Origin: a bacterium
GTDB taxonomy: Bacteria; Myxococcota_A; Bradymonadia; UBA7976; UBA1532
DNA length: 58,689 nucleotides
Direction of reading: 5' to 3'
Assembly: GCA_030426085.1 (NCBI GenBank)
Contig: JAUHYW010000071.1
Location: 1-58,689, forward strand
The position numbers were made by a program, and so were the translations under genes. Each line of letters starts with the position of its first letter. The first letter of the stretch is position 1. The notes under the pieces are model-generated. The model worked only from the letters and a program-made list of their open reading frames with translations. It made no database searches and was not told the origin of the DNA. This document shows, piece by piece, positions 1 to 58,689 of this stretch.

Positions 1-75
1 GTCGCGGTAGGGTCGCGCCGAAATTGGCCGTCGTGCCAAGTGCCCGAGGCTGGGGCGGAATCGCCCGACCATCGA

Positions 76-128
76 GCGGCCTGAAAATCCGCGTGTCGGT
101 GGTTCGAATCCGCCCCTGGGCACCGCGT
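76..128 (+). repeat. attL: 3' half of tRNA-Phe(GAA), direct repeat copy 1
   Basis: Bases 81-124 read as the anticodon loop (CTGAAAA, anticodon GAA), anticodon stem 3' strand, variable loop, T arm (GGTTCGAATC) and acceptor 3' strand ending ACC. The D arm and acceptor 5' strand are absent upstream, so this is a remnant and not a functional tRNA. The same 53 bases recur at 46300-46352. Elements inserting in a tRNA 3' end commonly leave such a copy at the distal end. Confidence 0.9.
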
Positions 129-193
129 GGTTACGCCGTTTCGGCGAAGTGGCGAAGCCGGCCGGGTCATTGAAAACCCGGACAGAACCAACC

Positions 194-232
194 AACGGCC
201 GGCCGACCTTGCAGGTCGGCCGGCCGTTTCCT
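194..232 (+). terminator. Rho-independent terminator behind attL
   Basis: A 16-bp perfect stem (194-209 paired with 213-228, loop TGC) is followed by TCCTTTTG. It sits where a tRNA terminator would be after the tRNA is restored by integration. A second terminator likewise follows attR. Confidence 0.75.
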
Positions 233-246
233 TTTGAGGAGGGTAG

Positions 247-1986
247 ATGGCTGACTACAAGCACATCGAGCCAGATCTCCTCCTGCTCGACCTGGAAAAC
301 CCACGGGTCGACGACCAGCCGGACCAGCAGGCCGCTGTTGCAGCACTCCTGGAGGAACAGAAGTCCAGAATCATCGCGTTGGCGAAGGACGTGGCAATGT
401 TCGGCTTCGACCCGTCGGCCTTGCCGATAGTCGTGCCATCGGACGAGATACCTGACCACTACATCGTGGTGGAAGGCAATCGGAGAGTGACCGTTGCCCA
501 GTTGTTGCTCGACCCCAGTCTATTGCCCACGGACACCCCTCCGCCGATCGTCAGAGGTATTCTCAAGCAATCGGAGCGTGTTGAACGGAGCAACATCTCG
601 CCGATACTCTGCTGCGTCCTGCCCACGCGCGAAGACGCGGACCACTGGATCGAACTCCGTCACACGGGGATGAACAAGGGGGCCGGTCTCGTTGGGTGGA
701 CCGGTGCACAGACCGCCAGAAACTCGGCTCGGCGCGGGAAGAAAAAACCTGCCCACCAACTCCTCCAGATCATTCGTGAGCACGGCTCACTCTCTGACGA
801 AGCCCAGGCGGTGATAGCGAAGGGCAAGTTTCACATCACCAACCTGGGCCGGTTGGTGTCGGATCCGAATGTCCGATACGCGTTGGGGATCGAGAAGAAG
901 AAGGGCGTCGTCTCGCTCGGGTCCAACCCGGCAGCGACTCTGAAGGCTGTGTCATACGTTGTGGAGAGGGTCGCCACGGGAGCCATAGCTGTTGGCGAGA
1001 TCTACGATCGACCGAAGCGCGAAGAGTTCATCGAGAAGTTCCCTCTGGAGTTGCGGGTCGATTTGGCAGCCGACGACGCCGACGAGCAGGGCCGCGCCGA
1101 CGAGCAGGGCCGCGCCGACGCGCAGGGCCGCGCCGACGAGCAGGCCCGCGCCGACGGGCAGGGCCGCGCCGACGAGCAGGCCCGCGCGGACGAGCAGGCC
1201 CGCGCCGACGAGCAGGCCCGCGCGGACGAGCAGGCCCGCGCCGACGGGCAGGGCCGTACCGACGGGCAGGCCCGCGCGGACGAGCAGGCCCGCGCGGACG
1301 AGCAGGGCGGCCGCGCCGACGGGCAGGCCCGCGCGGACGAGCAGGCCCGCGCGGACGAGCAGGGCGGCCGCGCCGACGGGCAGGACCGCACCGTCGACGG
1401 CAGTGACGCTACTGAACCGGTTGGCGAAGATGAGGAGCATGCGGGTGACCTCAACGATGGCGGCCAAACGGCGGGCAGCCGTACTCGTCCGTCTGAGCGC
1501 CTGATCCCTGAGGATTTCAATCCTCGGTGCTCGGGCCGCGTGCAGGATCTGCTCGATGAAGGCAAACGCCTGAATATCCGAAGACACACCAACTCATGTG
1601 GAGTGCTCCTGAGACTGATTCTGGAGTTGGCCGTGGACCAGTACCACGCCCAGTGGCAAGTGCCAGAGTTGCTCAAGATCGAGCAGAACCCGAAATCCGG
1701 ACCGGCGACTCTTCGGACGAAGCTTCTGGAGGTGCGAAAGCACCTGCTGGGTCGTGGGGTGATGTCCAAGCAAGAACTTCAGTACGTGCGCTACGCAGCG
1801 GATTCCGGTAAGAAGGACCAGCACAAGACAACAACTCTGCTGGCAGCAAGCGTGGTAACGCTCAACGAATACGTTCACAATCGGTTCTTCCACCCGGACC
1901 CTGACTCGGTCCGCGCTGGGTGGAAGAGCTTGGCACCCTTCATTCACCAAATCTGCGAAGATGGGTGCACCGGACCGGCAAAGTAG
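247..1986 (+). CDS. ParB-like N-terminal domain protein with RADEQ repeats
   Basis: This 579-residue protein starts at an ATG behind GAGGAGGG. The first 120 residues look like a ParB/sulfiredoxin-type domain, with ENPR at 17-20 and GNRR at 77-80, motifs that in this superfamily shape the nucleotide or DNA site. Residues of about 278-382 are a low-complexity RADEQ/ARADEQ array, likely a charged flexible or helical linker. The C-terminal part (about 420-579) is a helical domain I do not recognise. A Dam-type methylase starts 7 bases after its stop, so the two are probably co-transcribed. Its place at the element border suggests cargo, perhaps a modification or defence pair. Catalytic activity is not shown by sequence. 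Confidence 0.75.
   Translation: MADYKHIEPDLLLLDLENPRVDDQPDQQAAVAALLEEQKSRIIALAKDVAMFGFDPSALPIVVPSDEIPDHYIVVEGNRRVTVAQLLLDPSLLPTDTPPPIVRGILKQSERVERSNISPILCCVLPTREDADHWIELRHTGMNKGAGLVGWTGAQTARNSARRGKKKPAHQLLQIIREHGSLSDEAQAVIAKGKFHITNLGRLVSDPNVRYALGIEKKKGVVSLGSNPAATLKAVSYVVERVATGAIAVGEIYDRPKREEFIEKFPLELRVDLAADDADEQGRADEQGRADAQGRADEQARADGQGRADEQARADEQARADEQARADEQARADGQGRTDGQARADEQARADEQGGRADGQARADEQARADEQGGRADGQDRTVDGSDATEPVGEDEEHAGDLNDGGQTAGSRTRPSERLIPEDFNPRCSGRVQDLLDEGKRLNIRRHTNSCGVLLRLILELAVDQYHAQWQVPELLKIEQNPKSGPATLRTKLLEVRKHLLGRGVMSKQELQYVRYAADSGKKDQHKTTTLLAASVVTLNEYVHNRFFHPDPDSVRAGWKSLAPFIHQICEDGCTGPAK
1078..1392 (+). repeat. Coding minisatellite (15-bp units, RADEQ)
   Basis: About 20 imperfect 15-bp units built on CGCGCSGACGAGCAG run in frame through the ParB-like gene and encode RADEQ/RADGQ/RADAQ. 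Two units carry an extra GGC (GGRAD). The reading frame is kept throughout, so length changes would vary linker size without disrupting the protein. Confidence 0.85.
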
Positions 1987-1993
1987 GCTTGGA

Positions 1994-2941
1994 ATGAATC
2001 AACTCTCGCCTCTGCGATATCCAGGCGGCAAGGCGCGAGTAGCCAATTTCATGCGACTGGTCGTCGTCATGAACGACCTCCATGGTGGAGAATACGCGGA
2101 ACCGTACGCGGGAGGGGCCGGTGTGGCTCTGAACCTCTTGTTCGGCGGCTACGTGTCCCGCATCCGAATCAACGATCGTGATCCATCCATCGCTGCGTTT
2201 TGGAGGGTCGCGACGGCACATGCTGGCGAGTTGTGCGACTTCATTGAGACGGTGGAGCTGTCCGTCGACGAGTGGCACCGTCAGCGCGCGATCTATCAGG
2301 ATTCCAACACGAATCTATTGGCGCGTGCCTGCGCGACATTCTACCTGAATCGAACGAACCGGTCGGGGATCATCAAGAGCGGCGGGATCATCGGCGGACT
2401 CGACCAGACGGGGAAATGGAAGATCGATGCCCGCTTCAACAGGGGCGACTTGGCCCAGCGCGTACGGCGCATCGCAGACAAGTCGAGCCAGATCGAGGTG
2501 ACAGATCTCGATGCCCTAGACTTCCTTGAGACGCTGCCACGCGAGCGCTTGCTGTGCTATCTGGACCCTCCCTACTATCGGAAGGCCAGCGAACTCTACG
2601 CCAACTTCTACCTGCCAAGCGACCATGCGGCCGTCGCGCAGGCCGTACACGGGCTCTCATGCCCGTGGATCGTCTCCTATGACAACACCCAGGAGATCCG
2701 TCGACTGTATTCGGACTTCAGCGATATCCGCTACGATCTTCGCTACACTGCTCGAAAGCGGTACGAGGGCAAGGAAATCATGTTCTTCAGCCCAGGCTTG
2801 AAGGTGCCGGAAATTGAAGTCGCTCGTACCCCAGAAGCCTCGGAAGAGGCGGACGTTCGTCGCTTCAAGGCGCCACCCCAGATCAAGCGGCGAGACGTGA
2901 AGGAGGCTTTGCTGGAGGTAGGTGCGGCCGTGTCGCTGTAG
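1994..2941 (+). CDS. Dam-type DNA adenine N6-methyltransferase
   Basis: This 315-residue D12-class adenine methylase transfers a methyl group from SAM to adenine in DNA. The N-terminus has the family signature LRYPGGKAR (6-15) and an EPYAGGAGV SAM-binding motif (37-45). The catalytic motif IV DPPYY is at about 191-195. The ATG at 1994 gives the conserved N-terminus and lies 7 bases past the ParB-like stop. A further in-frame ATG at 1961 would overlap that gene and precedes the conserved start. It may protect the element DNA or pair with the upstream protein in a modification system. Site specificity cannot be read from sequence. Confidence 0.9.
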   Translation: MNQLSPLRYPGGKARVANFMRLVVVMNDLHGGEYAEPYAGGAGVALNLLFGGYVSRIRINDRDPSIAAFWRVATAHAGELCDFIETVELSVDEWHRQRAIYQDSNTNLLARACATFYLNRTNRSGIIKSGGIIGGLDQTGKWKIDARFNRGDLAQRVRRIADKSSQIEVTDLDALDFLETLPRERLLCYLDPPYYRKASELYANFYLPSDHAAVAQAVHGLSCPWIVSYDNTQEIRRLYSDFSDIRYDLRYTARKRYEGKEIMFFSPGLKVPEIEVARTPEASEEADVRRFKAPPQIKRRDVKEALLEVGAAVSL

Positions 2942-2986
2942 TCAGTCCGATAGACCCAGGTTGACCTGCTCGAACAGCAGGCGTAG

Positions 2987-4090
2987 CTACGGCCCCGCCA
3001 ACTTCACCCGCGCCACCCGCTCGGCCTGTCCCGGCGTGTGGTGCAGGTACTTCATCGTCGCCGCCAGCGTCTTGTGCCCGAGGTGCCGCTTCACCGTCAT
3101 GATGTCGGCCTTCCCCTCGGTGATCAGCAGCGTCCCCATCGTGTGCCGTAGATCGTGCAGCCGCAGCGTGGCCGGCAGCTCGGCCCGGGCCAGCGCCCGG
3201 CGGTACGCCTTGTAGGGCGAGACGATCGGCTGCTCGACCGGATCGGCCTTCGGATCCCAGCGCCCCGAGTTCCGGTGCACCCGGCGGAAGACCAGATGGT
3301 CCGCCGGCGGCGGGCGCCCGTCGTACAGCTCGTCGATGATCCAGCGCAGGTGGGGCGCCAGCTCGGGATGCAGGGTCACCGGGACGTCGTCGCCGTTCTT
3401 CGTGTCGATGAAGACGATGAGCGCCTGCTCGAAGCGCACCTGACCCCAGCGCAGCCACAGCAGATCGGACTTCCGGCCGGCGGTGTAGAACAGCGCCGCG
3501 AACAGCGGGCGGTAGCACGGCTCGGCGGCGGCGAGCAGCCGGCGCACCTGGTCGAGCACGAGCGCCTTCGCGACGGTCGACCGCTCGGGCAGCCGCAGGC
3601 CCATGCAGACGTTGCGAGTGAGCACCCCGTCCTCGTGGGCTTCGCGCAGCACCCGGGACAGCGCCGCGAGCACCCGGTTGACGGTCCCGCTCTTCAGCGT
3701 GTTCGAGAGCCGCCCGAGGCCCAGCTTGATGTCGCGGCGGGTGATCTCGTCCAGCGGCCGGTCGAGCAGCTCGGGCCAGTGGTTCAGGATCATCCGGGCC
3801 ACGTCGGCCCGGTGTCTGGCGCCCGACCGGAACATGCGGCTCTCGACGACCTCGGCGGCGAACTCGCGCAGGGTGGGCACCGGTGGCTTCGGCGGCGGGG
3901 CGAGGCCGCTCCGGATCCGCTCGGTCTCGACCTGGCGCTCGCGCAGCCACGCCAGGGCGTTGTCGTACTCGATGAAGGTCCGCGAGCGGCACTGGCGGTC
4001 GTGATCGCGGTAGCGGGCCCGGTAGCGGCGCCGGCCGTCCTTCAGCCGGACCTCGCCGATCCCCGGCGCCAGCTTGCGCCGCCGGCTCAT
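2987..4090 (-). CDS. int: Tyrosine recombinase (integrase) of element B
   Basis: This 367-residue phage-type integrase has an N-terminal arm-binding and SAM-like region (1-170) and a catalytic domain with R206 (TAGRKSDLL), K231, H312-x-x-R315 (LHDLRHT), H339 (HLGHKT) and nucleophile Y348 (MKYLHH). All catalytic residues are present. The ATG overlaps the stop of the upstream tandem-HTH gene (ATGA), as expected of an int-xis unit. It lies about 2.9 kb inside the left att copy, separated from it by the ParB-like/Dam cargo, which is an unusual distance. It ends 45 bases from the convergent methylase gene. Confidence 0.93.
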   Translation of the reverse strand: MSRRRKLAPGIGEVRLKDGRRRYRARYRDHDRQCRSRTFIEYDNALAWLRERQVETERIRSGLAPPPKPPVPTLREFAAEVVESRMFRSGARHRADVARMILNHWPELLDRPLDEITRRDIKLGLGRLSNTLKSGTVNRVLAALSRVLREAHEDGVLTRNVCMGLRLPERSTVAKALVLDQVRRLLAAAEPCYRPLFAALFYTAGRKSDLLWLRWGQVRFEQALIVFIDTKNGDDVPVTLHPELAPHLRWIIDELYDGRPPPADHLVFRRVHRNSGRWDPKADPVEQPIVSPYKAYRRALARAELPATLRLHDLRHTMGTLLITEGKADIMTVKRHLGHKTLAATMKYLHHTPGQAERVARVKLAGP

Positions 4091-4584
4091 CGCCTCCGCT
4101 CCTTGGCCACCGCCCGGAGGTCACGCATCGCCCGCTCGAGCGGGCACGCGATCTCCGGACCCACTCGGCGCCGTCGCCGCCGGCGGGGCTGCCGCCGCGC
4201 ATGCCACCGCCGGACGGCCGCCGGATCGAAGACCGGTCGGCCGAGGTGGCGACCCTCGACGGGCAGCCCGTGGCGCTTGATGCGGTAGACGACCCACTTG
4301 CGGGCGGCCTCGGTGGTGGGCTCGGCGTGCCCCAGGAAGCGGGCCACGTCGCGCCAGCCCCACGGGCCGGCGGGCAACTGCTCGGCCCAGCTCGCGACCT
4401 CGTCGGGATCGAATCGCGGGGCGCTGCCCTCGCGGCCGGCTTGGGGCAGCCCGCGCTCGATGACCTGTCGGCGGACCCACTTCATCGCCGCGGCGCTCGT
4501 CGGGTCATCGTGGCCCAGGTACCAGGCCACGTCCTGCCAGCTCCACAGCCCGTCGACGGACGGGGGGTGTCGGCGTCTTCTCAC
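4087..4584 (-). CDS. Tandem-HTH excisionase-like protein
   Basis: This 165-residue protein has two copies of the same module, roughly 12-68 and 73-130. Each has a W-x-W-x-DVA-x-(Y/F)LGH start, a middle helix rich in KWV, and a P-(R/V)-FD end followed by a tryptophan. This matches the winged-helix excisionase/MerR-like (HTH_17) layout, here duplicated. A basic tail follows. The GTG start overlaps the upstream stop (GTGA), and the gene overlaps int, so it is probably the recombination directionality factor or an arm-site binding protein. The functional call rests on architecture and context. Confidence 0.7.
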   Translation of the reverse strand: MRRRRHPPSVDGLWSWQDVAWYLGHDDPTSAAAMKWVRRQVIERGLPQAGREGSAPRFDPDEVASWAEQLPAGPWGWRDVARFLGHAEPTTEAARKWVVYRIKRHGLPVEGRHLGRPVFDPAAVRRWHARRQPRRRRRRRVGPEIACPLERAMRDLRAVAKERRR

Positions 4585-5927
4585 AGCTCTCCCTCCGTCC
4601 CGGATGGGGGTCTGGACTCCGAATCTGGTGCGCGCGCCCGCTCCTGAGCGTGCCCGGCGCGGGTTGTATTACCGATTGCGGTATCCGTCCATTTCTCGTT
4701 CCGGTCCGGTGGTTTGGCGCTCTTGTTGGATCTGCCGCCGGATGGTCGCGCCGCCCCCGGCGGCCGTGACTCCAGTCCCGCCGGCGCATCGCCATCGGCT
4801 CCGAGGAGGCCGGCGAACGCCTGGCGGAAGCGTCGCCCGGCACGGGCCCGCTCGGCGTCCGACAGGCGGCCGTCGTCGGGCGCCTCGGGCTCGACGGGCG
4901 GCGCTGACGTGGGGGCTTCGGGTTCCGGATCGGGCTCGTCGTCTGGTGGGCGCTCGGCGTCTTCCTCAGCCTCGAGGACGCCGTCGCTGAGCAGCTCCGG
5001 GCGGTCGAGGGCCTCGGGACCACCGGGCGGCGCTGCCGACGAGCCGGCTCCGGGATCCACGGGAGATGCCGGGCCAGTCGGCGGATCCTCGAGGGCCCCA
5101 TCGTCCTCGGCCGACGCGTCGGGCTCGCCGGCGTCGGGCGGCAGACGCGGTCGCTGGTAGTCCGTGCGGGCCACCCGATCGGCGAGGAAGTCCGGCCGCG
5201 GGCGGCCCATGTAGTCCATCGAGTGCATCGCCCGCCGGATCTCGGCTTCGGGCACGCCCTCCCCGAGAAGCCGGTTGATGACCGCGGTCGGATCGGCGGT
5301 CCGGGCCCACCGGCGGCGCCACTCGCGGATCAGGCGGCCTGCCTCCGACGAACGCGGCCTCGAGCGCGGCGACGCCGGCAGCGCCGGCGAGCGGCCCTGC
5401 CACCGCTCGCTGCGCTGTACCGAAGACCGTCGCGACGGCGGCCGAGCGTCCTTGGCGTCCTTCGTCGACCACGAGCCCCAATCGGCGAGGTCGTCGAGCA
5501 TCCGTCCGACCTCGACCGTGTAGGTCAGGTAGCCGGTCTCCGGGTCCCGCTCGGTCGCGACCCAACCGCGCTCTCGGAGGCGGCCGATCGCCTTCTCGAT
5601 GCCCGACCGGCGCAGCGCGACCTTCGCCGCGAGGAAGTCGTAGCTGATGGGCGGGGTCGACGCGGCCTCGGGCGGCGCGGCCTCGGCCGGCCAGATGCAC
5701 ATCGAGTACAGGCACAGCACGACGAGCAGATCGGTCGGGCAGACCTGACCGGTGGTGTGGGCGTCGAACAGCGCCCGGGCCAGCTCCGAGACGCCCCAGG
5801 TCGAGTGGCCGCGCAGCTCGGGCGGCTCGTCGAGTCGACGGCGGGCGTCATCCAGCTCTCGGCGGGTGGCTTCGAGCTGGCGACGCAGCTTCGAGACCTC
5901 GTCCAGCAGTTCCGGTGCCGTGCTCAT
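4581..5927 (-). CDS. Replication-initiator-like winged-helix protein
   Basis: This 448-residue protein has an N-terminal coiled coil (about 5-38), then a winged-helix-like region (about 40-145) with SYDFLAAKVAL, IGRLRERGWV and YTVEVGRMLDDL. A helical segment with REWRRRWARTADP and PDFLADRVARTDY resembles the C-terminal parts of plasmid or phage replication proteins, and an acidic, Pro-rich disordered tail follows. The ATG at 5927 has GGGGCAGGGGCG ahead of it. An alternative start at 5948 lacks a ribosome site. Its position beside the DnaC-like loader suggests it recognises the element origin. The family is not certain. Confidence 0.55.
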   Translation of the reverse strand: MSTAPELLDEVSKLRRQLEATRRELDDARRRLDEPPELRGHSTWGVSELARALFDAHTTGQVCPTDLLVVLCLYSMCIWPAEAAPPEAASTPPISYDFLAAKVALRRSGIEKAIGRLRERGWVATERDPETGYLTYTVEVGRMLDDLADWGSWSTKDAKDARPPSRRSSVQRSERWQGRSPALPASPRSRPRSSEAGRLIREWRRRWARTADPTAVINRLLGEGVPEAEIRRAMHSMDYMGRPRPDFLADRVARTDYQRPRLPPDAGEPDASAEDDGALEDPPTGPASPVDPGAGSSAAPPGGPEALDRPELLSDGVLEAEEDAERPPDDEPDPEPEAPTSAPPVEPEAPDDGRLSDAERARAGRRFRQAFAGLLGADGDAPAGLESRPPGAARPSGGRSNKSAKPPDRNEKWTDTAIGNTTRAGHAQERARAPDSESRPPSGTEGEL

Positions 5928-5948
5928 CGCCCCTGCCCCGGACGCCAT

Positions 5949-6152
5949 TGGCCCGCCGGATGCAAACCGCCATTCCCCACCCCACGAGCCCCTATCCCCC
6001 AGAAAGGCTGGGGTAGGCCGTGTTGCTGGGTCTTGGTGGTAGCCTCGAGGCTACGACCCCCCGTAGCCCGTAGGCGGGGTGCTCTCGGTTCGAGACCCGT
6101 CGCGCGCACTGTGTCGTCCCTCCTCTCTCTTCCTCGGCCGGCGGACCGGCGG
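5949..6152. promoter_or_regulatory. Intergenic region with a 16-bp palindrome
   Basis: This 204-base gap separates the helicase-loader end from the initiator gene in an otherwise gapless minus-strand block. It holds the perfect palindrome GTAGCCTCGAGGCTAC (6039-6054) and a small hairpin CCCCAGAAAGGCTGGGG at 5998-6014. It may contain a terminator plus a promoter or operator for the initiator-xis-int unit, or the initiator's binding site. No RNA gene was found. Confidence 0.4.
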
Positions 6153-7211
6153 TTACTCCTCTGCGGGTTCGGTGGCGCCGGGCATCGACGCCCACGCCCG
6201 GCGGCTGGGGCCCCGGGCGTGGATGTAGGCGCTCATCTCGCGCATGCGGTCGACCAGCCGGGCGCCGGCGACGGCGTCGACCCGATCGAGCGTCGTGGCC
6301 AGGCGCTCGGGATCGTGGTTCGTAATGAAGCAGGTCGTGCGGCCCGCCTCGTAGCGGTCGTCGACGAGCGTGCTGATGGTCTCGACGCGGTACTCGGTGA
6401 GCCGGCCGACGCCGACCTCGTCGAGCACCAGCAGCGCCGCGGCCTCGAGCGGGTCGATCAGCGCGGACGTCGGCTCGCCGCGGCCCATCGCTCGCTTGAG
6501 CTGCTTGAGGAGCACCTTCACGTTGACGTAGCGGATCCGCGGGGGCCGCTTCGCCCGCAGCAGCAGGCGGCGGACGCCGGCGACGATCGCGTAGCTCTTG
6601 CCGACGCCCGGGTCCCCGGTGACGAAGAGCCCCGGGCCGCCCGGACGCCAGGCGTCGGCCCAGCCGGCGACATCGACGTGCAGCGGGTTGTCGGGCTCGA
6701 TCAGGGTGACCCGGGGCCCGTCGCCGGCGTCGGCCGGATCCCACCGGTCGATCCAGGCGTTGGCGTGGCGGTCGGCGAAGCCGGCTTCGCGCCACATGCG
6801 AGCCCGCTTCTGCGGGACGACACACCGCGGGCAGTCCGGGGCGAAGGTGTACATGTCACGCCGCTCGTGCACGACGCCGAGGCCCTCACAGGTGGGGCAC
6901 CCGGGGGTGCGAGCGCAGCGGCAGGGGCGCGCGTCGGCCTTGCCGGCCGCGTCCTGCCCGAAGACGACGCCGGTGCCGGCGCAGCGACATGTGACCGTGC
7001 GAGGGCGAAGGGGCGCGACCCGGTCCTGCACGCGCGCCGCCGCGCTTCGGGCGTCGGCCGCCACCGCGGCGGCTGCGTTGGCGAGGTCGTCGGTCATGGC
7101 TCGCCCCCGGAGTGGCTGGGGGCTCGGAGTTCTCGGTCGAGCAGCTCTTGCAGCGGCCGATGACCGTAGGAGGTCGTGGACGAGCGCCTCATCCTCGGGG
7201 CTGGGCGTCAT
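6153..7211 (-). CDS. DnaC/IstB-like helicase-loader ATPase with Cys clusters
   Basis: This is a 352-residue AAA+ ATPase. The Walker A motif GDPGVGKS is at 199-206, a Walker B LLVLDEVGVG follows, and sensor-1 FITNHDPE is visible. That is the pattern of DnaC/IstB-type loaders that place the host DnaB helicase at an origin. Residues 75-130 carry CRC...CRC...CPTC...CPRC, a probable zinc-binding region ahead of the ATPase. The ATG at 7211 overlaps the upstream stop (ATGA) and has GGGGAG ahead. A start at 7097 (MTDDLA) is possible. With the initiator it forms a plasmid-like replication module. No dedicated replicative helicase or primase is encoded nearby. Confidence 0.85.
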   Translation of the reverse strand: MTPSPEDEALVHDLLRSSAAARAARPRTPSPQPLRGRAMTDDLANAAAAVAADARSAAARVQDRVAPLRPRTVTCRCAGTGVVFGQDAAGKADARPCRCARTPGCPTCEGLGVVHERRDMYTFAPDCPRCVVPQKRARMWREAGFADRHANAWIDRWDPADAGDGPRVTLIEPDNPLHVDVAGWADAWRPGGPGLFVTGDPGVGKSYAIVAGVRRLLLRAKRPPRIRYVNVKVLLKQLKRAMGRGEPTSALIDPLEAAALLVLDEVGVGRLTEYRVETISTLVDDRYEAGRTTCFITNHDPERLATTLDRVDAVAGARLVDRMREMSAYIHARGPSRRAWASMPGATEPAEE

Positions 7212-8044
7212 CGAGTCTCCCCGGCGAACAAGTCGGGGGTGCGCGGGCATCGCTCGGATTGGGCTGGACCCGTCGGCGGCCGCAATCGCTCGACGAAGGC
7301 CACGGCGGTCTCCAGGGAGCGCACAGACGCCGTGCAGGTGCGCCAGTCGATCACGATCGCGCGCGTCGGCGCACAGGGGGTCGGTGCCTCGATCGCGACG
7401 CGGGCGTCCGCGCCGAGCCGTGTTCGCAAAGCGTCTCGAACGGCCCGCCACCTACGCTCGACGATCGCGTGTCTCTGCTCGATCCCGCGCAGCTCGAGGA
7501 GCCGATCCGCCTCCGGCCGCAGCGCCGGGCACAACACCTCTCGGAGATGCCGCGGGTGGGGTTCGACGCCCGCCGGCGGCTCGCCCGGCAGGGATTCCCG
7601 CCCGTTGCCGAGCTGCTCGAAGGTCCAGCCGTCCCAGCTCGCGGCGTCGACGTCGACCCAGGCGCGCCATCGGCGTCGGTCGACGAAGAGAGCGCACACG
7701 GTGCCATGCAGCAGCACCTCGCCCTTCTTGGGCCGCCGAGCGTCCCGCTCCAGGCGAGCGGTGAACCGCTCAATGTCTCGCCGACTGGCTGCCCATACCA
7801 CCCGATCCCGGCCCTTCAGGCGGGCGCCGCCCCGGGTATACGTGGGGCGACCCGCCGGCGGCGCGAGTCGGTAGGTCGACGTCCAAGTGGTCTCGTCGAA
7901 GCGCTCTTCGACGCCGGCGAGTTGGTCGGCGGGGATGCCGACGAGCTGCTCGAAGGCCCTCGGATCGAGGGAGCGTGTCACCGCGGTGCCGCTTTCGGGG
8001 TCCCACCGGCTGATGGCGAGCAGCCGGCCGACGTGCGCCTTCAT
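7208..8044 (-). CDS. Hypothetical protein in the early-type operon
   Basis: This 278-residue protein is not recognised. It is mixed alpha/beta in appearance, with a Trp-rich middle (RRWRAWVDVDAASWDGW) and a C-terminal VIDWRTCTASVRSLETAVAFV segment. Its ATG overlaps the upstream stop (ATGA), and its stop overlaps the start of the helicase loader. Translational coupling with the loader suggests a role in replication or its control, but this is inference from context. Confidence 0.75.
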   Translation of the reverse strand: MKAHVGRLLAISRWDPESGTAVTRSLDPRAFEQLVGIPADQLAGVEERFDETTWTSTYRLAPPAGRPTYTRGGARLKGRDRVVWAASRRDIERFTARLERDARRPKKGEVLLHGTVCALFVDRRRWRAWVDVDAASWDGWTFEQLGNGRESLPGEPPAGVEPHPRHLREVLCPALRPEADRLLELRGIEQRHAIVERRWRAVRDALRTRLGADARVAIEAPTPCAPTRAIVIDWRTCTASVRSLETAVAFVERLRPPTGPAQSERCPRTPDLFAGETR

Positions 8045-8241
8045 GAGCCCTCCTTCGGCGAACCGGACAGGATCCAGCCCCTGCGCACCGCGTGGGAGAA
8101 GGCAGCGAGGTTCATGTCGAAGTCCATGAGCTGGCACCACGTCCGCTGGAGGAACCCGAGGCCGGGCGCGATATGCCAAACGTCGGTTGGTCGAAGGCGC
8201 TCGGGCTCCCGCACCTCCTTCAGCAGCAGATCACCGGCCAT
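8041..8241 (-). CDS. Small hypothetical protein (66 aa)
   Basis: This short protein starts MAGDLLLKEVREPERL and ends WILSGSPKEGS, with LGFLQRTWCQLMDFDMNLAAFSHA in the middle cut by aromatic residues. No family is recognised. The start overlaps the end of the upstream gene by 11 bases, and the stop overlaps the next ATG. The coupled position is the main evidence that it is real. Confidence 0.6.
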   Translation of the reverse strand: MAGDLLLKEVREPERLRPTDVWHIAPGLGFLQRTWCQLMDFDMNLAAFSHAVRRGWILSGSPKEGS

Positions 8242-8530
8242 CGTTCCCGTCCTCATCCACCGGCGGATCCCACCTGCGTCGGCACACGTCGGCATCCGTG
8301 GGTTCATACCGAGCGTTGGGGTGGGGCCCCGCCATGGGCACCCCGGGCCCAGGGCAGTCGTGCGCGGCACCGCTCCAGATCGGCATCTCGCAGTCGGCGC
8401 AGTGGCCGAAGCTGAACCGGTCTTCGTCGACCAGCTTCGCGTGGGCGGCTGGCGACCGGCGTATGTGATCGTGAACCTCTGCCAGCGCCTTCAACGCCTC
8501 GATGGCCGCCCGCTCGTCGTCGGGGCTCAT
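8231..8530 (-). CDS. Small putative zinc-binding protein (99 aa)
   Basis: The protein has an N-terminal amphipathic helix (DDERAAIEALKALAEVHDHI) followed by CADCEMPIW and a later HDC, so one CxxC plus Cys/His could bind a metal. The family is unknown. Its ATG overlaps the upstream stop (ATGA), and it runs 11 bases into the next gene, as is typical of this operon. Confidence 0.65.
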   Translation of the reverse strand: MSPDDERAAIEALKALAEVHDHIRRSPAAHAKLVDEDRFSFGHCADCEMPIWSGAAHDCPGPGVPMAGPHPNARYEPTDADVCRRRWDPPVDEDGNDGR

Positions 8531-8742
8531 CGCTCCCGCTCCGGCGGGACGAGCCCCCCGATCAAACGAAGCAGTTCGTCATCGCTCAGCGGGCCGAACA
8601 CCGCCTGCAGCCGGGCCCGGAGGCTGTCGTCCGCGGACTCGAGGTCGGCGATGCGGGCCCGGGCCCGGGCGTGCTCCCGGCGCGTCTCCTCCAACTCGGC
8701 AGAGACGCCCAACAGCCGGTTTTGGAGTTCGGCCACGCTCAC
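8527..8742 (-). CDS. Small coiled-coil protein (71 aa)
   Basis: Most of its length (about 3-55) is a predicted coiled coil with heptad-like Leu/Ile/Ala spacing (AELQNRLLGVSAELEETRRE), and a short C-terminal segment follows. Its function is unknown. Both ends overlap neighbours by four bases (ATGA), so it is a coupled member of the long minus-strand operon. Confidence 0.65.
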   Translation of the reverse strand: MSVAELQNRLLGVSAELEETRREHARARARIADLESADDSLRARLQAVFGPLSDDELLRLIGGLVPPERER

Positions 8743-8951
8743 GAGGCCACCAGCGGCCCGACGAAGGCCCAGACCTGTGCCGCCACGAGAGCGAGCAGCT
8801 TGACGGAGCCGCGGCGGGTGGCCAGCGCGGTCACGAGGCAGAGCAGGAAGCCCCCGCTGGTCGCGGCAGCGGCCTCGGCCGAGAACCCGGCGATCACCGA
8901 CGAGACCAGGAACAGGCCGACGCCGGCGCCGAAGAAGATCAGGATGAACAT
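8739..8951 (-). CDS. Small membrane protein (70 aa)
   Basis: Two hydrophobic segments are visible, about 1-20 (MFILIFFGAGVGLFLVSSV) and about 50-68 (VKLLALVAAQVWAFVGPLV), with a further apolar stretch between. It should sit in the inner membrane. The ATG lies inside the last codons of the upstream gene (13-base overlap) and the stop overlaps the next ATG. Its function is unknown. Small membrane proteins of this kind in mobile elements can be holin-like or exclusion proteins, but nothing specific supports either. Confidence 0.6.
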   Translation of the reverse strand: MFILIFFGAGVGLFLVSSVIAGFSAEAAAATSGGFLLCLVTALATRRGSVKLLALVAAQVWAFVGPLVAS

Positions 8952-10264
8952 GCAGCTCCTCCGGGGCGGTCGGTGACGACCACCCGATCGAAGTCGATGG
9001 CCAGCCAGCGGCCGGCGTAGGACGGATCGGCCGCGAGCGTGCGGGCCGACCGGATCAGCCGGTCGACGGCGCTGCGGGATGCCCCGCTGCCCTCGGCCAG
9101 CTCCGTCAGCGACCACCCGACCAGCCAGTGGCGGGCGATCGACTCGTAGTGCGCGCGAGCCGGGCCCCGGGAGCGGGGCGGCGGCTCGATCGGCAGCGCC
9201 ACCTCCCGGCGACCCCAATCGATGAGGCGGCGGCCCGCGGGCCCCGGCTCGCTCGCGCGGGCGTACATCCGGCGGTGGCGGTCGAAGACGACGTCGGCCG
9301 AGACGGGCCCGTCCCGGGCGTGCGGCAGCCGGTCGCCCGGGTGGACGGCGACGCCCCAGGTCACCGGGCGCCAGGTCAGGGGCCTCTCGCGGGCCCGGGC
9401 CCGCTCGGTCGCCCACAGGCGCCAGCGGGCGAGGGCGTCGACGTCGACGTGGCGCAGGGGCACCCCGTCGATCGCCAGCAGCCGGCCGCCGCGGTAGGCC
9501 ACGCCGCCCACCGCGACCGGTGAGCCCAGCCCGCCCGGGCACGGGCCGCGGTCGAAGAAGGCCCGGATCTCGCCGCGCAGCCACGCCGCCGGCGGCTCGG
9601 GCTCGAGCAGCCCGAGTCGATCCACCAGCGCCAGCTCGGCTTCGCTCGCGAACCGGGGTCGCTCGCCGGCGAGCAGGCCGAGGACGAAGCTCGACGTCTT
9701 CCGCTCGGTGGCGAGGCGCCCGTCGAGCGCCAACTCGGCGACGAGCGCCGACCTCAAGGCCTCGGGCCCCGAGAGCTGGTGCGACCGCCCGCCGATGTCG
9801 TAGCGGGGGCCGTCGCAGCGGACGTCGAGCCGTGCTCCGGACGGCGTTCGGATCCGGAGGCGCGAACGAGCCCCGGTCGTGCTCTGCTCGACGGCGCATG
9901 CGGAGCGCCGGGCCAGGTCGGCCAGCTCGTCGGCGAGCGCGCGGCGTTCGGCCTCCGCGTGTGCTCGACACAGCGACAGCGCCTGCTCGATGTCCTCTGC
10001 GCCGGCGAGCGCGAGCGCCCGCTCGTGGCGGATGTCGAGCTGCGGGCCCGGCGCGTGGGACGGGGGTCGCTTCGGCAGCGCCGGCTGCGCCTCGACCCGC
10101 CCGCCACGCGCGCCTTCGCGCCGCGGCCGGACGCGCAAGCCCACGTCGACGCCGTAGACGCCCGACAGCCGTCGCTCGGCGCCCTCCAGGGCGCCCCGGG
10201 CAGCGTCGAGGACCTGCTGCACGCAGGCCGAGCAGTCACCACACTGGCAGGCGGTCACGGTCAC
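8939..10264 (-). CDS. Hypothetical protein with N-terminal Cys cluster and C-terminal HTH-like segment
   Basis: This 441-residue protein begins at a GTG that overlaps the upstream TGA (GTGA). The extreme N-terminus has CQCGDCSAC, a likely metal site. The middle is Arg/Ala-rich with beta-like segments (SRLRIRTPSGARLDVRCDG). Near the C-terminus WSLTELAEGSGASRSAVDRLIR looks like a helix-turn-helix. No family is recognised. A DNA-binding role is plausible from the HTH-like segment and the Cys cluster. Confidence 0.65.
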   Translation of the reverse strand: MTVTACQCGDCSACVQQVLDAARGALEGAERRLSGVYGVDVGLRVRPRREGARGGRVEAQPALPKRPPSHAPGPQLDIRHERALALAGAEDIEQALSLCRAHAEAERRALADELADLARRSACAVEQSTTGARSRLRIRTPSGARLDVRCDGPRYDIGGRSHQLSGPEALRSALVAELALDGRLATERKTSSFVLGLLAGERPRFASEAELALVDRLGLLEPEPPAAWLRGEIRAFFDRGPCPGGLGSPVAVGGVAYRGGRLLAIDGVPLRHVDVDALARWRLWATERARARERPLTWRPVTWGVAVHPGDRLPHARDGPVSADVVFDRHRRMYARASEPGPAGRRLIDWGRREVALPIEPPPRSRGPARAHYESIARHWLVGWSLTELAEGSGASRSAVDRLIRSARTLAADPSYAGRWLAIDFDRVVVTDRPGGAACSS

Positions 10265-10977
10265 CGAGGCATAAGCTCCAAGGCATCCGGGGCGCGCCCG
10301 GGCGACCCGGTGACGGGCCGGGAGAGCGGTATCCGTCGGCCGGCGTCGGCCCCGGCGCGAGCCCCGGCGAGGCGGCGGTCGACGGGCTTCGGCTCGGGCA
10401 GCTCCTCGACATCGTCCGGCATGAGCCGCGCGCACACCTCCTGCCAGCCCGGGTTGTGCCGGTTGGCCTCCTCGACGCACCGGAAGAGCACGACCTCGGC
10501 CGCTCGACGTCGAAACGCGGCGATGGTCTGGCGCGAGGTCTTCTTGCGGTCGGCTCGGCGGCGCGCCCGCCATGCCCGGGTCTCGCGCTCGATCGCGCTC
10601 ACGAGGTGGTGGGCCATGTGCTCGGCGAGCAGGCGCGCGGACCGCGGCCCGTAGAAGGTGACCCGCTTCCACCGGACCGTGCCCCACGTCGTCATCGCGA
10701 CCCCGGCGAGGATCGAAGCCGCGGTCGCCGCGTCGAGCCGCCACGGTCGCATGGCGCCGACCTCGACGCTCGCCTCGCCGATCGGGTCGATCACCGCGGT
10801 GGCGTCGTCGATGCCGAACTCGCTGCGCAGCTTCTCCTCGAGGCGCGCCAGCGCCGCCTGTGCAGCGGCCCGCTCACCGGGCTCGGGCGTCCCGTCGATG
10901 AGCGCCTGGCACGCTTGGATCCGCCGAGCCAGAGCGGTCGCCCGGCGCCCGAGGACATGCTCCGGCTCCGCGCTCAT
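10261..10977 (-). CDS. Hypothetical helical protein (238 aa)
   Basis: A mostly helical protein: an N-terminal coiled-coil-like stretch (about 10-55), a beta-rich part, and a strongly basic helical region (ETRAWRARRRADRKKTSRQ) that could bind nucleic acid. No family is recognised. The ATG overlaps the upstream stop (ATGA), and the gene is coupled to the next one through GTGA. Confidence 0.65.
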   Translation of the reverse strand: MSAEPEHVLGRRATALARRIQACQALIDGTPEPGERAAAQAALARLEEKLRSEFGIDDATAVIDPIGEASVEVGAMRPWRLDAATAASILAGVAMTTWGTVRWKRVTFYGPRSARLLAEHMAHHLVSAIERETRAWRARRRADRKKTSRQTIAAFRRRAAEVVLFRCVEEANRHNPGWQEVCARLMPDDVEELPEPKPVDRRLAGARAGADAGRRIPLSRPVTGSPGRAPDALELMPR

Positions 10978-11282
10978 GGCTGTCCCCCGGCGTCTGGATC
11001 CGAGAAGTCGAGGCGGGCCACGCAAACCTCGACCGCCCCGTCTGGTAGCCTGAGCCGCCAAGTACCGTGGCCTTGGTGGCGCAATGCGAGAGCGACGGCG
11101 AGGATGTCAGCGTCGGAGACGAAGATCGTATCGGCCGCAACCGCGAGGCGGTCGAGCGAGCGGGCGAGTGACCTGGCTCGCTTCAGATCGGCCGCGTCCA
11201 CGGCGATACCCGCCTGGAGGGCCGCCGTGACACGCTCGAACGCGTCCCGGTCGAGACGGTCTTCGCCATTCCAGTCCTTCAT
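10974..11282 (-). CDS. Paralogue of the N-terminal domain of the 11503-12327 protein
   Basis: This 102-residue protein begins MKDWNGEDRLDRDAFERV and ends with a beta-hairpin-like TWRLRLPDGAVEV. The neighbour two genes upstream begins MTDWQEEDGLDREALARV and has SWRLVLPEETVEV at the same spacing, so the two share an ancestral domain of about 95 residues. The function is unknown. Both ends overlap adjacent genes by ATGA. A local duplication within the operon is the simplest reading. Confidence 0.7.
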   Translation of the reverse strand: MKDWNGEDRLDRDAFERVTAALQAGIAVDAADLKRARSLARSLDRLAVAADTIFVSDADILAVALALRHQGHGTWRLRLPDGAVEVCVARLDFSDPDAGGQP

Positions 11283-11506
11283 TCCTGCCCCGCTCCCCCG
11301 GCATCCAAGCCGGACACCGCGTCCGGAGCACTGCCCTGCCGGCGAGCGACGCCGGATGCGGTGAGGACCGCGCCGAGCGAGTGTCCCGCCCGAGTCAGCT
11401 TGGAGGCGGCGTGCCACCAGAGGTCCAGCGGCTCCCACCCGAGCAGGGCGTCGATGCGGTCGACAATCGTTGCCAGCTCGTCGGGTTCGTCGACGGGCCC
11501 GCTCAT
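11279..11506 (-). CDS. Small hypothetical protein (75 aa)
   Basis: It starts MSGPVDEPDELATIVDRI, with a helical core containing WEPLDLWWHAASKLTRAG and an Ala/Gly-rich tail. It is not recognised. It sits between two paralogous genes and is coupled to both by four-base overlaps, so it was either captured by, or was part of, the duplicated unit. Confidence 0.6.
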   Translation of the reverse strand: MSGPVDEPDELATIVDRIDALLGWEPLDLWWHAASKLTRAGHSLGAVLTASGVARRQGSAPDAVSGLDAGGAGQE

Positions 11507-12327
11507 GAAGGCGCTCCGTCCGAGCCGACGGTGTCGTCCAGGCCGAGCAGCTCGACGCCGTCGGCGAGCACCTCGCCCTCGACGGCCTCCTCGTCCCCGA
11601 CGCCGAGCAGCCGGAGCGCCGTCGCCCGACACGCGGGCTCGCAGAAGACCACCAGACTCGACCACCGGTGGCACGCCCACCAGCTCAGGTAGGTCTGGCT
11701 GAGGTCATGGTCGAAGAGCTGGTAGGTCACGAGGTCGAGCTGCCCCCAGCGGGCATACCCATCGAGGGCCGACCTCGTGGGCATGACGGCGAGGAGCCGA
11801 TCGCCGAACTTGGTTGCCTCAGCGACGGTTCGACCGGCCTGTGAGCCGGCGTTCCACGCGGTGGCGAGCATCTGGTGGGCCATACTGCGCTGGACGGGTT
11901 CGTCGACGACGACGAGCCATGGGCAGTCCGGTGCATGGAGCACCCGGGTCCCCAACTTCGGCAGCCACCCCAGCCCTGTGATGGACGCCGCGCTGGCCAG
12001 CCGCTCCATCACCTGGTCATCCACCGGCATCGAGCCCCCGCGGCGCCCGAGGCGGTGGCGCCGGGCGCGGGTCGTGGTGACCCGGACCTCGACCGTCTCC
12101 TCCGGCAGCACCAGCCGCCACGACTGGTGGCCGTTGAAGCCCACCGCGAGGCAGAGCGCGGCGAGGCTGTCGTCGCCGGCGACCTGATGGCGCTCCATGT
12201 CGTGCAGCGAGAGCGCGCGCACTCGGTCGACGTCGGCCGGGGGGAGGCTCTCGTTCGAGTCGAGGCCGGCGACGACACGTGCCAGCGCCTCGCGATCCAG
12301 GCCATCTTCTTCTTGCCAGTCGGTCAT
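11503..12327 (-). CDS. Two-domain hypothetical protein (274 aa)
   Basis: The N-terminal 95 residues are shared with the small protein at 10974-11282. A second domain (about 100-274) holds LHAPDCPWLVVVDEP and WACHRWSSLVVFCEPACRATALRLL, with scattered Cys/His but no clear motif. The ATG has GAGGAGAAC ahead, one of the better ribosome sites in the operon. Its function is unknown. Confidence 0.7.
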   Translation of the reverse strand: MTDWQEEDGLDREALARVVAGLDSNESLPPADVDRVRALSLHDMERHQVAGDDSLAALCLAVGFNGHQSWRLVLPEETVEVRVTTTRARRHRLGRRGGSMPVDDQVMERLASAASITGLGWLPKLGTRVLHAPDCPWLVVVDEPVQRSMAHQMLATAWNAGSQAGRTVAEATKFGDRLLAVMPTRSALDGYARWGQLDLVTYQLFDHDLSQTYLSWWACHRWSSLVVFCEPACRATALRLLGVGDEEAVEGEVLADGVELLGLDDTVGSDGAPS

Positions 12328-12334
12328 GTTCTCC

Positions 12335-12901
12335 TCATGGGGTGGGCTTGATCTGGCTGGTTCGCAGCTTCGTCGTGCGGCGGCTCGGGCGCGGCCTGCT
12401 GGACCCGCCGCCGACCCAGGTCCGGACGACCACCCGCTTGCCTTCGAAGGCCTCGACCTTCGCCTTGCGGCCGGACTTCTTGATGACCACGGTGTCGCCG
12501 GCCGCCGGCTTCCACTTCGGCTTCGTTCGCTGCGGGCGCTGGTTGAACCACACAGCCACGCGCCGGGGCTCGAGCGGATCGAGCCGATGGATCGGCGGCG
12601 CCGCCGGCTCGTCGCTGTATGGCAGCCGCCCGGGCTGGGACAGAGGCGGCGCCCCCGACGCCTCGCGCGCCCGTCGGCGGCGGTCGAGGTCCTCATAGGC
12701 CGCGATCAGTACGTCGTAGGCGTCGGCCACCGGCAACTCGCAGAGACCCTGGAGCAGCTCGCCGGCGAGGCGAGCGATCTTGCGCGGGGCGAGATCCCAC
12801 AGCTCGGTCCGGGGGCCGCGCATGTTGCTGCCGGTGGCCGCGAGGTAGGCCCGCTCGTGCCGTGCCCACTCGGTCGGGGGAGGACGCGTCCTGCGGCTCA
12901 T
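12335..12901 (-). CDS. Hypothetical protein with a KOW-like C-terminal segment
   Basis: This 188-residue protein has a helical N-terminal half (WARHERAYLAATGSNMRG, LLQGLCELPVADAYDVLIAA). Its C-terminal segment, AAGDTVVIKKSGRKAKVEAF then KRVVVRTWVG, has the shape of a KOW/SH3-like small barrel and ends in a basic tail. Nucleic-acid or protein binding is possible. The ATG overlaps the upstream stop, and a 7-base gap separates it from the next gene. Confidence 0.6.
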   Translation of the reverse strand: MSRRTRPPPTEWARHERAYLAATGSNMRGPRTELWDLAPRKIARLAGELLQGLCELPVADAYDVLIAAYEDLDRRRRAREASGAPPLSQPGRLPYSDEPAAPPIHRLDPLEPRRVAVWFNQRPQRTKPKWKPAAGDTVVIKKSGRKAKVEAFEGKRVVVRTWVGGGSSRPRPSRRTTKLRTSQIKPTP

Positions 12902-13269
12902 GAGACCCCCGCCCGGCTGCGCCGCACCGCTCGCTCGATGGCTCGGGTGAGATCGCCCGCTGGCCGCGGTTCCCACGGCTCGAGGCGCACCCCGCCGAGC
13001 AACGGCGCCGTCGCTTCGCTGGCTGCCTCGCCGTCGAAGACGTGGCGGCAGATGGCCCGACGACTCTTGATCAGTAGCGCCACTCGAAGCGGGCAGAATC
13101 GCTTGATCACGTGCAAGACCGCGTCTGTTGCACGCGCCGGTGGCACACCACACAACCTCATCAGCGCAATGCGGTTCCCGGGCCGTTCCAGGACCAGAAG
13201 CGGGTCTTCGCCCTCCCCGCCGCTGTAGATGTCAGCCAAGTCCTCGATGTGCTCGATGAAGCCCGTCAT
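12898..13269 (-). CDS. Hypothetical protein (123 aa)
   Basis: The protein has an acidic N-terminus (MTGFIEHIEDLADIYSGGEG), then helices RIALMRLCGVPP and ATDAVLHVIKRFCPLRVALLI and a basic C-terminus (RAIERAVRRSRAGVS). No family is recognised. It overlaps both neighbours by four bases. Confidence 0.6.
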   Translation of the reverse strand: MTGFIEHIEDLADIYSGGEGEDPLLVLERPGNRIALMRLCGVPPARATDAVLHVIKRFCPLRVALLIKSRRAICRHVFDGEAASEATAPLLGGVRLEPWEPRPAGDLTRAIERAVRRSRAGVS

Positions 13270-13706
13270 CGCCCGCCCTCCGGATGCTCTCTGGGCCAGC
13301 AGAACTCGAAGGTGCGCCACCCGCTGCCCAGGCCCTGGAGGACTGCCCCGTCCCAACGCGCGCCGTACGCCCCGGGTTCGGCGCGCTCGAGTTCGAAGAC
13401 GCCCGCGGAGTAGATGTAGGGGTCGGTCCCGGTCAGCAGGCAGAAGCGCGGCTCGCCGCGCGCCACCTCGAAGCGCACTTGGGCGACTGGCGCCCGCAGC
13501 AGGTCCGCGGCCCGCTGCAGCGCGCGCGTCTCGTTGGGGTCGATGGCCCTCGCACCCGCCAGCTCTTCGAGCTTCTTGGCCAGCCAGTGCCGCTCGTTGC
13601 TCGATGGCAATCGCAAGAACAGCGTCGATCCGGTCCTGATGGGCCGACCATCCAGGAAGTAGCGGACGCCGGCCCCATCTTCGCCCTTCTCCAACTTGAA
13701 CCACAT
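13266..13706 (-). CDS. Hypothetical protein (146 aa)
   Basis: It begins MWFKLEKGEDGAGVRYFLDG with beta strands, then a helix (NERHWLAKKLEELAGARAI) and a beta-rich end with aromatic residues (GWRTFEFCW). It is not recognised. The start follows the upstream stop by one base, and the stop overlaps the next ATG. Confidence 0.6.
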   Translation of the reverse strand: MWFKLEKGEDGAGVRYFLDGRPIRTGSTLFLRLPSSNERHWLAKKLEELAGARAIDPNETRALQRAADLLRAPVAQVRFEVARGEPRFCLLTGTDPYIYSAGVFELERAEPGAYGARWDGAVLQGLGSGWRTFEFCWPREHPEGGR

Positions 13707-13707
13707 G

Positions 13708-14019
13708 TCATCCCCCCCGCTCGGCGTCTGGATGCAGGCTGCGGACGAGGGCGTCATGCAGTCGCACGAAGAGGTGATGGAACCGCCTCCGACCGAGCCC
13801 GCTCAGGAATGCGGACGTGGATGGCGCGAGGCCGAGCAGCAGGAGGAAGATCGCCCTCCCTTCGACCCGGTCGAGGTCGACCACGCTGCGCGCCACCCGC
13901 AGCCCGACCCGGGCCCGGGCCCACTGCTCGGTCGCGTGCCCGACGATCCAAGAGGCCGCGGCCAGACACATGCTGAGGGCGAGTGACCAGCACCCGTATT
14001 CGAGACGAGGCCAGCTCAT
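13708..14019 (-). CDS. Small membrane protein (103 aa)
   Basis: Two hydrophobic segments are seen, about 8-27 (YGCWSLALSMCLAAASWIVG) and about 55-72 (AIFLLLLGLAPSTSAFL), with a basic segment between and a His/Arg-rich tail. It is probably an inner-membrane protein of unknown role. The ATG overlaps the upstream stop (ATGA). Confidence 0.6.
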   Translation of the reverse strand: MSWPRLEYGCWSLALSMCLAAASWIVGHATEQWARARVGLRVARSVVDLDRVEGRAIFLLLLGLAPSTSAFLSGLGRRRFHHLFVRLHDALVRSLHPDAERGG

Positions 14020-14405
14020 CGCGACACCAGGCCGTCGATCTGCGTCGAGCCCAGCAGCCCGTCGAGCACCGCGTTGTGGGTGGCGATGGCGCGACGGGCG
14101 CCGTCGAGCGCCGCGACCACCGAGGCACCCGATCCGGAGAACTCGACCATCGAGGCACCGGAGACCGCGTCGATGGTGAGGATCGCGAGGGCCAGATCGG
14201 GGCGTGCCCCCAATCCCTGCCGCACGTTGTGCACGAGGGTGAGCCGGGCGGTCGCCCGATCGGTCTGCTGATGGCCCTCGAGGATCCAGTTGATGGCGCC
14301 GTCGTCGTCCCGTTCCAGGCGGGCGGTGCCCCAAGTCCACATCGGGAGCTGCTTCTGGGTCTGCTCTTCAAAGTCGCCGATGTAGGCGAAGTCGCGGAGG
14401 GTCAC
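14016..14405 (-). CDS. Hypothetical protein (129 aa)
   Basis: The GTG start overlaps the TGA of the sigma-like gene (GTGA) and yields VTLRDFAYIGDFEEQTQ. The protein is alpha/beta, with a Trp motif (MWTWGTARL) and a C-terminal helix (AALDGARRAIATHNAVLDGL). No family is recognised. Coupling to the regulator gene suggests expression at the start of the operon. Confidence 0.6.
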   Translation of the reverse strand: MTLRDFAYIGDFEEQTQKQLPMWTWGTARLERDDDGAINWILEGHQQTDRATARLTLVHNVRQGLGARPDLALAILTIDAVSGASMVEFSGSGASVVAALDGARRAIATHNAVLDGLLGSTQIDGLVSR

Positions 14406-15100
14406 GGTGCCACCCCCTCGGCATCGACGGCTGCTCGGATGTACTCGAGACGACGATATATGGCCTGCCGGCTCAGCCCGGTCCGGCGGGCAGCCTCCGC
14501 AATCGTCTCCCCCCACAGGAAGAGATGGATCGCTTGCGATTCATCCGGGTGCATCCTCCTCAGGATGTTTCGGTCGATCTGCCCCAGGAGCACCCCAGCG
14601 CGCGCCCGCCTCATCGGCGTCCGGTCCGGCCACCAGTGGAAGTCGTCTGACTCGTCGGCCAAGGCCTCACGCTCTTCGAAGCGCCCCCGCCTCGACCGAT
14701 GGATGTCGCGAGCGCCGTGGATGAGGGCGAACTTCAGGAACGACAGGAGGTTCGCCCTCCCAACCCGCCGCGACCTGCATCGCTCCGCAGCTCGTTCGAG
14801 CCGGGCGCCGGTCGCCTCGCCCTCGAACACTATGTCGTGGAGGGCATCGCGCCGTGTCACCCGCATGGCGGGATCCCGACAGTGAAACAGCCCCTCCAGG
14901 CTGCTCTCGAGCCAGCCCAGCAAGTCCGTGCGGGCCTTCTCGTCGTGAGCGCGTAGCTGGGAGGCGAGCGCTACGAGCGCGTCGCAGTAGGCCTCGCGCA
15001 AATCGTCCCACTCGGCGGACTTCGATCGGACCAGCCCCTCGATGCGCAGGATCGCAGCGAGCGGGTCGTGTTGCGGCAGAGCCGCCTGCGGAGCGGACAT
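14402..15100 (-). CDS. Sigma-70-like regulator heading the operon
   Basis: This 232-residue protein has a C-terminal HTH of the sigma region 4 type (HPDESQAIHLFLWGETIAEA then RTGLSRQAIYRRLEYI, about 180-225). A middle helical region (LSFLKFALIHGARDIHRSRR) could be a degenerate region 2. It is the first gene after a 545-base non-coding stretch and leads a string of about 17 overlapping genes. It may be an element-specific sigma factor or HTH activator, perhaps for the YTGGAC-type promoters further along. The fold call is moderate, and the target is inference. Confidence 0.6.
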   Translation of the reverse strand: MSAPQAALPQHDPLAAILRIEGLVRSKSAEWDDLREAYCDALVALASQLRAHDEKARTDLLGWLESSLEGLFHCRDPAMRVTRRDALHDIVFEGEATGARLERAAERCRSRRVGRANLLSFLKFALIHGARDIHRSRRGRFEEREALADESDDFHWWPDRTPMRRARAGVLLGQIDRNILRRMHPDESQAIHLFLWGETIAEAARRTGLSRQAIYRRLEYIRAAVDAEGVAP

Positions 15101-15645
15101 GAGTCCCCCATCTTCGGCCCGCTGGCAGGGCGGGCCGGGTCGGGCGCACCGGTAGCGATCCGCCCCATGCGGTCGCTCACGGCACGCGTCGATGTGGCCG
15201 CCCGGCAGGGCGGCCGGCCCCGCACCCGGGGCCTCTACTGGCTCCTCGATCGCCGCCGATGACAGACCGGCGGTCGCCGGGCGCACCGGGAGTGATTCGC
15301 TTCGCGCGAACGCTCCAGGCACGCAGTCATGCCGCCTCCAGGGCGGCGTGGGCCCCACCGGGCCCCGAATCGGACCTCACCTCCCGCCGATCACAGACCA
15401 GCGGTCACCGGACACACGTCAAGCGATCCGCTTCGCGCGGTCGCTCGGTCCGTCGTCATGCCGCCCTCGCGGCGGCGGCGCCCCACCTCGGGAGGCGCTC
15501 CGAGCAGCTCGTCGTACAGCCGGGCGCGGCGTCGGCCGCGACGGCAGAAGGGAGTTGCACACCGGGCGATCCGCCGGCGGCGGTCGTCTACGGGGTGCGC
15601 ATGATGCCGCTCGACCGGGCGGCGCGGGGGCCTCGTCGGGGCCCG
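15101..15645. repeat. Non-coding region with a 131-bp imperfect tandem repeat
   Basis: No convincing gene is seen. Two imperfect copies about 131 bp apart begin at 15254 and 15385 (CGCCGATSACAGACCRGCGG) and keep their register through GATYCGCTTCGCGCG (15294 and 15425) to a GTCATGCCGCC segment. The region lies directly upstream of the long minus-strand operon, so it may hold its promoter and regulator sites or an origin. Confidence 0.6.
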
Positions 15646-15930
15646 TCAGTCCTCGGTGTGCCAGCAGGGGCCGTGGCCGCCGCCGGCGCGCAGTTCGTCT
15701 TCGGCCCGGGCCACGTCGACGCGGACAGCGCGCGCGTCGACTGCGATCCCGCAGACCGTCGTCTGGTCTAACGTCGCCTCGAGCCGGTGCAGCCGGTCAT
15801 CGTCGGCCAGCCGGATCGCGGCGCCGCAGACCTCGCCGGCGCACGCCCGGGCGCTGCACCGGCAGCTCTCGTCGATCACCTCGCCACAGCCGGGCAGCAG
15901 CGCCAGGAGCAGGGCGAGACGGCGCATCAT
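15646..15930 (-). CDS. Small Cys-rich lipoprotein
   Basis: This 94-residue protein has a signal peptide MMRRLALLLALLPGC whose Cys15 fits a lipobox (LLPGC). The mature part has several cysteines (CRCSARACAGEVC), likely disulphide-bonded outside the cytoplasm. The start overlaps the upstream Cro-like gene (ATGA), so it may be expressed from the repressor-switch promoter and act as a superinfection-exclusion or lysogenic-conversion protein. That role is speculative. Confidence 0.65.
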   Translation of the reverse strand: MMRRLALLLALLPGCGEVIDESCRCSARACAGEVCGAAIRLADDDRLHRLEATLDQTTVCGIAVDARAVRVDVARAEDELRAGGGHGPCWHTED

Positions 15931-16349
15931 CCGGCGCGATCCGCGCGATCGAGGTCGCGGATGTGCGTGGCGATCCGCTCGGCCTCGATCCGGAGGTCCG
16001 GCGGCAGGTCGGCGGCGATCTCTCTCAGATACCGGATCGTGTGCTCCGCGGAGTACCGATCACGGAAAGGCTCATCCGGGCTCACCCGGTGCGGGGGCAT
16101 GGGGTCGGTGTCGAAGAAGCGGCACCCGGCCCGCCTGGGATGCTGCCACCGGCGCAAGCGAGCCACGGTGATCACGCCGCCGCTCTCCGCGCTGATGCGT
16201 TGGGCGAGGTCGTCATCGGGCCGACGACGGCCGGTACAGATGTGGTCCAGCATCGCTCTGCTGAAGCCGAGTCGGCCCGCATCAGCAGACCTCGTAGCGA
16301 TCGGATACTGCTGGGCCAACTCCACCCGAGTGCGGTTGTCCAGGATCAT
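15927..16349 (-). CDS. Cro/YdaS-like HTH regulator
   Basis: This 140-residue protein has an N-terminal HTH: VELAQQYPIATR, then FSRAMLDHICTGRRRPDDDL and AQRISAESGGVITVARLRRW. The layout resembles Cro/YdaS-type regulators. It is transcribed divergently from an XRE-like gene with 63 bases between the starts, the classic lysis/lysogeny or plasmid-copy switch layout. The C-terminal half (SPDEPFRDRYSAEHTIRYL) is helical and unassigned. Confidence 0.7.
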   Translation of the reverse strand: MILDNRTRVELAQQYPIATRSADAGRLGFSRAMLDHICTGRRRPDDDLAQRISAESGGVITVARLRRWQHPRRAGCRFFDTDPMPPHRVSPDEPFRDRYSAEHTIRYLREIAADLPPDLRIEAERIATHIRDLDRADRAG

Positions 16350-16412
16350 TCGCTGGTGCCTCACTGGGCATCTATACAAATCGTACACAGAGATGGAGCC
16401 ATAGGAGGACGG
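16350..16412. promoter_or_regulatory. Divergent promoter/operator of the repressor switch
   Basis: The 63-base interval between the divergent regulator genes holds TATACAAATCGTACAC at 16373-16388. A near copy, TATACAAGTCGTAATG, lies at 16431-16446 inside the start of the XRE-like gene, and the two share TATACAARTCGTA. These are good operator candidates for either regulator. AGGAGG at 16404-16409 is the ribosome site of the + gene. Confidence 0.55.
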
Positions 16413-16829
16413 ATGGATCAAGGAGATTCGTATACAAGTCGTAATGCTCGGAGTGTATCCGCTGCGGCCACATCGGAAATCGTTAGATTGAGCGCAGACT
16501 TGGGTGTGCCTCGCTCCGAGATAGTGCGGCGTATTGCGCCTACAGATCCGCAGTTCAGCGGCACGCAATTCTGGCGCATCGAGACAGGCAAGGCCGCTTG
16601 GACCCTGGACCGCTTCGTCTTCGTCGCCGAGGCCCTCGGTGTGGACCCGCCGATGCTGCTCGACCGCATCCTGCGGGGCTACGACATCTTGGGGTTGTTG
16701 AGGGCGAGGGACGGGCCCGGGGGCCCCGACGGGGCGCAGCCAACGTCCCCGAGCCCGAGGGCCAGCGGCGGGCCCCGCCCCGCCGCGCCGGACCGCTCCG
16801 CAGTGGGGCCCGACGTGGACCCGCAATAG
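16413..16829 (+). CDS. XRE-like HTH repressor
   Basis: This 138-residue protein has an XRE/lambda-repressor-like domain at about 20-95: SEIVRLSADLGVPRSEIVRR, then FSGTQFWRIETGKAAWTLDR and FVFVAEALGVDPPMLLDRIL. A Pro/Gly-rich tail follows. The ATG sits behind AGGAGG. It is the only + strand gene in the core of element B and faces the Cro-like gene. It is likely the repressor that keeps the minus-strand programmes silent. Confidence 0.75.
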   Translation: MDQGDSYTSRNARSVSAAATSEIVRLSADLGVPRSEIVRRIAPTDPQFSGTQFWRIETGKAAWTLDRFVFVAEALGVDPPMLLDRILRGYDILGLLRARDGPGGPDGAQPTSPSPRASGGPRPAAPDRSAVGPDVDPQ

Positions 16830-16876
16830 CGATGAAGACCCTCGGCCGGCCTCGCACCGATTCGAGGGTCGGAGAG

Positions 16877-16919
16877 GGCCCGGGGACGTCGGTGAGGGTA
16901 CCACCGACGTCCCCGGGCC
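16877..16919. promoter_or_regulatory. Long GC hairpin 1
   Basis: A perfect 18-bp stem (16877-16894 with 16902-16919) has the loop AGGGTAC. It lies between the convergent ends of the repressor gene and the small gene at 16980, so it can serve as a bidirectional terminator. It is closely related to hairpin 2 at 17321-17361. Both share GACGTCGG...CCGACGTC. Confidence 0.65.
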
Positions 16920-16979
16920 GATTGGTTCGGAGCGTCTGGATTGGCTCTTACAGGCTCAGGGCGCACCGAGCGCCATCGA

Positions 16980-17288
16980 TCAGCACTTTGCGCCATCGAT
17001 CAGCACTTCACCGGTGTCGCCTTCGTCGCCACCGAGGATTTCGGCGCCCCAGCCCTTCAGCCGGATCCAACACCGCTCGAGCTTGCCGTTGGACCAGGTA
17101 CCGCCTGCGTCAGCAAGCTGCGATACCTCTATGTCGGGCATCAGGGTCATCCTGACTCGGCGCTCGGCCACCCAGTCGAAGGACGGCTTCTTCCGATCGC
17201 GAATGGTCAGGTGTGTCACCTGCCACCCTTCGCCGATGGCGTCTTGTATCGCGGCCTCAAGGGATTGGATTCGGCAGCTCGTAATCAT
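16980..17288 (-). CDS. Hypothetical protein flanked by paired hairpins (102 aa)
   Basis: The protein begins MITSCRIQSLEAAIQDAIGE, is alpha/beta and has a Trp-rich second half (TWSNGKLERCWIRLKGWGAE). The ATG has GGAGAGACC ahead. An 18-20-bp tandem duplication at the 3' end (CGCCATCGATCAGCACTT at 16971 and 16991) shifts the frame and gives the short ending AKC. Strong hairpins lie on both sides, so it looks like an independent single-gene unit. Its function is unknown. Confidence 0.65.
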   Translation of the reverse strand: MITSCRIQSLEAAIQDAIGEGWQVTHLTIRDRKKPSFDWVAERRVRMTLMPDIEVSQLADAGGTWSNGKLERCWIRLKGWGAEILGGDEGDTGEVLIDGAKC

Positions 17289-17320
17289 GGTCTCTCCGCG
17301 TTCGCGACTCTGGGAGAAAG

Positions 17321-17361
17321 GGCCCGGGACGTCGGCGAGTATACCGCCGACGTCCCGGGCC
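17321..17361. promoter_or_regulatory. Long GC hairpin 2
   Basis: A perfect 17-bp stem (17321-17337 with 17345-17361) has a loop which on the minus strand reads GTATACT and so contains a TATACT -10-like hexamer. It lies 32 bases upstream of the start codon at 17288, in the promoter or leader of that gene. Its similarity to hairpin 1 makes it a candidate operator for a symmetric regulator as well as an RNA structure. Confidence 0.55.
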
Positions 17362-17956
17362 GGGTGGGCGGGAGCCACCCCGCCCTGCCGGACCGCTCCG
17401 CAGCGGGGCCCGGCGTTGATGACTAGGGTCCCGAGGATCGGTTCTGTCCGGAAACAGCGTTTTCGGCGCGCTCGGCCGACGCCGTGAGAAACCCGGGCCC
17501 CCCGCGCCCACGATCGCCAAATCCGAGCGCGGGGGGCCTTCGTCGACCCGGCAGAGGCGCCAGGTAGGGGTGCGGTGCACTGGTCGACCGGCGGAAGCGA
17601 GGCCCTCGGCGAGTACGGCGCCGCTCTGACGCCGGCTCGTGCACCGGGCGCGGTGGCGGCCGAGGGCCTCGACGTGACTACGGGACGACGTCGGCCGAGT
17701 GTCCAGCGCCCCGCGATTCAGGAGATGAGGCCCCCCGGGAGCCCGGGGCAGGGGAGAGCCCGGAGGGCCTCGGAGACCCGGACGGATGGAGGAGCCGGGT
17801 CGAGTCGACTACGGGGCGAGATCGCCGGAGTGTCCAACTGATTCGAAACACGAAGGCCGGCGTCGTCGCCGGCCTTCACGCGCTCGAGGTGTCGGGGCTC
17901 TCCGCGCGTCTCACGACCATAGCGGCAGGGCGGGGTCGTGACAAATCGATGGAGCT
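17362..17956. repeat. Non-coding stretch with hairpins and promoter-like repeats
   Basis: About 595 bases hold no gene I can support. Contents: a copy of CCGGACCGCTCCGCAGCGGG near 17389 (also near 16792); a 12-bp stem at 17496-17507/17527-17538; two copies of a repeat with GACTACGGG and GAGTGTCCA at 17676-17706 and 17807-17838; an imperfect GC hairpin at about 17727-17771; and the terminator at 17852. Read on the minus strand, the repeats give YTGGACACTC then CCGTAGTC, resembling -35/-10 elements. Confidence 0.55.
17852..17877 (-). terminator. GC-rich terminator-like hairpin
   Basis: An 11-bp perfect stem (GAAGGCCGGCG with CGCCGGCCTTC, loop TCGT) lies about 80 bases past the stop of the lipoprotein gene. 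There is no strong T tract, so termination strength is uncertain. Confidence 0.5.
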
Positions 17957-18436
17957 TCAGTCGCCCGTCCGGGTGAAGGCCACGTCGTGGGCGCAGTAGC
18001 CGAGCGTCTCGTCCTCGGTGAAGACCTCCAGCTCGCACCGGCCGTTGAAGGTCGAGTCGCCGCCGGCGACGGTGAAGGCGCAGTACACGATGCTCATGAG
18101 GTCGTCGTCTTCGGCGCACTCGGTGGTGGTCGTGCCGGCGCAGTTGCCGTCCTCGTCGACCTCGAGCGTCTGCTCGCAGGTGCAGTTCGCGGCGCAGTCG
18201 GCGCTGGTCTGCCCGGCGCCGACGCGTGTGGTTGCGGGCTCGAGTTGCAGGCACGCCTCGTCGCTGTCCCCGTCGTCGAGGGTCCAGACCACGGTGTATT
18301 CGCCGGCGACGGGGTCGCAGGCGCCGGCGTCCGCCGGTTCACCGCTGCCAGCCCCACCGCCGCTCCCGCCACCTGCGATACAGCCGGTGAGCGCGAGGCA
18401 TGCACCCCACGCGCTCACCTGTGTTGATCGAGCCAT
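17957..18436 (-). CDS. Cys-rich lipoprotein (159 aa)
   Basis: The signal peptide ends in a lipobox LTGC (Cys19), followed by a Gly/Ser linker (IAGGGSGGGAGSG). The mature domain has about ten cysteines (ACDPVAG, CAANCTCEQ, CAGTTTTEC, YCAF) and many acidic residues, so it is an exported, disulphide-bonded lipoprotein of unknown role. It has its own upstream promoter-like repeat (18560-18590), which suggests lysogenic expression as a single-gene cargo. Confidence 0.75.
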   Translation of the reverse strand: MARSTQVSAWGACLALTGCIAGGGSGGGAGSGEPADAGACDPVAGEYTVVWTLDDGDSDEACLQLEPATTRVGAGQTSADCAANCTCEQTLEVDEDGNCAGTTTTECAEDDDLMSIVYCAFTVAGGDSTFNGRCELEVFTEDETLGYCAHDVAFTRTGD

Positions 18437-18474
18437 GCCGCTCCCTCATGTGTCAGACGATGTGGAAGACGGCT

Positions 18475-18524
18475 CGGGGCCCCCGACCCGCACAACACCC
18501 TTGATGGAGGACACGGGGGCCCCG
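18475..18524. promoter_or_regulatory. GC hairpin between single-gene units
   Basis: CGGGGCCCCCG (18475-18485) pairs with CGGGGGCCCCG (18514-18524) across a 28-base loop. Each arm is also nearly self-complementary. It lies in the 180-base gap between the 178-aa protein gene and the lipoprotein gene and may terminate the upstream transcript. Confidence 0.4.
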
Positions 18525-18559
18525 GCCGGCCACCGGACCAGGGTCACGGTGGCAGGGGG

Positions 18560-18590
18560 ACTACGGGACGACCACGGGCGAGTGTCCAGG
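18560..18590 (-). promoter_or_regulatory. YTGGAC-type promoter-like repeat, copy nearest a gene
   Basis: On the minus strand CTGGACACTC is followed about 14 bases later by CCGTAGTCC, matching the copies at 17676-17706 and 17807-17838. It lies 124 bases upstream of the lipoprotein start at 18436. Conservation of the two outer blocks with a divergent spacer is what a promoter pair would look like. Confidence 0.45.
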
Positions 18591-18616
18591 AACCCGGATT
18601 TTCCGGCCGCGCCAGC

Positions 18617-19153
18617 TCACCGACGCCGCCGGCCGTGCAGATGACGCGGGTCTCGCAGGTCGAAGTCGGCCGAGACGGGCTCGCCGGTCTCGAGCCTGAC
18701 CACCGCGCGGTATCGGCGCGGACCGAGTTCCGGGTCCTCGGCGGCCCGCAGATCGTCGCGGGTCCAGGAGGTATCGAACTCCCCCAGAAAGATCGCGCCC
18801 TGCTCGGTGATCTCGCACAGCTCGACCCACGGGGCACCCTCTGAGTCGGTATGCATGAACGGCCCGACGACGACGCGCTCGAACAAGCCCACGAAGGAGG
18901 CGCGCCGGCTGAGGGTCTTGATGTGGAGGGGCTCCCGTTCGGGCCCGGCCTCTGGCGCGAAGCGGTCCCGGATCTCGGCCACAGCGCGATCCACCTCTGC
19001 CAAGGGGGCGTCGAGGTCCGCCGCGACGCTGCTCACCAGCGCATCGATGCGCTCGAGCATCTCTTCGGGCCCGGATGCGCCGTCCGCCAACTCGCGCACG
19101 ATGTACACCATGAACGCGACGCAACGGACGATCGGTTCTCGGGTGCTCGCCAT
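18617..19153 (-). CDS. Hypothetical protein (178 aa)
   Basis: The N-terminal half is helical with a coiled-coil-like stretch (about 25-70). The C-terminal half is beta-rich (APWVELCEITEQGAIFLGEF, RYRAVVRLETGEPVSADF). The ATG has GGAGAGCTGAG ahead and lies one base past the upstream stop. No family is recognised. It may close the late-type programme. Confidence 0.6.
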   Translation of the reverse strand: MASTREPIVRCVAFMVYIVRELADGASGPEEMLERIDALVSSVAADLDAPLAEVDRAVAEIRDRFAPEAGPEREPLHIKTLSRRASFVGLFERVVVGPFMHTDSEGAPWVELCEITEQGAIFLGEFDTSWTRDDLRAAEDPELGPRRYRAVVRLETGEPVSADFDLRDPRHLHGRRRR

Positions 19154-19154
19154 C

Positions 19155-19712
19155 TCAGCTCTCCTGGCAGGTGAGGCCGCCGGTGTGGGGCCGATCGTGC
19201 ACGTCGATGATCGAGGACAAGATCGCGTCCCTCGCGGTCTCCGGCTCGAACGGGCCTTCGGCGAACAGCGCCCGGGCGCTCTCGAGGGTGCTGTCGTCGT
19301 AGACGAAGAGTCGGCCGCCGGCGACGCGAACATGCAGCGGGTGGTACCGGTGGCTCAGCTCGCGGAAGCCGACTATGGCATGCCGCAGCAACCAGGTCGG
19401 CAGCCCTGGCACGATGAGCAGCAGGAGGATCCGGCACGGCCGGGGGATGTGCTTCGCGAAGGAACGGCCGGCAGTCTCATCGAGCGCAGTGATCGCCTCG
19501 AAGCGCAGCGGCTCTTCGGTGAGCATGAGGTACATGCGCCACCACGACGCGGCCAGCGCCGCGGCGAAGAGGACCGCCGCCCATCGACCCATCGCTGCGA
19601 AGGCGAGGATCGTCAGCGTTGCGTCAACGGCGTGCTCGCAGATCCGCCACACGAAGGCATGGCGCACGCTGCGCGAAGTGCACGACCAGGTTGCTTTCAT
19701 CGTCGTCGACAC
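19155..19712 (-). CDS. Membrane protein (about 185 aa)
   Basis: Hydrophobic segments lie near DATLTILAFAAMGRWAAVLF, AAALAASWWRMYLML and ILLLLIVPGLPTWLL, so two or three membrane spans are likely. A soluble C-terminal part follows (VRVAGGRLFVYDD). The start is uncertain: GTG at 19712 has AAAGG ahead, ATG at 19700 and GTG at 19775 are alternatives. Its function is unknown. Confidence 0.55.
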   Translation of the reverse strand: MSTTMKATWSCTSRSVRHAFVWRICEHAVDATLTILAFAAMGRWAAVLFAAALAASWWRMYLMLTEEPLRFEAITALDETAGRSFAKHIPRPCRILLLLIVPGLPTWLLRHAIVGFRELSHRYHPLHVRVAGGRLFVYDDSTLESARALFAEGPFEPETARDAILSSIIDVHDRPHTGGLTCQES

Positions 19713-19781
19713 GAATCGGCCTTTGTGTTCGGGTGCGGCGCAGGCGCGGTGGCGTCCGGATGTTGGGGTGGGCACGGCACT

Positions 19782-20120
19782 TCACGACCCGGGCTCGGGG
19801 CGGTCGTCGGGTGCGATCAGGCTCGCGATGCCGGCGCCGCCTTCGAGCCAAGGCACCGGGACGCCCATCCGCTCGGCGGCCTGCTCGACGCCGAAGGTGA
19901 CGACCATCTCCCGGATGTACCGGAGCATCACGCGCTCGAGGTCGAACTCGTCCCGGGCCCCGGCCTTCACGAGCTGGGGCAGGCCGCTGTAGCAGTCCAC
20001 GCAGAGCCCGGTCTTCGACCCGAAGCGTAGGCCCTGAACGTTACAGAGCCGGCAGCTCTGCCGTCGGTTCTTGTCGCCCCAAGTGTTGTCTCGATGCTTC
20101 GGCTTGGCGCGGCACGGCAC
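19782..20120 (-). CDS. Zinc-ribbon-like HTH protein (112 aa)
   Basis: The GTG start has GGAAGGAAG ahead. The protein has CRLCN at about 23-27 and CVDCYSG at about 40-46, a four-Cys zinc ribbon. A C-terminal HTH-like segment follows (MVVTFGVEQAAERMGVPVPW). This resembles small phage regulators or intron-encoded-type DNA-binding proteins. Its target is unknown. Confidence 0.6.
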   Translation of the reverse strand: MPCRAKPKHRDNTWGDKNRRQSCRLCNVQGLRFGSKTGLCVDCYSGLPQLVKAGARDEFDLERVMLRYIREMVVTFGVEQAAERMGVPVPWLEGGAGIASLIAPDDRPEPGS

Positions 20121-20216
20121 CGGCCTGCTTCCTTCCCCCGACCGGGATACGATCCCCGAAGCCGGGCAGCCTGTCCACGGACAATCGACTGACGCGATGG
20201 ACTTCGGCTGCGATCG

Positions 20217-20915
20217 TCAGGCGCCTGACGGCCCGCGCTGCTGCGTACGCGTGCTCCACGGCGTCTCGAGGTGCCGGGACAGCAGGCGTCGGACCCCCGG
20301 TCCGAGCAGCCAGGAGGCGGGGGCTGCGAGGACCGGGGGCCCGACGAGGCGGGCGTCGAGCAGACCGTCGATGGTGATGCCCCGGGTGTCGACCCAACCG
20401 CCGGCCTGCTGGGGTACCTCGATCGGAGGGCTCGGGTTGGTGCAGTCGAGCGCGAGGACCGACAGCCGCGAGCCCGGCTGGACGTCGATGGCCCGGGCGT
20501 CGAGGTTGAGGACGCGCAGGCGCAGCCACTCCCCGGGGGCCACGAACACCGGCGCGAGGGGGATCTGGTCGCTCTTCCTGCCGCCGGCGACGTGGGTCCA
20601 CCCGGGCTCGCCCCGCTGGCCGACCTCGAGCTGGGCGATGATCGGGCCGGTGGCGTCGATGTCGGCCGAGGCGACGAGCACGCGACAGGTGCCCCGGCCG
20701 CGGATCATGCCGTCGGAGGCGAGGACCTCGGCGCCGGCGACGAGGCCCTTGTCGAGCTGCACGACGGCCTCGCCGCCGGCCGGGATCTGAATGGGGTCGG
20801 CGGGCCCGAGCACCGCGTGCTGCACGAAGTCGACGCCGTCGGGGGCGGCGTGTGCGACGGCGGCGGCGAGCGTGCCGACCGCGATGAGGGTGAGGGTGAG
20901 GGTGAGGATCTTCAT
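20217..20915 (-). CDS. Secreted or virion-associated beta-rich protein
   Basis: This 232-residue protein has a clear signal peptide (MKILTLTLTLIAVGTLAAAV, cleavage probably after AHA). The rest is beta-rich (EPGWTHVAGGRKSDQIPLAP, EWLRLRVLNLDARAIDVQPG). It lies just after the collagen-like fibre gene and may be a surface or virion protein. The short palindrome GCCGCTGCAGCGGC at 20952-20965 lies in the gap upstream. The family is not recognised. Confidence 0.65.
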   Translation of the reverse strand: MKILTLTLTLIAVGTLAAAVAHAAPDGVDFVQHAVLGPADPIQIPAGGEAVVQLDKGLVAGAEVLASDGMIRGRGTCRVLVASADIDATGPIIAQLEVGQRGEPGWTHVAGGRKSDQIPLAPVFVAPGEWLRLRVLNLDARAIDVQPGSRLSVLALDCTNPSPPIEVPQQAGGWVDTRGITIDGLLDARLVGPPVLAAPASWLLGPGVRRLLSRHLETPWSTRTQQRGPSGA

Positions 20916-20981
20916 GGGTCACTCCTGTCATTGCCCGTGGGCAGTGGATGTGCCGCTGCAGCGGCGTGATGGCGAGGCGTG

Positions 20982-21827
20982 TCAGCGCACGCGCTCGATG
21001 CCGAGGTGGCAGTGGCGGACGTTCCCGTTGTCGTCGTAGCCGAGCAGGGTCCCGGCGTTGCCGCCCGAGTAGAACTTCGTCCGGACCTGGTCGCCGGCGC
21101 TGAGGGTGAGCTTGAACGAGCCGTTGGCCGACCCCACGCCGACGCCCTTGCCGGCCGAGTACTGCGTGACCCAGCCGCCCCCTTCGCCCTCGTCGATCTC
21201 GACGTCGAGCCGGCCGGGGTTCGAGGTGCCCGAGTAGGAGAGGTTGACCACGTAGCGGTAGTCGCCGTCCTCGGGGGCGATGAAGACCCCCGTCGTCGCC
21301 GCATAGTCGTTGCCGACGTCGACGTCCTCGAGGTTGAAGATCACCACCGCGGAGGACCCCCCGCTGACCACCTGATCGCTCTGGAGGTAGGCGCCGACGC
21401 TGCACGACTGGCTGACGTCCTGCCCGTCGGCGCCGGCGGGCCCGGCGGGACCGACCGCGCCGTCCGCGCCGTCCGCGCCGGCGGCACCGGCCGGGCCCTG
21501 CTCGCCGGCGGGGCCTTGGGGCCCGACGGCCATCGGGACGATGCGGTCGTCCAGGTCGCCCTCGGTGAACTCGAGGCTGATCTCCGACGTGTCTTCGGTG
21601 TTGACCGACTTGAGCTGGTACGAGCGGATCGGCCGGCTCGGGGGGCGGCCGATCGTCCGGATGGTCCCGGCGTGGATGAGCACCTGGTCCGACGCGGAGC
21701 CGTTGAACTGGACGATCACCGCCGGCTTGTCGACCGGCACCGACGCGATGAGGCCGAAGGCGGCCGGCGTGATGGTCGTCGGCTCCTCGGGGAAGGCGAT
21801 GGGGGCTTCGGTGGTCGGGATGGGCAT
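20982..21827 (-). CDS. Collagen-like fibre with C1q/TNF-like C-terminal domain
   Basis: In this 281-residue protein residues 1-98 form a beta-rich base. Residues 102-137 are twelve uninterrupted Gly-X-Y triplets (GPQGPAGEQGPAG and so on). Residues of about 140-281 look like a C1q/TNF-type jelly roll, with the hallmark GVFIAPEDGDYRYVVNLSYSG split over 180-200. Such proteins trimerise. In phage PRD1 the spike P5 has the same base-collagen-TNF-like order, and in other phages similar fibres bind hosts. It is likely a receptor-binding or surface fibre. The C1q-like call needs structure prediction to confirm. Confidence 0.8.
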   Translation of the reverse strand: MPIPTTEAPIAFPEEPTTITPAAFGLIASVPVDKPAVIVQFNGSASDQVLIHAGTIRTIGRPPSRPIRSYQLKSVNTEDTSEISLEFTEGDLDDRIVPMAVGPQGPAGEQGPAGAAGADGADGAVGPAGPAGADGQDVSQSCSVGAYLQSDQVVSGGSSAVVIFNLEDVDVGNDYAATTGVFIAPEDGDYRYVVNLSYSGTSNPGRLDVEIDEGEGGGWVTQYSAGKGVGVGSANGSFKLTLSAGDQVRTKFYSGGNAGTLLGYDDNGNVRHCHLGIERVR

Positions 21828-21837
21828 GGCTGAGTCC

Positions 21838-22791
21838 TCACGCCACCCCGGCTCGCGCCAGGTGACGGTCGATTCGGGTGGCGACGACGCGGTCGACCTT
21901 GGCCCAGGCGGACGGGTCGGCGCCGTCGGTGATGTAGCGGCGGAAGCGGGTCGGCCCGGTGTGCCAGAGGCGGACGCCGCGGGCGGCGTCCCGGTCGGTG
22001 CGACCGGGACGCTTCTTCACGAGGGCCCAGAGCTGGGCGTAGTAGCCGATGGGGAGGGCGACCTCCTGTCGGGCCGTCCAGTCCCAAGGCATCCACTCGG
22101 CCGGGATCTCGGGCGCCCGCAGGCCGAGGTCGTCGAGGGTGTGCAGATCGCGCCCGGCGTCCCGGTTCCACTGGAACACCCCCCAGGCGGTGATGAGCGT
22201 GCCCGAGCGGGGGGCGTCGACGGTCGTGCAGCGGCGCAGGCGGTCGAGGTCGCGGGTGCGGCACGGCACGTTGAAGGTGCGGGCGGGCACGCCGAACGTG
22301 CCGCCCTCGCCCTCGTACTGCGCGAGGTTGACCATGGTCTGCACGAACGCGTCGCCGAGCTGCTGCTCGGCTGCGATTCGGCGGACCACCGGCAGCGCAG
22401 CTCCCCGGGCGGACGCTTCCCGCACCCGGACGGCCGCGACGTCCGTCGGAGCGATGCCGTGGCGCTCCCGGTAGACCCGATTGGCGGTGAGCACCGTCGG
22501 CGCGCTGAACATGCCGTCGATCCGCAGGACGCCGGCGTTCCCGGCGGCGACGACGACGACCCCGGGCAGACCCGGTGGTCGCCGGGCGCCGTGGTGCGGC
22601 CCGAAGGGGGCGCCGGCGTCGGGCATGTAGAGCCCGTCGTAGAACTCGCGGGGCTTCTGACTCGGCGGATGACTCGGGTTCGGGCGCTGCGGCGGGGGTG
22701 GCGCCGCCGCGGAACGCGATGCCAGCGCCTTGCCGACCAGAGCGAGGGTCGCGATCCCCGCGCCGGCGCCGATGACAGTCAGCGGTCGCAC
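21838..22791 (-). CDS. Membrane-anchored lytic-transglycosylase-like protein
   Basis: This 317-residue protein starts at GTG 22791 behind GGAGG, overlapping the previous gene by 13 bases. Residues 4-20 are a hydrophobic anchor and 28-45 a Pro-rich linker. The core has NLAQYEGEGGTFGVPAR (about 155-171, Glu160 or Glu162 as catalytic acid) and TAWGVFQWNRDAGRDL (201-216). These recall the ES and GxxQ motifs of goose-lysozyme-type transglycosylases. It would cut peptidoglycan during entry or release. PRD1 P7 is a functional parallel. Assignment rests on motif spacing, not on a strong family match. Confidence 0.6.
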   Translation of the reverse strand: MRPLTVIGAGAGIATLALVGKALASRSAAAPPPPQRPNPSHPPSQKPREFYDGLYMPDAGAPFGPHHGARRPPGLPGVVVVAAGNAGVLRIDGMFSAPTVLTANRVYRERHGIAPTDVAAVRVREASARGAALPVVRRIAAEQQLGDAFVQTMVNLAQYEGEGGTFGVPARTFNVPCRTRDLDRLRRCTTVDAPRSGTLITAWGVFQWNRDAGRDLHTLDDLGLRAPEIPAEWMPWDWTARQEVALPIGYYAQLWALVKKRPGRTDRDAARGVRLWHTGPTRFRRYITDGADPSAWAKVDRVVATRIDRHLARAGVA

Positions 22792-23126
22792 AGGTCGTCC
22801 TCCGGCAGCTCGCCGCGCTGGATCCACGCGATCTCGAAGTGAGCGCGCACCGGCTTGGGAATCTGTGCGCGGAGTGCCAGGGTGTCGCCGGGCATCGTCA
22901 CGGGCAGCACGACCAGCTCGGGGACCCGATCGATGGCGCCCGACCAGAGCTTGGTGGTGCCCGACGACCCGCGCAGCTCGATGACCGCGGTGGTGGCGTC
23001 GGGGGTCTCGACACTGGCCCGCGCGGTCCAGTGGGAGCCGTTGAAGGGCAGCCGGAAGACGCCCACGTCGACCCAGAATCCATCCGCGGCCTGGCCGGCT
23101 CGGTGCGAGTTCAGGTACGCCCGCAT
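22779..23126 (-). CDS. Small beta-rich protein, candidate minor virion protein (115 aa)
   Basis: A beta-rich protein (ADGFWVDVGVFRLPFNGSHW, VPELVVLPVTMPGDTLALRA, VRAHFEIAWIQRG) with little helix, of a size for a single jelly roll. Its start codon overlaps the upstream stop (TGATG). Adjacency to the 305-aa protein and the 127-aa protein suggests a structural set such as penton or minor capsid proteins. That is inference. No family is recognised. Confidence 0.55.
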   Translation of the reverse strand: MRAYLNSHRAGQAADGFWVDVGVFRLPFNGSHWTARASVETPDATTAVIELRGSSGTTKLWSGAIDRVPELVVLPVTMPGDTLALRAQIPKPVRAHFEIAWIQRGELPEDDLCDR

Positions 23127-23509
23127 CAGCAGACCGCTCGGGCGAAGAAGATGAGCTCGACGGAGAAGTCCTGGAGGCCCTCGAGGCGCCTGACCTCCAC
23201 CGTGTACTTCGAGCCGGCCTTGAGCTTGAGCCCCGTGAAGGCGCAGGGGTCGTTCGGCCGCTCGTCGGGGGTGACGAGCGTGTGCAGGGGCGGCCAGAGG
23301 TCGGTGCTCTCGTCGAGCGGCGACCAGTACGCCGCCTCGCCGCCCGTGCCGGTCGAGCGGAAGTTGAGCCGGCAGACGCGCAGCCCGGCCGGATCCCGCG
23401 TGTACGCCCGCACCCGCTCGATTACGATGTCCTCGGGCACCGTCATCGTCGCCCTGCCGGTCTCGCCGTTGGCGGTGATGACGAGCGGGTGGGAGGCGTT
23501 GGTGAGCAT
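23126..23509 (-). CDS. Small beta-rich protein, candidate structural protein (127 aa)
   Basis: It begins MLTNASHPLVITANGETGRA and is dominated by beta strands (DIVIERVRAYTRDPAG, CRLNFRSTGTGG, KYTVEVRRLEGLQDFSVELI). It could be a jelly-roll fold. It lies directly between the 305-aa capsid candidate and the 115-aa protein with no spare sequence. Its function is unassigned. Confidence 0.55.
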   Translation of the reverse strand: MLTNASHPLVITANGETGRATMTVPEDIVIERVRAYTRDPAGLRVCRLNFRSTGTGGEAAYWSPLDESTDLWPPLHTLVTPDERPNDPCAFTGLKLKAGSKYTVEVRRLEGLQDFSVELIFFARAVC

Positions 23510-23559
23510 GGATCAGGCTCCGGGTGCAGGCTGAGGGACTCGGACTCGGGTCGGGTGGC

Positions 23560-24477
23560 TCAGCGACCGCCCATGCGCTGGTAGTGCTCGCCGCGCAGCA
23601 TGATGCGCATGCGGCACTTCTTGACCAGCTCGAGCGTCGGGTCGGGGAACTCGATCTGCATCTCGTGGCCCTTCTCGCCCCCCTTGAGGGTGAAGAGCGC
23701 GCTCTTGGAGCGGAACGGGCGACCGGTGAACCGCACCCCGCGCTCGTCGCCACCGCCGGCGGCGGTGATGACGCCCCCGGTCGGGGGGCAGTCGGCGACC
23801 CGGGTGAGCTGCACCACCAGCGCGCCGTTGCCGACCGACCAGCGGAGCTGCGCGTCGCCGAGCAGGCGCAGATCGGCGGGGTTCATCTCGGTGCGGTCCT
23901 GCGTGGTCAGGTCGACATCGACCCCGTGGCAGATGAAGGTCGACCCGTCGGGCATCGCGCCGCCGCTGATCAGGTTGGTGCGGTGGTCGTCGATCGGCGT
24001 GTCGCTGCCGTAGGGCCCCCCGTCGTCGTCGATGCCCTTGTGGAACGCCTTGACCATCCGGATGGTCTGGCCGCTCATCGCCCGGATCGAGGTCGTGAGG
24101 GGGCCGTCGTCGAAGTCGAGCACCGCGAAGACGGGCGCCGGCGTCTTGGACCGGCCGATGACATCGGCCTTGGTGACGCGCGCCGCCTTGGGCATGTAGT
24201 GGGACGCGCACACCTGCCGCCGGACGGGCTGCTTCTTCGCGACCTTGCGGACGAGCACGCCCGCCCGCTTCTGGTTGTTCAGCTTGCGCTGCCACTGCTG
24301 GATGATGCGGGGGCCGTTCGGCGCCTTCTTCACCGTCGCCTTGTTCTTCAGGAGGAAGGCGCCCAGTTCGTCTTCGTCTCGCTGGATCTCATCCCACAGC
24401 GGCCCGAGGCGCTCGATGAGGTCCGCGTCGTCCTCGATGATCAGGTAGGGATCGGGGTGGTATTCTTCGTTGTCCAT
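23560..24477 (-). CDS. Candidate major capsid protein (305 aa)
   Basis: The acidic N-terminus (MDNEEYHPDPYLIIEDDADL) and a basic helical region (WQRKLNNQKRAGVLVRKVAK) lead into a long beta-rich C-terminal half with many short strands (STFICHGVDVDLTTQD, GALVVQLTRVADCPPTG, KSALFTLKGGEKGHEMQIEF). The ATG has GGAGACATCCG ahead. Length and composition are compatible with a double jelly-roll coat protein (PM2 and FLiP coat proteins are near this size). Gene order next to small beta proteins, membrane proteins and a fibre supports a structural role. No homology is visible by eye, so the call is a hypothesis. Confidence 0.4.
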   Translation of the reverse strand: MDNEEYHPDPYLIIEDDADLIERLGPLWDEIQRDEDELGAFLLKNKATVKKAPNGPRIIQQWQRKLNNQKRAGVLVRKVAKKQPVRRQVCASHYMPKAARVTKADVIGRSKTPAPVFAVLDFDDGPLTTSIRAMSGQTIRMVKAFHKGIDDDGGPYGSDTPIDDHRTNLISGGAMPDGSTFICHGVDVDLTTQDRTEMNPADLRLLGDAQLRWSVGNGALVVQLTRVADCPPTGGVITAAGGGDERGVRFTGRPFRSKSALFTLKGGEKGHEMQIEFPDPTLELVKKCRMRIMLRGEHYQRMGGR

Positions 24478-24572
24478 CGGATGTCTCCGTTTCGGTGTCA
24501 CGGGGGGTCGACCCCCGAGTCGATCCATCGGGTCGAGGCCCATGGCCTCGCGGTCGAGGCGCGCAGCCCCGG

Positions 24573-25280
24573 TCAGAACTCGAGGTCGTCGAGGTCGTCG
24601 TACTCGTCGTTGTCGTCGTCGGGGTCACCGAAGGGGACGAGGCCGCCGACGTCCGCCGCCGCCTCGTCCGCCTGCATGGCCTTCTCCTCGGCCATGCGCC
24701 GCAGCTCGGTGGCCGCGCGGCGGATGTCGTCGTCGAGCAGCTCGTCGAGCTGCTCCAGCTCCTTGCTCGACGCCTTCGCGAGCGCCTTGCTCGCCCCACC
24801 GTCGAGCAGGCCCTTCAGCTCGTCGAGGCCCCGGACCGCGCCCTGCTCCTTGGCGAACGCCCCCTGGGTCAGCACGACCACGGCGATGGTGAAGGCGCCG
24901 ATGGCCGCGGCTTCGAGCGCGCAGGCGGTCTTGTAGTCGCCGTGCTTGCGCCGGCTGCGGGCCAGCAGGCCGGCGGCGAAGAAGTAGGCGAGCAGCAGCG
25001 TGGCCTTCTGCCCGGGCGAGAGCTTCGCGTACCACTGGACCTTGCCCGCCCGGGCCATGCCTTCCAGCGTGCCGATGCCCACCGCGGTGATGCCGGCGCC
25101 GGCCATCGAGAGGCCGATGCGCAGCGCTTCGGGCTGATCGTTGCCCCCGTTGGCCAGCACGAGGGTGGACTTCTTGCCCCCCTTGGCCCGGCCGGGGCGG
25201 TCGAGGGAGCGGGTGGAAGCGGTGGGCATGTCGTCCTCCTCGGACGGATTGCTGATGACGGTGAACAGGTCGGAGTTCAT
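24573..25280 (-). CDS. Membrane protein with C-terminal GLVPFGD tag (235 aa)
   Basis: Three hydrophobic segments are visible: about 53-72 (IGLSMAGAGITAVGIGTLEG), 91-108 (ATLLLAYFFAAGLLA) and 122-142 (ALEAAAIGAFTIAVVVLTQG). A coiled-coil-like region follows (about 150-205). The acidic tail contains GGLVPFGDPDDDNDEYDD, sharing GLVPFGD plus acidic residues with the four repeats of the 41552-42481 protein. It is a probable inner-membrane or virion-membrane protein. An operator-like palindrome lies upstream (25423-25440). Confidence 0.7.
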   Translation of the reverse strand: MNSDLFTVISNPSEEDDMPTASTRSLDRPGRAKGGKKSTLVLANGGNDQPEALRIGLSMAGAGITAVGIGTLEGMARAGKVQWYAKLSPGQKATLLLAYFFAAGLLARSRRKHGDYKTACALEAAAIGAFTIAVVVLTQGAFAKEQGAVRGLDELKGLLDGGASKALAKASSKELEQLDELLDDDIRRAATELRRMAEEKAMQADEAAADVGGLVPFGDPDDDNDEYDDLDDLEF

Positions 25281-25422
25281 CGGCCGCCCTCCCGAGGGGA
25301 GGGGCCGGTGCTCGCGACGCTGCCCGGAGGTGCGAGGAGCAGGCGCTCGAAGGCGCGTCGGGGGATGTGAGCGGCTGGCTTCAAGCGCCTGCTCCTCTGT
25401 GGGTTACGGAGCAAGCGTCCAA

Positions 25423-25445
25423 CTGCGCGTCGACGCGCAGTCCAA
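25423..25445 (-). promoter_or_regulatory. Palindromic promoter element, copy 1
   Basis: The perfect palindrome CTGCGCGTCGACGCGCAG (25423-25440) is flanked on the minus strand by TTGGAC and an upstream A tract (GACGAAAAACCC), and TTGGAC recurs on its far side. It lies 143 bases before the start at 25280. The same 18 bases occur at 43021 and 43805, each close to a gene start. It is likely an operator or activator site inside a promoter. Confidence 0.6.
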
Positions 25446-25475
25446 GGGTTTTTCGTCCGATCCGGACTTTTTTTC

Positions 25476-25829
25476 TCAGGGCTCGATCGGGTGAGGCGGG
25501 TAGGTCGTGTCGAGCATGTGATCGGTGGTCCAGTCGAGGCGCTGGATGGCTCGCTCGGTGGCCTTACGGGCGGCGGTGGACTCGTGGATGGCGCGCTCGA
25601 CGGCTGCCTGCGAGTCGGCGACGGTGGCCCGCACTCTGTGCTCGGAGCGGATGAGCGCCGACTCGATGCGGGCCTCCACGCCGGCGAGGGCTTCGCGCAG
25701 TTGGCCGATGGCGGCGCGGCATGCCGCGAGCTGGGCGACCACGCGCCCCGCCCAGAACACCATCGTGACGAGCACGGCGGTGTTGACCAGGAGGGCGACG
25801 ACCATCGCCAGCCGCAGCAGCGCGTCCAT
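25476..25829 (-). CDS. Single-span membrane coiled-coil protein (117 aa)
   Basis: A hydrophobic segment at about 5-27 (LRLAMVVALLVNTAVLVTMV) is followed by a long amphipathic helix (about 30-100) with repeated Ala/Glu/Arg heptads (AACRAAIGQLREALAGVEAR). It resembles small spanin- or spacer-like membrane proteins. Its exact role is unknown. The ATG overlaps the stop of the giant gene (TGATG). Confidence 0.6.
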   Translation of the reverse strand: MDALLRLAMVVALLVNTAVLVTMVFWAGRVVAQLAACRAAIGQLREALAGVEARIESALIRSEHRVRATVADSQAAVERAIHESTAARKATERAIQRLDWTTDHMLDTTYPPHPIEP

Positions 25830-28800
25830 CAGTCGATCGCGGCGGTGTACCGGTGCCGGATCTCACCGACCACGACTCGGGGGTACGACTTCGAGATCCG
25901 GCGTTCGGCGCGGTAGGCGCTGGGCAGGTCGGCCGCCGGCCGCACCTCGCAGAGCCGGTTGCCCGAGTCCACGGCGAGCAGCACCGCGGCGCCCTTCTTC
26001 AGCGCCGCCGGCTCGCCGACGGTGGTCGGCGCCGGCGCGCACCTGCGGCCCTTGGCCTTGCGGGCGGTGTTGTCGACGCGGACGATCAGCGCGGTGGGCA
26101 GCTCGCGGGGCACGCTCTTCTCGAGGCGCTGCGCCTCGCGGGCGCCGCCGGCGGGCTCGAGGAAGGCCACGGTGCCCTGGGGGTCGAGGCCGAGGACGAG
26201 GTGGCTGTCGACGGGGATCTCGGGCGGCAGGCGCATCGCCACCGTCCCGGGCGGGTTGGTTCGCATTTCGGTCCTCGCTGTCTTGCTCGGGTTGTTCTTC
26301 AGGCGCTTCTGCACGCCGCGGGGGAGGGGCAGGCCCCACCACCACTTCGACGCCGCGTCCCGTCGGGCCAGGTGCTTGAACTCGTCGGGCACCGAGAGCT
26401 GCAACCACCGGGCGTAGCCTTCGGCCGTCGGGGGCAGCAAGCGGGCGCCCTCGGGCGGTGGCCCGCCCGCCGTCTGGATGTGCACGACGCCGGCGACATC
26501 GAACGGGTAGAGCGTCTCGGCGGCCTTGTAGCGACCCCCGTACTTGCTGCCCTGGAGCTTCGCCACGACGCGCTCGATGTCCGGGCCCGCCGCTGCCCAC
26601 GCCGCCTCCAGCCACGCGGGGTTGGCGTAGTTCCAGCCCACCTGGCCCCAGCCGCGCCACTCCATGCCGATGGTGTCGACGACGTCCCGGAGAGCTTGCT
26701 GCCAGTCGTCAGTCATCCCGGCCGGCACGTCGACCGAGATGTCTTCGGGCGCGACGTCCTTGGCGACGGTGTCCGCGGTGTGCGTGACCCATATGGCTTC
26801 GCCGGCCGCCCGGAGCTGGACCTTCCGGTCCGGACCCATCCAGTGGAAGCGCCCTACCTCGAACCATGCTCGGCGGTGTCGCAACCACACGCCGGGGAAG
26901 AGCGGCGGGCTTCCGGGGCGGTCGAGGATGTCGTCGGCACCCGCCGCCCGGGCGGCGCGCAGGAGGTCCCGCCACGGCCAGATCTCGGGCTCGACGGCAT
27001 CCAACGCGTCGAGGGCCTGCGCAGCCTCTGCCCGCAGTCTGCCCACCCGGTCGCCGTCGCTCCGGGCCGCCACGACGACCGCGTTGCGCAGCAGGCTGGC
27101 GCCCAGCTCCAGCAGGCGGTTGACCCGCTCGAGTTCCTTGTCCTTCCGTTTCGCCTCGAAGGCCGCCTTCATCGCCTCCAGCCGGCGCGCGGTCTGCTCG
27201 GGCGTCCGGCTGATGAGCAGCAGGATCTCGTCCGGGCCCAGCTCGAGGTCGGCGCCGGGGTTGGCGATGGCGTCCGAGCCTTCGAGCAACGCCCTCATCC
27301 AGCCCTGCTTGCCCTGGATGAGATTGAAGCGCAGGCCGTCCATGGACCGCTTGGCGAAATAGTAGCGCAGCGCGACGGTGCCGAGCGTGTTGCCCTGGCG
27401 CACCCCGCGGCCATTGCGCTGGTTGAGCGTCGCCGGCTCCCACGGCAGATCGGCATGGTGGATGGCGCACGTCCGGACCTGGAGGTCCAGGCCCTCGTAG
27501 GCGATCGAGTTCGCGATGACCACGTCGAGTTCGCCGGCGTTGAAGCGATCGGCGATGCGCTGCCGGGCGTCGCTCGACTTCGCCAGCTCGCCGTTGAGCA
27601 CGCCGATCCGGTCAGCACGTACGCCGCGGCGGACGAGCGTGTCGTGCAGCCAGCGGTGGCCGGCGATGGCCTGGAGGAAGACGATGTGGCCGCAGGTGAG
27701 GTTGGCCAGGATGTAGTCGGCGATGGCCTCGAACTTCGGGCTCGACGGATCCTCGCGGCTCTGCCCCGCGGACTTGTAGGAGAGCCCGAGATCCATGCCG
27801 GCGTGCACCGCGACGAGCGCCATGCGGGCCAGCAGGCCGAGCACCCGGTTGCGGCTGTCGGGGTCCTGCAGGGCCGCTTCGATGTTGCGGACGTAGCGCC
27901 CGTACTTGGCCTCCTGCCCCTCGTCCATGTCGACTTCGACCAGCTCGACGGTCGGCTCCGGCACTTCGAGCCCGATGTCCGGCGGCTGGATGAACTCGCC
28001 CCACCGCAGCAGGATCGCCTTCAGCTCGTCGAGGCGCTGGAAGCCGACGACCGACGGGCGCATCGCCGCCTCCATGCGGGCGTCGATGACCATGCGCTGC
28101 TCGATCCGGCAGAAGCGCGAGATGAACGCCTCCGGATCGTGGATGCCATGGTCGCGCCACAGCTCGCCGTTGACGTAGCTCCAGAGGTTGTACAGCTCGA
28201 GCGGGCTGTTCTTCGCCGGCGTCGCCGACAGCAGCACCACGAACCCACCCCGACCGCGCACGTCCCGGGCCCGGGCGTCGAGGTTCCACGCGCGCTTGCT
28301 CGGCGCCGACTGGCCCATGAACCGGGGCACGCTGCCGTCGCGGGTCTCGGGGCTGTGCAGGCCCTTGTAGTTCTGCGCCTCGTCGACGATGAGCAGGTCG
28401 ACGCCCAGCTCGCTCCACCGGACGTCGTCGGGCGCCCACTTCTCGGGCAGCTCCATCATCTCGGCGAGGAACGCCCGCACGCCCTGCTCGAGCACCGCCT
28501 GCTGCCGAGGCGTGGGGTTGTTTCGCCCCCGGGCGTTGCGCTGCGCCAGACGCACGGCGCGCTGAAGCTCGGTCGCGCCGGCGGCGAGGGCCTCGAACTC
28601 GTCCGGGGTGAGCCGCGTGCGCAGGAACGCCGCCGGCGTGACCAGCGCCAGGTCGTAGAGCCCCGCGGCGAAGCGGCGCCACTTCTCTTCGCGCTCGGCC
28701 TTGTCGTCGGGCCCGAACCGCAGCTTGCCGTCCCGTCCGCGCCACGACTTCTCGCCGATCGTGACCACCGCGAAGTCGGGCAGGGCTTTGCGGATGTCGC

Positions 28801-31800
28801 GCTGCCACTTCGAGACGAGGCTGTTGGGCACCAGGATGACCGGGCGCCGGGTGCCGGCGTCCTGGCGGGCGAGGGCCACGGTGGCGCACGCGGTGAAGGT
28901 CTTGCCGACCCCGACCCCGTAGGCGGCCACCATGCCCCGCTGGTCGACGGCGCGGCGTGCGCCGGCGTTCTGGTGCGGGTGCGGTGTGATCTGGGGGCCC
29001 CAGCGATCGAGGCCCAGCGGGTCGCCGGGGTAGGTCCGCGGCACGAAGCCGTGGTGGGCTCGCCGGTAGGCGTCGGCGACGCGCTCCTGCATGTCGGTCC
29101 GGGTCGCGAGGAAGGCCCGAAAACCCAATTCCAGCTCTTCGGCGACGATGCGGCGCTTTTCCTGGATGCTCCCCTTCTGCCTGTGAGTGACGGCAGGCTT
29201 GAACACCTGATCGTCGTGGTTGATGTAGCCGATGGCCAGCCGGATCTTCGACCGGTTGCTGAGGCGGTGGACCAGTGCCTCATAGGTGAAGTCCCGGGCG
29301 ATCTGCACGACCCCGTCGCGCCGAGCCAGGGGGACCGGGTTGCCCCGCTTGCTCTCGGACGTCCGCAGCGTGCCGAGGTAGGCCCCCACCACGTTCAGCG
29401 GGACCCAGCCGTCGCGGAGCCCGACCCGATCGGCGATGAACGGGTACTCGACCGGACCGATGGCGGCTTCGAGGACCTCGGTCTGGGCGTCGACGACGTG
29501 GCGGAAGGCGGCGGGCACATCGGACAGCCGCTCGAGCCGGGCCCACAGGTCGCCGCTCAGGTAGTCCGCTCGAGGCAGCAGGCGATCCCCGTCGAGGCAC
29601 CACCCCCGGGCCAGCAACCCGTCGGCATCGGCCACCCGGGAGACGGGCACCCCGGCGGGGTGCTGCACGAGCATGGCCCGGACGCCGGCGTCGCCCCGGA
29701 CGGCCGCCGGCTGCTCCACGGCGGGCCGGTCGATGCGGGCGAGCCGGCGCCCGAATACCGCCTCGAACGCGTCGAGCGCCGCAGCCAGCTCCGGGTGGAG
29801 CCGCCCCTGCAGCCGGGCATCGGCGGACCGGAACTGCGCGACCCGCTCGGACAGCATCGTCGCCAGCTCGGCCTCCGAAGGGCCGCGCGCGGGCGCCTCG
29901 GGGGCCTCCTGCGGTTCGGCGGCGCTCGGGGCCGTCGGGGTGGGGCAGACGACGCATGGCGCGTCGGCCGGGCGGATGACGTGCCGCTCACCGCCGCGCT
30001 CGATCACCATCGGCGCCCCTGGCGTGCCCAGCAGGATCCGTCCGCTTCCGGTGGCGCCGAGCAGCGCCGGCCGGAGGCGATGCAGGCTCGCGCACCACCG
30101 CCCGTCGATCGACCGCGGGCCCACGACGGCGCCCTCCCACGGCTGGCCGGCGAGCATCACCGCGCCGCCCCGGATCACGATGTCGGCGGGGTCGCACGTC
30201 ACCCGGCGCAGGATCCGCTCGGCGGCATCGAGCGGCGCCGGGTCGATGACGGCCACCGGGTCGTCGACCGGCAGCATCTCGGCCGGCTCGGGGTAGTCGA
30301 CGTCGTGGGGCTTGCCGGCCGCGGTGACGACCCGTCGCCCGCCGCGGTCGTCGACGGCGATCTCGATCGCGGCGTCGAGCGACACCCGCTCGGGCTCCAT
30401 ATCGACCGCCTTCAAGCTGGCCGGCAGCGCCCGCCCCCGGCGCTTGCCACGCACCGGGCGGTCGTCCTCCATCTCGACGGCCTGCAAGCCTCGGGGGGGC
30501 CGGCTCGGTGCGGGGGCCTCACCCAGCTCGCGCTCGGTCCCGTCGAGGAGCCGCTCGACCCGCCGGGCGGGCAGCGCGCCCCCGTCGAGGTGCGTCGAGC
30601 GGATGTCGGGCATCCAGGTCTGGCCCACGAAGCGGGCCAGGTCTCGCTGGCCCGACTTGTTCCGGACGTCTTCCGGCGAGTCGGCGTGCCGGTGGTAGCT
30701 GCCCTGCTGCTGGATGGCGAGGGGGAACCAGGCCCCGTCGGGCATCCGCACCAGCTCGACGTCGGGGTCGGCGATGACGTCCCCGTTCTGGACGTAGTTG
30801 TGGGCGAGCGCGAAGCGGTCTTCGCCGAGCCGGTCGATGCTCAGCGGCATCAGCGCCGCGCCCGGCTCGCCGAGGCGGCGGTAGGCCACCAGCTCGGCGC
30901 GATCGGGCCCGCGCATGCCCTCGGTCAACGTCTCCAGGATCGCCGCGCCCTTCTTGCCGACCCGGGTCGCTGCCGGGCGGCTGGTCGACGAGTTGCTCGG
31001 CGCCGGTGAGCTGCTCGATGCCGAGCTGCCCGACCCCGACGCGCTCGGCGCGTCCTTGATCGGTCGCTGGTCCAGCGCCCTGATCGTGGAGTCGAACACA
31101 CGCATCGACATGATGAGCTGGCGCTCACCGTCCGGGCGATCGAACCAGGCCGCTCCGGCCCAGCGGAGGCTCGACGAGCCGGGCAGGCGGTCCTCGGGCC
31201 GAAGGAGCTGAAGGTCCACATGGGCGACTCTGGCCGCTGTCGAGCGGAGCTGCGCGGTCTTGATCCCAAACACGAGGTCGGGACCCTCGGCGGGCGCGAG
31301 ATAGGTCTGCTGGTCGTGAGCATCCCACCCCACCCCCTCAGCCGGCTCGGTCTCCAGACACAGGTGGCCGGAGCGGACCCGGAGCAAGACGGTGCCCTTG
31401 ACCCCCTTCAACGCTCGACGCAGCGCTCGGGTCGGGATCCGTGCCCGACCCTCGCCCTCGCGGCCGAGCCACTCCCAGAGGTAGTCGGCGACCACCACCT
31501 GCTCTGCGGATGACCAGCCCGGGACGCGCTGGCCGTCCGTCCCCAAGAAGGTCATCGGCCCCTGCTGAGCCGGCCAGATCACCAACTGGCGCCCATTCGT
31601 CGCGAGGAGATGGCGATGATGGCGCCAGACACCTTCGAAGCGGTCCGTGCCCACGAAGCGCTTGGCACGCTTCACGACGTCCTCGGGACGGACTGGGCGA
31701 CCATCCATGGGGGGCAGCGTCGGTGGTGGCAGGCCGATCCCTTCCACCTTCGCGTAATTCCCCTGGGCGTCCGGTGTCCCGGCCTCGACGGTGATCTGGC

Positions 31801-34800
31801 CCAGGCCCGCCCCGTGCCGCTGAGCGGTCCGGGCGAACCGCTCCCGGGTGGTGCTATCGAGGGTGACCGCCGCCGCCTCGCGGGTGGCCAGGCGGAGGAC
31901 GATGTCCCACGTCCCGCCTCTCGCAGCGAGTACCTGCATGATGCCGTCGACGTTCAGTCCGGCCAGATGCAGGTCGCCGTGCTTCATGCGGAGACCCTCT
32001 GCGCCGAGCGGCAGAATGCCGTCAGGGCCGCGGGCGAAGACCCCGATGCCGGGCGGGAAGCCCGGATCGTGCTCCAGCGCGGCCGACCCCGTGGGCACGT
32101 TGGCCCGCCGTGGGCCACGGTCGGCGGACCCGGCCATCCGGGCCCGCAGATCGTCGGCGAACGCCGCGATGTCCATCGGGGCGCCGGTCTTGTGGCTCAG
32201 CGCGGTACCGACCGCCTCGGCGGCATGCTCGGGCGAGACCCCGTCAGCGACCAGATTGGCGAACGCCTCCTCCACGGACCCTCCGTCGAGGAGGAGCAGG
32301 GCGGTGCCCAGCAGACCCTGCGGTCGCCCATCCTCCTGGGGACTTGGCACGTCCGAGTCGACGACGACCGTCTGCTGCACGGTGCCGCTCACCGAAGGCC
32401 GAGCCGGTGCGCGGCGCTGGGGTGGGCGAGCCTCGATGTTCGCTCGGCCGCTGTCCGTCAGCCGCACATGGATGCCGTCCGGGGCCGCCGCCACGACGCG
32501 GATCCAGCGATGCCGCTCCAAGTCGCGCACGCTGCCGTCCCACACCGCGGGTCGCTCGGCCGAGACGCGCAGCGTCTCCCACTCACCGAGGCTGGCCAGC
32601 CGGCTCCACGGCTCGTCGGCGAAGCGAGCCAACAGTTGGCCGAAGTTCGGTGCCCGCTGGTCGACCTTGGGGAGCTTGCGCCGCGTCTCGACCCGCTTGA
32701 GCCCGGCTGCGATCGCATCGCGGCCCGCCCGAAGCCGCAGCACGAGGCCCTGAGCCTCGGCGCCCGTCAGCCCGTCGCGGACGAAGGTCTTGTTCTGCCA
32801 GTAGCTGTTCGCCTTGTTGGCGGCCCCTCGCAGATCCGCGAGGGCTTCTCGCAGATACGCGAGTCGGCGCTTCTTCGTTCGTGTGCTGTACACGACATCG
32901 TCGACTGCCGCCTTCCAGGCCCTGCGCGATGCGGACGGCACGAGACCCGGCTTGAATGCCTTGCCGTGGTTCTGCGCGGCGAGGGCGGCAGACCGGAGCG
33001 CCGCCAGCGACTGGAAGGGCTCCGTCGTGTCGAACGCGGCATCGAAGTCGGCGGCGCTGAGCCTCGAGCCCGACGACGAGCTGCCCGACGTCGACGAGCT
33101 GCCCGACGTCGACGAGCTGCCCGACGTCGACGAGCTGCCCGACGTCGACGAGCTGCCCGACGTCGACGAGCTGCCCGACGTCGACGAGCTGCTGCCCGCC
33201 AGCGACGGCATACCCGGGTACTCCCCGATCACCTCGGGATGGCCCCACCGGCCGGACGGCTTGATCTCCCCGAGGACGTGCGTCGGGTGCTTATTGAAGT
33301 ACTCGCCATCCAGGAACGCCGTGTCCTGTACCGCCGCGCCGCTGCGGGCCCGCAGGAACACAGCGTCGAGCGACAGCCGGGCCCCGGGGAACAGCCCGTT
33401 GGGCAGGCGGAAGGCGCCGACGAGATCGGCGCTCTCGGTCACGCGGGCCCGCAGCTTCCGCGTCCCCGAGCCCGTCATGAAGCCGCCGGGCACCAGGAAC
33501 GCGGCGACCCCGCCGGGACGCAGCAGCGTCAGCCCGCGCAGGATGAAATACTGGTAGGCCGCCTTGACCCGGAACCGGCGGTCCTCGTCCTCGACGAGCT
33601 GCTCGCCCCGGGGTCCATAGGGCGGGTTCGAGAGGATGACGTCGAAGCGATCGTCGCCGTGCGCCTGCACGAAGGCTTCGAACGAGGACTCGTGGGTCGT
33701 GTCGCCCGGGCGCACCGTCTGGGAGAGGATCAGGTGCGACAGCGGGCTCAGCTCGACCGCGGTCCAGCGCCAGTTCGGGAATGCCGCGGCGTGCACGAAG
33801 CGGCCGACGCCGGCGGACGGCTCGAGCGCACGAATCACCGCCCGGGTGGTCGCCGGCTCGACCAGCTCCCGGGCGACCCGGGCGATGTCGGCGCAGACCC
33901 GCCACGGCGTGTAGTACTCGTGCACGAGCGCCCGCGAATGGGGCAGGGGCACGCCCTCCGGCCAGTCACCGCGGACCTTCCCGATGTCGAGCCCGCCCCA
34001 TCCGCTGTACTGGAGGATCCGCCGCCGCTGCTCGCCTGCCGGCCGTTCGCCGGCCGCCCGGGCCCGGGCGGCGATGCGGATCGCCGCGACGTTGGCGGCG
34101 AGGCGGGCACGCGGCTGCTGGGGTTCTTCGGGCCAGTCATCGGCGTCGCTCGCGCGCGATCTCCGATGTGCCGCCTCGGGCCCGAGCAGGTCGTGGACGT
34201 CGTCTCCGACGACCAGCAACACTCGCTCGATCGCGCAGCCGGTGAGCGCGCCGGCGTCGACGAGGCTCCGAGCCTTCTCGCGCTCCTTCGCCCCCGGCGC
34301 GCGCTCGCCGAACGCCACGACCCACCACGGGCCGCCGCCTTTGTGAAGCAGGAGCTTGGCCAGGATCGAGCCAACCCGCCTGCCCTTGCCGAAGCCTTCG
34401 AAACCCGCGTCGTGGGCCCGGCCCAGATGGGGCTGGTAGCCGAAGACCTTCACCCCCGATCCCAGGCGCCCCCGCAGCTCGGTGATCACCTCCGCGAGCG
34501 CCTCGGCATCCGGCAGGCCCAGCTCGCGCATCCCGCCTCCGGCGTACCGCTCGGTGCGTCGAGTCGGCAGCTCGCCCTCGACGAGCCAGCGGCGGATGGC
34601 CGGGATCCACCGTCCCTCGAGATCGGCCATCAACGCCCGGCGGTCGGTCGAGCCGTCCAGCGCGCTCACCGGGACCCAATCGCCTTCACCGCGCCGATGC
34701 ACCTCGACGCCGGTGTTGTCGCCCGGGCTGTGCAGCAGGAACCGGTCGGGCGCCAACCAGTCCACCCCGACGGCGGGGTCGCCGAAGATGCGCGACAAGG

Positions 34801-37800
34801 GCAGCTCGGGGCGCTTGGCGATCTGCATGCCGGCGGTGATGGCTTCGAGGGCGGCGGCGCCCTCGGCGCCCACGCGGTCGGGCCGTGATGCCCCGGCGTC
34901 GACGAGCGCGGCTGCGATCTCGCCCTTCGCCCCCCGCGCCTTGGGCACCCGCTCGTCCATGGTCTCGACACGCCGCCCACTGATGCGGATCCACCGGGCA
35001 TCGGCCGGCGGGAGCATCGTGCCGTGCTTGCCGTCGGGCGCGACCCACACCTCCCCGCCACCCGCTCGCACGGCGCCGTCGATCGCGCGGATGAAGCCGG
35101 CAACCCGCGGGTCCTCGTCGTGCACCGCTCGCATGCCGCTGAAGTAGCGGTCGAGCTGCGCCCCTGCCCGGGCCGGACAGGTCAACTCCACCCGGCGCCA
35201 GGTCCTGCCCGCGAGGTCGAACCGCCCCAGCTCGCGCGTCGTGGGGTAGTCGTAGTCGTCCTCGGCGGTGGTGAACACGACCCGGCCCTGCGGTCGCGCT
35301 CCGGGCTCGTCCTCGCCGTCGTCCTCGGTACCTCGGGCCCGCGCGAGGAACTGCTGAGCCTCGCGCTCGCTGCCGAAGATGAAGCCCGGCACCGCGCCCT
35401 TCCGAGCGTAGGTGCTGTAGTAGCCGGTCTTGACCGCGCCGGCGCGGTCGGCGACGGCCTTCGCGAGTTCCCGCAGCTCGCCGAAGCGGTCGTCCGAGAC
35501 CCGCCGACCGACGATGCGCACGGTCCAGATCGGGTGACCATGGCGGGTGTGCTTGCCGGCGACCATCTCGTAGGCCGTTGCAGCGTCGTCCCGCTTCACT
35601 GGCCTCGAAGAGCCCCCCGTTTCGGGGTCGTCCCGCTTCGCCGCCGCCGAGGGGCCTCCCGTTGCAGCGTCGTCCCGCTTCACCGGGCTCGATGCGCCCT
35701 GCGTTGCAGGGTCGTCCCGCTTCGCGCGACGTGCCGTTGCAGGGTCGTCCCGCTTCGGGCGAGCCGGCGGCTTCGTCTTCGGCTCGGGCATGTGCCCCAG
35801 CCGGAGCGGTCGGCCGCGATGGTCGGTCGGCGCGGCGGCGTCGGTGTCCCACACCTTCGTCTCGGCCGGCCCCGACGAGTGCACCCGCTCCCGGCGGATG
35901 GCGATGGGCGTGTCGGTGCCCCACAGCCCGGCCGCGACGAGGGCCTGGCCGACCGCGCTGCCGATGGTCTTCGCCGTGCCGCCCGTCCCGCCGCCCTCGG
36001 GGGTGTAGGTCTCGTATCGGACGGCCCCCGAGCGTCGGCCGGCGTCGCTGATCGTCACCTTGACGACGATCCCGTACCCGTACCCACCCGGGCCGGGATG
36101 GCCGGTGCGACGCGAGAACCCCTTCGCCTCCTCGTACTGCGCTGCCAATTTGACGCGCGCCTGGGGCGTGAGGCCCTCCGGGTCAGCCAGCAGCCGAGCA
36201 GCGAGGCTCATCGCCTGGACCGGCCGCGCGGCTCTGAGCCACAACGAGACCGCGCTGATCCCGAGCGTCGAGCGGGTGCGTGGCTTGTCCACCGGCACAT
36301 CGAGGGCCACGGCCTGCTCGAGCCCCGCCGCCTCGACGAACAGATCCAGGGCCTGGTCGTGATTCGTGGAACGCTCGGCGTGGAACGCCAGATCCTGCGA
36401 GCGAAGACGGCGCGGGTCGTCGAACGCCGGCGAGCTGCCCGACGCCGGCGAGCCCGACGCCGGCGAGCTGCCCGACGCCGGCGAGCTGCCCGACGCCGGC
36501 GAGCTGCCCGACGCCGGCGAGCTGCCCGACGCCGGCGAGCTGCCCGACGCCGGCGAGCTGCCCGACGCCGGCGCCGGCGAGCTGCCCGACGCCGGCGAGC
36601 TGCCCGACGCCGGCTCCGGCCGGACGAACCCCTTTGGCGCTGCCTTCGGCGATCGACGGGCTGCGCGGAACGCGCGCGTCAGGACCTGTCGCGCGCGTAT
36701 GCGGGCCTCGGCTGGCAAGGCTTCGGTGAGTTGCAGCGCCAACTGGTCGAAGAAGCCGTCGACCACCTGGATGTCCGAGGCGTTCCGGCGCGTCGCCCAG
36801 CTCATCGTGTTGTAGCCGTCGACCCAGACCTCGCGGTCGCCGATGACCCGCTCCCGCCGGAAGGGTCGCCGGAGCAGGGTCTTCACCTGGTGGCTGCCGC
36901 GACCCTCCCCGCGGGCGTGCCGGATCGCGTCGAGCAGCGCCGCCCGCTGGTCCTCCGTCAGCGCCAGCCGCGCCCGCTTCAGCGCCTCGTCGACCGGCTC
37001 GACCGCGAGCAGGAAGCCACCGTCCTGCTGCACGGCGTCCACCTGCCCGGCGCCGCTCATGTCGACGAACACCGCGGGCAGCGACGCATCGAGGCCGGCG
37101 GGCAGCTCGCCGATCGGATGCACCTCGCGCCCGCACACGACCCACACCCCGCGAGTCGGCCGACCGAGCAACTCGGCGGCCCGTCGGACCTTCCACGCGA
37201 GCAGCGCCGTGTCGGCGAGATCCGCCGGTGGCTCGCCGACGTCGACGAACGGGAGCTGCCGCGCAAGGGGTGTTGCAGGGTCGTCCCGCTTCGGCTGCGG
37301 GGCGCGAGGCGGGCTCCCCGAACCGGGACGACCCTGCAACGAGGGGGTGACCGGCGAGCCGGAGCGACCCGATGGCATCGACGGGGTCCTCGTCCGGCGC
37401 CCCCCGGCGCCGCCCGACGATGCGTCGCTCCGGCCCGCGCGGTCGGTCAGTTCGCCGATCCGCTCCGCGAGCCACTGCTTCCGAGCCCCGAGGCCCTTGC
37501 CCGCAGCCGGCGCGAGCAGTGTGATGCCGAGCGCCCGGGCCGGCACCGCCAGGGCCTCGACGTACTTGCGGCCGGCGAGCACCTCGACGACCGCGCCCTT
37601 CCCGAAGAGCCGCTCGAGCTGGCGCTGGGCCTGCATCTGCCAGACGCGGCGACGCTCGGCGGTGTGATCTTCGATGCGTTGCTCGTATGGCTTCACCTGC
37701 TCGTCGGGCCCGATGACACCGAGCGCCGCAGAGACGATGCCCCATGGCAGCCCCCGGGCCCGGGCGTAGTCATGCCGCAGGCTCCACAACTTGCCGGTGT

Positions 37801-40594
37801 AGAGCTGCGCGGCCGGCCAGGTGCCGCTGCTGCGCTTCCCCTTCACGCAGCCGATCAGGACGTGGGTCGGCTCGCCCGGGTCGGCCGAGGTCTCCCACCC
37901 GTCGGGGAAGACGACCGGCAGCTCGACGCCGGCGGCCCGACGGCGCTCGAGGAAGGCCCGCACCTCGGCGATGTCTCCGCTGAACTCCTGGTAGAGCTGG
38001 GCGAAGGCGCCGTCCGGCATCTTGGTCTCGGCCGGAAGCAGCGCCACCGACCACCCGTCGGCCTTCCAGGGGGTGACGTTCAGCGCGAGGATGCCCCGCT
38101 CGGGATCGCGCTGCTTGCGACCCTTCAAGGCCCGCTTCGCCGCGGACCCGGCCTCCTTCTCGGACGCCGGCTCCCGCCGGCGGTAGGTGAGCCAGGTGAC
38201 GGGACGGCCCCGGTGCAGCAACGCCCAGCGCCCGCGCCCGGTCGGCTCACGCCCGGAGCTGGTCTTCGGCGCAGACCGCTCCGGTGCTCTGCCGCCCGTG
38301 GCAGCGCTGCCCTTGCCTGCGCTACCCGTCGCGGCGTCGTCGCTCTCGGCGAGCGGCGTCAGGCCGAGGCGCTCCACCATGTCGGCCAGGAGCACGCTGG
38401 CCCGGGTGAAGGGCCCGTGGCGGGTCGCCTCGATGCCCCGACCCCCCTGCATCCAGTGGATCCCGTCGTGCTCCGCGATGACCTGGACCATGAGACCCCG
38501 GCGACGCGACTCGCAGTCGGTGACCCACAAGGCCGCCGCCAGCGGGCCGAAGTTGGTGCAGCCGTACCGGCGCAGCTCGTGGCCCAGCCACTCATGGTCG
38601 AAGGCATCCGTGCGCTCCGGAGCCCGTTCGAAGTTCGCGTCGGCCAGACGTCCGGTCAGCTCGGCGAGCCATGGGTCGGAGCCCTCGATCTCGCGTTCGA
38701 CCCGGCCATACTCGACGCGCCAGCGAGCGTCGGCGATCCGCTCGGCGAGCAGCGGCACGAGCGCGATCGGGCTCAGGTCGACGAAGTCGCCCACGTCGAT
38801 GAAGCGCCGCGCGGCCCCGAGCAGCCGCCTGGCCCGCGCCTGGGCCGCGAGGCCCACGGGGCTCAGCGCGCCACCGCCCACCGCCGGATCGCCGACGTCG
38901 GGCGCCGGGGCGAGGTCCTGACCGGCCGCTTCGGCGACCGCGCCGCGGCCGACGGCGTACGACATGGGCCCGCCCATGATGCGCCACAGCCGATCGTGCA
39001 CACCGCGGCGCAGCACGAACCAGCCACGACGGGACCGAACCAGGGCCAGGGCGCCCTTCGGACCGAGGTACAGCCCGTCCTCGCGACGGGTCATATCCCG
39101 GAACGACACCGGCCGGCCCTGCTCGGGCGCGTCGACCGGCGGCAGATCGGCCAGCTCGCCGAGCACGATCACCCTGTTGCTGACCAGCAGCACCCGCTCG
39201 ACGGGGCGGTCGGCGCGCCGCGCCCGCTCCATCAACGTTTCTGCTCGGCTGCGCTGGGCGCTCGTCCCGCGCCCTCGCCCGGGCTGCACGACGAACACGG
39301 TCCACGGCGGGCCGCCCTCGAGCGTCCCGATCATCTGAGCGATGTCCCGGCCTCGGAACCGCTGCGACAGGTGGACCACGCCGTGCCCGGCGCGGGTGGC
39401 ATACACCCCGGCGTCGCGAGGAATCCGGCTGACGAAGCGGCCGATGGTGAGATCGATTGCGTCCGCGGTGTCGGAGATGGCTCGCTCGGCGCTGGAACGC
39501 GCGGCCTTCTTCTTCGCCCGGGCCGCCTTGAAGGTCGCTTGTGCGTCCGCCTTCGCGGCGGCCTTCTTCGCCGCGGCGGTCTTCTTCACTGCGGCGGTCT
39601 TCTTCACTGCGGCGGTCTTCTTCGCCGCGGCGGTCTTCTTCGCCGCGGCTGGCTCGGGGGGCTTCGTCGAGCAGGGCGGGACGGCCAGCGTAGTCTTGCG
39701 GAACCGCCCATCGGGCAGCTCTGCGACGGCCCCGCGCTCCACCATCATCGCCGCCATCCGCCGCGTGTGCCCGGCGTGCCGATGGCACGCGCTGGTCTGG
39801 AGCTGGATCAGGTCGAAGATGTCGGGCACCCGGCTGAGCACCTCTCGTTGGCGGGGGGTCGGCGCACGCCCGTTCTCCCGGATCGGCTGGAACTCGGCGA
39901 TCACCGACGCGTCGAGCCCCCGCAGGTGGGCGCCTTCGACGACAGCCGCCCGCGCCACGGTCGGCAGTGCGCCCGCGGCGATGAGACCGACCTCGACCTC
40001 TCGCATGAGCCCCACCTCGGCCCGGGCAGAGCGCCCCCGTCGCGACCGGCGCCCGTGGAAGAACTCCATGATGCGACGCGCCCGGCCGGCGAGGGTCAGC
40101 CCGAGGCGCCCCGTCAGCTCGCCCGGGGTGAGGGGGTCGTCGGTGAAGAAGTCGTGACCACGGACGTGCGCCCATCCGCCGCGGGGGCGCCGGCGGATCT
40201 CCACTTCGGGGACCGCCCCGCCACCGTCCGACAGGGCCTCGCCGGGCTCGAGCTTCAGCACCGCCGCGCACAGCTCGGGGTCCTCGATGTTCGCCTCGCG
40301 GAACGCGGTGAACGATGACTCCCACTCGACGCCGTCCGGCCCGTAGCCGCGCAGCCTGTCGGCTGTGTCGCCCTGCGGCAACCAGACCCGGCCCCACCCT
40401 TGCGCCGGCCGGCGCTGGATGGTCAGGGCGCCGACGCGAAGGGAGCCGCCCGGAGGCAAGCGCCAGACGCGTCCCCCCAGGGCCTCGTCGTGGCGCTGGA
40501 CGAACTGCGCGATCGACAGCTCGAAGACCATCGAGCCGCGCTCGAAGCCGCGGAGCATATCGATGGCATCGGCCGGGGCAGTCTCTCGTGTCAT
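25829..40594 (-). CDS. Giant polyvalent methyltransferase-helicase protein (4,921 aa)
   Basis: A single 14.8-kb frame starts at ATG 40594, overlapping the upstream stop (ATGA). Recognisable parts: a Lys/Ala linker near 310-345; a DUF6884-like domain at about 905-1050 (LIGCVKGKRSSG, ...GVIGPDEQVKPYE); an N6-adenine methylase at about 2190-2480 with SGWGGL, EPSAGVGRF and LSNPPYGPRG; and an SF2/SNF2-type helicase at about 3860-4480 with GVGVGKT, VDEAQNY, LLSATPAKN and QRNGRGVRQG. Such fusions are phage and plasmid polyvalent proteins (P1 DarB is an example) thought to be packaged or injected to counter host restriction. Long linkers of simple repeats separate the domains. Much of the rest is unassigned. 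Confidence 0.85.
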   Translation of the reverse strand: MTRETAPADAIDMLRGFERGSMVFELSIAQFVQRHDEALGGRVWRLPPGGSLRVGALTIQRRPAQGWGRVWLPQGDTADRLRGYGPDGVEWESSFTAFREANIEDPELCAAVLKLEPGEALSDGGGAVPEVEIRRRPRGGWAHVRGHDFFTDDPLTPGELTGRLGLTLAGRARRIMEFFHGRRSRRGRSARAEVGLMREVEVGLIAAGALPTVARAAVVEGAHLRGLDASVIAEFQPIRENGRAPTPRQREVLSRVPDIFDLIQLQTSACHRHAGHTRRMAAMMVERGAVAELPDGRFRKTTLAVPPCSTKPPEPAAAKKTAAAKKTAAVKKTAAVKKTAAAKKAAAKADAQATFKAARAKKKAARSSAERAISDTADAIDLTIGRFVSRIPRDAGVYATRAGHGVVHLSQRFRGRDIAQMIGTLEGGPPWTVFVVQPGRGRGTSAQRSRAETLMERARRADRPVERVLLVSNRVIVLGELADLPPVDAPEQGRPVSFRDMTRREDGLYLGPKGALALVRSRRGWFVLRRGVHDRLWRIMGGPMSYAVGRGAVAEAAGQDLAPAPDVGDPAVGGGALSPVGLAAQARARRLLGAARRFIDVGDFVDLSPIALVPLLAERIADARWRVEYGRVEREIEGSDPWLAELTGRLADANFERAPERTDAFDHEWLGHELRRYGCTNFGPLAAALWVTDCESRRRGLMVQVIAEHDGIHWMQGGRGIEATRHGPFTRASVLLADMVERLGLTPLAESDDAATGSAGKGSAATGGRAPERSAPKTSSGREPTGRGRWALLHRGRPVTWLTYRRREPASEKEAGSAAKRALKGRKQRDPERGILALNVTPWKADGWSVALLPAETKMPDGAFAQLYQEFSGDIAEVRAFLERRRAAGVELPVVFPDGWETSADPGEPTHVLIGCVKGKRSSGTWPAAQLYTGKLWSLRHDYARARGLPWGIVSAALGVIGPDEQVKPYEQRIEDHTAERRRVWQMQAQRQLERLFGKGAVVEVLAGRKYVEALAVPARALGITLLAPAAGKGLGARKQWLAERIGELTDRAGRSDASSGGAGGRRTRTPSMPSGRSGSPVTPSLQGRPGSGSPPRAPQPKRDDPATPLARQLPFVDVGEPPADLADTALLAWKVRRAAELLGRPTRGVWVVCGREVHPIGELPAGLDASLPAVFVDMSGAGQVDAVQQDGGFLLAVEPVDEALKRARLALTEDQRAALLDAIRHARGEGRGSHQVKTLLRRPFRRERVIGDREVWVDGYNTMSWATRRNASDIQVVDGFFDQLALQLTEALPAEARIRARQVLTRAFRAARRSPKAAPKGFVRPEPASGSSPASGSSPAPASGSSPASGSSPASGSSPASGSSPASGSSPASGSSPASGSPASGSSPAFDDPRRLRSQDLAFHAERSTNHDQALDLFVEAAGLEQAVALDVPVDKPRTRSTLGISAVSLWLRAARPVQAMSLAARLLADPEGLTPQARVKLAAQYEEAKGFSRRTGHPGPGGYGYGIVVKVTISDAGRRSGAVRYETYTPEGGGTGGTAKTIGSAVGQALVAAGLWGTDTPIAIRRERVHSSGPAETKVWDTDAAAPTDHRGRPLRLGHMPEPKTKPPARPKRDDPATARRAKRDDPATQGASSPVKRDDAATGGPSAAAKRDDPETGGSSRPVKRDDAATAYEMVAGKHTRHGHPIWTVRIVGRRVSDDRFGELRELAKAVADRAGAVKTGYYSTYARKGAVPGFIFGSEREAQQFLARARGTEDDGEDEPGARPQGRVVFTTAEDDYDYPTTRELGRFDLAGRTWRRVELTCPARAGAQLDRYFSGMRAVHDEDPRVAGFIRAIDGAVRAGGGEVWVAPDGKHGTMLPPADARWIRISGRRVETMDERVPKARGAKGEIAAALVDAGASRPDRVGAEGAAALEAITAGMQIAKRPELPLSRIFGDPAVGVDWLAPDRFLLHSPGDNTGVEVHRRGEGDWVPVSALDGSTDRRALMADLEGRWIPAIRRWLVEGELPTRRTERYAGGGMRELGLPDAEALAEVITELRGRLGSGVKVFGYQPHLGRAHDAGFEGFGKGRRVGSILAKLLLHKGGGPWWVVAFGERAPGAKEREKARSLVDAGALTGCAIERVLLVVGDDVHDLLGPEAAHRRSRASDADDWPEEPQQPRARLAANVAAIRIAARARAAGERPAGEQRRRILQYSGWGGLDIGKVRGDWPEGVPLPHSRALVHEYYTPWRVCADIARVARELVEPATTRAVIRALEPSAGVGRFVHAAAFPNWRWTAVELSPLSHLILSQTVRPGDTTHESSFEAFVQAHGDDRFDVILSNPPYGPRGEQLVEDEDRRFRVKAAYQYFILRGLTLLRPGGVAAFLVPGGFMTGSGTRKLRARVTESADLVGAFRLPNGLFPGARLSLDAVFLRARSGAAVQDTAFLDGEYFNKHPTHVLGEIKPSGRWGHPEVIGEYPGMPSLAGSSSSTSGSSSTSGSSSTSGSSSTSGSSSTSGSSSTSGSSSSGSRLSAADFDAAFDTTEPFQSLAALRSAALAAQNHGKAFKPGLVPSASRRAWKAAVDDVVYSTRTKKRRLAYLREALADLRGAANKANSYWQNKTFVRDGLTGAEAQGLVLRLRAGRDAIAAGLKRVETRRKLPKVDQRAPNFGQLLARFADEPWSRLASLGEWETLRVSAERPAVWDGSVRDLERHRWIRVVAAAPDGIHVRLTDSGRANIEARPPQRRAPARPSVSGTVQQTVVVDSDVPSPQEDGRPQGLLGTALLLLDGGSVEEAFANLVADGVSPEHAAEAVGTALSHKTGAPMDIAAFADDLRARMAGSADRGPRRANVPTGSAALEHDPGFPPGIGVFARGPDGILPLGAEGLRMKHGDLHLAGLNVDGIMQVLAARGGTWDIVLRLATREAAAVTLDSTTRERFARTAQRHGAGLGQITVEAGTPDAQGNYAKVEGIGLPPPTLPPMDGRPVRPEDVVKRAKRFVGTDRFEGVWRHHRHLLATNGRQLVIWPAQQGPMTFLGTDGQRVPGWSSAEQVVVADYLWEWLGREGEGRARIPTRALRRALKGVKGTVLLRVRSGHLCLETEPAEGVGWDAHDQQTYLAPAEGPDLVFGIKTAQLRSTAARVAHVDLQLLRPEDRLPGSSSLRWAGAAWFDRPDGERQLIMSMRVFDSTIRALDQRPIKDAPSASGSGSSASSSSPAPSNSSTSRPAATRVGKKGAAILETLTEGMRGPDRAELVAYRRLGEPGAALMPLSIDRLGEDRFALAHNYVQNGDVIADPDVELVRMPDGAWFPLAIQQQGSYHRHADSPEDVRNKSGQRDLARFVGQTWMPDIRSTHLDGGALPARRVERLLDGTERELGEAPAPSRPPRGLQAVEMEDDRPVRGKRRGRALPASLKAVDMEPERVSLDAAIEIAVDDRGGRRVVTAAGKPHDVDYPEPAEMLPVDDPVAVIDPAPLDAAERILRRVTCDPADIVIRGGAVMLAGQPWEGAVVGPRSIDGRWCASLHRLRPALLGATGSGRILLGTPGAPMVIERGGERHVIRPADAPCVVCPTPTAPSAAEPQEAPEAPARGPSEAELATMLSERVAQFRSADARLQGRLHPELAAALDAFEAVFGRRLARIDRPAVEQPAAVRGDAGVRAMLVQHPAGVPVSRVADADGLLARGWCLDGDRLLPRADYLSGDLWARLERLSDVPAAFRHVVDAQTEVLEAAIGPVEYPFIADRVGLRDGWVPLNVVGAYLGTLRTSESKRGNPVPLARRDGVVQIARDFTYEALVHRLSNRSKIRLAIGYINHDDQVFKPAVTHRQKGSIQEKRRIVAEELELGFRAFLATRTDMQERVADAYRRAHHGFVPRTYPGDPLGLDRWGPQITPHPHQNAGARRAVDQRGMVAAYGVGVGKTFTACATVALARQDAGTRRPVILVPNSLVSKWQRDIRKALPDFAVVTIGEKSWRGRDGKLRFGPDDKAEREEKWRRFAAGLYDLALVTPAAFLRTRLTPDEFEALAAGATELQRAVRLAQRNARGRNNPTPRQQAVLEQGVRAFLAEMMELPEKWAPDDVRWSELGVDLLIVDEAQNYKGLHSPETRDGSVPRFMGQSAPSKRAWNLDARARDVRGRGGFVVLLSATPAKNSPLELYNLWSYVNGELWRDHGIHDPEAFISRFCRIEQRMVIDARMEAAMRPSVVGFQRLDELKAILLRWGEFIQPPDIGLEVPEPTVELVEVDMDEGQEAKYGRYVRNIEAALQDPDSRNRVLGLLARMALVAVHAGMDLGLSYKSAGQSREDPSSPKFEAIADYILANLTCGHIVFLQAIAGHRWLHDTLVRRGVRADRIGVLNGELAKSSDARQRIADRFNAGELDVVIANSIAYEGLDLQVRTCAIHHADLPWEPATLNQRNGRGVRQGNTLGTVALRYYFAKRSMDGLRFNLIQGKQGWMRALLEGSDAIANPGADLELGPDEILLLISRTPEQTARRLEAMKAAFEAKRKDKELERVNRLLELGASLLRNAVVVAARSDGDRVGRLRAEAAQALDALDAVEPEIWPWRDLLRAARAAGADDILDRPGSPPLFPGVWLRHRRAWFEVGRFHWMGPDRKVQLRAAGEAIWVTHTADTVAKDVAPEDISVDVPAGMTDDWQQALRDVVDTIGMEWRGWGQVGWNYANPAWLEAAWAAAGPDIERVVAKLQGSKYGGRYKAAETLYPFDVAGVVHIQTAGGPPPEGARLLPPTAEGYARWLQLSVPDEFKHLARRDAASKWWWGLPLPRGVQKRLKNNPSKTARTEMRTNPPGTVAMRLPPEIPVDSHLVLGLDPQGTVAFLEPAGGAREAQRLEKSVPRELPTALIVRVDNTARKAKGRRCAPAPTTVGEPAALKKGAAVLLAVDSGNRLCEVRPAADLPSAYRAERRISKSYPRVVVGEIRHRYTAAID
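33066..33195 (-). repeat. 18-bp minisatellite encoding GSSSTS
   Basis: About six to seven units of GACGTCGACGAGCTGCCC (read on the + strand) run in frame through the giant gene just after the methylase domain and encode repeated SSSTSG. It acts as a flexible linker, and its copy number is probably variable. Confidence 0.8.
35577..37340. repeat. Dispersed 21-bp repeat family inside the giant gene
   Basis: Copies related to GTTGCAGGGTCGTCCCGCTT start at 35577, 35619, 35661, 35703, 35736 and 37272 on the + strand. An inverted copy lies at 37324-37340. Direct copies encode KRDDPAT, KRDDAAT or KRDDPET in the protein. The inverted copy reads LQGRPG and pairs with the copy at 37272 as a 17-bp inverted repeat. 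The 42-base and 33-base spacings keep the frame. Confidence 0.7.
36427..36620 (-). repeat. 18-bp minisatellite encoding GSSPAS
   Basis: About ten units of GACGCCGGCGAGCTGCCC, with two shortened or hybrid units, encode repeated SGSSPA in the giant protein near residues 1325-1390. The unit differs from the 33-kb tract by only a few bases, so the two linkers share an origin. Confidence 0.8.
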
Positions 40595-41037
40595 CGTCGG
40601 ATCCCGTGCTCGTCGATGAAGAAGGCGCTGCGCCGCCGCTCGATCCGGCCGTCGACCAGATGGGGCCGGGCGCCGAGGAACCGGTGCCGCCAGTGGGCCT
40701 CGGTGGCGTCCTTGCGGGTGTCGTAGGTGATCGCTTCGATGGCCCCGGGCGGGGCCTCGCTGTGCACGCCGCCCTCGGCGACGAGGTAGAGCTCGGTGAG
40801 CTCGACATCGGCCGCCAGCCACACCGGGCCGCCCTCGGGCACGACGACCCGCCCGCCGGACAGCTCGATGCGCACCAGGCGCCCCAGCTCGACCAGCTCG
40901 GCGGGCGCGAGCGGCGGGCGCACCACATCGACCGAGCGGAAGGGCTCGACCCCCCAATGCAGGGCGGTGACGGCCCGCCGGGCCCGGGCGCTGATGCGGC
41001 GCCCGGTCGCCCGAGCTGCTGGGCAACGGGGCCTCAC
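40591..41037 (-). CDS. Hypothetical beta-rich protein (148 aa)
   Basis: The GTG start overlaps the upstream TGA (GTGA). After a basic N-terminus the protein is beta-rich (SVDVVRPPLAPAELVELGRL, IELSGGRVVVPEGGPVWL, LYLVAEGGVHSEAPPG). It is not recognised. It is coupled to the giant gene through ATGA and may be an assembly partner or chaperone for it. Confidence 0.6.
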   Translation of the reverse strand: MRPRCPAARATGRRISARARRAVTALHWGVEPFRSVDVVRPPLAPAELVELGRLVRIELSGGRVVVPEGGPVWLAADVELTELYLVAEGGVHSEAPPGAIEAITYDTRKDATEAHWRHRFLGARPHLVDGRIERRRSAFFIDEHGIRR

Positions 41038-41555
41038 GCCGCGCGTGCCTTGTAGAACTGGTGCGCTCCGATGCCGAGCACCACCGGCACCGCGATCCAC
41101 TTCCAGTTCGGGCCGCTGGGCTTCTCGTTGGGATCGAGCCGGCTGGCGACACCGGCCAGGGCCTTCGCCACCTCGGGATCCTTGGCCTCGCGGGCCTCCT
41201 TGCCGATCGCCTCGACCAGCTTGGCCTTGGCCAAGAGGACCCGCTCCTCCTCGTTGCTGATCCAGGCGCCGACGGTGGCCACCGTCACCGCGACCCCGGC
41301 GCCGACCAACGCGAGGTTGAGCGCGCCCAGCTCGCCCCGCGGCTTCGCGGGCAGCGTGTTGGGCAGCTTGTCGATCCCGCCGAGGTAGATGTCGACGACC
41401 TCGTACATCCAGTCTCGGACCCGCAGCGCCGCCTTCCGGCGGTCGAGCGCGAGGCGCACGCCCTGCCTGTTGAGCTGGTGCCAGTCGAGCGCGAGGGCGT
41501 TGAGCCGCATGATCCAGTCGTGGACCTTGGCCCGCCATTCGTCCTGCCAGCTCAT
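41034..41555 (-). CDS. Membrane protein with two spans (173 aa)
   Basis: A Trp-rich N-terminal helix (MSWQDEWRAKVHDWIMRL) precedes spans at about 78-97 (ALNLALVGAGVAVTVATVGA) and about 150-166 (WKWIAVPVVLGIGAHQF). A charged helix lies between. It belongs to a run of membrane proteins and overlaps both neighbours (ATGA and GTGA). It may be a virion-membrane protein, with unknown function. Confidence 0.65.
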   Translation of the reverse strand: MSWQDEWRAKVHDWIMRLNALALDWHQLNRQGVRLALDRRKAALRVRDWMYEVVDIYLGGIDKLPNTLPAKPRGELGALNLALVGAGVAVTVATVGAWISNEEERVLLAKAKLVEAIGKEAREAKDPEVAKALAGVASRLDPNEKPSGPNWKWIAVPVVLGIGAHQFYKARAA

Positions 41556-42481
41556 GCCGCCCGCCCACGGCGCGCCCGCGCCCGCTTGCGGAGGTAGAGC
41601 GCGGCGCCGGTGCCCACCCCGGCGACGGCGACGCCGCCGCCGATCCAGTACATCCGGCGACGGCGCTTCGCCTCCTCCTCTTCGCGCCGCGCCCGCTCGG
41701 CCTCGACCGCCTTCTTCTCCTCACGCAGACGCCGGAACTCGTCCTGCCGGCGGCGCTCCTCTTCTTCCCGCCGCCGCTGCTCCTGCTCCCGCTGGAGACG
41801 GAGCAGCTCGACCTCGGCCGCCGACGCCTGGCGCTTCGTGCTCTCGGCCTGCCACTTGGCCTCGTCCTTCGCGATCACCCGGGCGAGGTAGCCGCGGGCG
41901 TACTTCAGGCAGTTGCCGGTGGCGCCGGGGATCCTCTTGTTCTGGGCCCACTGCCGCCGGGTCTCGGGCGTCGCGTTGAGGATCTTGCTCCGGTACTTCT
42001 TGCGGTTCTTCCCCGAGCACGCGTCGAACCCGATCCACGACGTGAAGTCGTTGAGCAGGCTGCTGACGTCGATCCCGACGGCGTCCGCCAGGCCGACCGC
42101 GAGACCCACGTACGGGTTGCCGGTCGCGGCGCCCGCCGCGAGCCCGGCGCCGGCGGACGAGACCAGATCGCCCACCTCGGCGGCCTCTTCGCCGAAGGGC
42201 ACGAGGCCGGCCAGCTCGTCGTCGAGATCGTCGTCGCCGAAGGGGACCAGGCCGGCCAGCTCGTCGTCGTGGTCGTCGTCGCCGAAGGGCACGAGGCCGG
42301 CCAGCTCGTCGTCGTGGTCGTCGGCGGCGGGGAAGGGGACCAGGCCCGCCAGTTCGACGTCGTCGAAGCCCTCTTCGAAGGCGGGCAGCCCGAGGGTGCT
42401 GGCGCCGCCCGGGTACACGCTCCCGGGATCCGGCTGGTGGTAGGTCAGGAAGCCGAGGTCGCCCCCGCAGGTGCACGGCAT
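41552..42481 (-). CDS. Membrane protein with four acidic GLVPF repeats (309 aa)
   Basis: The N-terminus has MPCTCGGD. Four units of the form DDELAGLVPFGDDDHD follow, with GLVPF at 46-50, 62-66, 77-81 and 92-96. Next come a Gly/Ala-rich segment (about 107-135), a charged coiled coil (about 205-275) and a C-terminal span (about 277-293, YWIGGGVAVAGVGTGAALYL). The GLVPFGD tag also ends the 24573-25280 protein. The ATG has GGAGTTGACCC ahead. The repeats look like docking peptides, but their partner is unknown. Confidence 0.7.
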   Translation of the reverse strand: MPCTCGGDLGFLTYHQPDPGSVYPGGASTLGLPAFEEGFDDVELAGLVPFPAADDHDDELAGLVPFGDDDHDDELAGLVPFGDDDLDDELAGLVPFGEEAAEVGDLVSSAGAGLAAGAATGNPYVGLAVGLADAVGIDVSSLLNDFTSWIGFDACSGKNRKKYRSKILNATPETRRQWAQNKRIPGATGNCLKYARGYLARVIAKDEAKWQAESTKRQASAAEVELLRLQREQEQRRREEEERRRQDEFRRLREEKKAVEAERARREEEEAKRRRRMYWIGGGVAVAGVGTGAALYLRKRARARRGRAA

Positions 42482-42491
42482 GGGTCAACTC

Positions 42492-43004
42492 CTATTGGAT
42501 GGTCAGGCCGCCCCGGATGGCCGCCACCGGCGACACCCCGAATCGGATCTGGGGATGAACGGTCTCGGCATCGACCCACCGGCCGGCGAGACGCACCTGC
42601 GTCCAGATGTGGAAGGCACGGCCGGGCGGACGCGAGCCCGAGCCGGTATCGGAGAAGTAGCGGCCGTCGTCGGTGCGCCGCAGCAGCACCCCCCGCGTCT
42701 CGAAGCCGACTCCGCGGAGCAGCGCCGAGAGCAGGATGTGCTGGTCGTCGCAGTCGCCCATCCGCCGGCGGATCGTCGTCGCCGGCGTCTGCAACTGCTC
42801 GCCGACCTCGGGCTGGAACGTGATCCGGCGGCGCACGAACCCCCACAACGCCCGGGCGGTGCCCTCCCGGTCGTTGCCGTCTACCCCCCGCAGCACGAGC
42901 GCGAGCACGTCGCGCCACAGCGGGTGCCGGGCGTACCGGTCGGCGAGCGCATCGCACCGGGCGCGCGTGCGGTCGGGCGTCTTGCCGGGGAGGCGGAAGT
43001 ACAT
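42492..43004 (-). CDS. Transglutaminase-like cysteine protease/transferase (170 aa)
   Basis: A transglutaminase-like core is recognisable: Cys85 in RMGDCDDQHILLSALLRGVG, His132 in FHIWTQV and Asp145 in RWVDAE form the expected Cys-His-Asp triad. The ATG lies 17 bases past a palindromic promoter element (43021-43038), implying a very short leader. Enzymes of this fold act as proteases, acyltransferases or cross-linkers. Here it may process or cross-link structural proteins or the repetitive giant protein, which is inference from context. Confidence 0.7.
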   Translation of the reverse strand: MYFRLPGKTPDRTRARCDALADRYARHPLWRDVLALVLRGVDGNDREGTARALWGFVRRRITFQPEVGEQLQTPATTIRRRMGDCDDQHILLSALLRGVGFETRGVLLRRTDDGRYFSDTGSGSRPPGRAFHIWTQVRLAGRWVDAETVHPQIRFGVSPVAAIRGGLTIQ

Positions 43005-43020
43005 GCGGCTGACGGTGCAA

Positions 43021-43043
43021 CTGCGCGTCGACGCGCAGTCCAA
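43021..43043 (-). promoter_or_regulatory. Palindromic promoter element, copy 2
   Basis: CTGCGCGTCGACGCGCAG at 43021-43038 is preceded on the minus strand by AAAAAAACCG and TTGGAC and followed by TTGCAC. It sits 17 bases upstream of the transglutaminase-like start. If TTGGAC is a -35 box, the palindrome fills the 17-bp spacer. Confidence 0.6.
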
Positions 43044-43077
43044 CGGTTTTTTTGCCGCGGCCTACGGCGCGCCCGGA

Positions 43078-43779
43078 TCAGTCGTCATCGTCCTTGCTGA
43101 ACATCCGCACGGTGTTGCGGATCGACCCGATCGCGTCGTCCATCGCGCCGAGCGCGTCGATGGGGCTGAAGTCCGCGTCCTGGAGCTTCTTGCGCGCCCC
43201 CTCCAACTCGTTCTGTGCGTCGTGCAGGCTGTCGCGCAGCTCGTCGCGCTGGCCCTCGAGTTCGGCGATCCGGGCTTCGAGCCCCGCGACTCTGGTGGAC
43301 GCCGCGGCCTCCTCGACCGACTTGTCGCGCAGCGCCGTCTGGAGGGTCTCGATCGTGCTCTGGTAGGCGCCGTTCGCCTTCTCGAGCGTCTCCACCTGCC
43401 GCTGAAGGAGATCTTCGACCGCGGAGCGATCGGGCTGGACGCGAGGCGCGTACTCCAACGGCTCCGGGGATCGACGCCCGCGACGGGGCCGCATCAGGCG
43501 GTCTTGCGCCTTGAAGATCGTCCCGTCCGCGTTCCGCGCGATGATGCGATACCGCCCGGGCATGCAGATCTGGTCTTGCAGGTCGTGCACCCGGTCAGTC
43601 GCCAGCAGCATGATCGGGTGGCCGTTCTCGTCGGTCGCATCCTCGGGTACCGACGTGGTGCCTCGCTTGCGGTTTGCGGTGTCGAAGCGCACGAACTGCA
43701 CTTCGAGCAGGTCACACGGAACGCGCGCCTCCAGGAGCGGGGCGTAGTGCATCTCGGTCTCGTCTTCGATTCGGCTCAT
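43078..43779 (-). CDS. Coiled-coil protein at the head of the late-type block (233 aa)
   Basis: The N-terminal half is beta-rich (PCDLLEVQFVRFDTANRK, HPIMLLATDRVHDLQDQ, GRYRIIARNADG). Residues of about 118-205 form a long coiled coil (LLQRQVETLEKANGAYQSTI onwards), and the C-terminus is acidic. The ATG has GGAGGTGCCC ahead. An upstream GTG at 43791 is a weaker start. It is the first gene of the block and has a palindromic element 26 bases upstream. The shape would suit a scaffold or structural protein. Confidence 0.65.
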   Translation of the reverse strand: MSRIEDETEMHYAPLLEARVPCDLLEVQFVRFDTANRKRGTTSVPEDATDENGHPIMLLATDRVHDLQDQICMPGRYRIIARNADGTIFKAQDRLMRPRRGRRSPEPLEYAPRVQPDRSAVEDLLQRQVETLEKANGAYQSTIETLQTALRDKSVEEAAASTRVAGLEARIAELEGQRDELRDSLHDAQNELEGARKKLQDADFSPIDALGAMDDAIGSIRNTVRMFSKDDDD

Positions 43780-43804
43780 GGGCACCTCCACCCCCCGAAT
43801 CGCA

Positions 43805-43827
43805 CTGCGCGTCGACGCGCAGTCCAG
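43805..43827 (-). promoter_or_regulatory. Palindromic promoter element, copy 3
   Basis: The perfect palindrome CTGCGCGTCGACGCGCAG (43805-43822) has CTGGAC at its minus-strand upstream edge and TGCGAT after it, 26 bases before the ATG at 43779. It lacks the long A tract of the other two copies. Confidence 0.6.
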
Positions 43828-43860
43828 ACGAAAGTGCCGCCCGGCCGGCGATCAGCCAGG

Positions 43861-43989
43861 AACTCACCAGCAACCCGACCACGAACTCGCCAGCAACCCG
43901 ACCACGAACTCGCCAGCAACCCGACCACGAACCCGCCATCAACCCAGCCAAGAACTCACCAGCAACCCGACCACGAACTCACCAGCAAA
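43861..43989. repeat. Tandem 23-bp repeats (iteron-like)
   Basis: Five full units and a partial sixth start at 43861, 43884, 43907, 43930, 43953 and 43976. Units begin AACTCRCCAGCAACC and end GACCACG, and unit 4 is divergent. There are no spacers, and no protein is convincingly encoded. They lie between the late-type block and the Septu-like genes. The 23-bp spacing (about two helical turns) is typical of iterons bound by a Rep protein. Confidence 0.75.
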
Positions 43990-44026
43990 TCAGGCGTCCG
44001 TCATCGTCTGCCGGGCGAGTCGCGAC

Positions 44027-44764
44027 CTAGTCCTCGGCGTCTCGCCACCTCAAGATCTCGGGCCGGGCTTCGATGGCCCGGCGCACCTGCCGAAGCTGGA
44101 GCACCTCGTACTTCGGGCCCTGCGCTGCAGCCAGCAGCTCCCGCAAGATCGAAAGGAAGCGCCCGCGCCGCACTGTCTGAGCCAACTTCTTCGCCTCCTG
44201 ATGCTCGCCGCGGACGACCGCGTCGGCGTACGCCGGAATAAGGACCCGCAGCGTGGTCCACTGATCCTCCCGATACCCGCGCAGACGCTTCAGGCCGAAG
44301 AGGTCGACCGACCAGTCTCCGCGATCGCTCAAGGCGTCGATGGCCCCAGAAGGCAGCATCCGCAAGTGCAGAGGCGGGTAGTCCTGACGCGGACTCAAGG
44401 GGCGCACGCCGTCCTCCGGACGCAAGAAGCGGTCGCGCTTGTGGTTGCTGTCACAGAGGTCGCAGGCCAAGTGGAGGTTGTCCCAATCGAACGTTTTCAG
44501 TGGATCGGATGCGCGAGGCTCGAAGTGATCGATGTGCGCCGCTTCGTTGTACTCGCAGTACATGCAGTGTGTTCCGAGCGGCCCGTTCATGCGTTCGAGT
44601 ACCCGCTTGATCTCCTTCAGGGTCTTGAGTTGCTTCGACGCCTTCCAGCGAGCGTCTCCGACCGTCTTCTGGTCACCGGGGGCCGCAGCCCGAATCTCGT
44701 CGGTCCATCTGGCGAGGTACGTCAGCGCCCGCTGCGACAGGGACCGGGATGGGATGTACCTCAC
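44027..44764 (-). CDS. ptuB: HNH endonuclease, Septu PtuB-like
   Basis: This 245-residue protein has an HNH core with zinc ligands: CMYC at 67-70, catalytic HIDHFEPR at 77-84, then CDLC at 101-104 and NH at 107-108. The GTG start overlaps the ATPase stop (GTGA). HNH nucleases following an SMC/ABC-type ATPase define Septu-type antiphage systems (PtuA-PtuB), where the ATPase restrains or directs the nuclease. The gene symbol is by analogy, since sequence identity to characterised PtuB was not tested. Confidence 0.75.
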   Translation of the reverse strand: MRYIPSRSLSQRALTYLARWTDEIRAAAPGDQKTVGDARWKASKQLKTLKEIKRVLERMNGPLGTHCMYCEYNEAAHIDHFEPRASDPLKTFDWDNLHLACDLCDSNHKRDRFLRPEDGVRPLSPRQDYPPLHLRMLPSGAIDALSDRGDWSVDLFGLKRLRGYREDQWTTLRVLIPAYADAVVRGEHQEAKKLAQTVRRGRFLSILRELLAAAQGPKYEVLQLRQVRRAIEARPEILRWRDAED

Positions 44765-46176
44765 CCGCCGAGCCCCAGGGCCCGTAGGGCTTGGACGACA
44801 TCCGCACTCGGCGCGATGTGACGCTTGAGCTGCCTGTACGCTTCTTCCTCGTCAGGCGTCGCCTCTTCCGACAGGATCAATGCCTCGAGCCGCGCCGCCT
44901 CGTCCAGGCGCGCCTCGGCCTCGGCGCTGCGGGTCGAGTCGATCCCGAACAGGCCGGAGAGGTAGATGTCGTCGGCGGTGCCGTCGAGGAGCGGGATCAG
45001 GTCGTCGGCCGTCAGCAGCCGCGGCTGCTCCCTCTCGTCCGGCCGGGTCAGCCGGATGATCGCGCCGTTCGACGCCGCCTCCTGGCAGATGAACGGGCTG
45101 TGCGTCGCAACGATGAACTGCACGTTGGGGAAGTGACCGGTCAGCCACTCGCCGAAGGTACGCTGCCACGAGGGGTGTAGATGGCTCTCGATCTCGTCGA
45201 TGAGCACGACCCCCTCATTGAGTACTTCCGGCCGCCCCGTCTCCGGGTCCAACTCGAGCTTGAGGCCGTTGAAGCTGCGGTGGAGGTGTCGGACGAGGTC
45301 GAGGACCAGCCCGACGACTGTCTGATAGCCATCGCTCAGGGCGGTCAGCGGCAGATCGAGCCCGTGCTCTCGCAGCATGAGGCCCTTCGATGTGATATCG
45401 ACGGCCTGAGCTTTACCGCCTCCGGGCCCGCTCAGCAGCCCGTCGGAGAGCAAGGCCAGGATCGCCGGCTTGAGCCGGGCGGCCGCGTCCTGATCCTCGG
45501 TGACCTCCAACTGGAGTTGCTTCAACCACGCCAGGGGTTCGGCGAGCGCAACGTCTTCACGGAAGAGCGATGCGAGCTGCGCGATCGGGCGGACCTCGGA
45601 GTCGGTGAACTCATCGCCCTGCCGAGAGGCGCGGCTCAGGCGTCGGTACGGGCCGTAGCCTGCAACGAACCAGCCGGGCCGACGGTTCACCTGGGACCAC
45701 GGCCCGCGCTGAGGAATCCCGCCGAGCCCGAAGGTCGCGCGGGTCCCTTGGCCCGAGAGCACCTCGACGCTGAGGCTCAGGCTGCCCTCGCGCGGTGCAG
45801 ACGGATCGAGCCGCGGGCGGTCGGCCCCATCCTCCGAGGATGAACCAGCGAGGGTGTCCTCGGCGCCTGAATCTTCAGCATCCGGCGGTAGGACCCACCG
45901 ATCTTCGAGCGCATACCGCAGGACGACCGACACCTGCGCTGCGCTCGCGCCGAGCGCCAACCACCACGAGACGGATGGTAGGAGCGTACGGCAGGTGTCG
46001 GCGCCGGCCAAGCCGAGCGCGATGGACCGCAGCAACGTGGACTTGCCGGAGCCGTTCGGGCCGACCACCACGACCCACCGCGGGAGTTCCGCTCCCTGGG
46101 ATGCGAAGTCGAGTCGCAACGGCTGCTTCGTGCCGAGCCCGCGCACGCGGTTGATGGTGATCGACTCCAGGTGCAT
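44761..46176 (-). CDS. ptuA: AAA/ABC-type ATPase, Septu PtuA-like
   Basis: This 471-residue ATPase has Walker A GPNGSGKST at 39-47, a split SMC/OLD-like middle, an LSDGY signature-like segment (about 290), Walker B VLIDEIESHLHPSWQ (about 320) and switch ATHSPF (about 355). It resembles PtuA, RecF-like and OLD-like ATPases of defence systems. The ATG has GAGGAGCC ahead. It is the last full gene before attR, so the pair is border cargo likely to protect the host from other phages. Confidence 0.8.
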   Translation of the reverse strand: MHLESITINRVRGLGTKQPLRLDFASQGAELPRWVVVVGPNGSGKSTLLRSIALGLAGADTCRTLLPSVSWWLALGASAAQVSVVLRYALEDRWVLPPDAEDSGAEDTLAGSSSEDGADRPRLDPSAPREGSLSLSVEVLSGQGTRATFGLGGIPQRGPWSQVNRRPGWFVAGYGPYRRLSRASRQGDEFTDSEVRPIAQLASLFREDVALAEPLAWLKQLQLEVTEDQDAAARLKPAILALLSDGLLSGPGGGKAQAVDITSKGLMLREHGLDLPLTALSDGYQTVVGLVLDLVRHLHRSFNGLKLELDPETGRPEVLNEGVVLIDEIESHLHPSWQRTFGEWLTGHFPNVQFIVATHSPFICQEAASNGAIIRLTRPDEREQPRLLTADDLIPLLDGTADDIYLSGLFGIDSTRSAEAEARLDEAARLEALILSEEATPDEEEAYRQLKRHIAPSADVVQALRALGLGG

Positions 46177-46200
46177 GCCGGCTCCTCGGCTACAGCGGCT

Positions 46201-47619
46201 TCAGGGCGGCGAGGATACCAGAATCTGTCCTGCTGGGGTCTCGGGCAGAAACGCGTTGCCGCAAGGTCCTGTCGAATAAGCGGATTCGTCGGCGGTCACG
46301 CGGCCTGAAAATCCGCGTGTCGGTGGTTCGAATCCGCCCCTGGGCACCGCGTTTTCCTTAGAAACCCGGCAACTTACGCCAGTTGCCGGGTTTTCTGTTT
46401 TGTGAGGATTTGAGCCGCAATCGGCCCCTTCTGGTCGGTTTCTTGGGCAAATGTTGGGCAAGCTTTTCGGCTTGCCGGGCCCATCCTCACGCCCCCTCAC
46501 GCCATCCTCAGGCCCAGAATCGTCTGTGCAACCGCCCTGCTCGGGCTCCTGGTCGTCGTTGACGGCTACAGCCGGCTCAAGCGCTCCATGAGCGGGCAAG
46601 GCCGACACCACCGACTGCAAGTGCTCCGGGCGCAGGTGCCCGTAGACCTGATGCACCATGGCCGTGGAGCTGTGCCCGAGCGCCTTGGCCACGTGCGCAT
46701 CCGGGGCCCCGCCTTGCAGCGCCCAACTGGCGTACGTGTGGCGCAGATCGTACGGGCGCACATGATCGAGCCCGGCCTTCTTGGCCGCGCGCGAGAGGTC
46801 CCGACGGGCGTTGGACCACCGCTCGACGATCGGGTCGCTGTCGCGCGCATGGCCACGCTGCTCAAGCAGGTGGGCAGCAAACTGCGGGCGAATCGGGATG
46901 AAGCGATCGGCGGCCGCGGTCTTCGTGCCAGGAATATGAATGCGCGGCCCGCTCACATCGAGATCCCCCCACGCAATGGCCTCGACCTCGCGGCCCGGGC
47001 GTGCACCGGTCTCGACCATCAGCAGGACGTAGAGCCGGCGCTTGGCCGCTACAGCCTCGTACAGCGCCAGAAACTGCTGCGGGGTGATGGCGCGGTCCTG
47101 CTTCTTGATCTTGTACGAGACGGTCACGTCTTTGGCCGGGCTCGTGCGCACGAGGCCGCGCTTAATGCACCACCGGAAGAACGTGCGCAGCTCGCACAGG
47201 TTCTTGTAGACGGTGTGCGCGGATACGACGGCCAGGCGCTCTTCGCGAAAGGCTACGATGTGCGTGGCGTCCAACTCGTGGACGATCGTGTCGGCCCCGA
47301 GGTGCTCAACCAGCAGGCGCCACGTCTTCTTGCGGCAATGGAACGTCGAGGGCGCGTCGGCATCCTGTGCGCCCGCGTCGATGCGGTTCTTGCGGCCGGC
47401 CAAGTAGCGCGCAGCGGCTGTGGCCAGCGCCACGTCGGGCAGCGCCGCCTTGTCAGGGGCAAGCAGGCGCTCCCACTCCTTGGTCAGCCACGCCTCAGCC
47501 AGCTTTCGATTGCGGCAGCCTGTGGATCGCTCGACGCGGACCCCACTGACCGGGTGCTTGAAGCGCGCGTACCAGACGCCTTTCTTCTTCCTCCAGCTGG
47601 CTTTGATCGGTGCGTGCAT
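46201..47619 (-). CDS. int: Tyrosine recombinase (integrase) of element C, reading through att
   Basis: This 472-residue integrase has R207 (ETGARPGREVEAI), K233, R293 (YDLRHTY, with Tyr in place of the usual first His), H316 (LGHSS) and nucleophile Y326 (VYGHL). The ATG has AAGGAGACGAC ahead. Residues of about 423-440 are encoded by the att repeat, and the last 32 or so by element B DNA beyond the crossover. The tail would therefore change on excision or when integrated at a bare tRNA. The catalytic domain ends well before the swapped part, so activity should persist. Confidence 0.93.
   Translation of the reverse strand: MHAPIKASWRKKKGVWYARFKHPVSGVRVERSTGCRNRKLAEAWLTKEWERLLAPDKAALPDVALATAAARYLAGRKNRIDAGAQDADAPSTFHCRKKTWRLLVEHLGADTIVHELDATHIVAFREERLAVVSAHTVYKNLCELRTFFRWCIKRGLVRTSPAKDVTVSYKIKKQDRAITPQQFLALYEAVAAKRRLYVLLMVETGARPGREVEAIAWGDLDVSGPRIHIPGTKTAAADRFIPIRPQFAAHLLEQRGHARDSDPIVERWSNARRDLSRAAKKAGLDHVRPYDLRHTYASWALQGGAPDAHVAKALGHSSTAMVHQVYGHLRPEHLQSVVSALPAHGALEPAVAVNDDQEPEQGGCTDDSGPEDGVRGREDGPGKPKSLPNICPRNRPEGADCGSNPHKTENPATGVSCRVSKENAVPRGGFEPPTRGFSGRVTADESAYSTGPCGNAFLPETPAGQILVSSPP
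46300..46352 (+). repeat. attR of B / attL of C: tRNA-Phe 3' half, direct repeat copy 2
   Basis: It is identical over 53 bases to 76-128 and again lacks the tRNA 5' half. Read in reverse it encodes VPRGGFEPPTRGFS within the element C integrase, a familiar tail in integrases that overlap their tRNA att site. Confidence 0.9.
46362..46399 (+). terminator. Rho-independent terminator behind the second att copy
   Basis: A 13-bp perfect stem (46362-46374 with 46381-46393) is followed by TCTGTTTTG. It mirrors the terminator behind the first att copy. It lies antisense within the integrase gene. Confidence 0.8.
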
Positions 47620-47828
47620 GTCGTCTCCTTGTTCGTGAGCACGGGCGTCTTGATGTTGTCGGTGATCCAGGCCTCGAGGTCGCACTCGCGAACGAAGACC
47701 CGGCCGCCCCTCTTCCCCCTCCCCAGCTTGAGGCTGGGGATCTGAAGGCGAATCAGCCGGTAGGCGGCGGATCGCGAGAGCCGCAGCCGATCGGCGACTT
47801 CCTTCACGGTGAGCAGCGTCGTGGCCAT
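47484..47828 (-). CDS. xis: Excisionase-like MerR/HTH_17 protein
   Basis: This 114-residue protein has a typical excisionase domain at about 4-55: LLTVKEVADRLRLSRSAAYR, then IPSLKLGRGKRGGRVFVREC and DLEAWI. The ATG has GGAGGAGAG ahead. The C-terminal 45 residues run 136 bases into the integrase gene in another frame, so the two are coupled but not simply in tandem. It likely directs excision of element C. Confidence 0.8.
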   Translation of the reverse strand: MATTLLTVKEVADRLRLSRSAAYRLIRLQIPSLKLGRGKRGGRVFVRECDLEAWITDNIKTPVLTNKETTCTHRSKPAGGRRKASGTRASSTRSVGSASSDPQAAAIESWLRRG

Positions 47829-48415
47829 TCTCTCCTCCTTCGACCCGTTGAGCGCCGTCGATCGTGGCATAGGGGGCAGGCGGAAATCTGATAAAATTCA
47901 GGTAGATAAGGAATACTCACGGGGCGTGAGAACGACCCGTTCTACGCGCCAAAGCCTGCCGTATCGCGGCTGATTGCGCCTTGCCGTGCCCGGAAAGTCT
48001 GAGGGCAGAAAGTTGGTGAGCGGCCTGCTGGTGTCCATCGCATCGGGCCACGCCATCCTCGACCGACCGGCCAACCCCTGAGCGAGCAACGAGAATCGGC
48101 TTGTTGCGCCTGTGCGCAGCGTGTCAGCCCCGACACGCGCCGCGTGATGGTCCCGCAGAACGTACGCCGTAAATACTCACGGGTCTGACATCGCATAGGC
48201 CTTGCTACACATACGCTACGGGGCTACATCGTGGATGAATCCGCCATTTGTCTGGGGCACGCCGTTGTCCGGGGATAGAACTCACGGGGTAGGCCGGCTC
48301 AAAGCCGCATAGGCTGTGGGCTTGGCGCCACTTCGCGGCTCAACTAAGGTGTATAGTGGATACTTCGTTATAGGACCCCGCCGGGATACGTGCCCGGCTG
48401 GCTTGGGTGGCGCTA
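47829..48415. promoter_or_regulatory. Non-coding origin-like region of element C
   Basis: No gene is seen in 587 bases. The motif TACTCACGGG occurs at about 47914 and 48174, with a shorter ACTCACGGGG at 48280. CTCACGGGGCGTGAG at 47916-47930 forms a hairpin, as does GTGTCAGCCCCGACAC at 48121-48136. A TATAGT -10-like hexamer lies at 48352. The placement between the divergent xis and replication-relaxation genes fits an origin of replication or transfer plus promoters. Confidence 0.5.
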
Positions 48416-49291
48416 ATGGCTCGTTCTCGGTTTGTGCGCGACCCTGCTGTTGCTGTGCTGCTGACTGCGCGCGACGACGCGATGCTGCGGCTCTTGCTGC
48501 GGGTGAAATATGCTCGCGTGGAGCACTTCCAGCAGCTCTTCTTCTCCTCGTACAAGACGGCGGCCGAGCGGTGCAGCAAGCTGTTCCACGCCGGCTTCGT
48601 GGATCGCACGCCGCTGCCGGCGCGCCGCGGCCAAGCTGCCGCGATCCACGTCATCGATGCGGCCGGCATCAATCGATTGCGAGAAATCGGCGTTTTGATC
48701 CCGCGCGAGTGGCGAGGCAAAGCAACGTCGCCCACGATTCTTGATCACGAGTTGGCCGTCACCGACGTGCTGGTGTCGTTCCTGTCAGGAGAAGCCCGCC
48801 GCGGAGTCGATGGGCCCGTATATGAGCGGGCCAACAAGCACCTTGTCGTGACGTTGCCCCAGGACGTGCCGGCCGGCTCGATCAAGCCGGATGGGGCGTT
48901 GGTGGTCGACCACGACGATGGGCGCCTACTGGGCTTGCTCGAGGTCGACCGCGCCACCATGAGCAAGGCGGTGATGCACGAGAAGTTTTCGGCGTACCGC
49001 GAGGCCGCGCTGGACGGGAGCTGCATCGAAGCGACGCTCACGGCGCTGCTTGCGCGCCACAACGTGCCGCTCGTTGAGCAACAGGCTGCGGTCAAGCTGC
49101 TGGTGACGGTTCCGTCGGCTAAGCGCGCCGTGCAGTTGGCACACATCGCCGTCACTTTGGGCTTGAAGAACTTCGTGATGCTGGCCGTGCACGACGACCT
49201 TACGAACGCCGGCATCTTCGCACCGGTGTGGAAGAGTGCGCTGATGTGGGTGCAGGATGCGGCGCAGGCGGGTGTGAGGCTCTTGAGCTAG
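48416..49291 (+). CDS. Replication-relaxation-like protein
   Basis: This 291-residue protein has an N-terminal winged helix (DDAMLRLLLRVKYARVEHFQ, then SYKTAAERCSKLFHAGFVDR and a beta wing). A nuclease-like alpha/beta part follows (TILDHELAVTDVLV, SIKPDGALVVDHD, LLGLLEVDRAT). This matches the layout of the Replic_Relax family on plasmids and conjugative elements. ATG 48416 is preferred. GTG 48407 adds three residues. It probably binds the adjacent origin-like region. Confidence 0.75.
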   Translation: MARSRFVRDPAVAVLLTARDDAMLRLLLRVKYARVEHFQQLFFSSYKTAAERCSKLFHAGFVDRTPLPARRGQAAAIHVIDAAGINRLREIGVLIPREWRGKATSPTILDHELAVTDVLVSFLSGEARRGVDGPVYERANKHLVVTLPQDVPAGSIKPDGALVVDHDDGRLLGLLEVDRATMSKAVMHEKFSAYREAALDGSCIEATLTALLARHNVPLVEQQAAVKLLVTVPSAKRAVQLAHIAVTLGLKNFVMLAVHDDLTNAGIFAPVWKSALMWVQDAAQAGVRLLS

Positions 49292-49361
49292 CGGTGGCTA
49301 CCATTCGGCAGAAGAATGGCTAGAAACTTCTTGCGCGTCGGTGGTTGCCCCGTAAGACCTC

Positions 49362-49390
49362 AAGGCGCCACGAGGCGCCTTCTTTGGTTG
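49362..49390 (+). terminator. Terminator-like hairpin
   Basis: The stem AAGGCGCC/GGCGCCTT (49362-49369 with 49374-49381, loop ACGA) is followed by CTTTGGTT. It lies between the replication-relaxation-like gene and the membrane-protein gene. Confidence 0.6.
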
Positions 49391-49440
49391 GTGGAAATAG
49401 TCACTGCCGGTGAGACGTTGTCCGTCAGGAGGACGTCCGT

Positions 49441-51609
49441 GTGCTGCGATGCGGACGGCAAGAGGACCTGGGGGGCGGTCGGGGATCAGGGCCGTCGTTG
49501 GGGGATCACGTGGACCGGATCATCCGTGTTGCACAAGTCGCTGCGGTCATTATCGTCGTTGTGTGGGTCGGGCAGTTCGTGAAGGACGAGTTCCTTGACG
49601 ACACGGGTCCGCTGGACGCGCTCGCGCTGGCCGTCACGCAGACAACCTCGTGGTTTGAGGACGTCTTCTCGGTCATGACCGACGATCTGGACACCCGCAC
49701 CAAGAACGCGCGCAGCGGGCGTGATACAGGCCCGCAGACGCTGCTGGTGGAGTTGGACCCCACGCTATCAGCCGCAGCTCGAGGTCGGGTGGCTGCGGCC
49801 TTTGCAACGGTGTGGCCGGATCTGCTGCGCTCGGGTGACACCTACCTGATCCACCACCGCTACGAGCGCGGCCGCGATGCGGCCGTGTGGGCACAGCGCA
49901 CCAACGAGAAGACGCTGCGCGGCTCCGGTGATGGTCTTGCTGCCTATGTGGACGCGGCCAGCGCCCCCGAGCCTGCCGTGCCTGCACCGCCCCCTGCGCC
50001 GGCACAAACCACAGACGGCGACGCCGGGCCGCCAGCCGGACAAGATGAACAGGCGCCCGTCCCTGAGTCCGCACCGATGGCGGCACCCGGCACGACCGGC
50101 AGCATCGTGCGCAACATCTCGGGCGACATCGTCGGGTTCACGGGGGCCAACCGGCTCAAGTTCTTGGCCATCACCGAGGACATGCCGCACGACAAGGCAG
50201 TGCAGGCGCTGCGGGCCGATGGGTACAAGACCATCGATGAGGTGGGCGAGAACGTCGTTGTCGGCCTGGATCTGCGTCGCGACATGCAAGAACGCCTTGA
50301 AAGCGGTGAGAGCGTCCTTGCGCCCGTCCTGCAAGGCCTGCTGGCCATCATCGTGCCGGCCTTGTTGCTGTTGTGCATCCTGCTGGGCGCCAAGGGCACG
50401 CGCTGGTCGCTCACGGTCAAGAGCAGGCGCGATTCGCCGACGCTGTTCTTGAGGGTGCTGTACAAGCGCCTGTCGGCCATCAGGCAGGAGCAGGCCACAC
50501 CGGTGCTGGACGAGACGGCGCTGTGGGTCTGGCGTTTGTTCGTGTACGTGTTCCTTGCGTGGGTCCTGCTGGTGATCGCCGCTGGGGGCTCACCAACGGC
50601 AGTCGTGTGGTTGCCGCTCTTCGTGCTGCTGGGCTGTGCGGTCACCTGGATTCGGCTGCAACGCGACCAGCGCATGATCGTGGCCGCCCTTGCGCGATCG
50701 ATGCAGTTGCACGACTTCGATGAAGAGATGGTGGGGCAGTTTGCCCGCAGCAACGCCACGCTCATCAATGAGGGCGCCGAGGCCGTGGTCGAGCCGTACT
50801 TCAGCTTGGGGGGCGCCTCGGCCCATGTGGCCAACGAACGACTGCTTGCGCTGTGGAGTGACGTGATGGGCCGGGATCCGCAAGAACTGGCGCACACGCT
50901 TGCGAAGCAACGAGAGGCCACGCTGTCCCTGCTCACACAGGCCAACACCGTGGGCCCACAGCTGATCGATGACGATGGTGTCGTGAAGAAGGAGCCCGGT
51001 TCCCCGAAGGTCCCGGACGCCGGGCCTGCCTTTGGGATGATCGCCAAGGGGTACCGCGGCAGCGCTGCGGCCAAATCCTCCGAGGGTGGCGAGGACGGCG
51101 ACGTGAAGAGTCGTCCGGCGCTGGTGAAGCTCGTGTTGGCTGCGTCTGACGCCGTGCATACGTGGCTTGATGAGCGCATGTTGGCCAACAAGGCCAAGCG
51201 GCTGGCCAACGCGGTGCAGAAGCGCCGCTTGCTGGGCGAGTCGCTGCAGGACGCGCGCACGATGAGCGAAGACCTTGAGGCGCGCGCGATTGCCCGCACG
51301 CTTGAGCGCGCACAGTTGGATGCCCAGCTGGCGGAACTCACGGCCAAGAAGCGGGAGATCAGGCGCAAGGCGCGTCAGAGCGACGCACAAGCCGAGGAGG
51401 ACTTCGATCACGACTACGAGGACGACGACCTCGACGACGTCGGTGACGAGACCGACGAGGAAAGCGAGGCCCCCGGGTCCGATGGTGTGGACAACGAGCA
51501 GGACGATGCTGCTGGTGAGCAGGACGACGACGCGCCCGACGATGGCGATCGTGAGGACACTGAAAGCGACGCTGACGCGGGGAACGACGAGGCACCTGAT
51601 CGCTCATGA
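49441..51609 (+). CDS. Large multi-span membrane protein with acidic tail (722 aa)
   Basis: The GTG at 49441 has a perfect AGGAGG six bases upstream. A GTG at 49510 is the alternative. Spans lie near 29-45 (VAQVAAVIIVVVWVGQF), 297-317 (LLAIIVPALLLLCILLG), and two close ones near 365-405. Residues of about 180-215 are Ala/Pro-rich, 600-660 a coiled coil, and the last 60 very acidic. The stop overlaps the ATPase start (ATGA), so it may be its membrane partner in DNA transfer. The family is unknown. Confidence 0.7.
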   Translation: MLRCGRQEDLGGGRGSGPSLGDHVDRIIRVAQVAAVIIVVVWVGQFVKDEFLDDTGPLDALALAVTQTTSWFEDVFSVMTDDLDTRTKNARSGRDTGPQTLLVELDPTLSAAARGRVAAAFATVWPDLLRSGDTYLIHHRYERGRDAAVWAQRTNEKTLRGSGDGLAAYVDAASAPEPAVPAPPPAPAQTTDGDAGPPAGQDEQAPVPESAPMAAPGTTGSIVRNISGDIVGFTGANRLKFLAITEDMPHDKAVQALRADGYKTIDEVGENVVVGLDLRRDMQERLESGESVLAPVLQGLLAIIVPALLLLCILLGAKGTRWSLTVKSRRDSPTLFLRVLYKRLSAIRQEQATPVLDETALWVWRLFVYVFLAWVLLVIAAGGSPTAVVWLPLFVLLGCAVTWIRLQRDQRMIVAALARSMQLHDFDEEMVGQFARSNATLINEGAEAVVEPYFSLGGASAHVANERLLALWSDVMGRDPQELAHTLAKQREATLSLLTQANTVGPQLIDDDGVVKKEPGSPKVPDAGPAFGMIAKGYRGSAAAKSSEGGEDGDVKSRPALVKLVLAASDAVHTWLDERMLANKAKRLANAVQKRRLLGESLQDARTMSEDLEARAIARTLERAQLDAQLAELTAKKREIRRKARQSDAQAEEDFDHDYEDDDLDDVGDETDEESEAPGSDGVDNEQDDAAGEQDDDAPDDGDREDTESDADAGNDEAPDRS

Positions 51610-53870
51610 ACCCCACCCTTCCTGACCCGGCACAGCACGCCCTCACGTTCCATCAGGTGCCCGTGAGCTTGGTACCTACACAGGAAGGGGCAAGCAATGT
51701 CACACGGCGCGCCTACAGTGATCTGAGCTTCGCGCAGCTGCGCCCGATCGCGAGCGCACCCCTTGACGTAGGCGCTGTTACAGCAGCGCTTGCCACGACG
51801 CCGGCCACAACGCGCCTGCCGCTGAGCTTCGAGGTGTTTGGCAACCGGCAGGGCCTCACGGTGCAGTGGGCCGGATCGCCTCGTGCCGTGAACGGCCTGT
51901 GCACCGGGATCAGGACCGCCGGCGCGCTCGTGGATCTGCGCAAAGACGCGTGTGACGTCGTGGACAAGGTCTTTTGTGAAACGAAGAACACCGGGCTTCA
52001 ACTCGCGCTTGGCGACATTGTGCTTGCGCCGGACAGCTACGCGGCGCTGACACCCCCTCCTGCGGCTCTTGCGCCGCTCCTCCATGAACTGGCAGCTCTT
52101 CCTTCCTCGCGATTCGGTCTGTTCCAAGTACTGATGTCGCGATGCCCCAGAACAATCAGGGGCTGGCTACAGTCGCTGTGCGCTCAGGAGCTTACTGAGC
52201 ATCCTGGGTCGGCTGCCTATGTGCGCACACACAGCAAGCGCAAGTTTGAAGGAGCCGGCCCGCTGATGAGTGTCGCCATCCGGCTGGTCGTGCTTGGCCC
52301 GCCACGCGGGAAGGTGGCCGCCCTCACACGGCTTTTGGAAGCGCTGCGCCCGGCGCTGGCCGGGCCGCGCAAGATACAGGTGCTTGGTGAGAAGGACTGG
52401 GGAGCCGCGTACGCTTCCAAGAGGACCCCCAAAGGAGTTCTTCGCTTCTCACTGCTTCGTCGGGTGAGCTTTCGCACGGGCACGTTGCTCAACGCTGCTG
52501 AGTTGGCTTCGCTCATCACGTTGCCCAGCACGAGAGGACTGCCCATCAAGGCGGGCCTGCGCCCACTTCCCGCCAGTGGGAAGGTGCTCGTCAAAGCGCG
52601 CGACGCCATCCCGCTGGGCGTCTCCATCGTTGATGGCAGAGAGCGTCCCGTCTTCTTGCCAGCCAAGGTGCGGGCGCGCCATGTGGCGGTGCTTGGACGC
52701 ACGCGCAAGGGCAAGAGCACGCTGCTGTGCAACCTCATCCTCAACGACATCGAGGCCGGGCACGGGGTAGCGGTGGTCGACCCCACCGACGACCTGGTGC
52801 TTCGCGAGGTGCTGCCGCGCCTTGACCCGCGCCGCTACAAGGACGTCGTGCTGCTGGACGCAGGTGCGTATCGCACACAGCCGTTTGCGGCCAACCTGTT
52901 TGCCATGCCTGATGGGGCACAGCGCTCGCAGGTGGCGGCTGATACCATCGAATTCTTCCACATGATGTTTGCTGGCTCCTGGGGCCCGCAACTGGAGGAG
53001 ACGCTCACGTACGCCTCGCTGGCGTGCCTTGCATCCAGCCGGTCAACGACGATTCACGACTGCCTTCGCCTGATCATCGAGGAGCCGTTTCGCGAAGAAC
53101 TGCTGCGCTCTGTGAAGGACAAGAAGATCAAGCGCTGGTGGATTGATGCGTTCCCAAGCGCGGTGAAGATGATCTCCTCGGTGCGCAACAAACTGGCCAG
53201 CTTCGCCACGATGGACTCGCTGCAGGTCCTGTTTGGCCACCCTACGCAGAGTTTCGATTTGGCGCAGGCCATGGCGAAGCGGCGCATCGTGCTCATCAAT
53301 ATCCCAAAGGGCCGCCTGGAGCCCTCGGCCGTGCGCGTGCTGGGCGCGTTCTTCGTGAGTCGCATCCTCAGCACGGCCTTGGGCCGATCGGCGCTTGATA
53401 AGGACCAGCGCCCGCCCTTCCACCTGTACGTGGACGAGGCGCACAACTACGCCACGCGCTCGTTTGCGACCATGCTCTCGGAGGCGGCCAAGTACAATCT
53501 CTCCGTCACCATGGCCACGCAGTACTTGGAGCAGTACCCAGACGATGTGAGAAAGGCCGTCCTTGGCAACGCGGGCAGCATCATCACCTTCCAGGTGGGG
53601 ACCCCCGATGCGCGAGCGCTTTCGCGCGACGGCTCCAACATCCCCGTTGAGGCGTACCTCGAGTTGGGGGTGGGGCAAGCCATCGTGCGCACGGACGCGG
53701 CGCCGCGACCGTTCCTCGCGCTGACCCCACCGCCTCGACCACTACCGGCCTCGTACACGAGCACCGTTGTCGATGAGCTGCGCGCCAAGGTCGCGGTGAA
53801 CAGGCCCAAGGACACGTCAAAACGCCCTGAGCCGGACACACCCGTCCAGCGCGTGAAGATCGAGTTGTAG
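51606..53870 (+). CDS. HerA/VirD4-like DNA-pumping ATPase
   Basis: This 754-residue protein has Walker A GRTRKGKST at about 365-373, VVDPTDDLVLREVLP just after, Walker B HLYVDEAHNY near 607-615, and the sensor region TMATQYLEQYPDDVRKAVLG. It belongs to the HerA/FtsK group that includes conjugative coupling proteins and DUF87 ATPases. The N-terminal 350 residues are a separate unassigned region. Coupling to a large membrane protein and to a replication-relaxation gene points to plasmid-type DNA transfer. No relaxase was recognised in the window. Confidence 0.8.
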   Translation: MNPTLPDPAQHALTFHQVPVSLVPTQEGASNVTRRAYSDLSFAQLRPIASAPLDVGAVTAALATTPATTRLPLSFEVFGNRQGLTVQWAGSPRAVNGLCTGIRTAGALVDLRKDACDVVDKVFCETKNTGLQLALGDIVLAPDSYAALTPPPAALAPLLHELAALPSSRFGLFQVLMSRCPRTIRGWLQSLCAQELTEHPGSAAYVRTHSKRKFEGAGPLMSVAIRLVVLGPPRGKVAALTRLLEALRPALAGPRKIQVLGEKDWGAAYASKRTPKGVLRFSLLRRVSFRTGTLLNAAELASLITLPSTRGLPIKAGLRPLPASGKVLVKARDAIPLGVSIVDGRERPVFLPAKVRARHVAVLGRTRKGKSTLLCNLILNDIEAGHGVAVVDPTDDLVLREVLPRLDPRRYKDVVLLDAGAYRTQPFAANLFAMPDGAQRSQVAADTIEFFHMMFAGSWGPQLEETLTYASLACLASSRSTTIHDCLRLIIEEPFREELLRSVKDKKIKRWWIDAFPSAVKMISSVRNKLASFATMDSLQVLFGHPTQSFDLAQAMAKRRIVLINIPKGRLEPSAVRVLGAFFVSRILSTALGRSALDKDQRPPFHLYVDEAHNYATRSFATMLSEAAKYNLSVTMATQYLEQYPDDVRKAVLGNAGSIITFQVGTPDARALSRDGSNIPVEAYLELGVGQAIVRTDAAPRPFLALTPPPRPLPASYTSTVVDELRAKVAVNRPKDTSKRPEPDTPVQRVKIEL

Positions 53871-53878
53871 GAGGGGCA

Positions 53879-54574
53879 ATGCGAAAGTGGCTCTTGCTCC
53901 TGCTGCTGCTTGGCACAGGCTATTACGTCTTCACGCGATACCCAGTGGTGGACGCAATCCTGGGCCAGTTGACGCAAGCTCACATGAAGGCCTTCATCGA
54001 TGAGCAGAACCGCCAGAGCAACGGGTTTGTGGAACGGATGAAGGCCTCAGGCGACGCCTTCATTGAGCGACGCTTCACGTCAGCGACCAAGGCAAAGCGT
54101 ACAGCGCCGCCGCCTCGGCCCGCCCCGGCCAAGCCACCACCAAAACCGCCGACACCGGAAGAACTGTGGGCGCAGGAGGAAGCACAGCGCAAGCGCCGTA
54201 TCGAGAAGATGTTCACGCCATGGCCCGGGGCGCTCACCACGGACTCCGGGCTCACGTACGTGCTCGTGACGAAGAAGGATTCTGGGAAGAAGCCAGGACT
54301 CAACGCCAGCGTGCTGGTGCATTTCTCAGTCTGGACCAAGGATGGGGAGATCTTCGAGAGTACCTACGAAGAGCGCGGGGGCTCGCCCACCATTCTACAC
54401 CTGCCGCGACTGGTACCTGGGCTTCGTGAGGGGCTCACGCTCATGCGAGAGGGTGAGGTAGCCAAGTTCTGGATTCCAGCGAAGCTGGCCTATGGGCAGG
54501 AGCCAGAGCAGCTCGGGGCGCCGGCGGGGGCGCTATTTGCCGATGTCGCCCTCAAGCAAGTGCTTGCGCGGTAG
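53879..54574 (+). CDS. Membrane-anchored FKBP-type peptidyl-prolyl isomerase
   Basis: This 231-residue protein has a signal-anchor MRKWLLLLLLLGTGYYVF, a Pro-rich linker (about 77-98) and an FKBP domain at about 118-231 (VLVHFSVWTKDGEIFESTYE, LVPGLREGLTLMREGEVAKF, LAYGQEPEQLGAPAGALF). It would speed prolyl isomerisation of extracytoplasmic proteins. It starts 8 bases past the ATPase stop with GGAGGGGC ahead. The key YG and P-G-L-x-E-G motifs are present. Confidence 0.88.
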   Translation: MRKWLLLLLLLGTGYYVFTRYPVVDAILGQLTQAHMKAFIDEQNRQSNGFVERMKASGDAFIERRFTSATKAKRTAPPPRPAPAKPPPKPPTPEELWAQEEAQRKRRIEKMFTPWPGALTTDSGLTYVLVTKKDSGKKPGLNASVLVHFSVWTKDGEIFESTYEERGGSPTILHLPRLVPGLREGLTLMREGEVAKFWIPAKLAYGQEPEQLGAPAGALFADVALKQVLAR

Positions 54575-54579
54575 GGGGC

Positions 54580-56235
54580 CTACCGACACAACGGATACAT
54601 CGGCTCATGGTTGGGCACGATGATGCCGTACCCGTTGGGCGCATTGCAGTCGGCAAGCCCCCCGGACAACACCAGCTCGTTGTCGCGGCTGGGCCCGGTG
54701 AGATAGTCGCACGCCCCTGGGGTGTTCACGTCGCAGCCGTAGTTGGTCATGGGCAAGAACATGGCCAAGTGCTGCGGAATCGGGACATCGATGCGGAAGA
54801 ACTGCTGCGGGGTCTGCACCACCACGTCCTGGTACGGGCGCTGCGGTAGCGGATCGAAGAACCGCACGCCCGTCACGCGCAGCTCGCACCCAGCCGGCGC
54901 ACTCATGGCCAACACCCCTCCCCCGACTGTGGTCACGGGCCGACAGTCGTCCGGCTCGACCACCTCGAAGGCCACCCGGTTGCTGGCAGCCCCGCTCACC
55001 CCATCGAAGCAGTAGAATTCGTAGCGCCCCAGAATGGAGCCCAGCCGCGGCGGGTACGGGTTGACGAAGCGCCCGTTGCCATCCACGGGAATCGGGATCT
55101 CGAAGAACACATCCCCAGGCCCGTCGCCGAAGCAGTCGGCGATGGTGCTGGGCGAGAATCCCTCGCCCGTCTGCATGACCGTGTCTCGCGCGCGCACGAC
55201 GCGCTGCCGATCGATCGCCACGGTGGGGGCTGCAACAGGCGGCTCTGGCTCTGGCGGCACGCCCTCATCAACGATCGCGTAGGGGAAGCCGCGATCGATG
55301 TAGCAGCGCATGCGCCCGTTCTGCTGCGCTGAGAAGCGACCTTCCTCGGGGTCCTCGGCGCAGTCGTAGTAGCTCATGATGTTGCGCGTGTCCGGCATCG
55401 AGCCGTCTACGCACACGGGATCACACGAGCCTCGCAAGCACACCCCCGTGCCCGGGTCAAAGGGGGTATCGCAGCATAGGTCATAGCTCACGTCGCAATC
55501 GGGCCCGGGCAGCAGGGAGGTGTGCGTGTGCCACAACCCCAGGATGTGGCCCAGCTCGTGGGCTGCCGTGTTCGCGCCCATGCAGTCGTTGACCACCACG
55601 ACCCCGTCCGAGACGGGGTTGGGACCGATGTCGTAGGCGCGCCCGCACAGCCCCGGGTACTCGTCCACGATGTACAGATCCAGGGCGCCCGGATCGTTGT
55701 TGATGGCCATCAACTCCTCGAAGCGTGCATCGTTGATCACCATGTAGCGCCCGTCCTCGATCACGTCGATGGGCTCGACAAGCACCACCTCAATGCCGGT
55801 GGGGGCGAAGAACTGGTTCATGATGTCCACCATGGAGCGCACCGCCTGCTCATTGGCGGCAGGGGCCCCGTCGGACACCACATGCACGCGCAGGCGCACG
55901 AGGAGCGGCTCATCGCTGATAGCTGCATCGCGGTTGTTTGGGTCGTCGCAGAACGGGTCGCGCTGGGAGAGCGCGTTGGAGCGCCGGGAGTGCGTCCCGC
56001 ACGGCAGCGCGTCCTCCACCTCGAGCAGGCACTCAGCCGAGCACCCGTCACCGCCATTGCGGTTGCCGTCGTCGCACTGCTCGTTGTCGTTGCGCACCCC
56101 ATCACCGCAGCCTGGGGGCAAACCCTCTGCCGTTTGTAGCGCAGCGTCTGCGTCGTTACCAGCTGGCCCCTGGCCCGGGGCGCAGGCCAGCAGCACAAGC
56201 CCCAGCAAGGGCATATATCGAGATGTCATTGGCAT
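54580..56235 (-). CDS. Secreted M43-type (pappalysin-like) zinc metalloprotease lipoprotein
   Basis: This 551-residue protein has a signal peptide ending LLAC (Cys18, lipobox). A Cys-rich CGDGVRNDNEQCDDGN repeat follows (about 43-70), of the type abundant in Myxococcota. The protease domain has the zinc motif HELGHILGLWH (226-236) and Met-turn NIMSYYD (about 285-291). The C-terminal half is beta-rich and unassigned. The ATG has AAGGTGAAGCG ahead. It is cargo-like and convergent with the FKBP gene (5-base gap). It may act on the cell surface or on prey or competitor proteins. Confidence 0.85.
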   Translation of the reverse strand: MPMTSRYMPLLGLVLLACAPGQGPAGNDADAALQTAEGLPPGCGDGVRNDNEQCDDGNRNGGDGCSAECLLEVEDALPCGTHSRRSNALSQRDPFCDDPNNRDAAISDEPLLVRLRVHVVSDGAPAANEQAVRSMVDIMNQFFAPTGIEVVLVEPIDVIEDGRYMVINDARFEELMAINNDPGALDLYIVDEYPGLCGRAYDIGPNPVSDGVVVVNDCMGANTAAHELGHILGLWHTHTSLLPGPDCDVSYDLCCDTPFDPGTGVCLRGSCDPVCVDGSMPDTRNIMSYYDCAEDPEEGRFSAQQNGRMRCYIDRGFPYAIVDEGVPPEPEPPVAAPTVAIDRQRVVRARDTVMQTGEGFSPSTIADCFGDGPGDVFFEIPIPVDGNGRFVNPYPPRLGSILGRYEFYCFDGVSGAASNRVAFEVVEPDDCRPVTTVGGGVLAMSAPAGCELRVTGVRFFDPLPQRPYQDVVVQTPQQFFRIDVPIPQHLAMFLPMTNYGCDVNTPGACDYLTGPSRDNELVLSGGLADCNAPNGYGIIVPNHEPMYPLCR

Positions 56236-56322
56236 CGCTTCACCTTCCAAGAATGGGGAAGAGAGAGGAGCATCCGCCGGCTGTCCCCATGCAACCAGGG
56301 CGGAAACGAAAAAGAGGCCACG

Positions 56323-56754
56323 TCAAGGCGTGACACAGGTGACTGGCAGTGGGATCACGGACGGGGCCAGTCGACCAGTGAGCAGGCCCTTCACAGATGA
56401 TTGCCAGAAGAGGCGCCCATCACTGGCATCCCTCAGCGCATCGCGAAGGGCATCAGCTCGCTCGTGGTCGCCCACTTCCAGCGAGCGAGAGAGCGCCTTA
56501 CGCAGCTGCTCGATGAGCAGGGCGTCCTGGTCGGTGGGCACGGACAGGACGGTGATGAGCCGTGTGAGCCCCTCATCCTTGCCCGAGGCAACGTCGATGA
56601 GGGAGCTGGCCACCTGACGGACCCTGGTGGTGCTCTCGGGCTGGCCTGCGGACGCGGCCAGCGCATCGGCCAGGACCTTCCTCAGCTCCAACTCTCCAAG
56701 CTGCCCGTAGGCCAGCAGGAGCAGGACGCTACTTGGCAGACGTGACAGGTCCAC
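56323..56754 (-). CDS. Helical hypothetical protein (143 aa)
   Basis: The protein is almost entirely helical (LLLLAYGQLGELELRKVLAD, VRQVASSLIDVASGKDEGL, LIEQLRKALSRSLEVGDHER). The GTG start has AGGAG eight bases upstream and overlaps the regulator gene by 26 bases. It is not recognised and is probably co-expressed with the regulator. Confidence 0.65.
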   Translation of the reverse strand: MDLSRLPSSVLLLLAYGQLGELELRKVLADALAASAGQPESTTRVRQVASSLIDVASGKDEGLTRLITVLSVPTDQDALLIEQLRKALSRSLEVGDHERADALRDALRDASDGRLFWQSSVKGLLTGRLAPSVIPLPVTCVTP

Positions 56755-57328
56755 GCTTCATCTCCTTGGTCTTCGTGGTGGGTGAGCGGCCGATGATGGA
56801 CCGCAGGCGAGAGAGCACTGCTTGGTGGCGGCGCGAGACAGTACTTCTGTGCACGCCCTCAACGACCGCCTTTATGTGCGCATCACTGTGACCCAAGTCA
56901 ATGCCATACACATGCTGCACGAGTGCACGGTCGTGATGAGAAAGGGCATCAAGGGCGGCGCTGAGCGCTTGCGCCCTCTGCTTGAGGGCCAGCAGCGTCT
57001 CAGGGTCAGGGATACGCTGATGGACGAGATGGGCGGCTGGGCGCTGCACGCGCGCAATGCTCTCGCTCGTGCTCTCGTGCTGCTCTTGGGCAAAGATCTT
57101 GCGCATGGCGTAACGCGACAGCGGCCAGAAGGCGTAGATGCCATCAATGGCCGCCCCACGGCTGCGAAGCGCGCAGTACGCCTGCCGGTGCTCGGCAGGA
57201 AGATCGCTGGTGCGCGCCTGCGCCTGCAAGAACCCCAGGGCCGCGTAGGCGCGCACATCGCCGTGTTCCATCGTCGTGGGCATGGCAGGCGTGGGTGGAA
57301 GAGAAACAGGGAGCGGGAAGGCATTCAT
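56729..57328 (-). CDS. Sigma region 4-like HTH regulator (199 aa)
   Basis: The C-terminal part reads LSHHDRALVQHVYGIDLGHS, then DAHIKAVVEGVHRSTVSRRH and QAVLSRLRSIIG, a sigma-70 region 4 type helix-turn-helix. The N-terminal half is helical, with Trp and Tyr (IYAFWPLSRYAMRKIFAQEQ). It may be a transcription activator of element C. Its target is unknown. Confidence 0.65.
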   Translation of the reverse strand: MNAFPLPVSLPPTPAMPTTMEHGDVRAYAALGFLQAQARTSDLPAEHRQAYCALRSRGAAIDGIYAFWPLSRYAMRKIFAQEQHESTSESIARVQRPAAHLVHQRIPDPETLLALKQRAQALSAALDALSHHDRALVQHVYGIDLGHSDAHIKAVVEGVHRSTVSRRHQAVLSRLRSIIGRSPTTKTKEMKRGPVTSAK

Positions 57329-57538
57329 AGGCGTTGCTCACCGTGTAGATGGTGGAAAGGACGGTCCGTCACTGCTCCGGAGCACGGCGGCGCGTCACAG
57401 GCATCGCCACCAAGCCAGGGCGAGGTTCCTGTGAAACACCCACCCACTTCACGTGTTGGTTGGTGTTCCTTTTGTGAAGCCAGAGCACGAGAAGCGTCTC
57501 TCATTCCAGCGTGGCCGTGAATGCCTTGCCCGGGAAGC

Positions 57539-58120
57539 TTAGAAGGTACCGGCGTAGCCCACCATCAGTGGGGCACGCGGCACGGTGCCGGCCAGCGTGG
57601 CCGCCTCTTCCTTGTAGCGATAGCCGTAGTAGATGAGCGCCCCACCCCCGGCAATAGCCCCCAGCCCGAGCACCGTGACCGTCCCGCTATTTCCAGCTGG
57701 CGCCTTCGTGGCCGCCAGCAGACCGATGCCGCCCACGACCACGAGAGCCCCGCCCGTGATCATGATGGCGTAGCCCATGTACTCCTGCATGGCCGCCTCT
57801 TCTTCTTTGCTGCGGTCTTGACGGCTGCGCTTGCGCATGGCCGCATCGCCCAAGAACCCGGCACTGTGCGACGACGCCAACAGCAGCGCCGGATACGTCG
57901 GGCCGTTGCTCCCGCTGGGCGCAGCGAGGCTCGCCAGCCTGATGCGCGGCGTCGAGTCTGGGTGCTGCTCGTCCACCGCGAAGTGCACGAGCGAGAGCGT
58001 CGGCACGTCGAAGGCATCGTCGCTGAGCACGTGAGTGGCCTGTGCGTGCGTGGACAACAAGAGGGTGGCAATCATTGCCACGCCTGCGATCATGCTGGGC
58101 CACATGACATATGACTTCAT
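57539..58120 (-). CDS. Exported membrane protein (193 aa)
   Basis: A signal peptide (MKSYVMWPSMIAGVAMIATL, cleavage probably after AQA) is followed by a soluble part. Two spans follow, at about 116-136 (YAIMITGGALVVVGGIGLLA) and 148-166 (VTVLGLGAIAGGGALIYYGY). It is an inner-membrane protein of unknown role. The 210-base gap downstream (57329-57538) shows nothing I can name. Confidence 0.65.
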   Translation of the reverse strand: MKSYVMWPSMIAGVAMIATLLLSTHAQATHVLSDDAFDVPTLSLVHFAVDEQHPDSTPRIRLASLAAPSGSNGPTYPALLLASSHSAGFLGDAAMRKRSRQDRSKEEEAAMQEYMGYAIMITGGALVVVGGIGLLAATKAPAGNSGTVTVLGLGAIAGGGALIYYGYRYKEEAATLAGTVPRAPLMVGYAGTF

Positions 58121-58314
58121 CTAACGCTTCTCCTGATCTGTCGTTTGACGCACAACGGCGTCCTTTGGGCGAATGGGCGCCGTTGGGACCCGACGACGAC
58201 AGAACACTTGACCGCGGGCCGCAGGCGCCGTTAGATCACGGGCAACGGGCTGCGGAAAGAGAAGGGTCAGGCCCTTCTGACCGCGGCGGCCGTTTTGACC
58301 GTGGACAGGACATC

Positions 58315-58605
58315 GTGGTGACGCGCGATCTTGAGGCCGACATCGAGGCCTTCCTCGCGCACGTCCAGACCCGGCAGCTTAGCTGTCGGACGGTTGAAAC
58401 GTACCGCCAGGAGCTTCACGCAGCTGTGCAGCACGCCATCGCCCATGACCTACTGACCAGCGGCCCCCTCACCCGGGCAACCGCATTGGCCCTCGTGAAG
58501 CGCCCGCTTCGCAATGGGCGTGAGCCGGCTCCAGCGACGTTCAATCATCGGCTGTCGGTGTGGGAGATATCGTCAAGAGTCGTGGATCGGCACGGTTCAG
58601 GTGGC
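58315..58605 (+). pseudogene. N-terminal fragment of a tyrosine recombinase
   Basis: From GTG 58315 or 58318 the frame reads DIEAFLAHVQTRQLSCRTVE then TYRQELHAAVQHAIAHDLL, the SAM-like core-binding domain of XerC/D-type recombinases. Beyond about 58560 the reading becomes Pro/Ser/Arg-rich without sense. The opposite strand there encodes the end of another gene. The frame stays open to the window edge but is probably truncated. The end given is approximate. Confidence 0.5.
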
Positions 58606-58619
58606 GCCCTCCGACCTCC

Positions 58620-58689
58620 TCAGTTCTTCCCTCCGAGGCCCAGCACCTGCCGGGCCTCGTCGGCCCACCGCAGGCCGAGTTCCTCGGCG
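58620..58689 (-). CDS. 3' end of an unidentified gene (runs off the window)
   Basis: The minus strand reads AEELGLRWADEARQVLGLGG, then KN and TGA at 58622-58620. The amino-acid pattern is that of a normal helical C-terminus. Only 22 codons are visible, so no function can be given. Confidence 0.5.
   Translation of the reverse strand, partial: AEELGLRWADEARQVLGLGGKN

Follow-up and report, generated by a model that had tools for sequence, protein, structure and literature searches.

A probable temperate tailless virus distantly related to SSIP-1, integrated at tRNA-Phe in a genome of the Myxococcota

The window analysed here (58,689 nucleotides of contig JAUHYW010000071.1, assembly GCA_030426085.1) contains an element at positions 76-46353 (46.2 kb) that is very probably an integrated temperate virus without a tail, inserted at tRNA-Phe and distantly related to SSIP-1. 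A preliminary description had confined itself to 19782-43779, now seen to be the late half of the whole element, and had proposed an integrated tailless virus of a new type without recognised relatives. The proposal of such a virus is supported by the model of a coat protein, by further integrative elements and a circular viral genome, and by homology and synteny with SSIP-1, which is itself, on these last two counts, the relative that had been missed. The element appears to represent a new lineage of SSIP-1-like tailless viruses, and is expected to form virions. SSIP-1 is an isolated tailless membrane phage with gp40 as its predicted packaging ATPase (PMC4124505); it has counted as an orphan, since its genome 'hardly shares any similarity' with sequences in GenBank (PMC6356626).

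The boundaries are marked by 53-bp direct repeats, 100% identical, at 76-128 (left, the 3' half of tRNA-Phe) and 46301-46353 (right), both on the plus strand; an intact copy of tRNA-Phe is present on another contig (G000:C46). Close to the left repeat lies a tyrosine integrase (2987-4090, minus; Pfam Phage_integrase, 6.2e-18). Next come 4581-5948 (minus), probably a replication initiation protein to judge from weak MarR/Crp winged-helix matches and from its position beside a helicase loader, and that DnaC/IstB-like loader itself (6153-7451, minus; Pfam IstB, 3.5e-10), with a DnaC-like loader PHROG (2.5e-29) also present among the A10 members. An ECF-sigma-like regulator (14402-15358, minus; Pfam Sigma70_ECF, 4.8e-6) stands upstream of the late block, and its homologues sit just outside the module in two related loci (C84 and C89). 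Defence genes form accessory cargo at both ends: PD-Lambda-5 A/B at 247-2941 (plus; PADLOC, 8.7e-102 and 9.3e-111) and Septu PtuB/PtuA at 44027-46176 (minus; 2.2e-44 and 6.2e-116).

The minus-strand late block is real: every gene listed for it earlier was located, all module ORFs are open, and GC3 is strongly coding (mostly 0.89-0.97). The earlier gene list was nevertheless incomplete, since it omitted a 4922-aa ORF (25829-40597) and a further small module gene at 40591-41037, for which there are syntenic homologues in eight loci. At one end of the module, a small conserved gene (19782-20120) keeps the same terminal position in four loci. It is followed by a collagen and C1q-like fibre, the probable receptor-binding spike (20982-21827; Pfam Collagen 3.2e-6, C1q 5.4e-5; profile match to C1q structures, 5.7e-9), with syntenic homologues; its PHROG tail and tail-fibre matches were discounted as products of the collagen repeat. 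The adjacent lytic transglycosylase-like protein (21838-22827), which has an N-terminal hydrophobic segment and syntenic homologues, gave no Pfam match, and its family alignment shows a conserved Glu and an SLT-like motif. Beyond it are a small module protein (22779-23126) with syntenic homologues in six other loci, a second beta-sandwich protein (23126-23509; AF2 model, syntenic homologues) that is a candidate minor capsid or vertex protein, and the 305-aa candidate major coat protein (23560-24477). The 'at least four membrane proteins' of the preliminary description correspond to predicted single-TM proteins at 24573-25280 (syntenic homologues), 25476-25829 (not conserved in the other modules), 41034-41555 (module homologues) and 41552-42481 (four acidic GLVPF repeats). 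The block ends with a transglutaminase-like (cysteine) protein (42492-43043; Pfam 1e-11), a candidate for assembly or maturation, and a coiled-coil protein (43078-43791).

It is these last two genes, together with the giant ORF, that tie the module to SSIP-1. The transglutaminase-like family profile matches SSIP-1 gp34 at 97.8% (8.8e-13), and the window protein itself compares with gp34 at Z 20.9. The best profile match of the coiled-coil family is SSIP-1 gp33, weaker than the matches of the other two. The giant matches SSIP-1 gp43 (blastp, 2e-8), and the two occupy a syntenic position between TM genes and coat genes.

The giant (25829-40597) comprises DUF6884, an N6-adenine methylase, DUF6908, an SNF2-type helicase and a C-terminal module domain, the last homologous to a small protein that a compact relative encodes at the syntenic position. 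It matches DarB-like PHROGs (phrog_11801, 1.7e-156; phrog_10089, 2.5e-68). It has the N6-methylase and SNF2 helicase architecture of P1 DarB and the PHROG DarB-like giants, but is set apart from them by the domain fused to its C-terminus, which also occurs in a small protein of the virion module. From these relationships the giant belongs to the module and is probably packaged inside the particle, the family being annotated as a virion protein only in SSIP-1 gp43.

The AF2 model of 23560-24477, of low confidence (mean pLDDT 59.9, from a six-sequence alignment), has a helical N-terminus and a C-terminal single jelly-roll-like domain; that of 23126-23509, likewise of low confidence, is a beta sandwich. 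In structure comparisons of the coat model, residues 102-305 align with PRD1 P3 (Z 5.8, over one stretch) and satellite panicum mosaic virus (Z 5.7), as well as with nodavirus, picornavirus and calicivirus coats, though Z-scores of 5-6 can reflect a common arrangement; the Foldseek PDB matches, too, are mostly virus coats, and the nearest structural neighbours mostly those of icosahedral viruses. The preliminary proposal of this protein as a coat candidate is supported, with the qualification that the fold looks single, not double as in PM2 and FLiP: at about 200 aa the beta domain is too short, and a double jelly roll was judged unlikely on length. Taken with the integrative elements, the circular viral genome and the homology and synteny with SSIP-1, the model makes an integrated tailless virus whose coat is 23560-24477 the best supported reading. 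By sequence, PDB profiles of the coat, 23126-23509 and the transglycosylase gave no significant relative, and searches with the coat matched nothing in GenBank phages, nor in IMG/VR when the query was one sequence or a small alignment. A weak coat match on another contig (G284:C18) was set aside, there being no other module gene nearby.

There are about ten divergent Myxococcota loci in which the module recurs, nearly all in one bacterial family, and since most of its genes keep their order between independent loci, with identities of about 20-68%, the block is more than a chance assemblage. Two of these relatives are complete att-bounded elements: C25, of 30.8 kb, and C98, of 26.3 kb, the latter sharing the tRNA-Phe core of the present element. 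Both carry integrase, primase, Cro/C1 repressors and ImmA, and the families listed for them include neither terminase, portal or tail genes nor an ATPase of the FtsK/HerA type. The same gene order is found in L094, a complete circular viral contig from IMG/VR (16.5 kb, with a 99-bp terminal repeat), to which the transglutaminase-like profile provided the bridge; its synteny with the module is significant by permutation even with that gene left out (p = 5e-5). L094 and its relatives L095-L100 (IMGVR_UViG_3300027760_000117 and others, 16.5-19 kb) share the syntenic module with homologous transglutaminase-like and coat proteins, but are small genomes without the giant and without the C1q fibre. 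Coat homology to this group reaches Z 11.3 for a sister locus and Z 6.2 for the window protein against L097, and is weak (Z 2.7) for the window protein against L094. L096 encodes a gpA-type rolling-circle Rep (phrog_91, 7e-164). Among L094 proteins, only the transglutaminase-like one has a significant match in SSIP-1.

Tailless viruses of this type normally carry a DNA-packing motor. As the preliminary description had noted, no packaging ATPase is visible here; the only P-loop proteins of the element are the DnaC-like loader and Septu, and comparison with SSIP-1 gp40 gave Z -0.3 and 2.9. An FtsK/HerA-type enzyme, the trait of Singelaviria and Halopanivirales, was not found in the element, C25 or C98, and the complete L094 genome has no credible Walker-A ATPase. 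Searches with Pfam and PHROGs bore out the reported lack of terminase, portal and tail genes: no family for terminase large subunit, portal, HK97 coat or tail of Caudoviricetes was found in the three complete elements, with the A9/A10 family tallies taken among the commonest 25 families listed.

The missing motor could mean that the element is a defective or domesticated remnant, its genes apparently intact but particles no longer made. A gp40 homologue (Z 10) does adjoin the transglutaminase-like gene of G293, and an ATPase is predicted in SSIP-1; but every module ORF is open, the att repeats are identical, and the ATPase-less design is common to C25, C98 and the circular L094, so that a remnant is quite unlikely. 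The same deficiency, with no terminase either, together with defence cargo at both ends, a satellite habit, would suit a satellite or phage-inducible element having its own coat-like proteins and packaged by a helper phage. We consider this very unlikely, given that fibre, lytic enzyme, membrane proteins and giant virion-type protein are all encoded by the element itself, that the module also exists as a free, complete circular genome, and that an isolated virus known to be autonomous has a similar late region. Least credible of all is an integrative conjugative or mobilisable element, in which the many membrane proteins and the collagen-like protein would form a surface or transfer apparatus and the giant would be a usual anti-restriction protein. 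DarB-like giants are indeed known outside phages, but relaxase, coupling protein and T4SS are absent within 76-46353, in agreement with the preliminary description, and the transglutaminase-like protein and the giant match SSIP-1 virion genes. A neighbouring element, outside 76-46353, has a TraD-like protein (51606-53870) and Replic_Relax genes; an early idea of conjugation was dropped once these were placed there.

For a temperate tailless virus, the following cycle can be proposed. On induction the integrase would excise the element as a circle, the DnaC-type loader would recruit the host helicase, and the late block would be read from right to left. The 23560-24477 protein would form an icosahedral shell over a membrane holding the small TM proteins (the membrane is suggested by these proteins and by analogy with SSIP-1), with the transglutaminase-like protein working in assembly or maturation. 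With no ATPase of its own, the virus would have to load its genome by a host motor or assemble the shell around condensed DNA. The C1q spike would bind the host and the transglycosylase open the wall; the giant, packaged via its C-terminal module domain, would be injected and might protect or remodel incoming DNA, like DarB in P1. More tentatively, and with slightly more doubt than confidence, these viruses may constitute a new Myxococcota lineage, at family level or higher, of SSIP-1-related temperate tailless dsDNA viruses that package 26-46 kb without a virus-encoded ATPase, some members carrying in the virion a methylase-helicase of nearly 5000 residues, which would be directed there by the C-terminal domain that it has in common with a small protein of the virion module and be injected along with the genome. 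Two questions can now be put to the test: by what means a large tailless virus fills its shell when no packaging motor is recognisable, and whether a tailless particle can carry and inject a protein of about 500 kDa. The transglutaminase-like and coat profiles also provide tools for finding proviruses unlabelled by Pfam, PHROGs or NCBIfam.

SSIP-1, formerly an orphan, thereby gains a lineage of integrated Myxococcota relatives and a complete circular metagenomic genome with relatives of its own, and the common core pinpoints the particle-building genes. Its order of coiled-coil (gp33), transglutaminase-like structural protein (gp34), TM proteins, small proteins, giant methylase-domain structural protein (gp43), TM protein, coat-type proteins and lytic enzyme is that of the element, and [KRE]xNP motifs occur in module proteins of both. 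The two genomes are also similar in size, and SSIP-1 thus answers the earlier objection that the element is large for such a virus: genomes of 44-46 kb do occur. They differ in that SSIP-1 encodes gp40, its giant has 2319 aa against 4922 aa here, and it has been isolated as a virus of Salisaeta, whereas the present element is integrated, known from its genes alone, and bears two defence islands; its coat candidate has no sequence similarity (profile or blastp) to the coat-type proteins gp45-gp47 (210-256 aa).

Profile comparison of the structural proteins with P23-77, IN93, PM2 and FLiP revealed no convincing similarity; a single 45.6% match of 41034-41555 to PM2 P1 was rejected, the gene position not being syntenic. 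In general design, P23-77 and IN93 (Matsushitaviridae, Halopanivirales, realm Singelaviria) are likewise tailless, with lytic enzymes and an internal membrane (conjectural here), and their coats, single jelly rolls with lengths of 173 and 291 aa, recall the single jelly-roll-like coat model, but they encode a packaging ATPase. Halopanivirales have two vertical single jelly-roll coats, to which the jelly-roll-like 23560-24477 and the beta-sandwich 23126-23509 might correspond, both as low-confidence models. PM2, FLiP and PRD1 have double jelly rolls, in contrast to the short beta domain here. FLiP, however, likewise lacks a packaging ATPase (PMC5894146), and all three share with the element small membrane proteins and, in PRD1, a collagen-like spike.

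The entire window is contig C165 (58,689 bp), one of 178 in a 10.1-Mb genome. A 53-bp stretch at 76-128 recurs as an identical copy at 46301-46353. This repeat corresponds to the 3' half of tRNA-Phe, of which an intact gene lies on contig C46, and the two copies enclose a single 46.2-kb element. The genes of this element run in the order PD-Lambda-5 defence, integrase, HTH, winged-helix protein, DnaC-like helicase loader, small genes, ECF-sigma-like regulator, minus-strand block and Septu defence. The virion block proposed in the preliminary description as "element B" is real, but it constitutes only the late half of this larger, att-bounded integrative element. PD-Lambda-5 (247-2941) and Septu (44027-46176), two different anti-phage systems, lie in lower-GC DNA directly inside the att ends, and a 23-bp tandem repeat (43856-43988, 5.8 copies) separates the late module from the Septu genes. 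The ECF-sigma-like gene (14402-15358) lies near the late block, has homologues beside the module in the related contigs C84 and C89, and is a candidate late regulator. To the right, a second integrase (46201-47685) that reads through the att, together with HTH, TraD-like and Replic_Relax genes, belongs to a neighbouring tRNA-Phe element (46301-58689) starting at the right repeat, so that two elements stand in tandem at one tRNA-Phe.

The late block is strongly coding (GC3 mostly 0.89-0.97). When all genes were mapped across related Myxococcota loci, a conserved order emerged: coiled coil (43078-43791), transglutaminase-like protein (TGase, 42492-43043), transmembrane (TM) proteins, the small gene 40591-41037, either a giant or a basic protein of 140-290 aa, the TM protein 24573, the 305-aa protein, 23126, 22779, transglycosylase, C1q fibre and 19782, with identities from 68% down to about 20%. 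The giant, 25829-40597, lies within an open reading frame amid small genes and has 4922 aa counted from the first ATG; it contains DUF6884, N6-adenine methylase, DUF6908 and SNF2-type helicase domains, and is DarB-like by PHROG. C89 also encodes the giant and C84 has its end, but C25, C98, C59, C15 and C278 lack it, and the core module is therefore about 10 kb. Two relatives are complete, one in C98 (18131-44538), where the same tRNA-Phe core forms the flanks, and one in C25 (79086-109948). Both encode a methylase and ImmA as well as integrase, primase and Cro/C1 repressors; among the families listed for them there are no tailed-phage genes. A Walker-A scan of the window element, C25 and C98 revealed no FtsK/HerA-like motor, in keeping with the earlier remark that no packaging ATPase is visible. 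Acidic GLVPF motifs occur four times in 41552-42481 and once in 24573-25280; in sister loci the same proteins bear other acidic, LG-rich tails.

Genome searches found clear homologues of the 305-aa candidate coat protein (23560-24477) only within the same bacterial family; a weak homologue came from G077, which belongs to a different family. The G077 locus (L050; contig C108, 12800-20700) encodes a 306-aa coat-like protein alongside small TM proteins and what may be a lytic enzyme, and is perhaps a sister lineage. An AlphaFold2 model of 23560-24477, built from six sequences (mean pLDDT 59.9), is helical near the N-terminus (residues 11-92) and continues into a beta domain (102-305). For the beta domain, the closest structural alignments are with PRD1 P3 and satellite panicum mosaic virus, along with further icosahedral coats, at Z about 5-5.8, where by the tool's own note values below 8 may reflect no more than a common arrangement; in a Foldseek search of the PDB virus coats filled most top rows, none individually significant (best E 0.015). 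The length of this domain fits a single jelly roll. 23126-23509, another protein suggested beforehand for structure prediction, was modelled as a beta sandwich (pLDDT 64.9) with mixed structural neighbours. Together these low-confidence models are supportive, not decisive.

Searching with the TGase profile recovered an IMG/VR contig whose full record, L094, has 16,483 bp and a 99-bp terminal repeat, and so represents a circular genome. Its genes follow nearly the same order: coiled coil, TGase, TM proteins, 381-aa and 195-aa proteins, a 221-aa basic TM protein, a 234-aa coat, 156-aa and 153-aa proteins, and a lytic enzyme. There are six relatives (L095-L100), of which L096 encodes a gpA-type rolling-circle Rep; no credible Walker-A protein was found in L094. 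Judged by sequence, homology of the L094 TGase to that of the Myxococcota module is certain (3.5e-22); that of 41034 is moderate (7e-5), and the remaining genes are individually weak. The best match is nevertheless the syntenic partner for six of 11 proteins (permutation p 5e-5, TGase excluded). Coat comparisons reached Z 11.3 for a sister locus, and for the window protein 6.2 against L097 and 2.7 against L094.

The L094 TGase also matches (7e-12) gp34 of Salisaeta icosahedral phage 1 (SSIP-1). According to PMC6356626 and PMC6260650 this isolated phage is tailless and contains a membrane; its genome has 43.8 kb and its particle measures about 100 nm, with T=49 and two coat types. SSIP-1 gp34 is matched by the Myxococcota TGase profile at 8.8e-13 and by the window TGase at Z 20.9; the best SSIP-1 match of the coiled-coil family is gp33, and that of 40591-41037 is gp41, insignificantly. 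The window giant shares a domain with gp43 (2e-8) and, at 2e-4, the methylase. The view that the virus lacks recognised relatives thus has to be abandoned. More distant Myxococcota loci (L087-L093, in G326, G167, G124, G308, G141 and G293) have TGase genes adjoining coiled-coil-type genes, and some encode proteins of 950-1545 aa; judging from these, the lineage seems to extend far beyond the bacterial family of the window. A further TGase fragment in the window's own genome (G000:C154:707-889, E 2.8e-17) possibly marks a second related provirus.

In C25 the place of the giant is taken by a small protein, the last 125 residues of which show homology to the C-terminus of each of the three giants (Z 6.8, 4.2 and 7.0); every other stretch scores lower, and in the small proteins of other compact loci this homology is weak or absent. 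Because of this shared C-terminus, the giant is a fusion of a DarB-like protein with a domain of a module protein. Since its counterpart gp43 carries the annotation 'structural protein', the most economical interpretation is that the giant would enter the particle through its C-terminal module domain and then be injected, by analogy with DarB of phage P1, the comparison case for virion loading and injection. The motif [KR]xNP, possibly a processing or sorting site, is strongly enriched in basic module proteins (seven in L094 against 0.12 expected; three in C98 against 0.04); it is also carried by module proteins of C59 and by the C-terminus of the window giant, and similar motifs recur ahead of the C-terminal domain of the giants and in SSIP-1 gp41-gp44. 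Given this enrichment and the invariant Cys98/His145 of the TGase family, it is reasonable to propose that the TGase-like protein may act in processing.

The window element is an integrated temperate tailless virus distantly related to SSIP-1. The suggestion of a new type of integrated tailless virus is supported by the att-bounded element, the synteny with circular L094 and the homology to SSIP-1, while particle formation, membrane and packaging mechanism are inferred. Prior description of such SSIP-1-like proviruses was not found in the literature searched, most subscription journals, including the original SSIP-1 paper, lying outside its scope. The predicted packaging ATPase of SSIP-1 is gp40, according to PMC4124505; a homologue (Z 10) adjoins the TGase in one Myxococcota locus (G293:C41). 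Unlike SSIP-1, the window element has no gp40 homologue, its coat has no detectable sequence relation, its giant is far larger (4922 against 2319 aa) and its lifestyle is integrative, which together argue for a new lineage. The late region of SSIP-1 runs from gp33 (coiled coil) and gp34 (a TGase labelled 'structural protein') through TM proteins, gp40, gp41, gp42, gp43 and gp44 to proteins of 210-256 aa, and the window element shares with it the succession of coiled coil, TGase, TM proteins, giant and smaller coat-type proteins.
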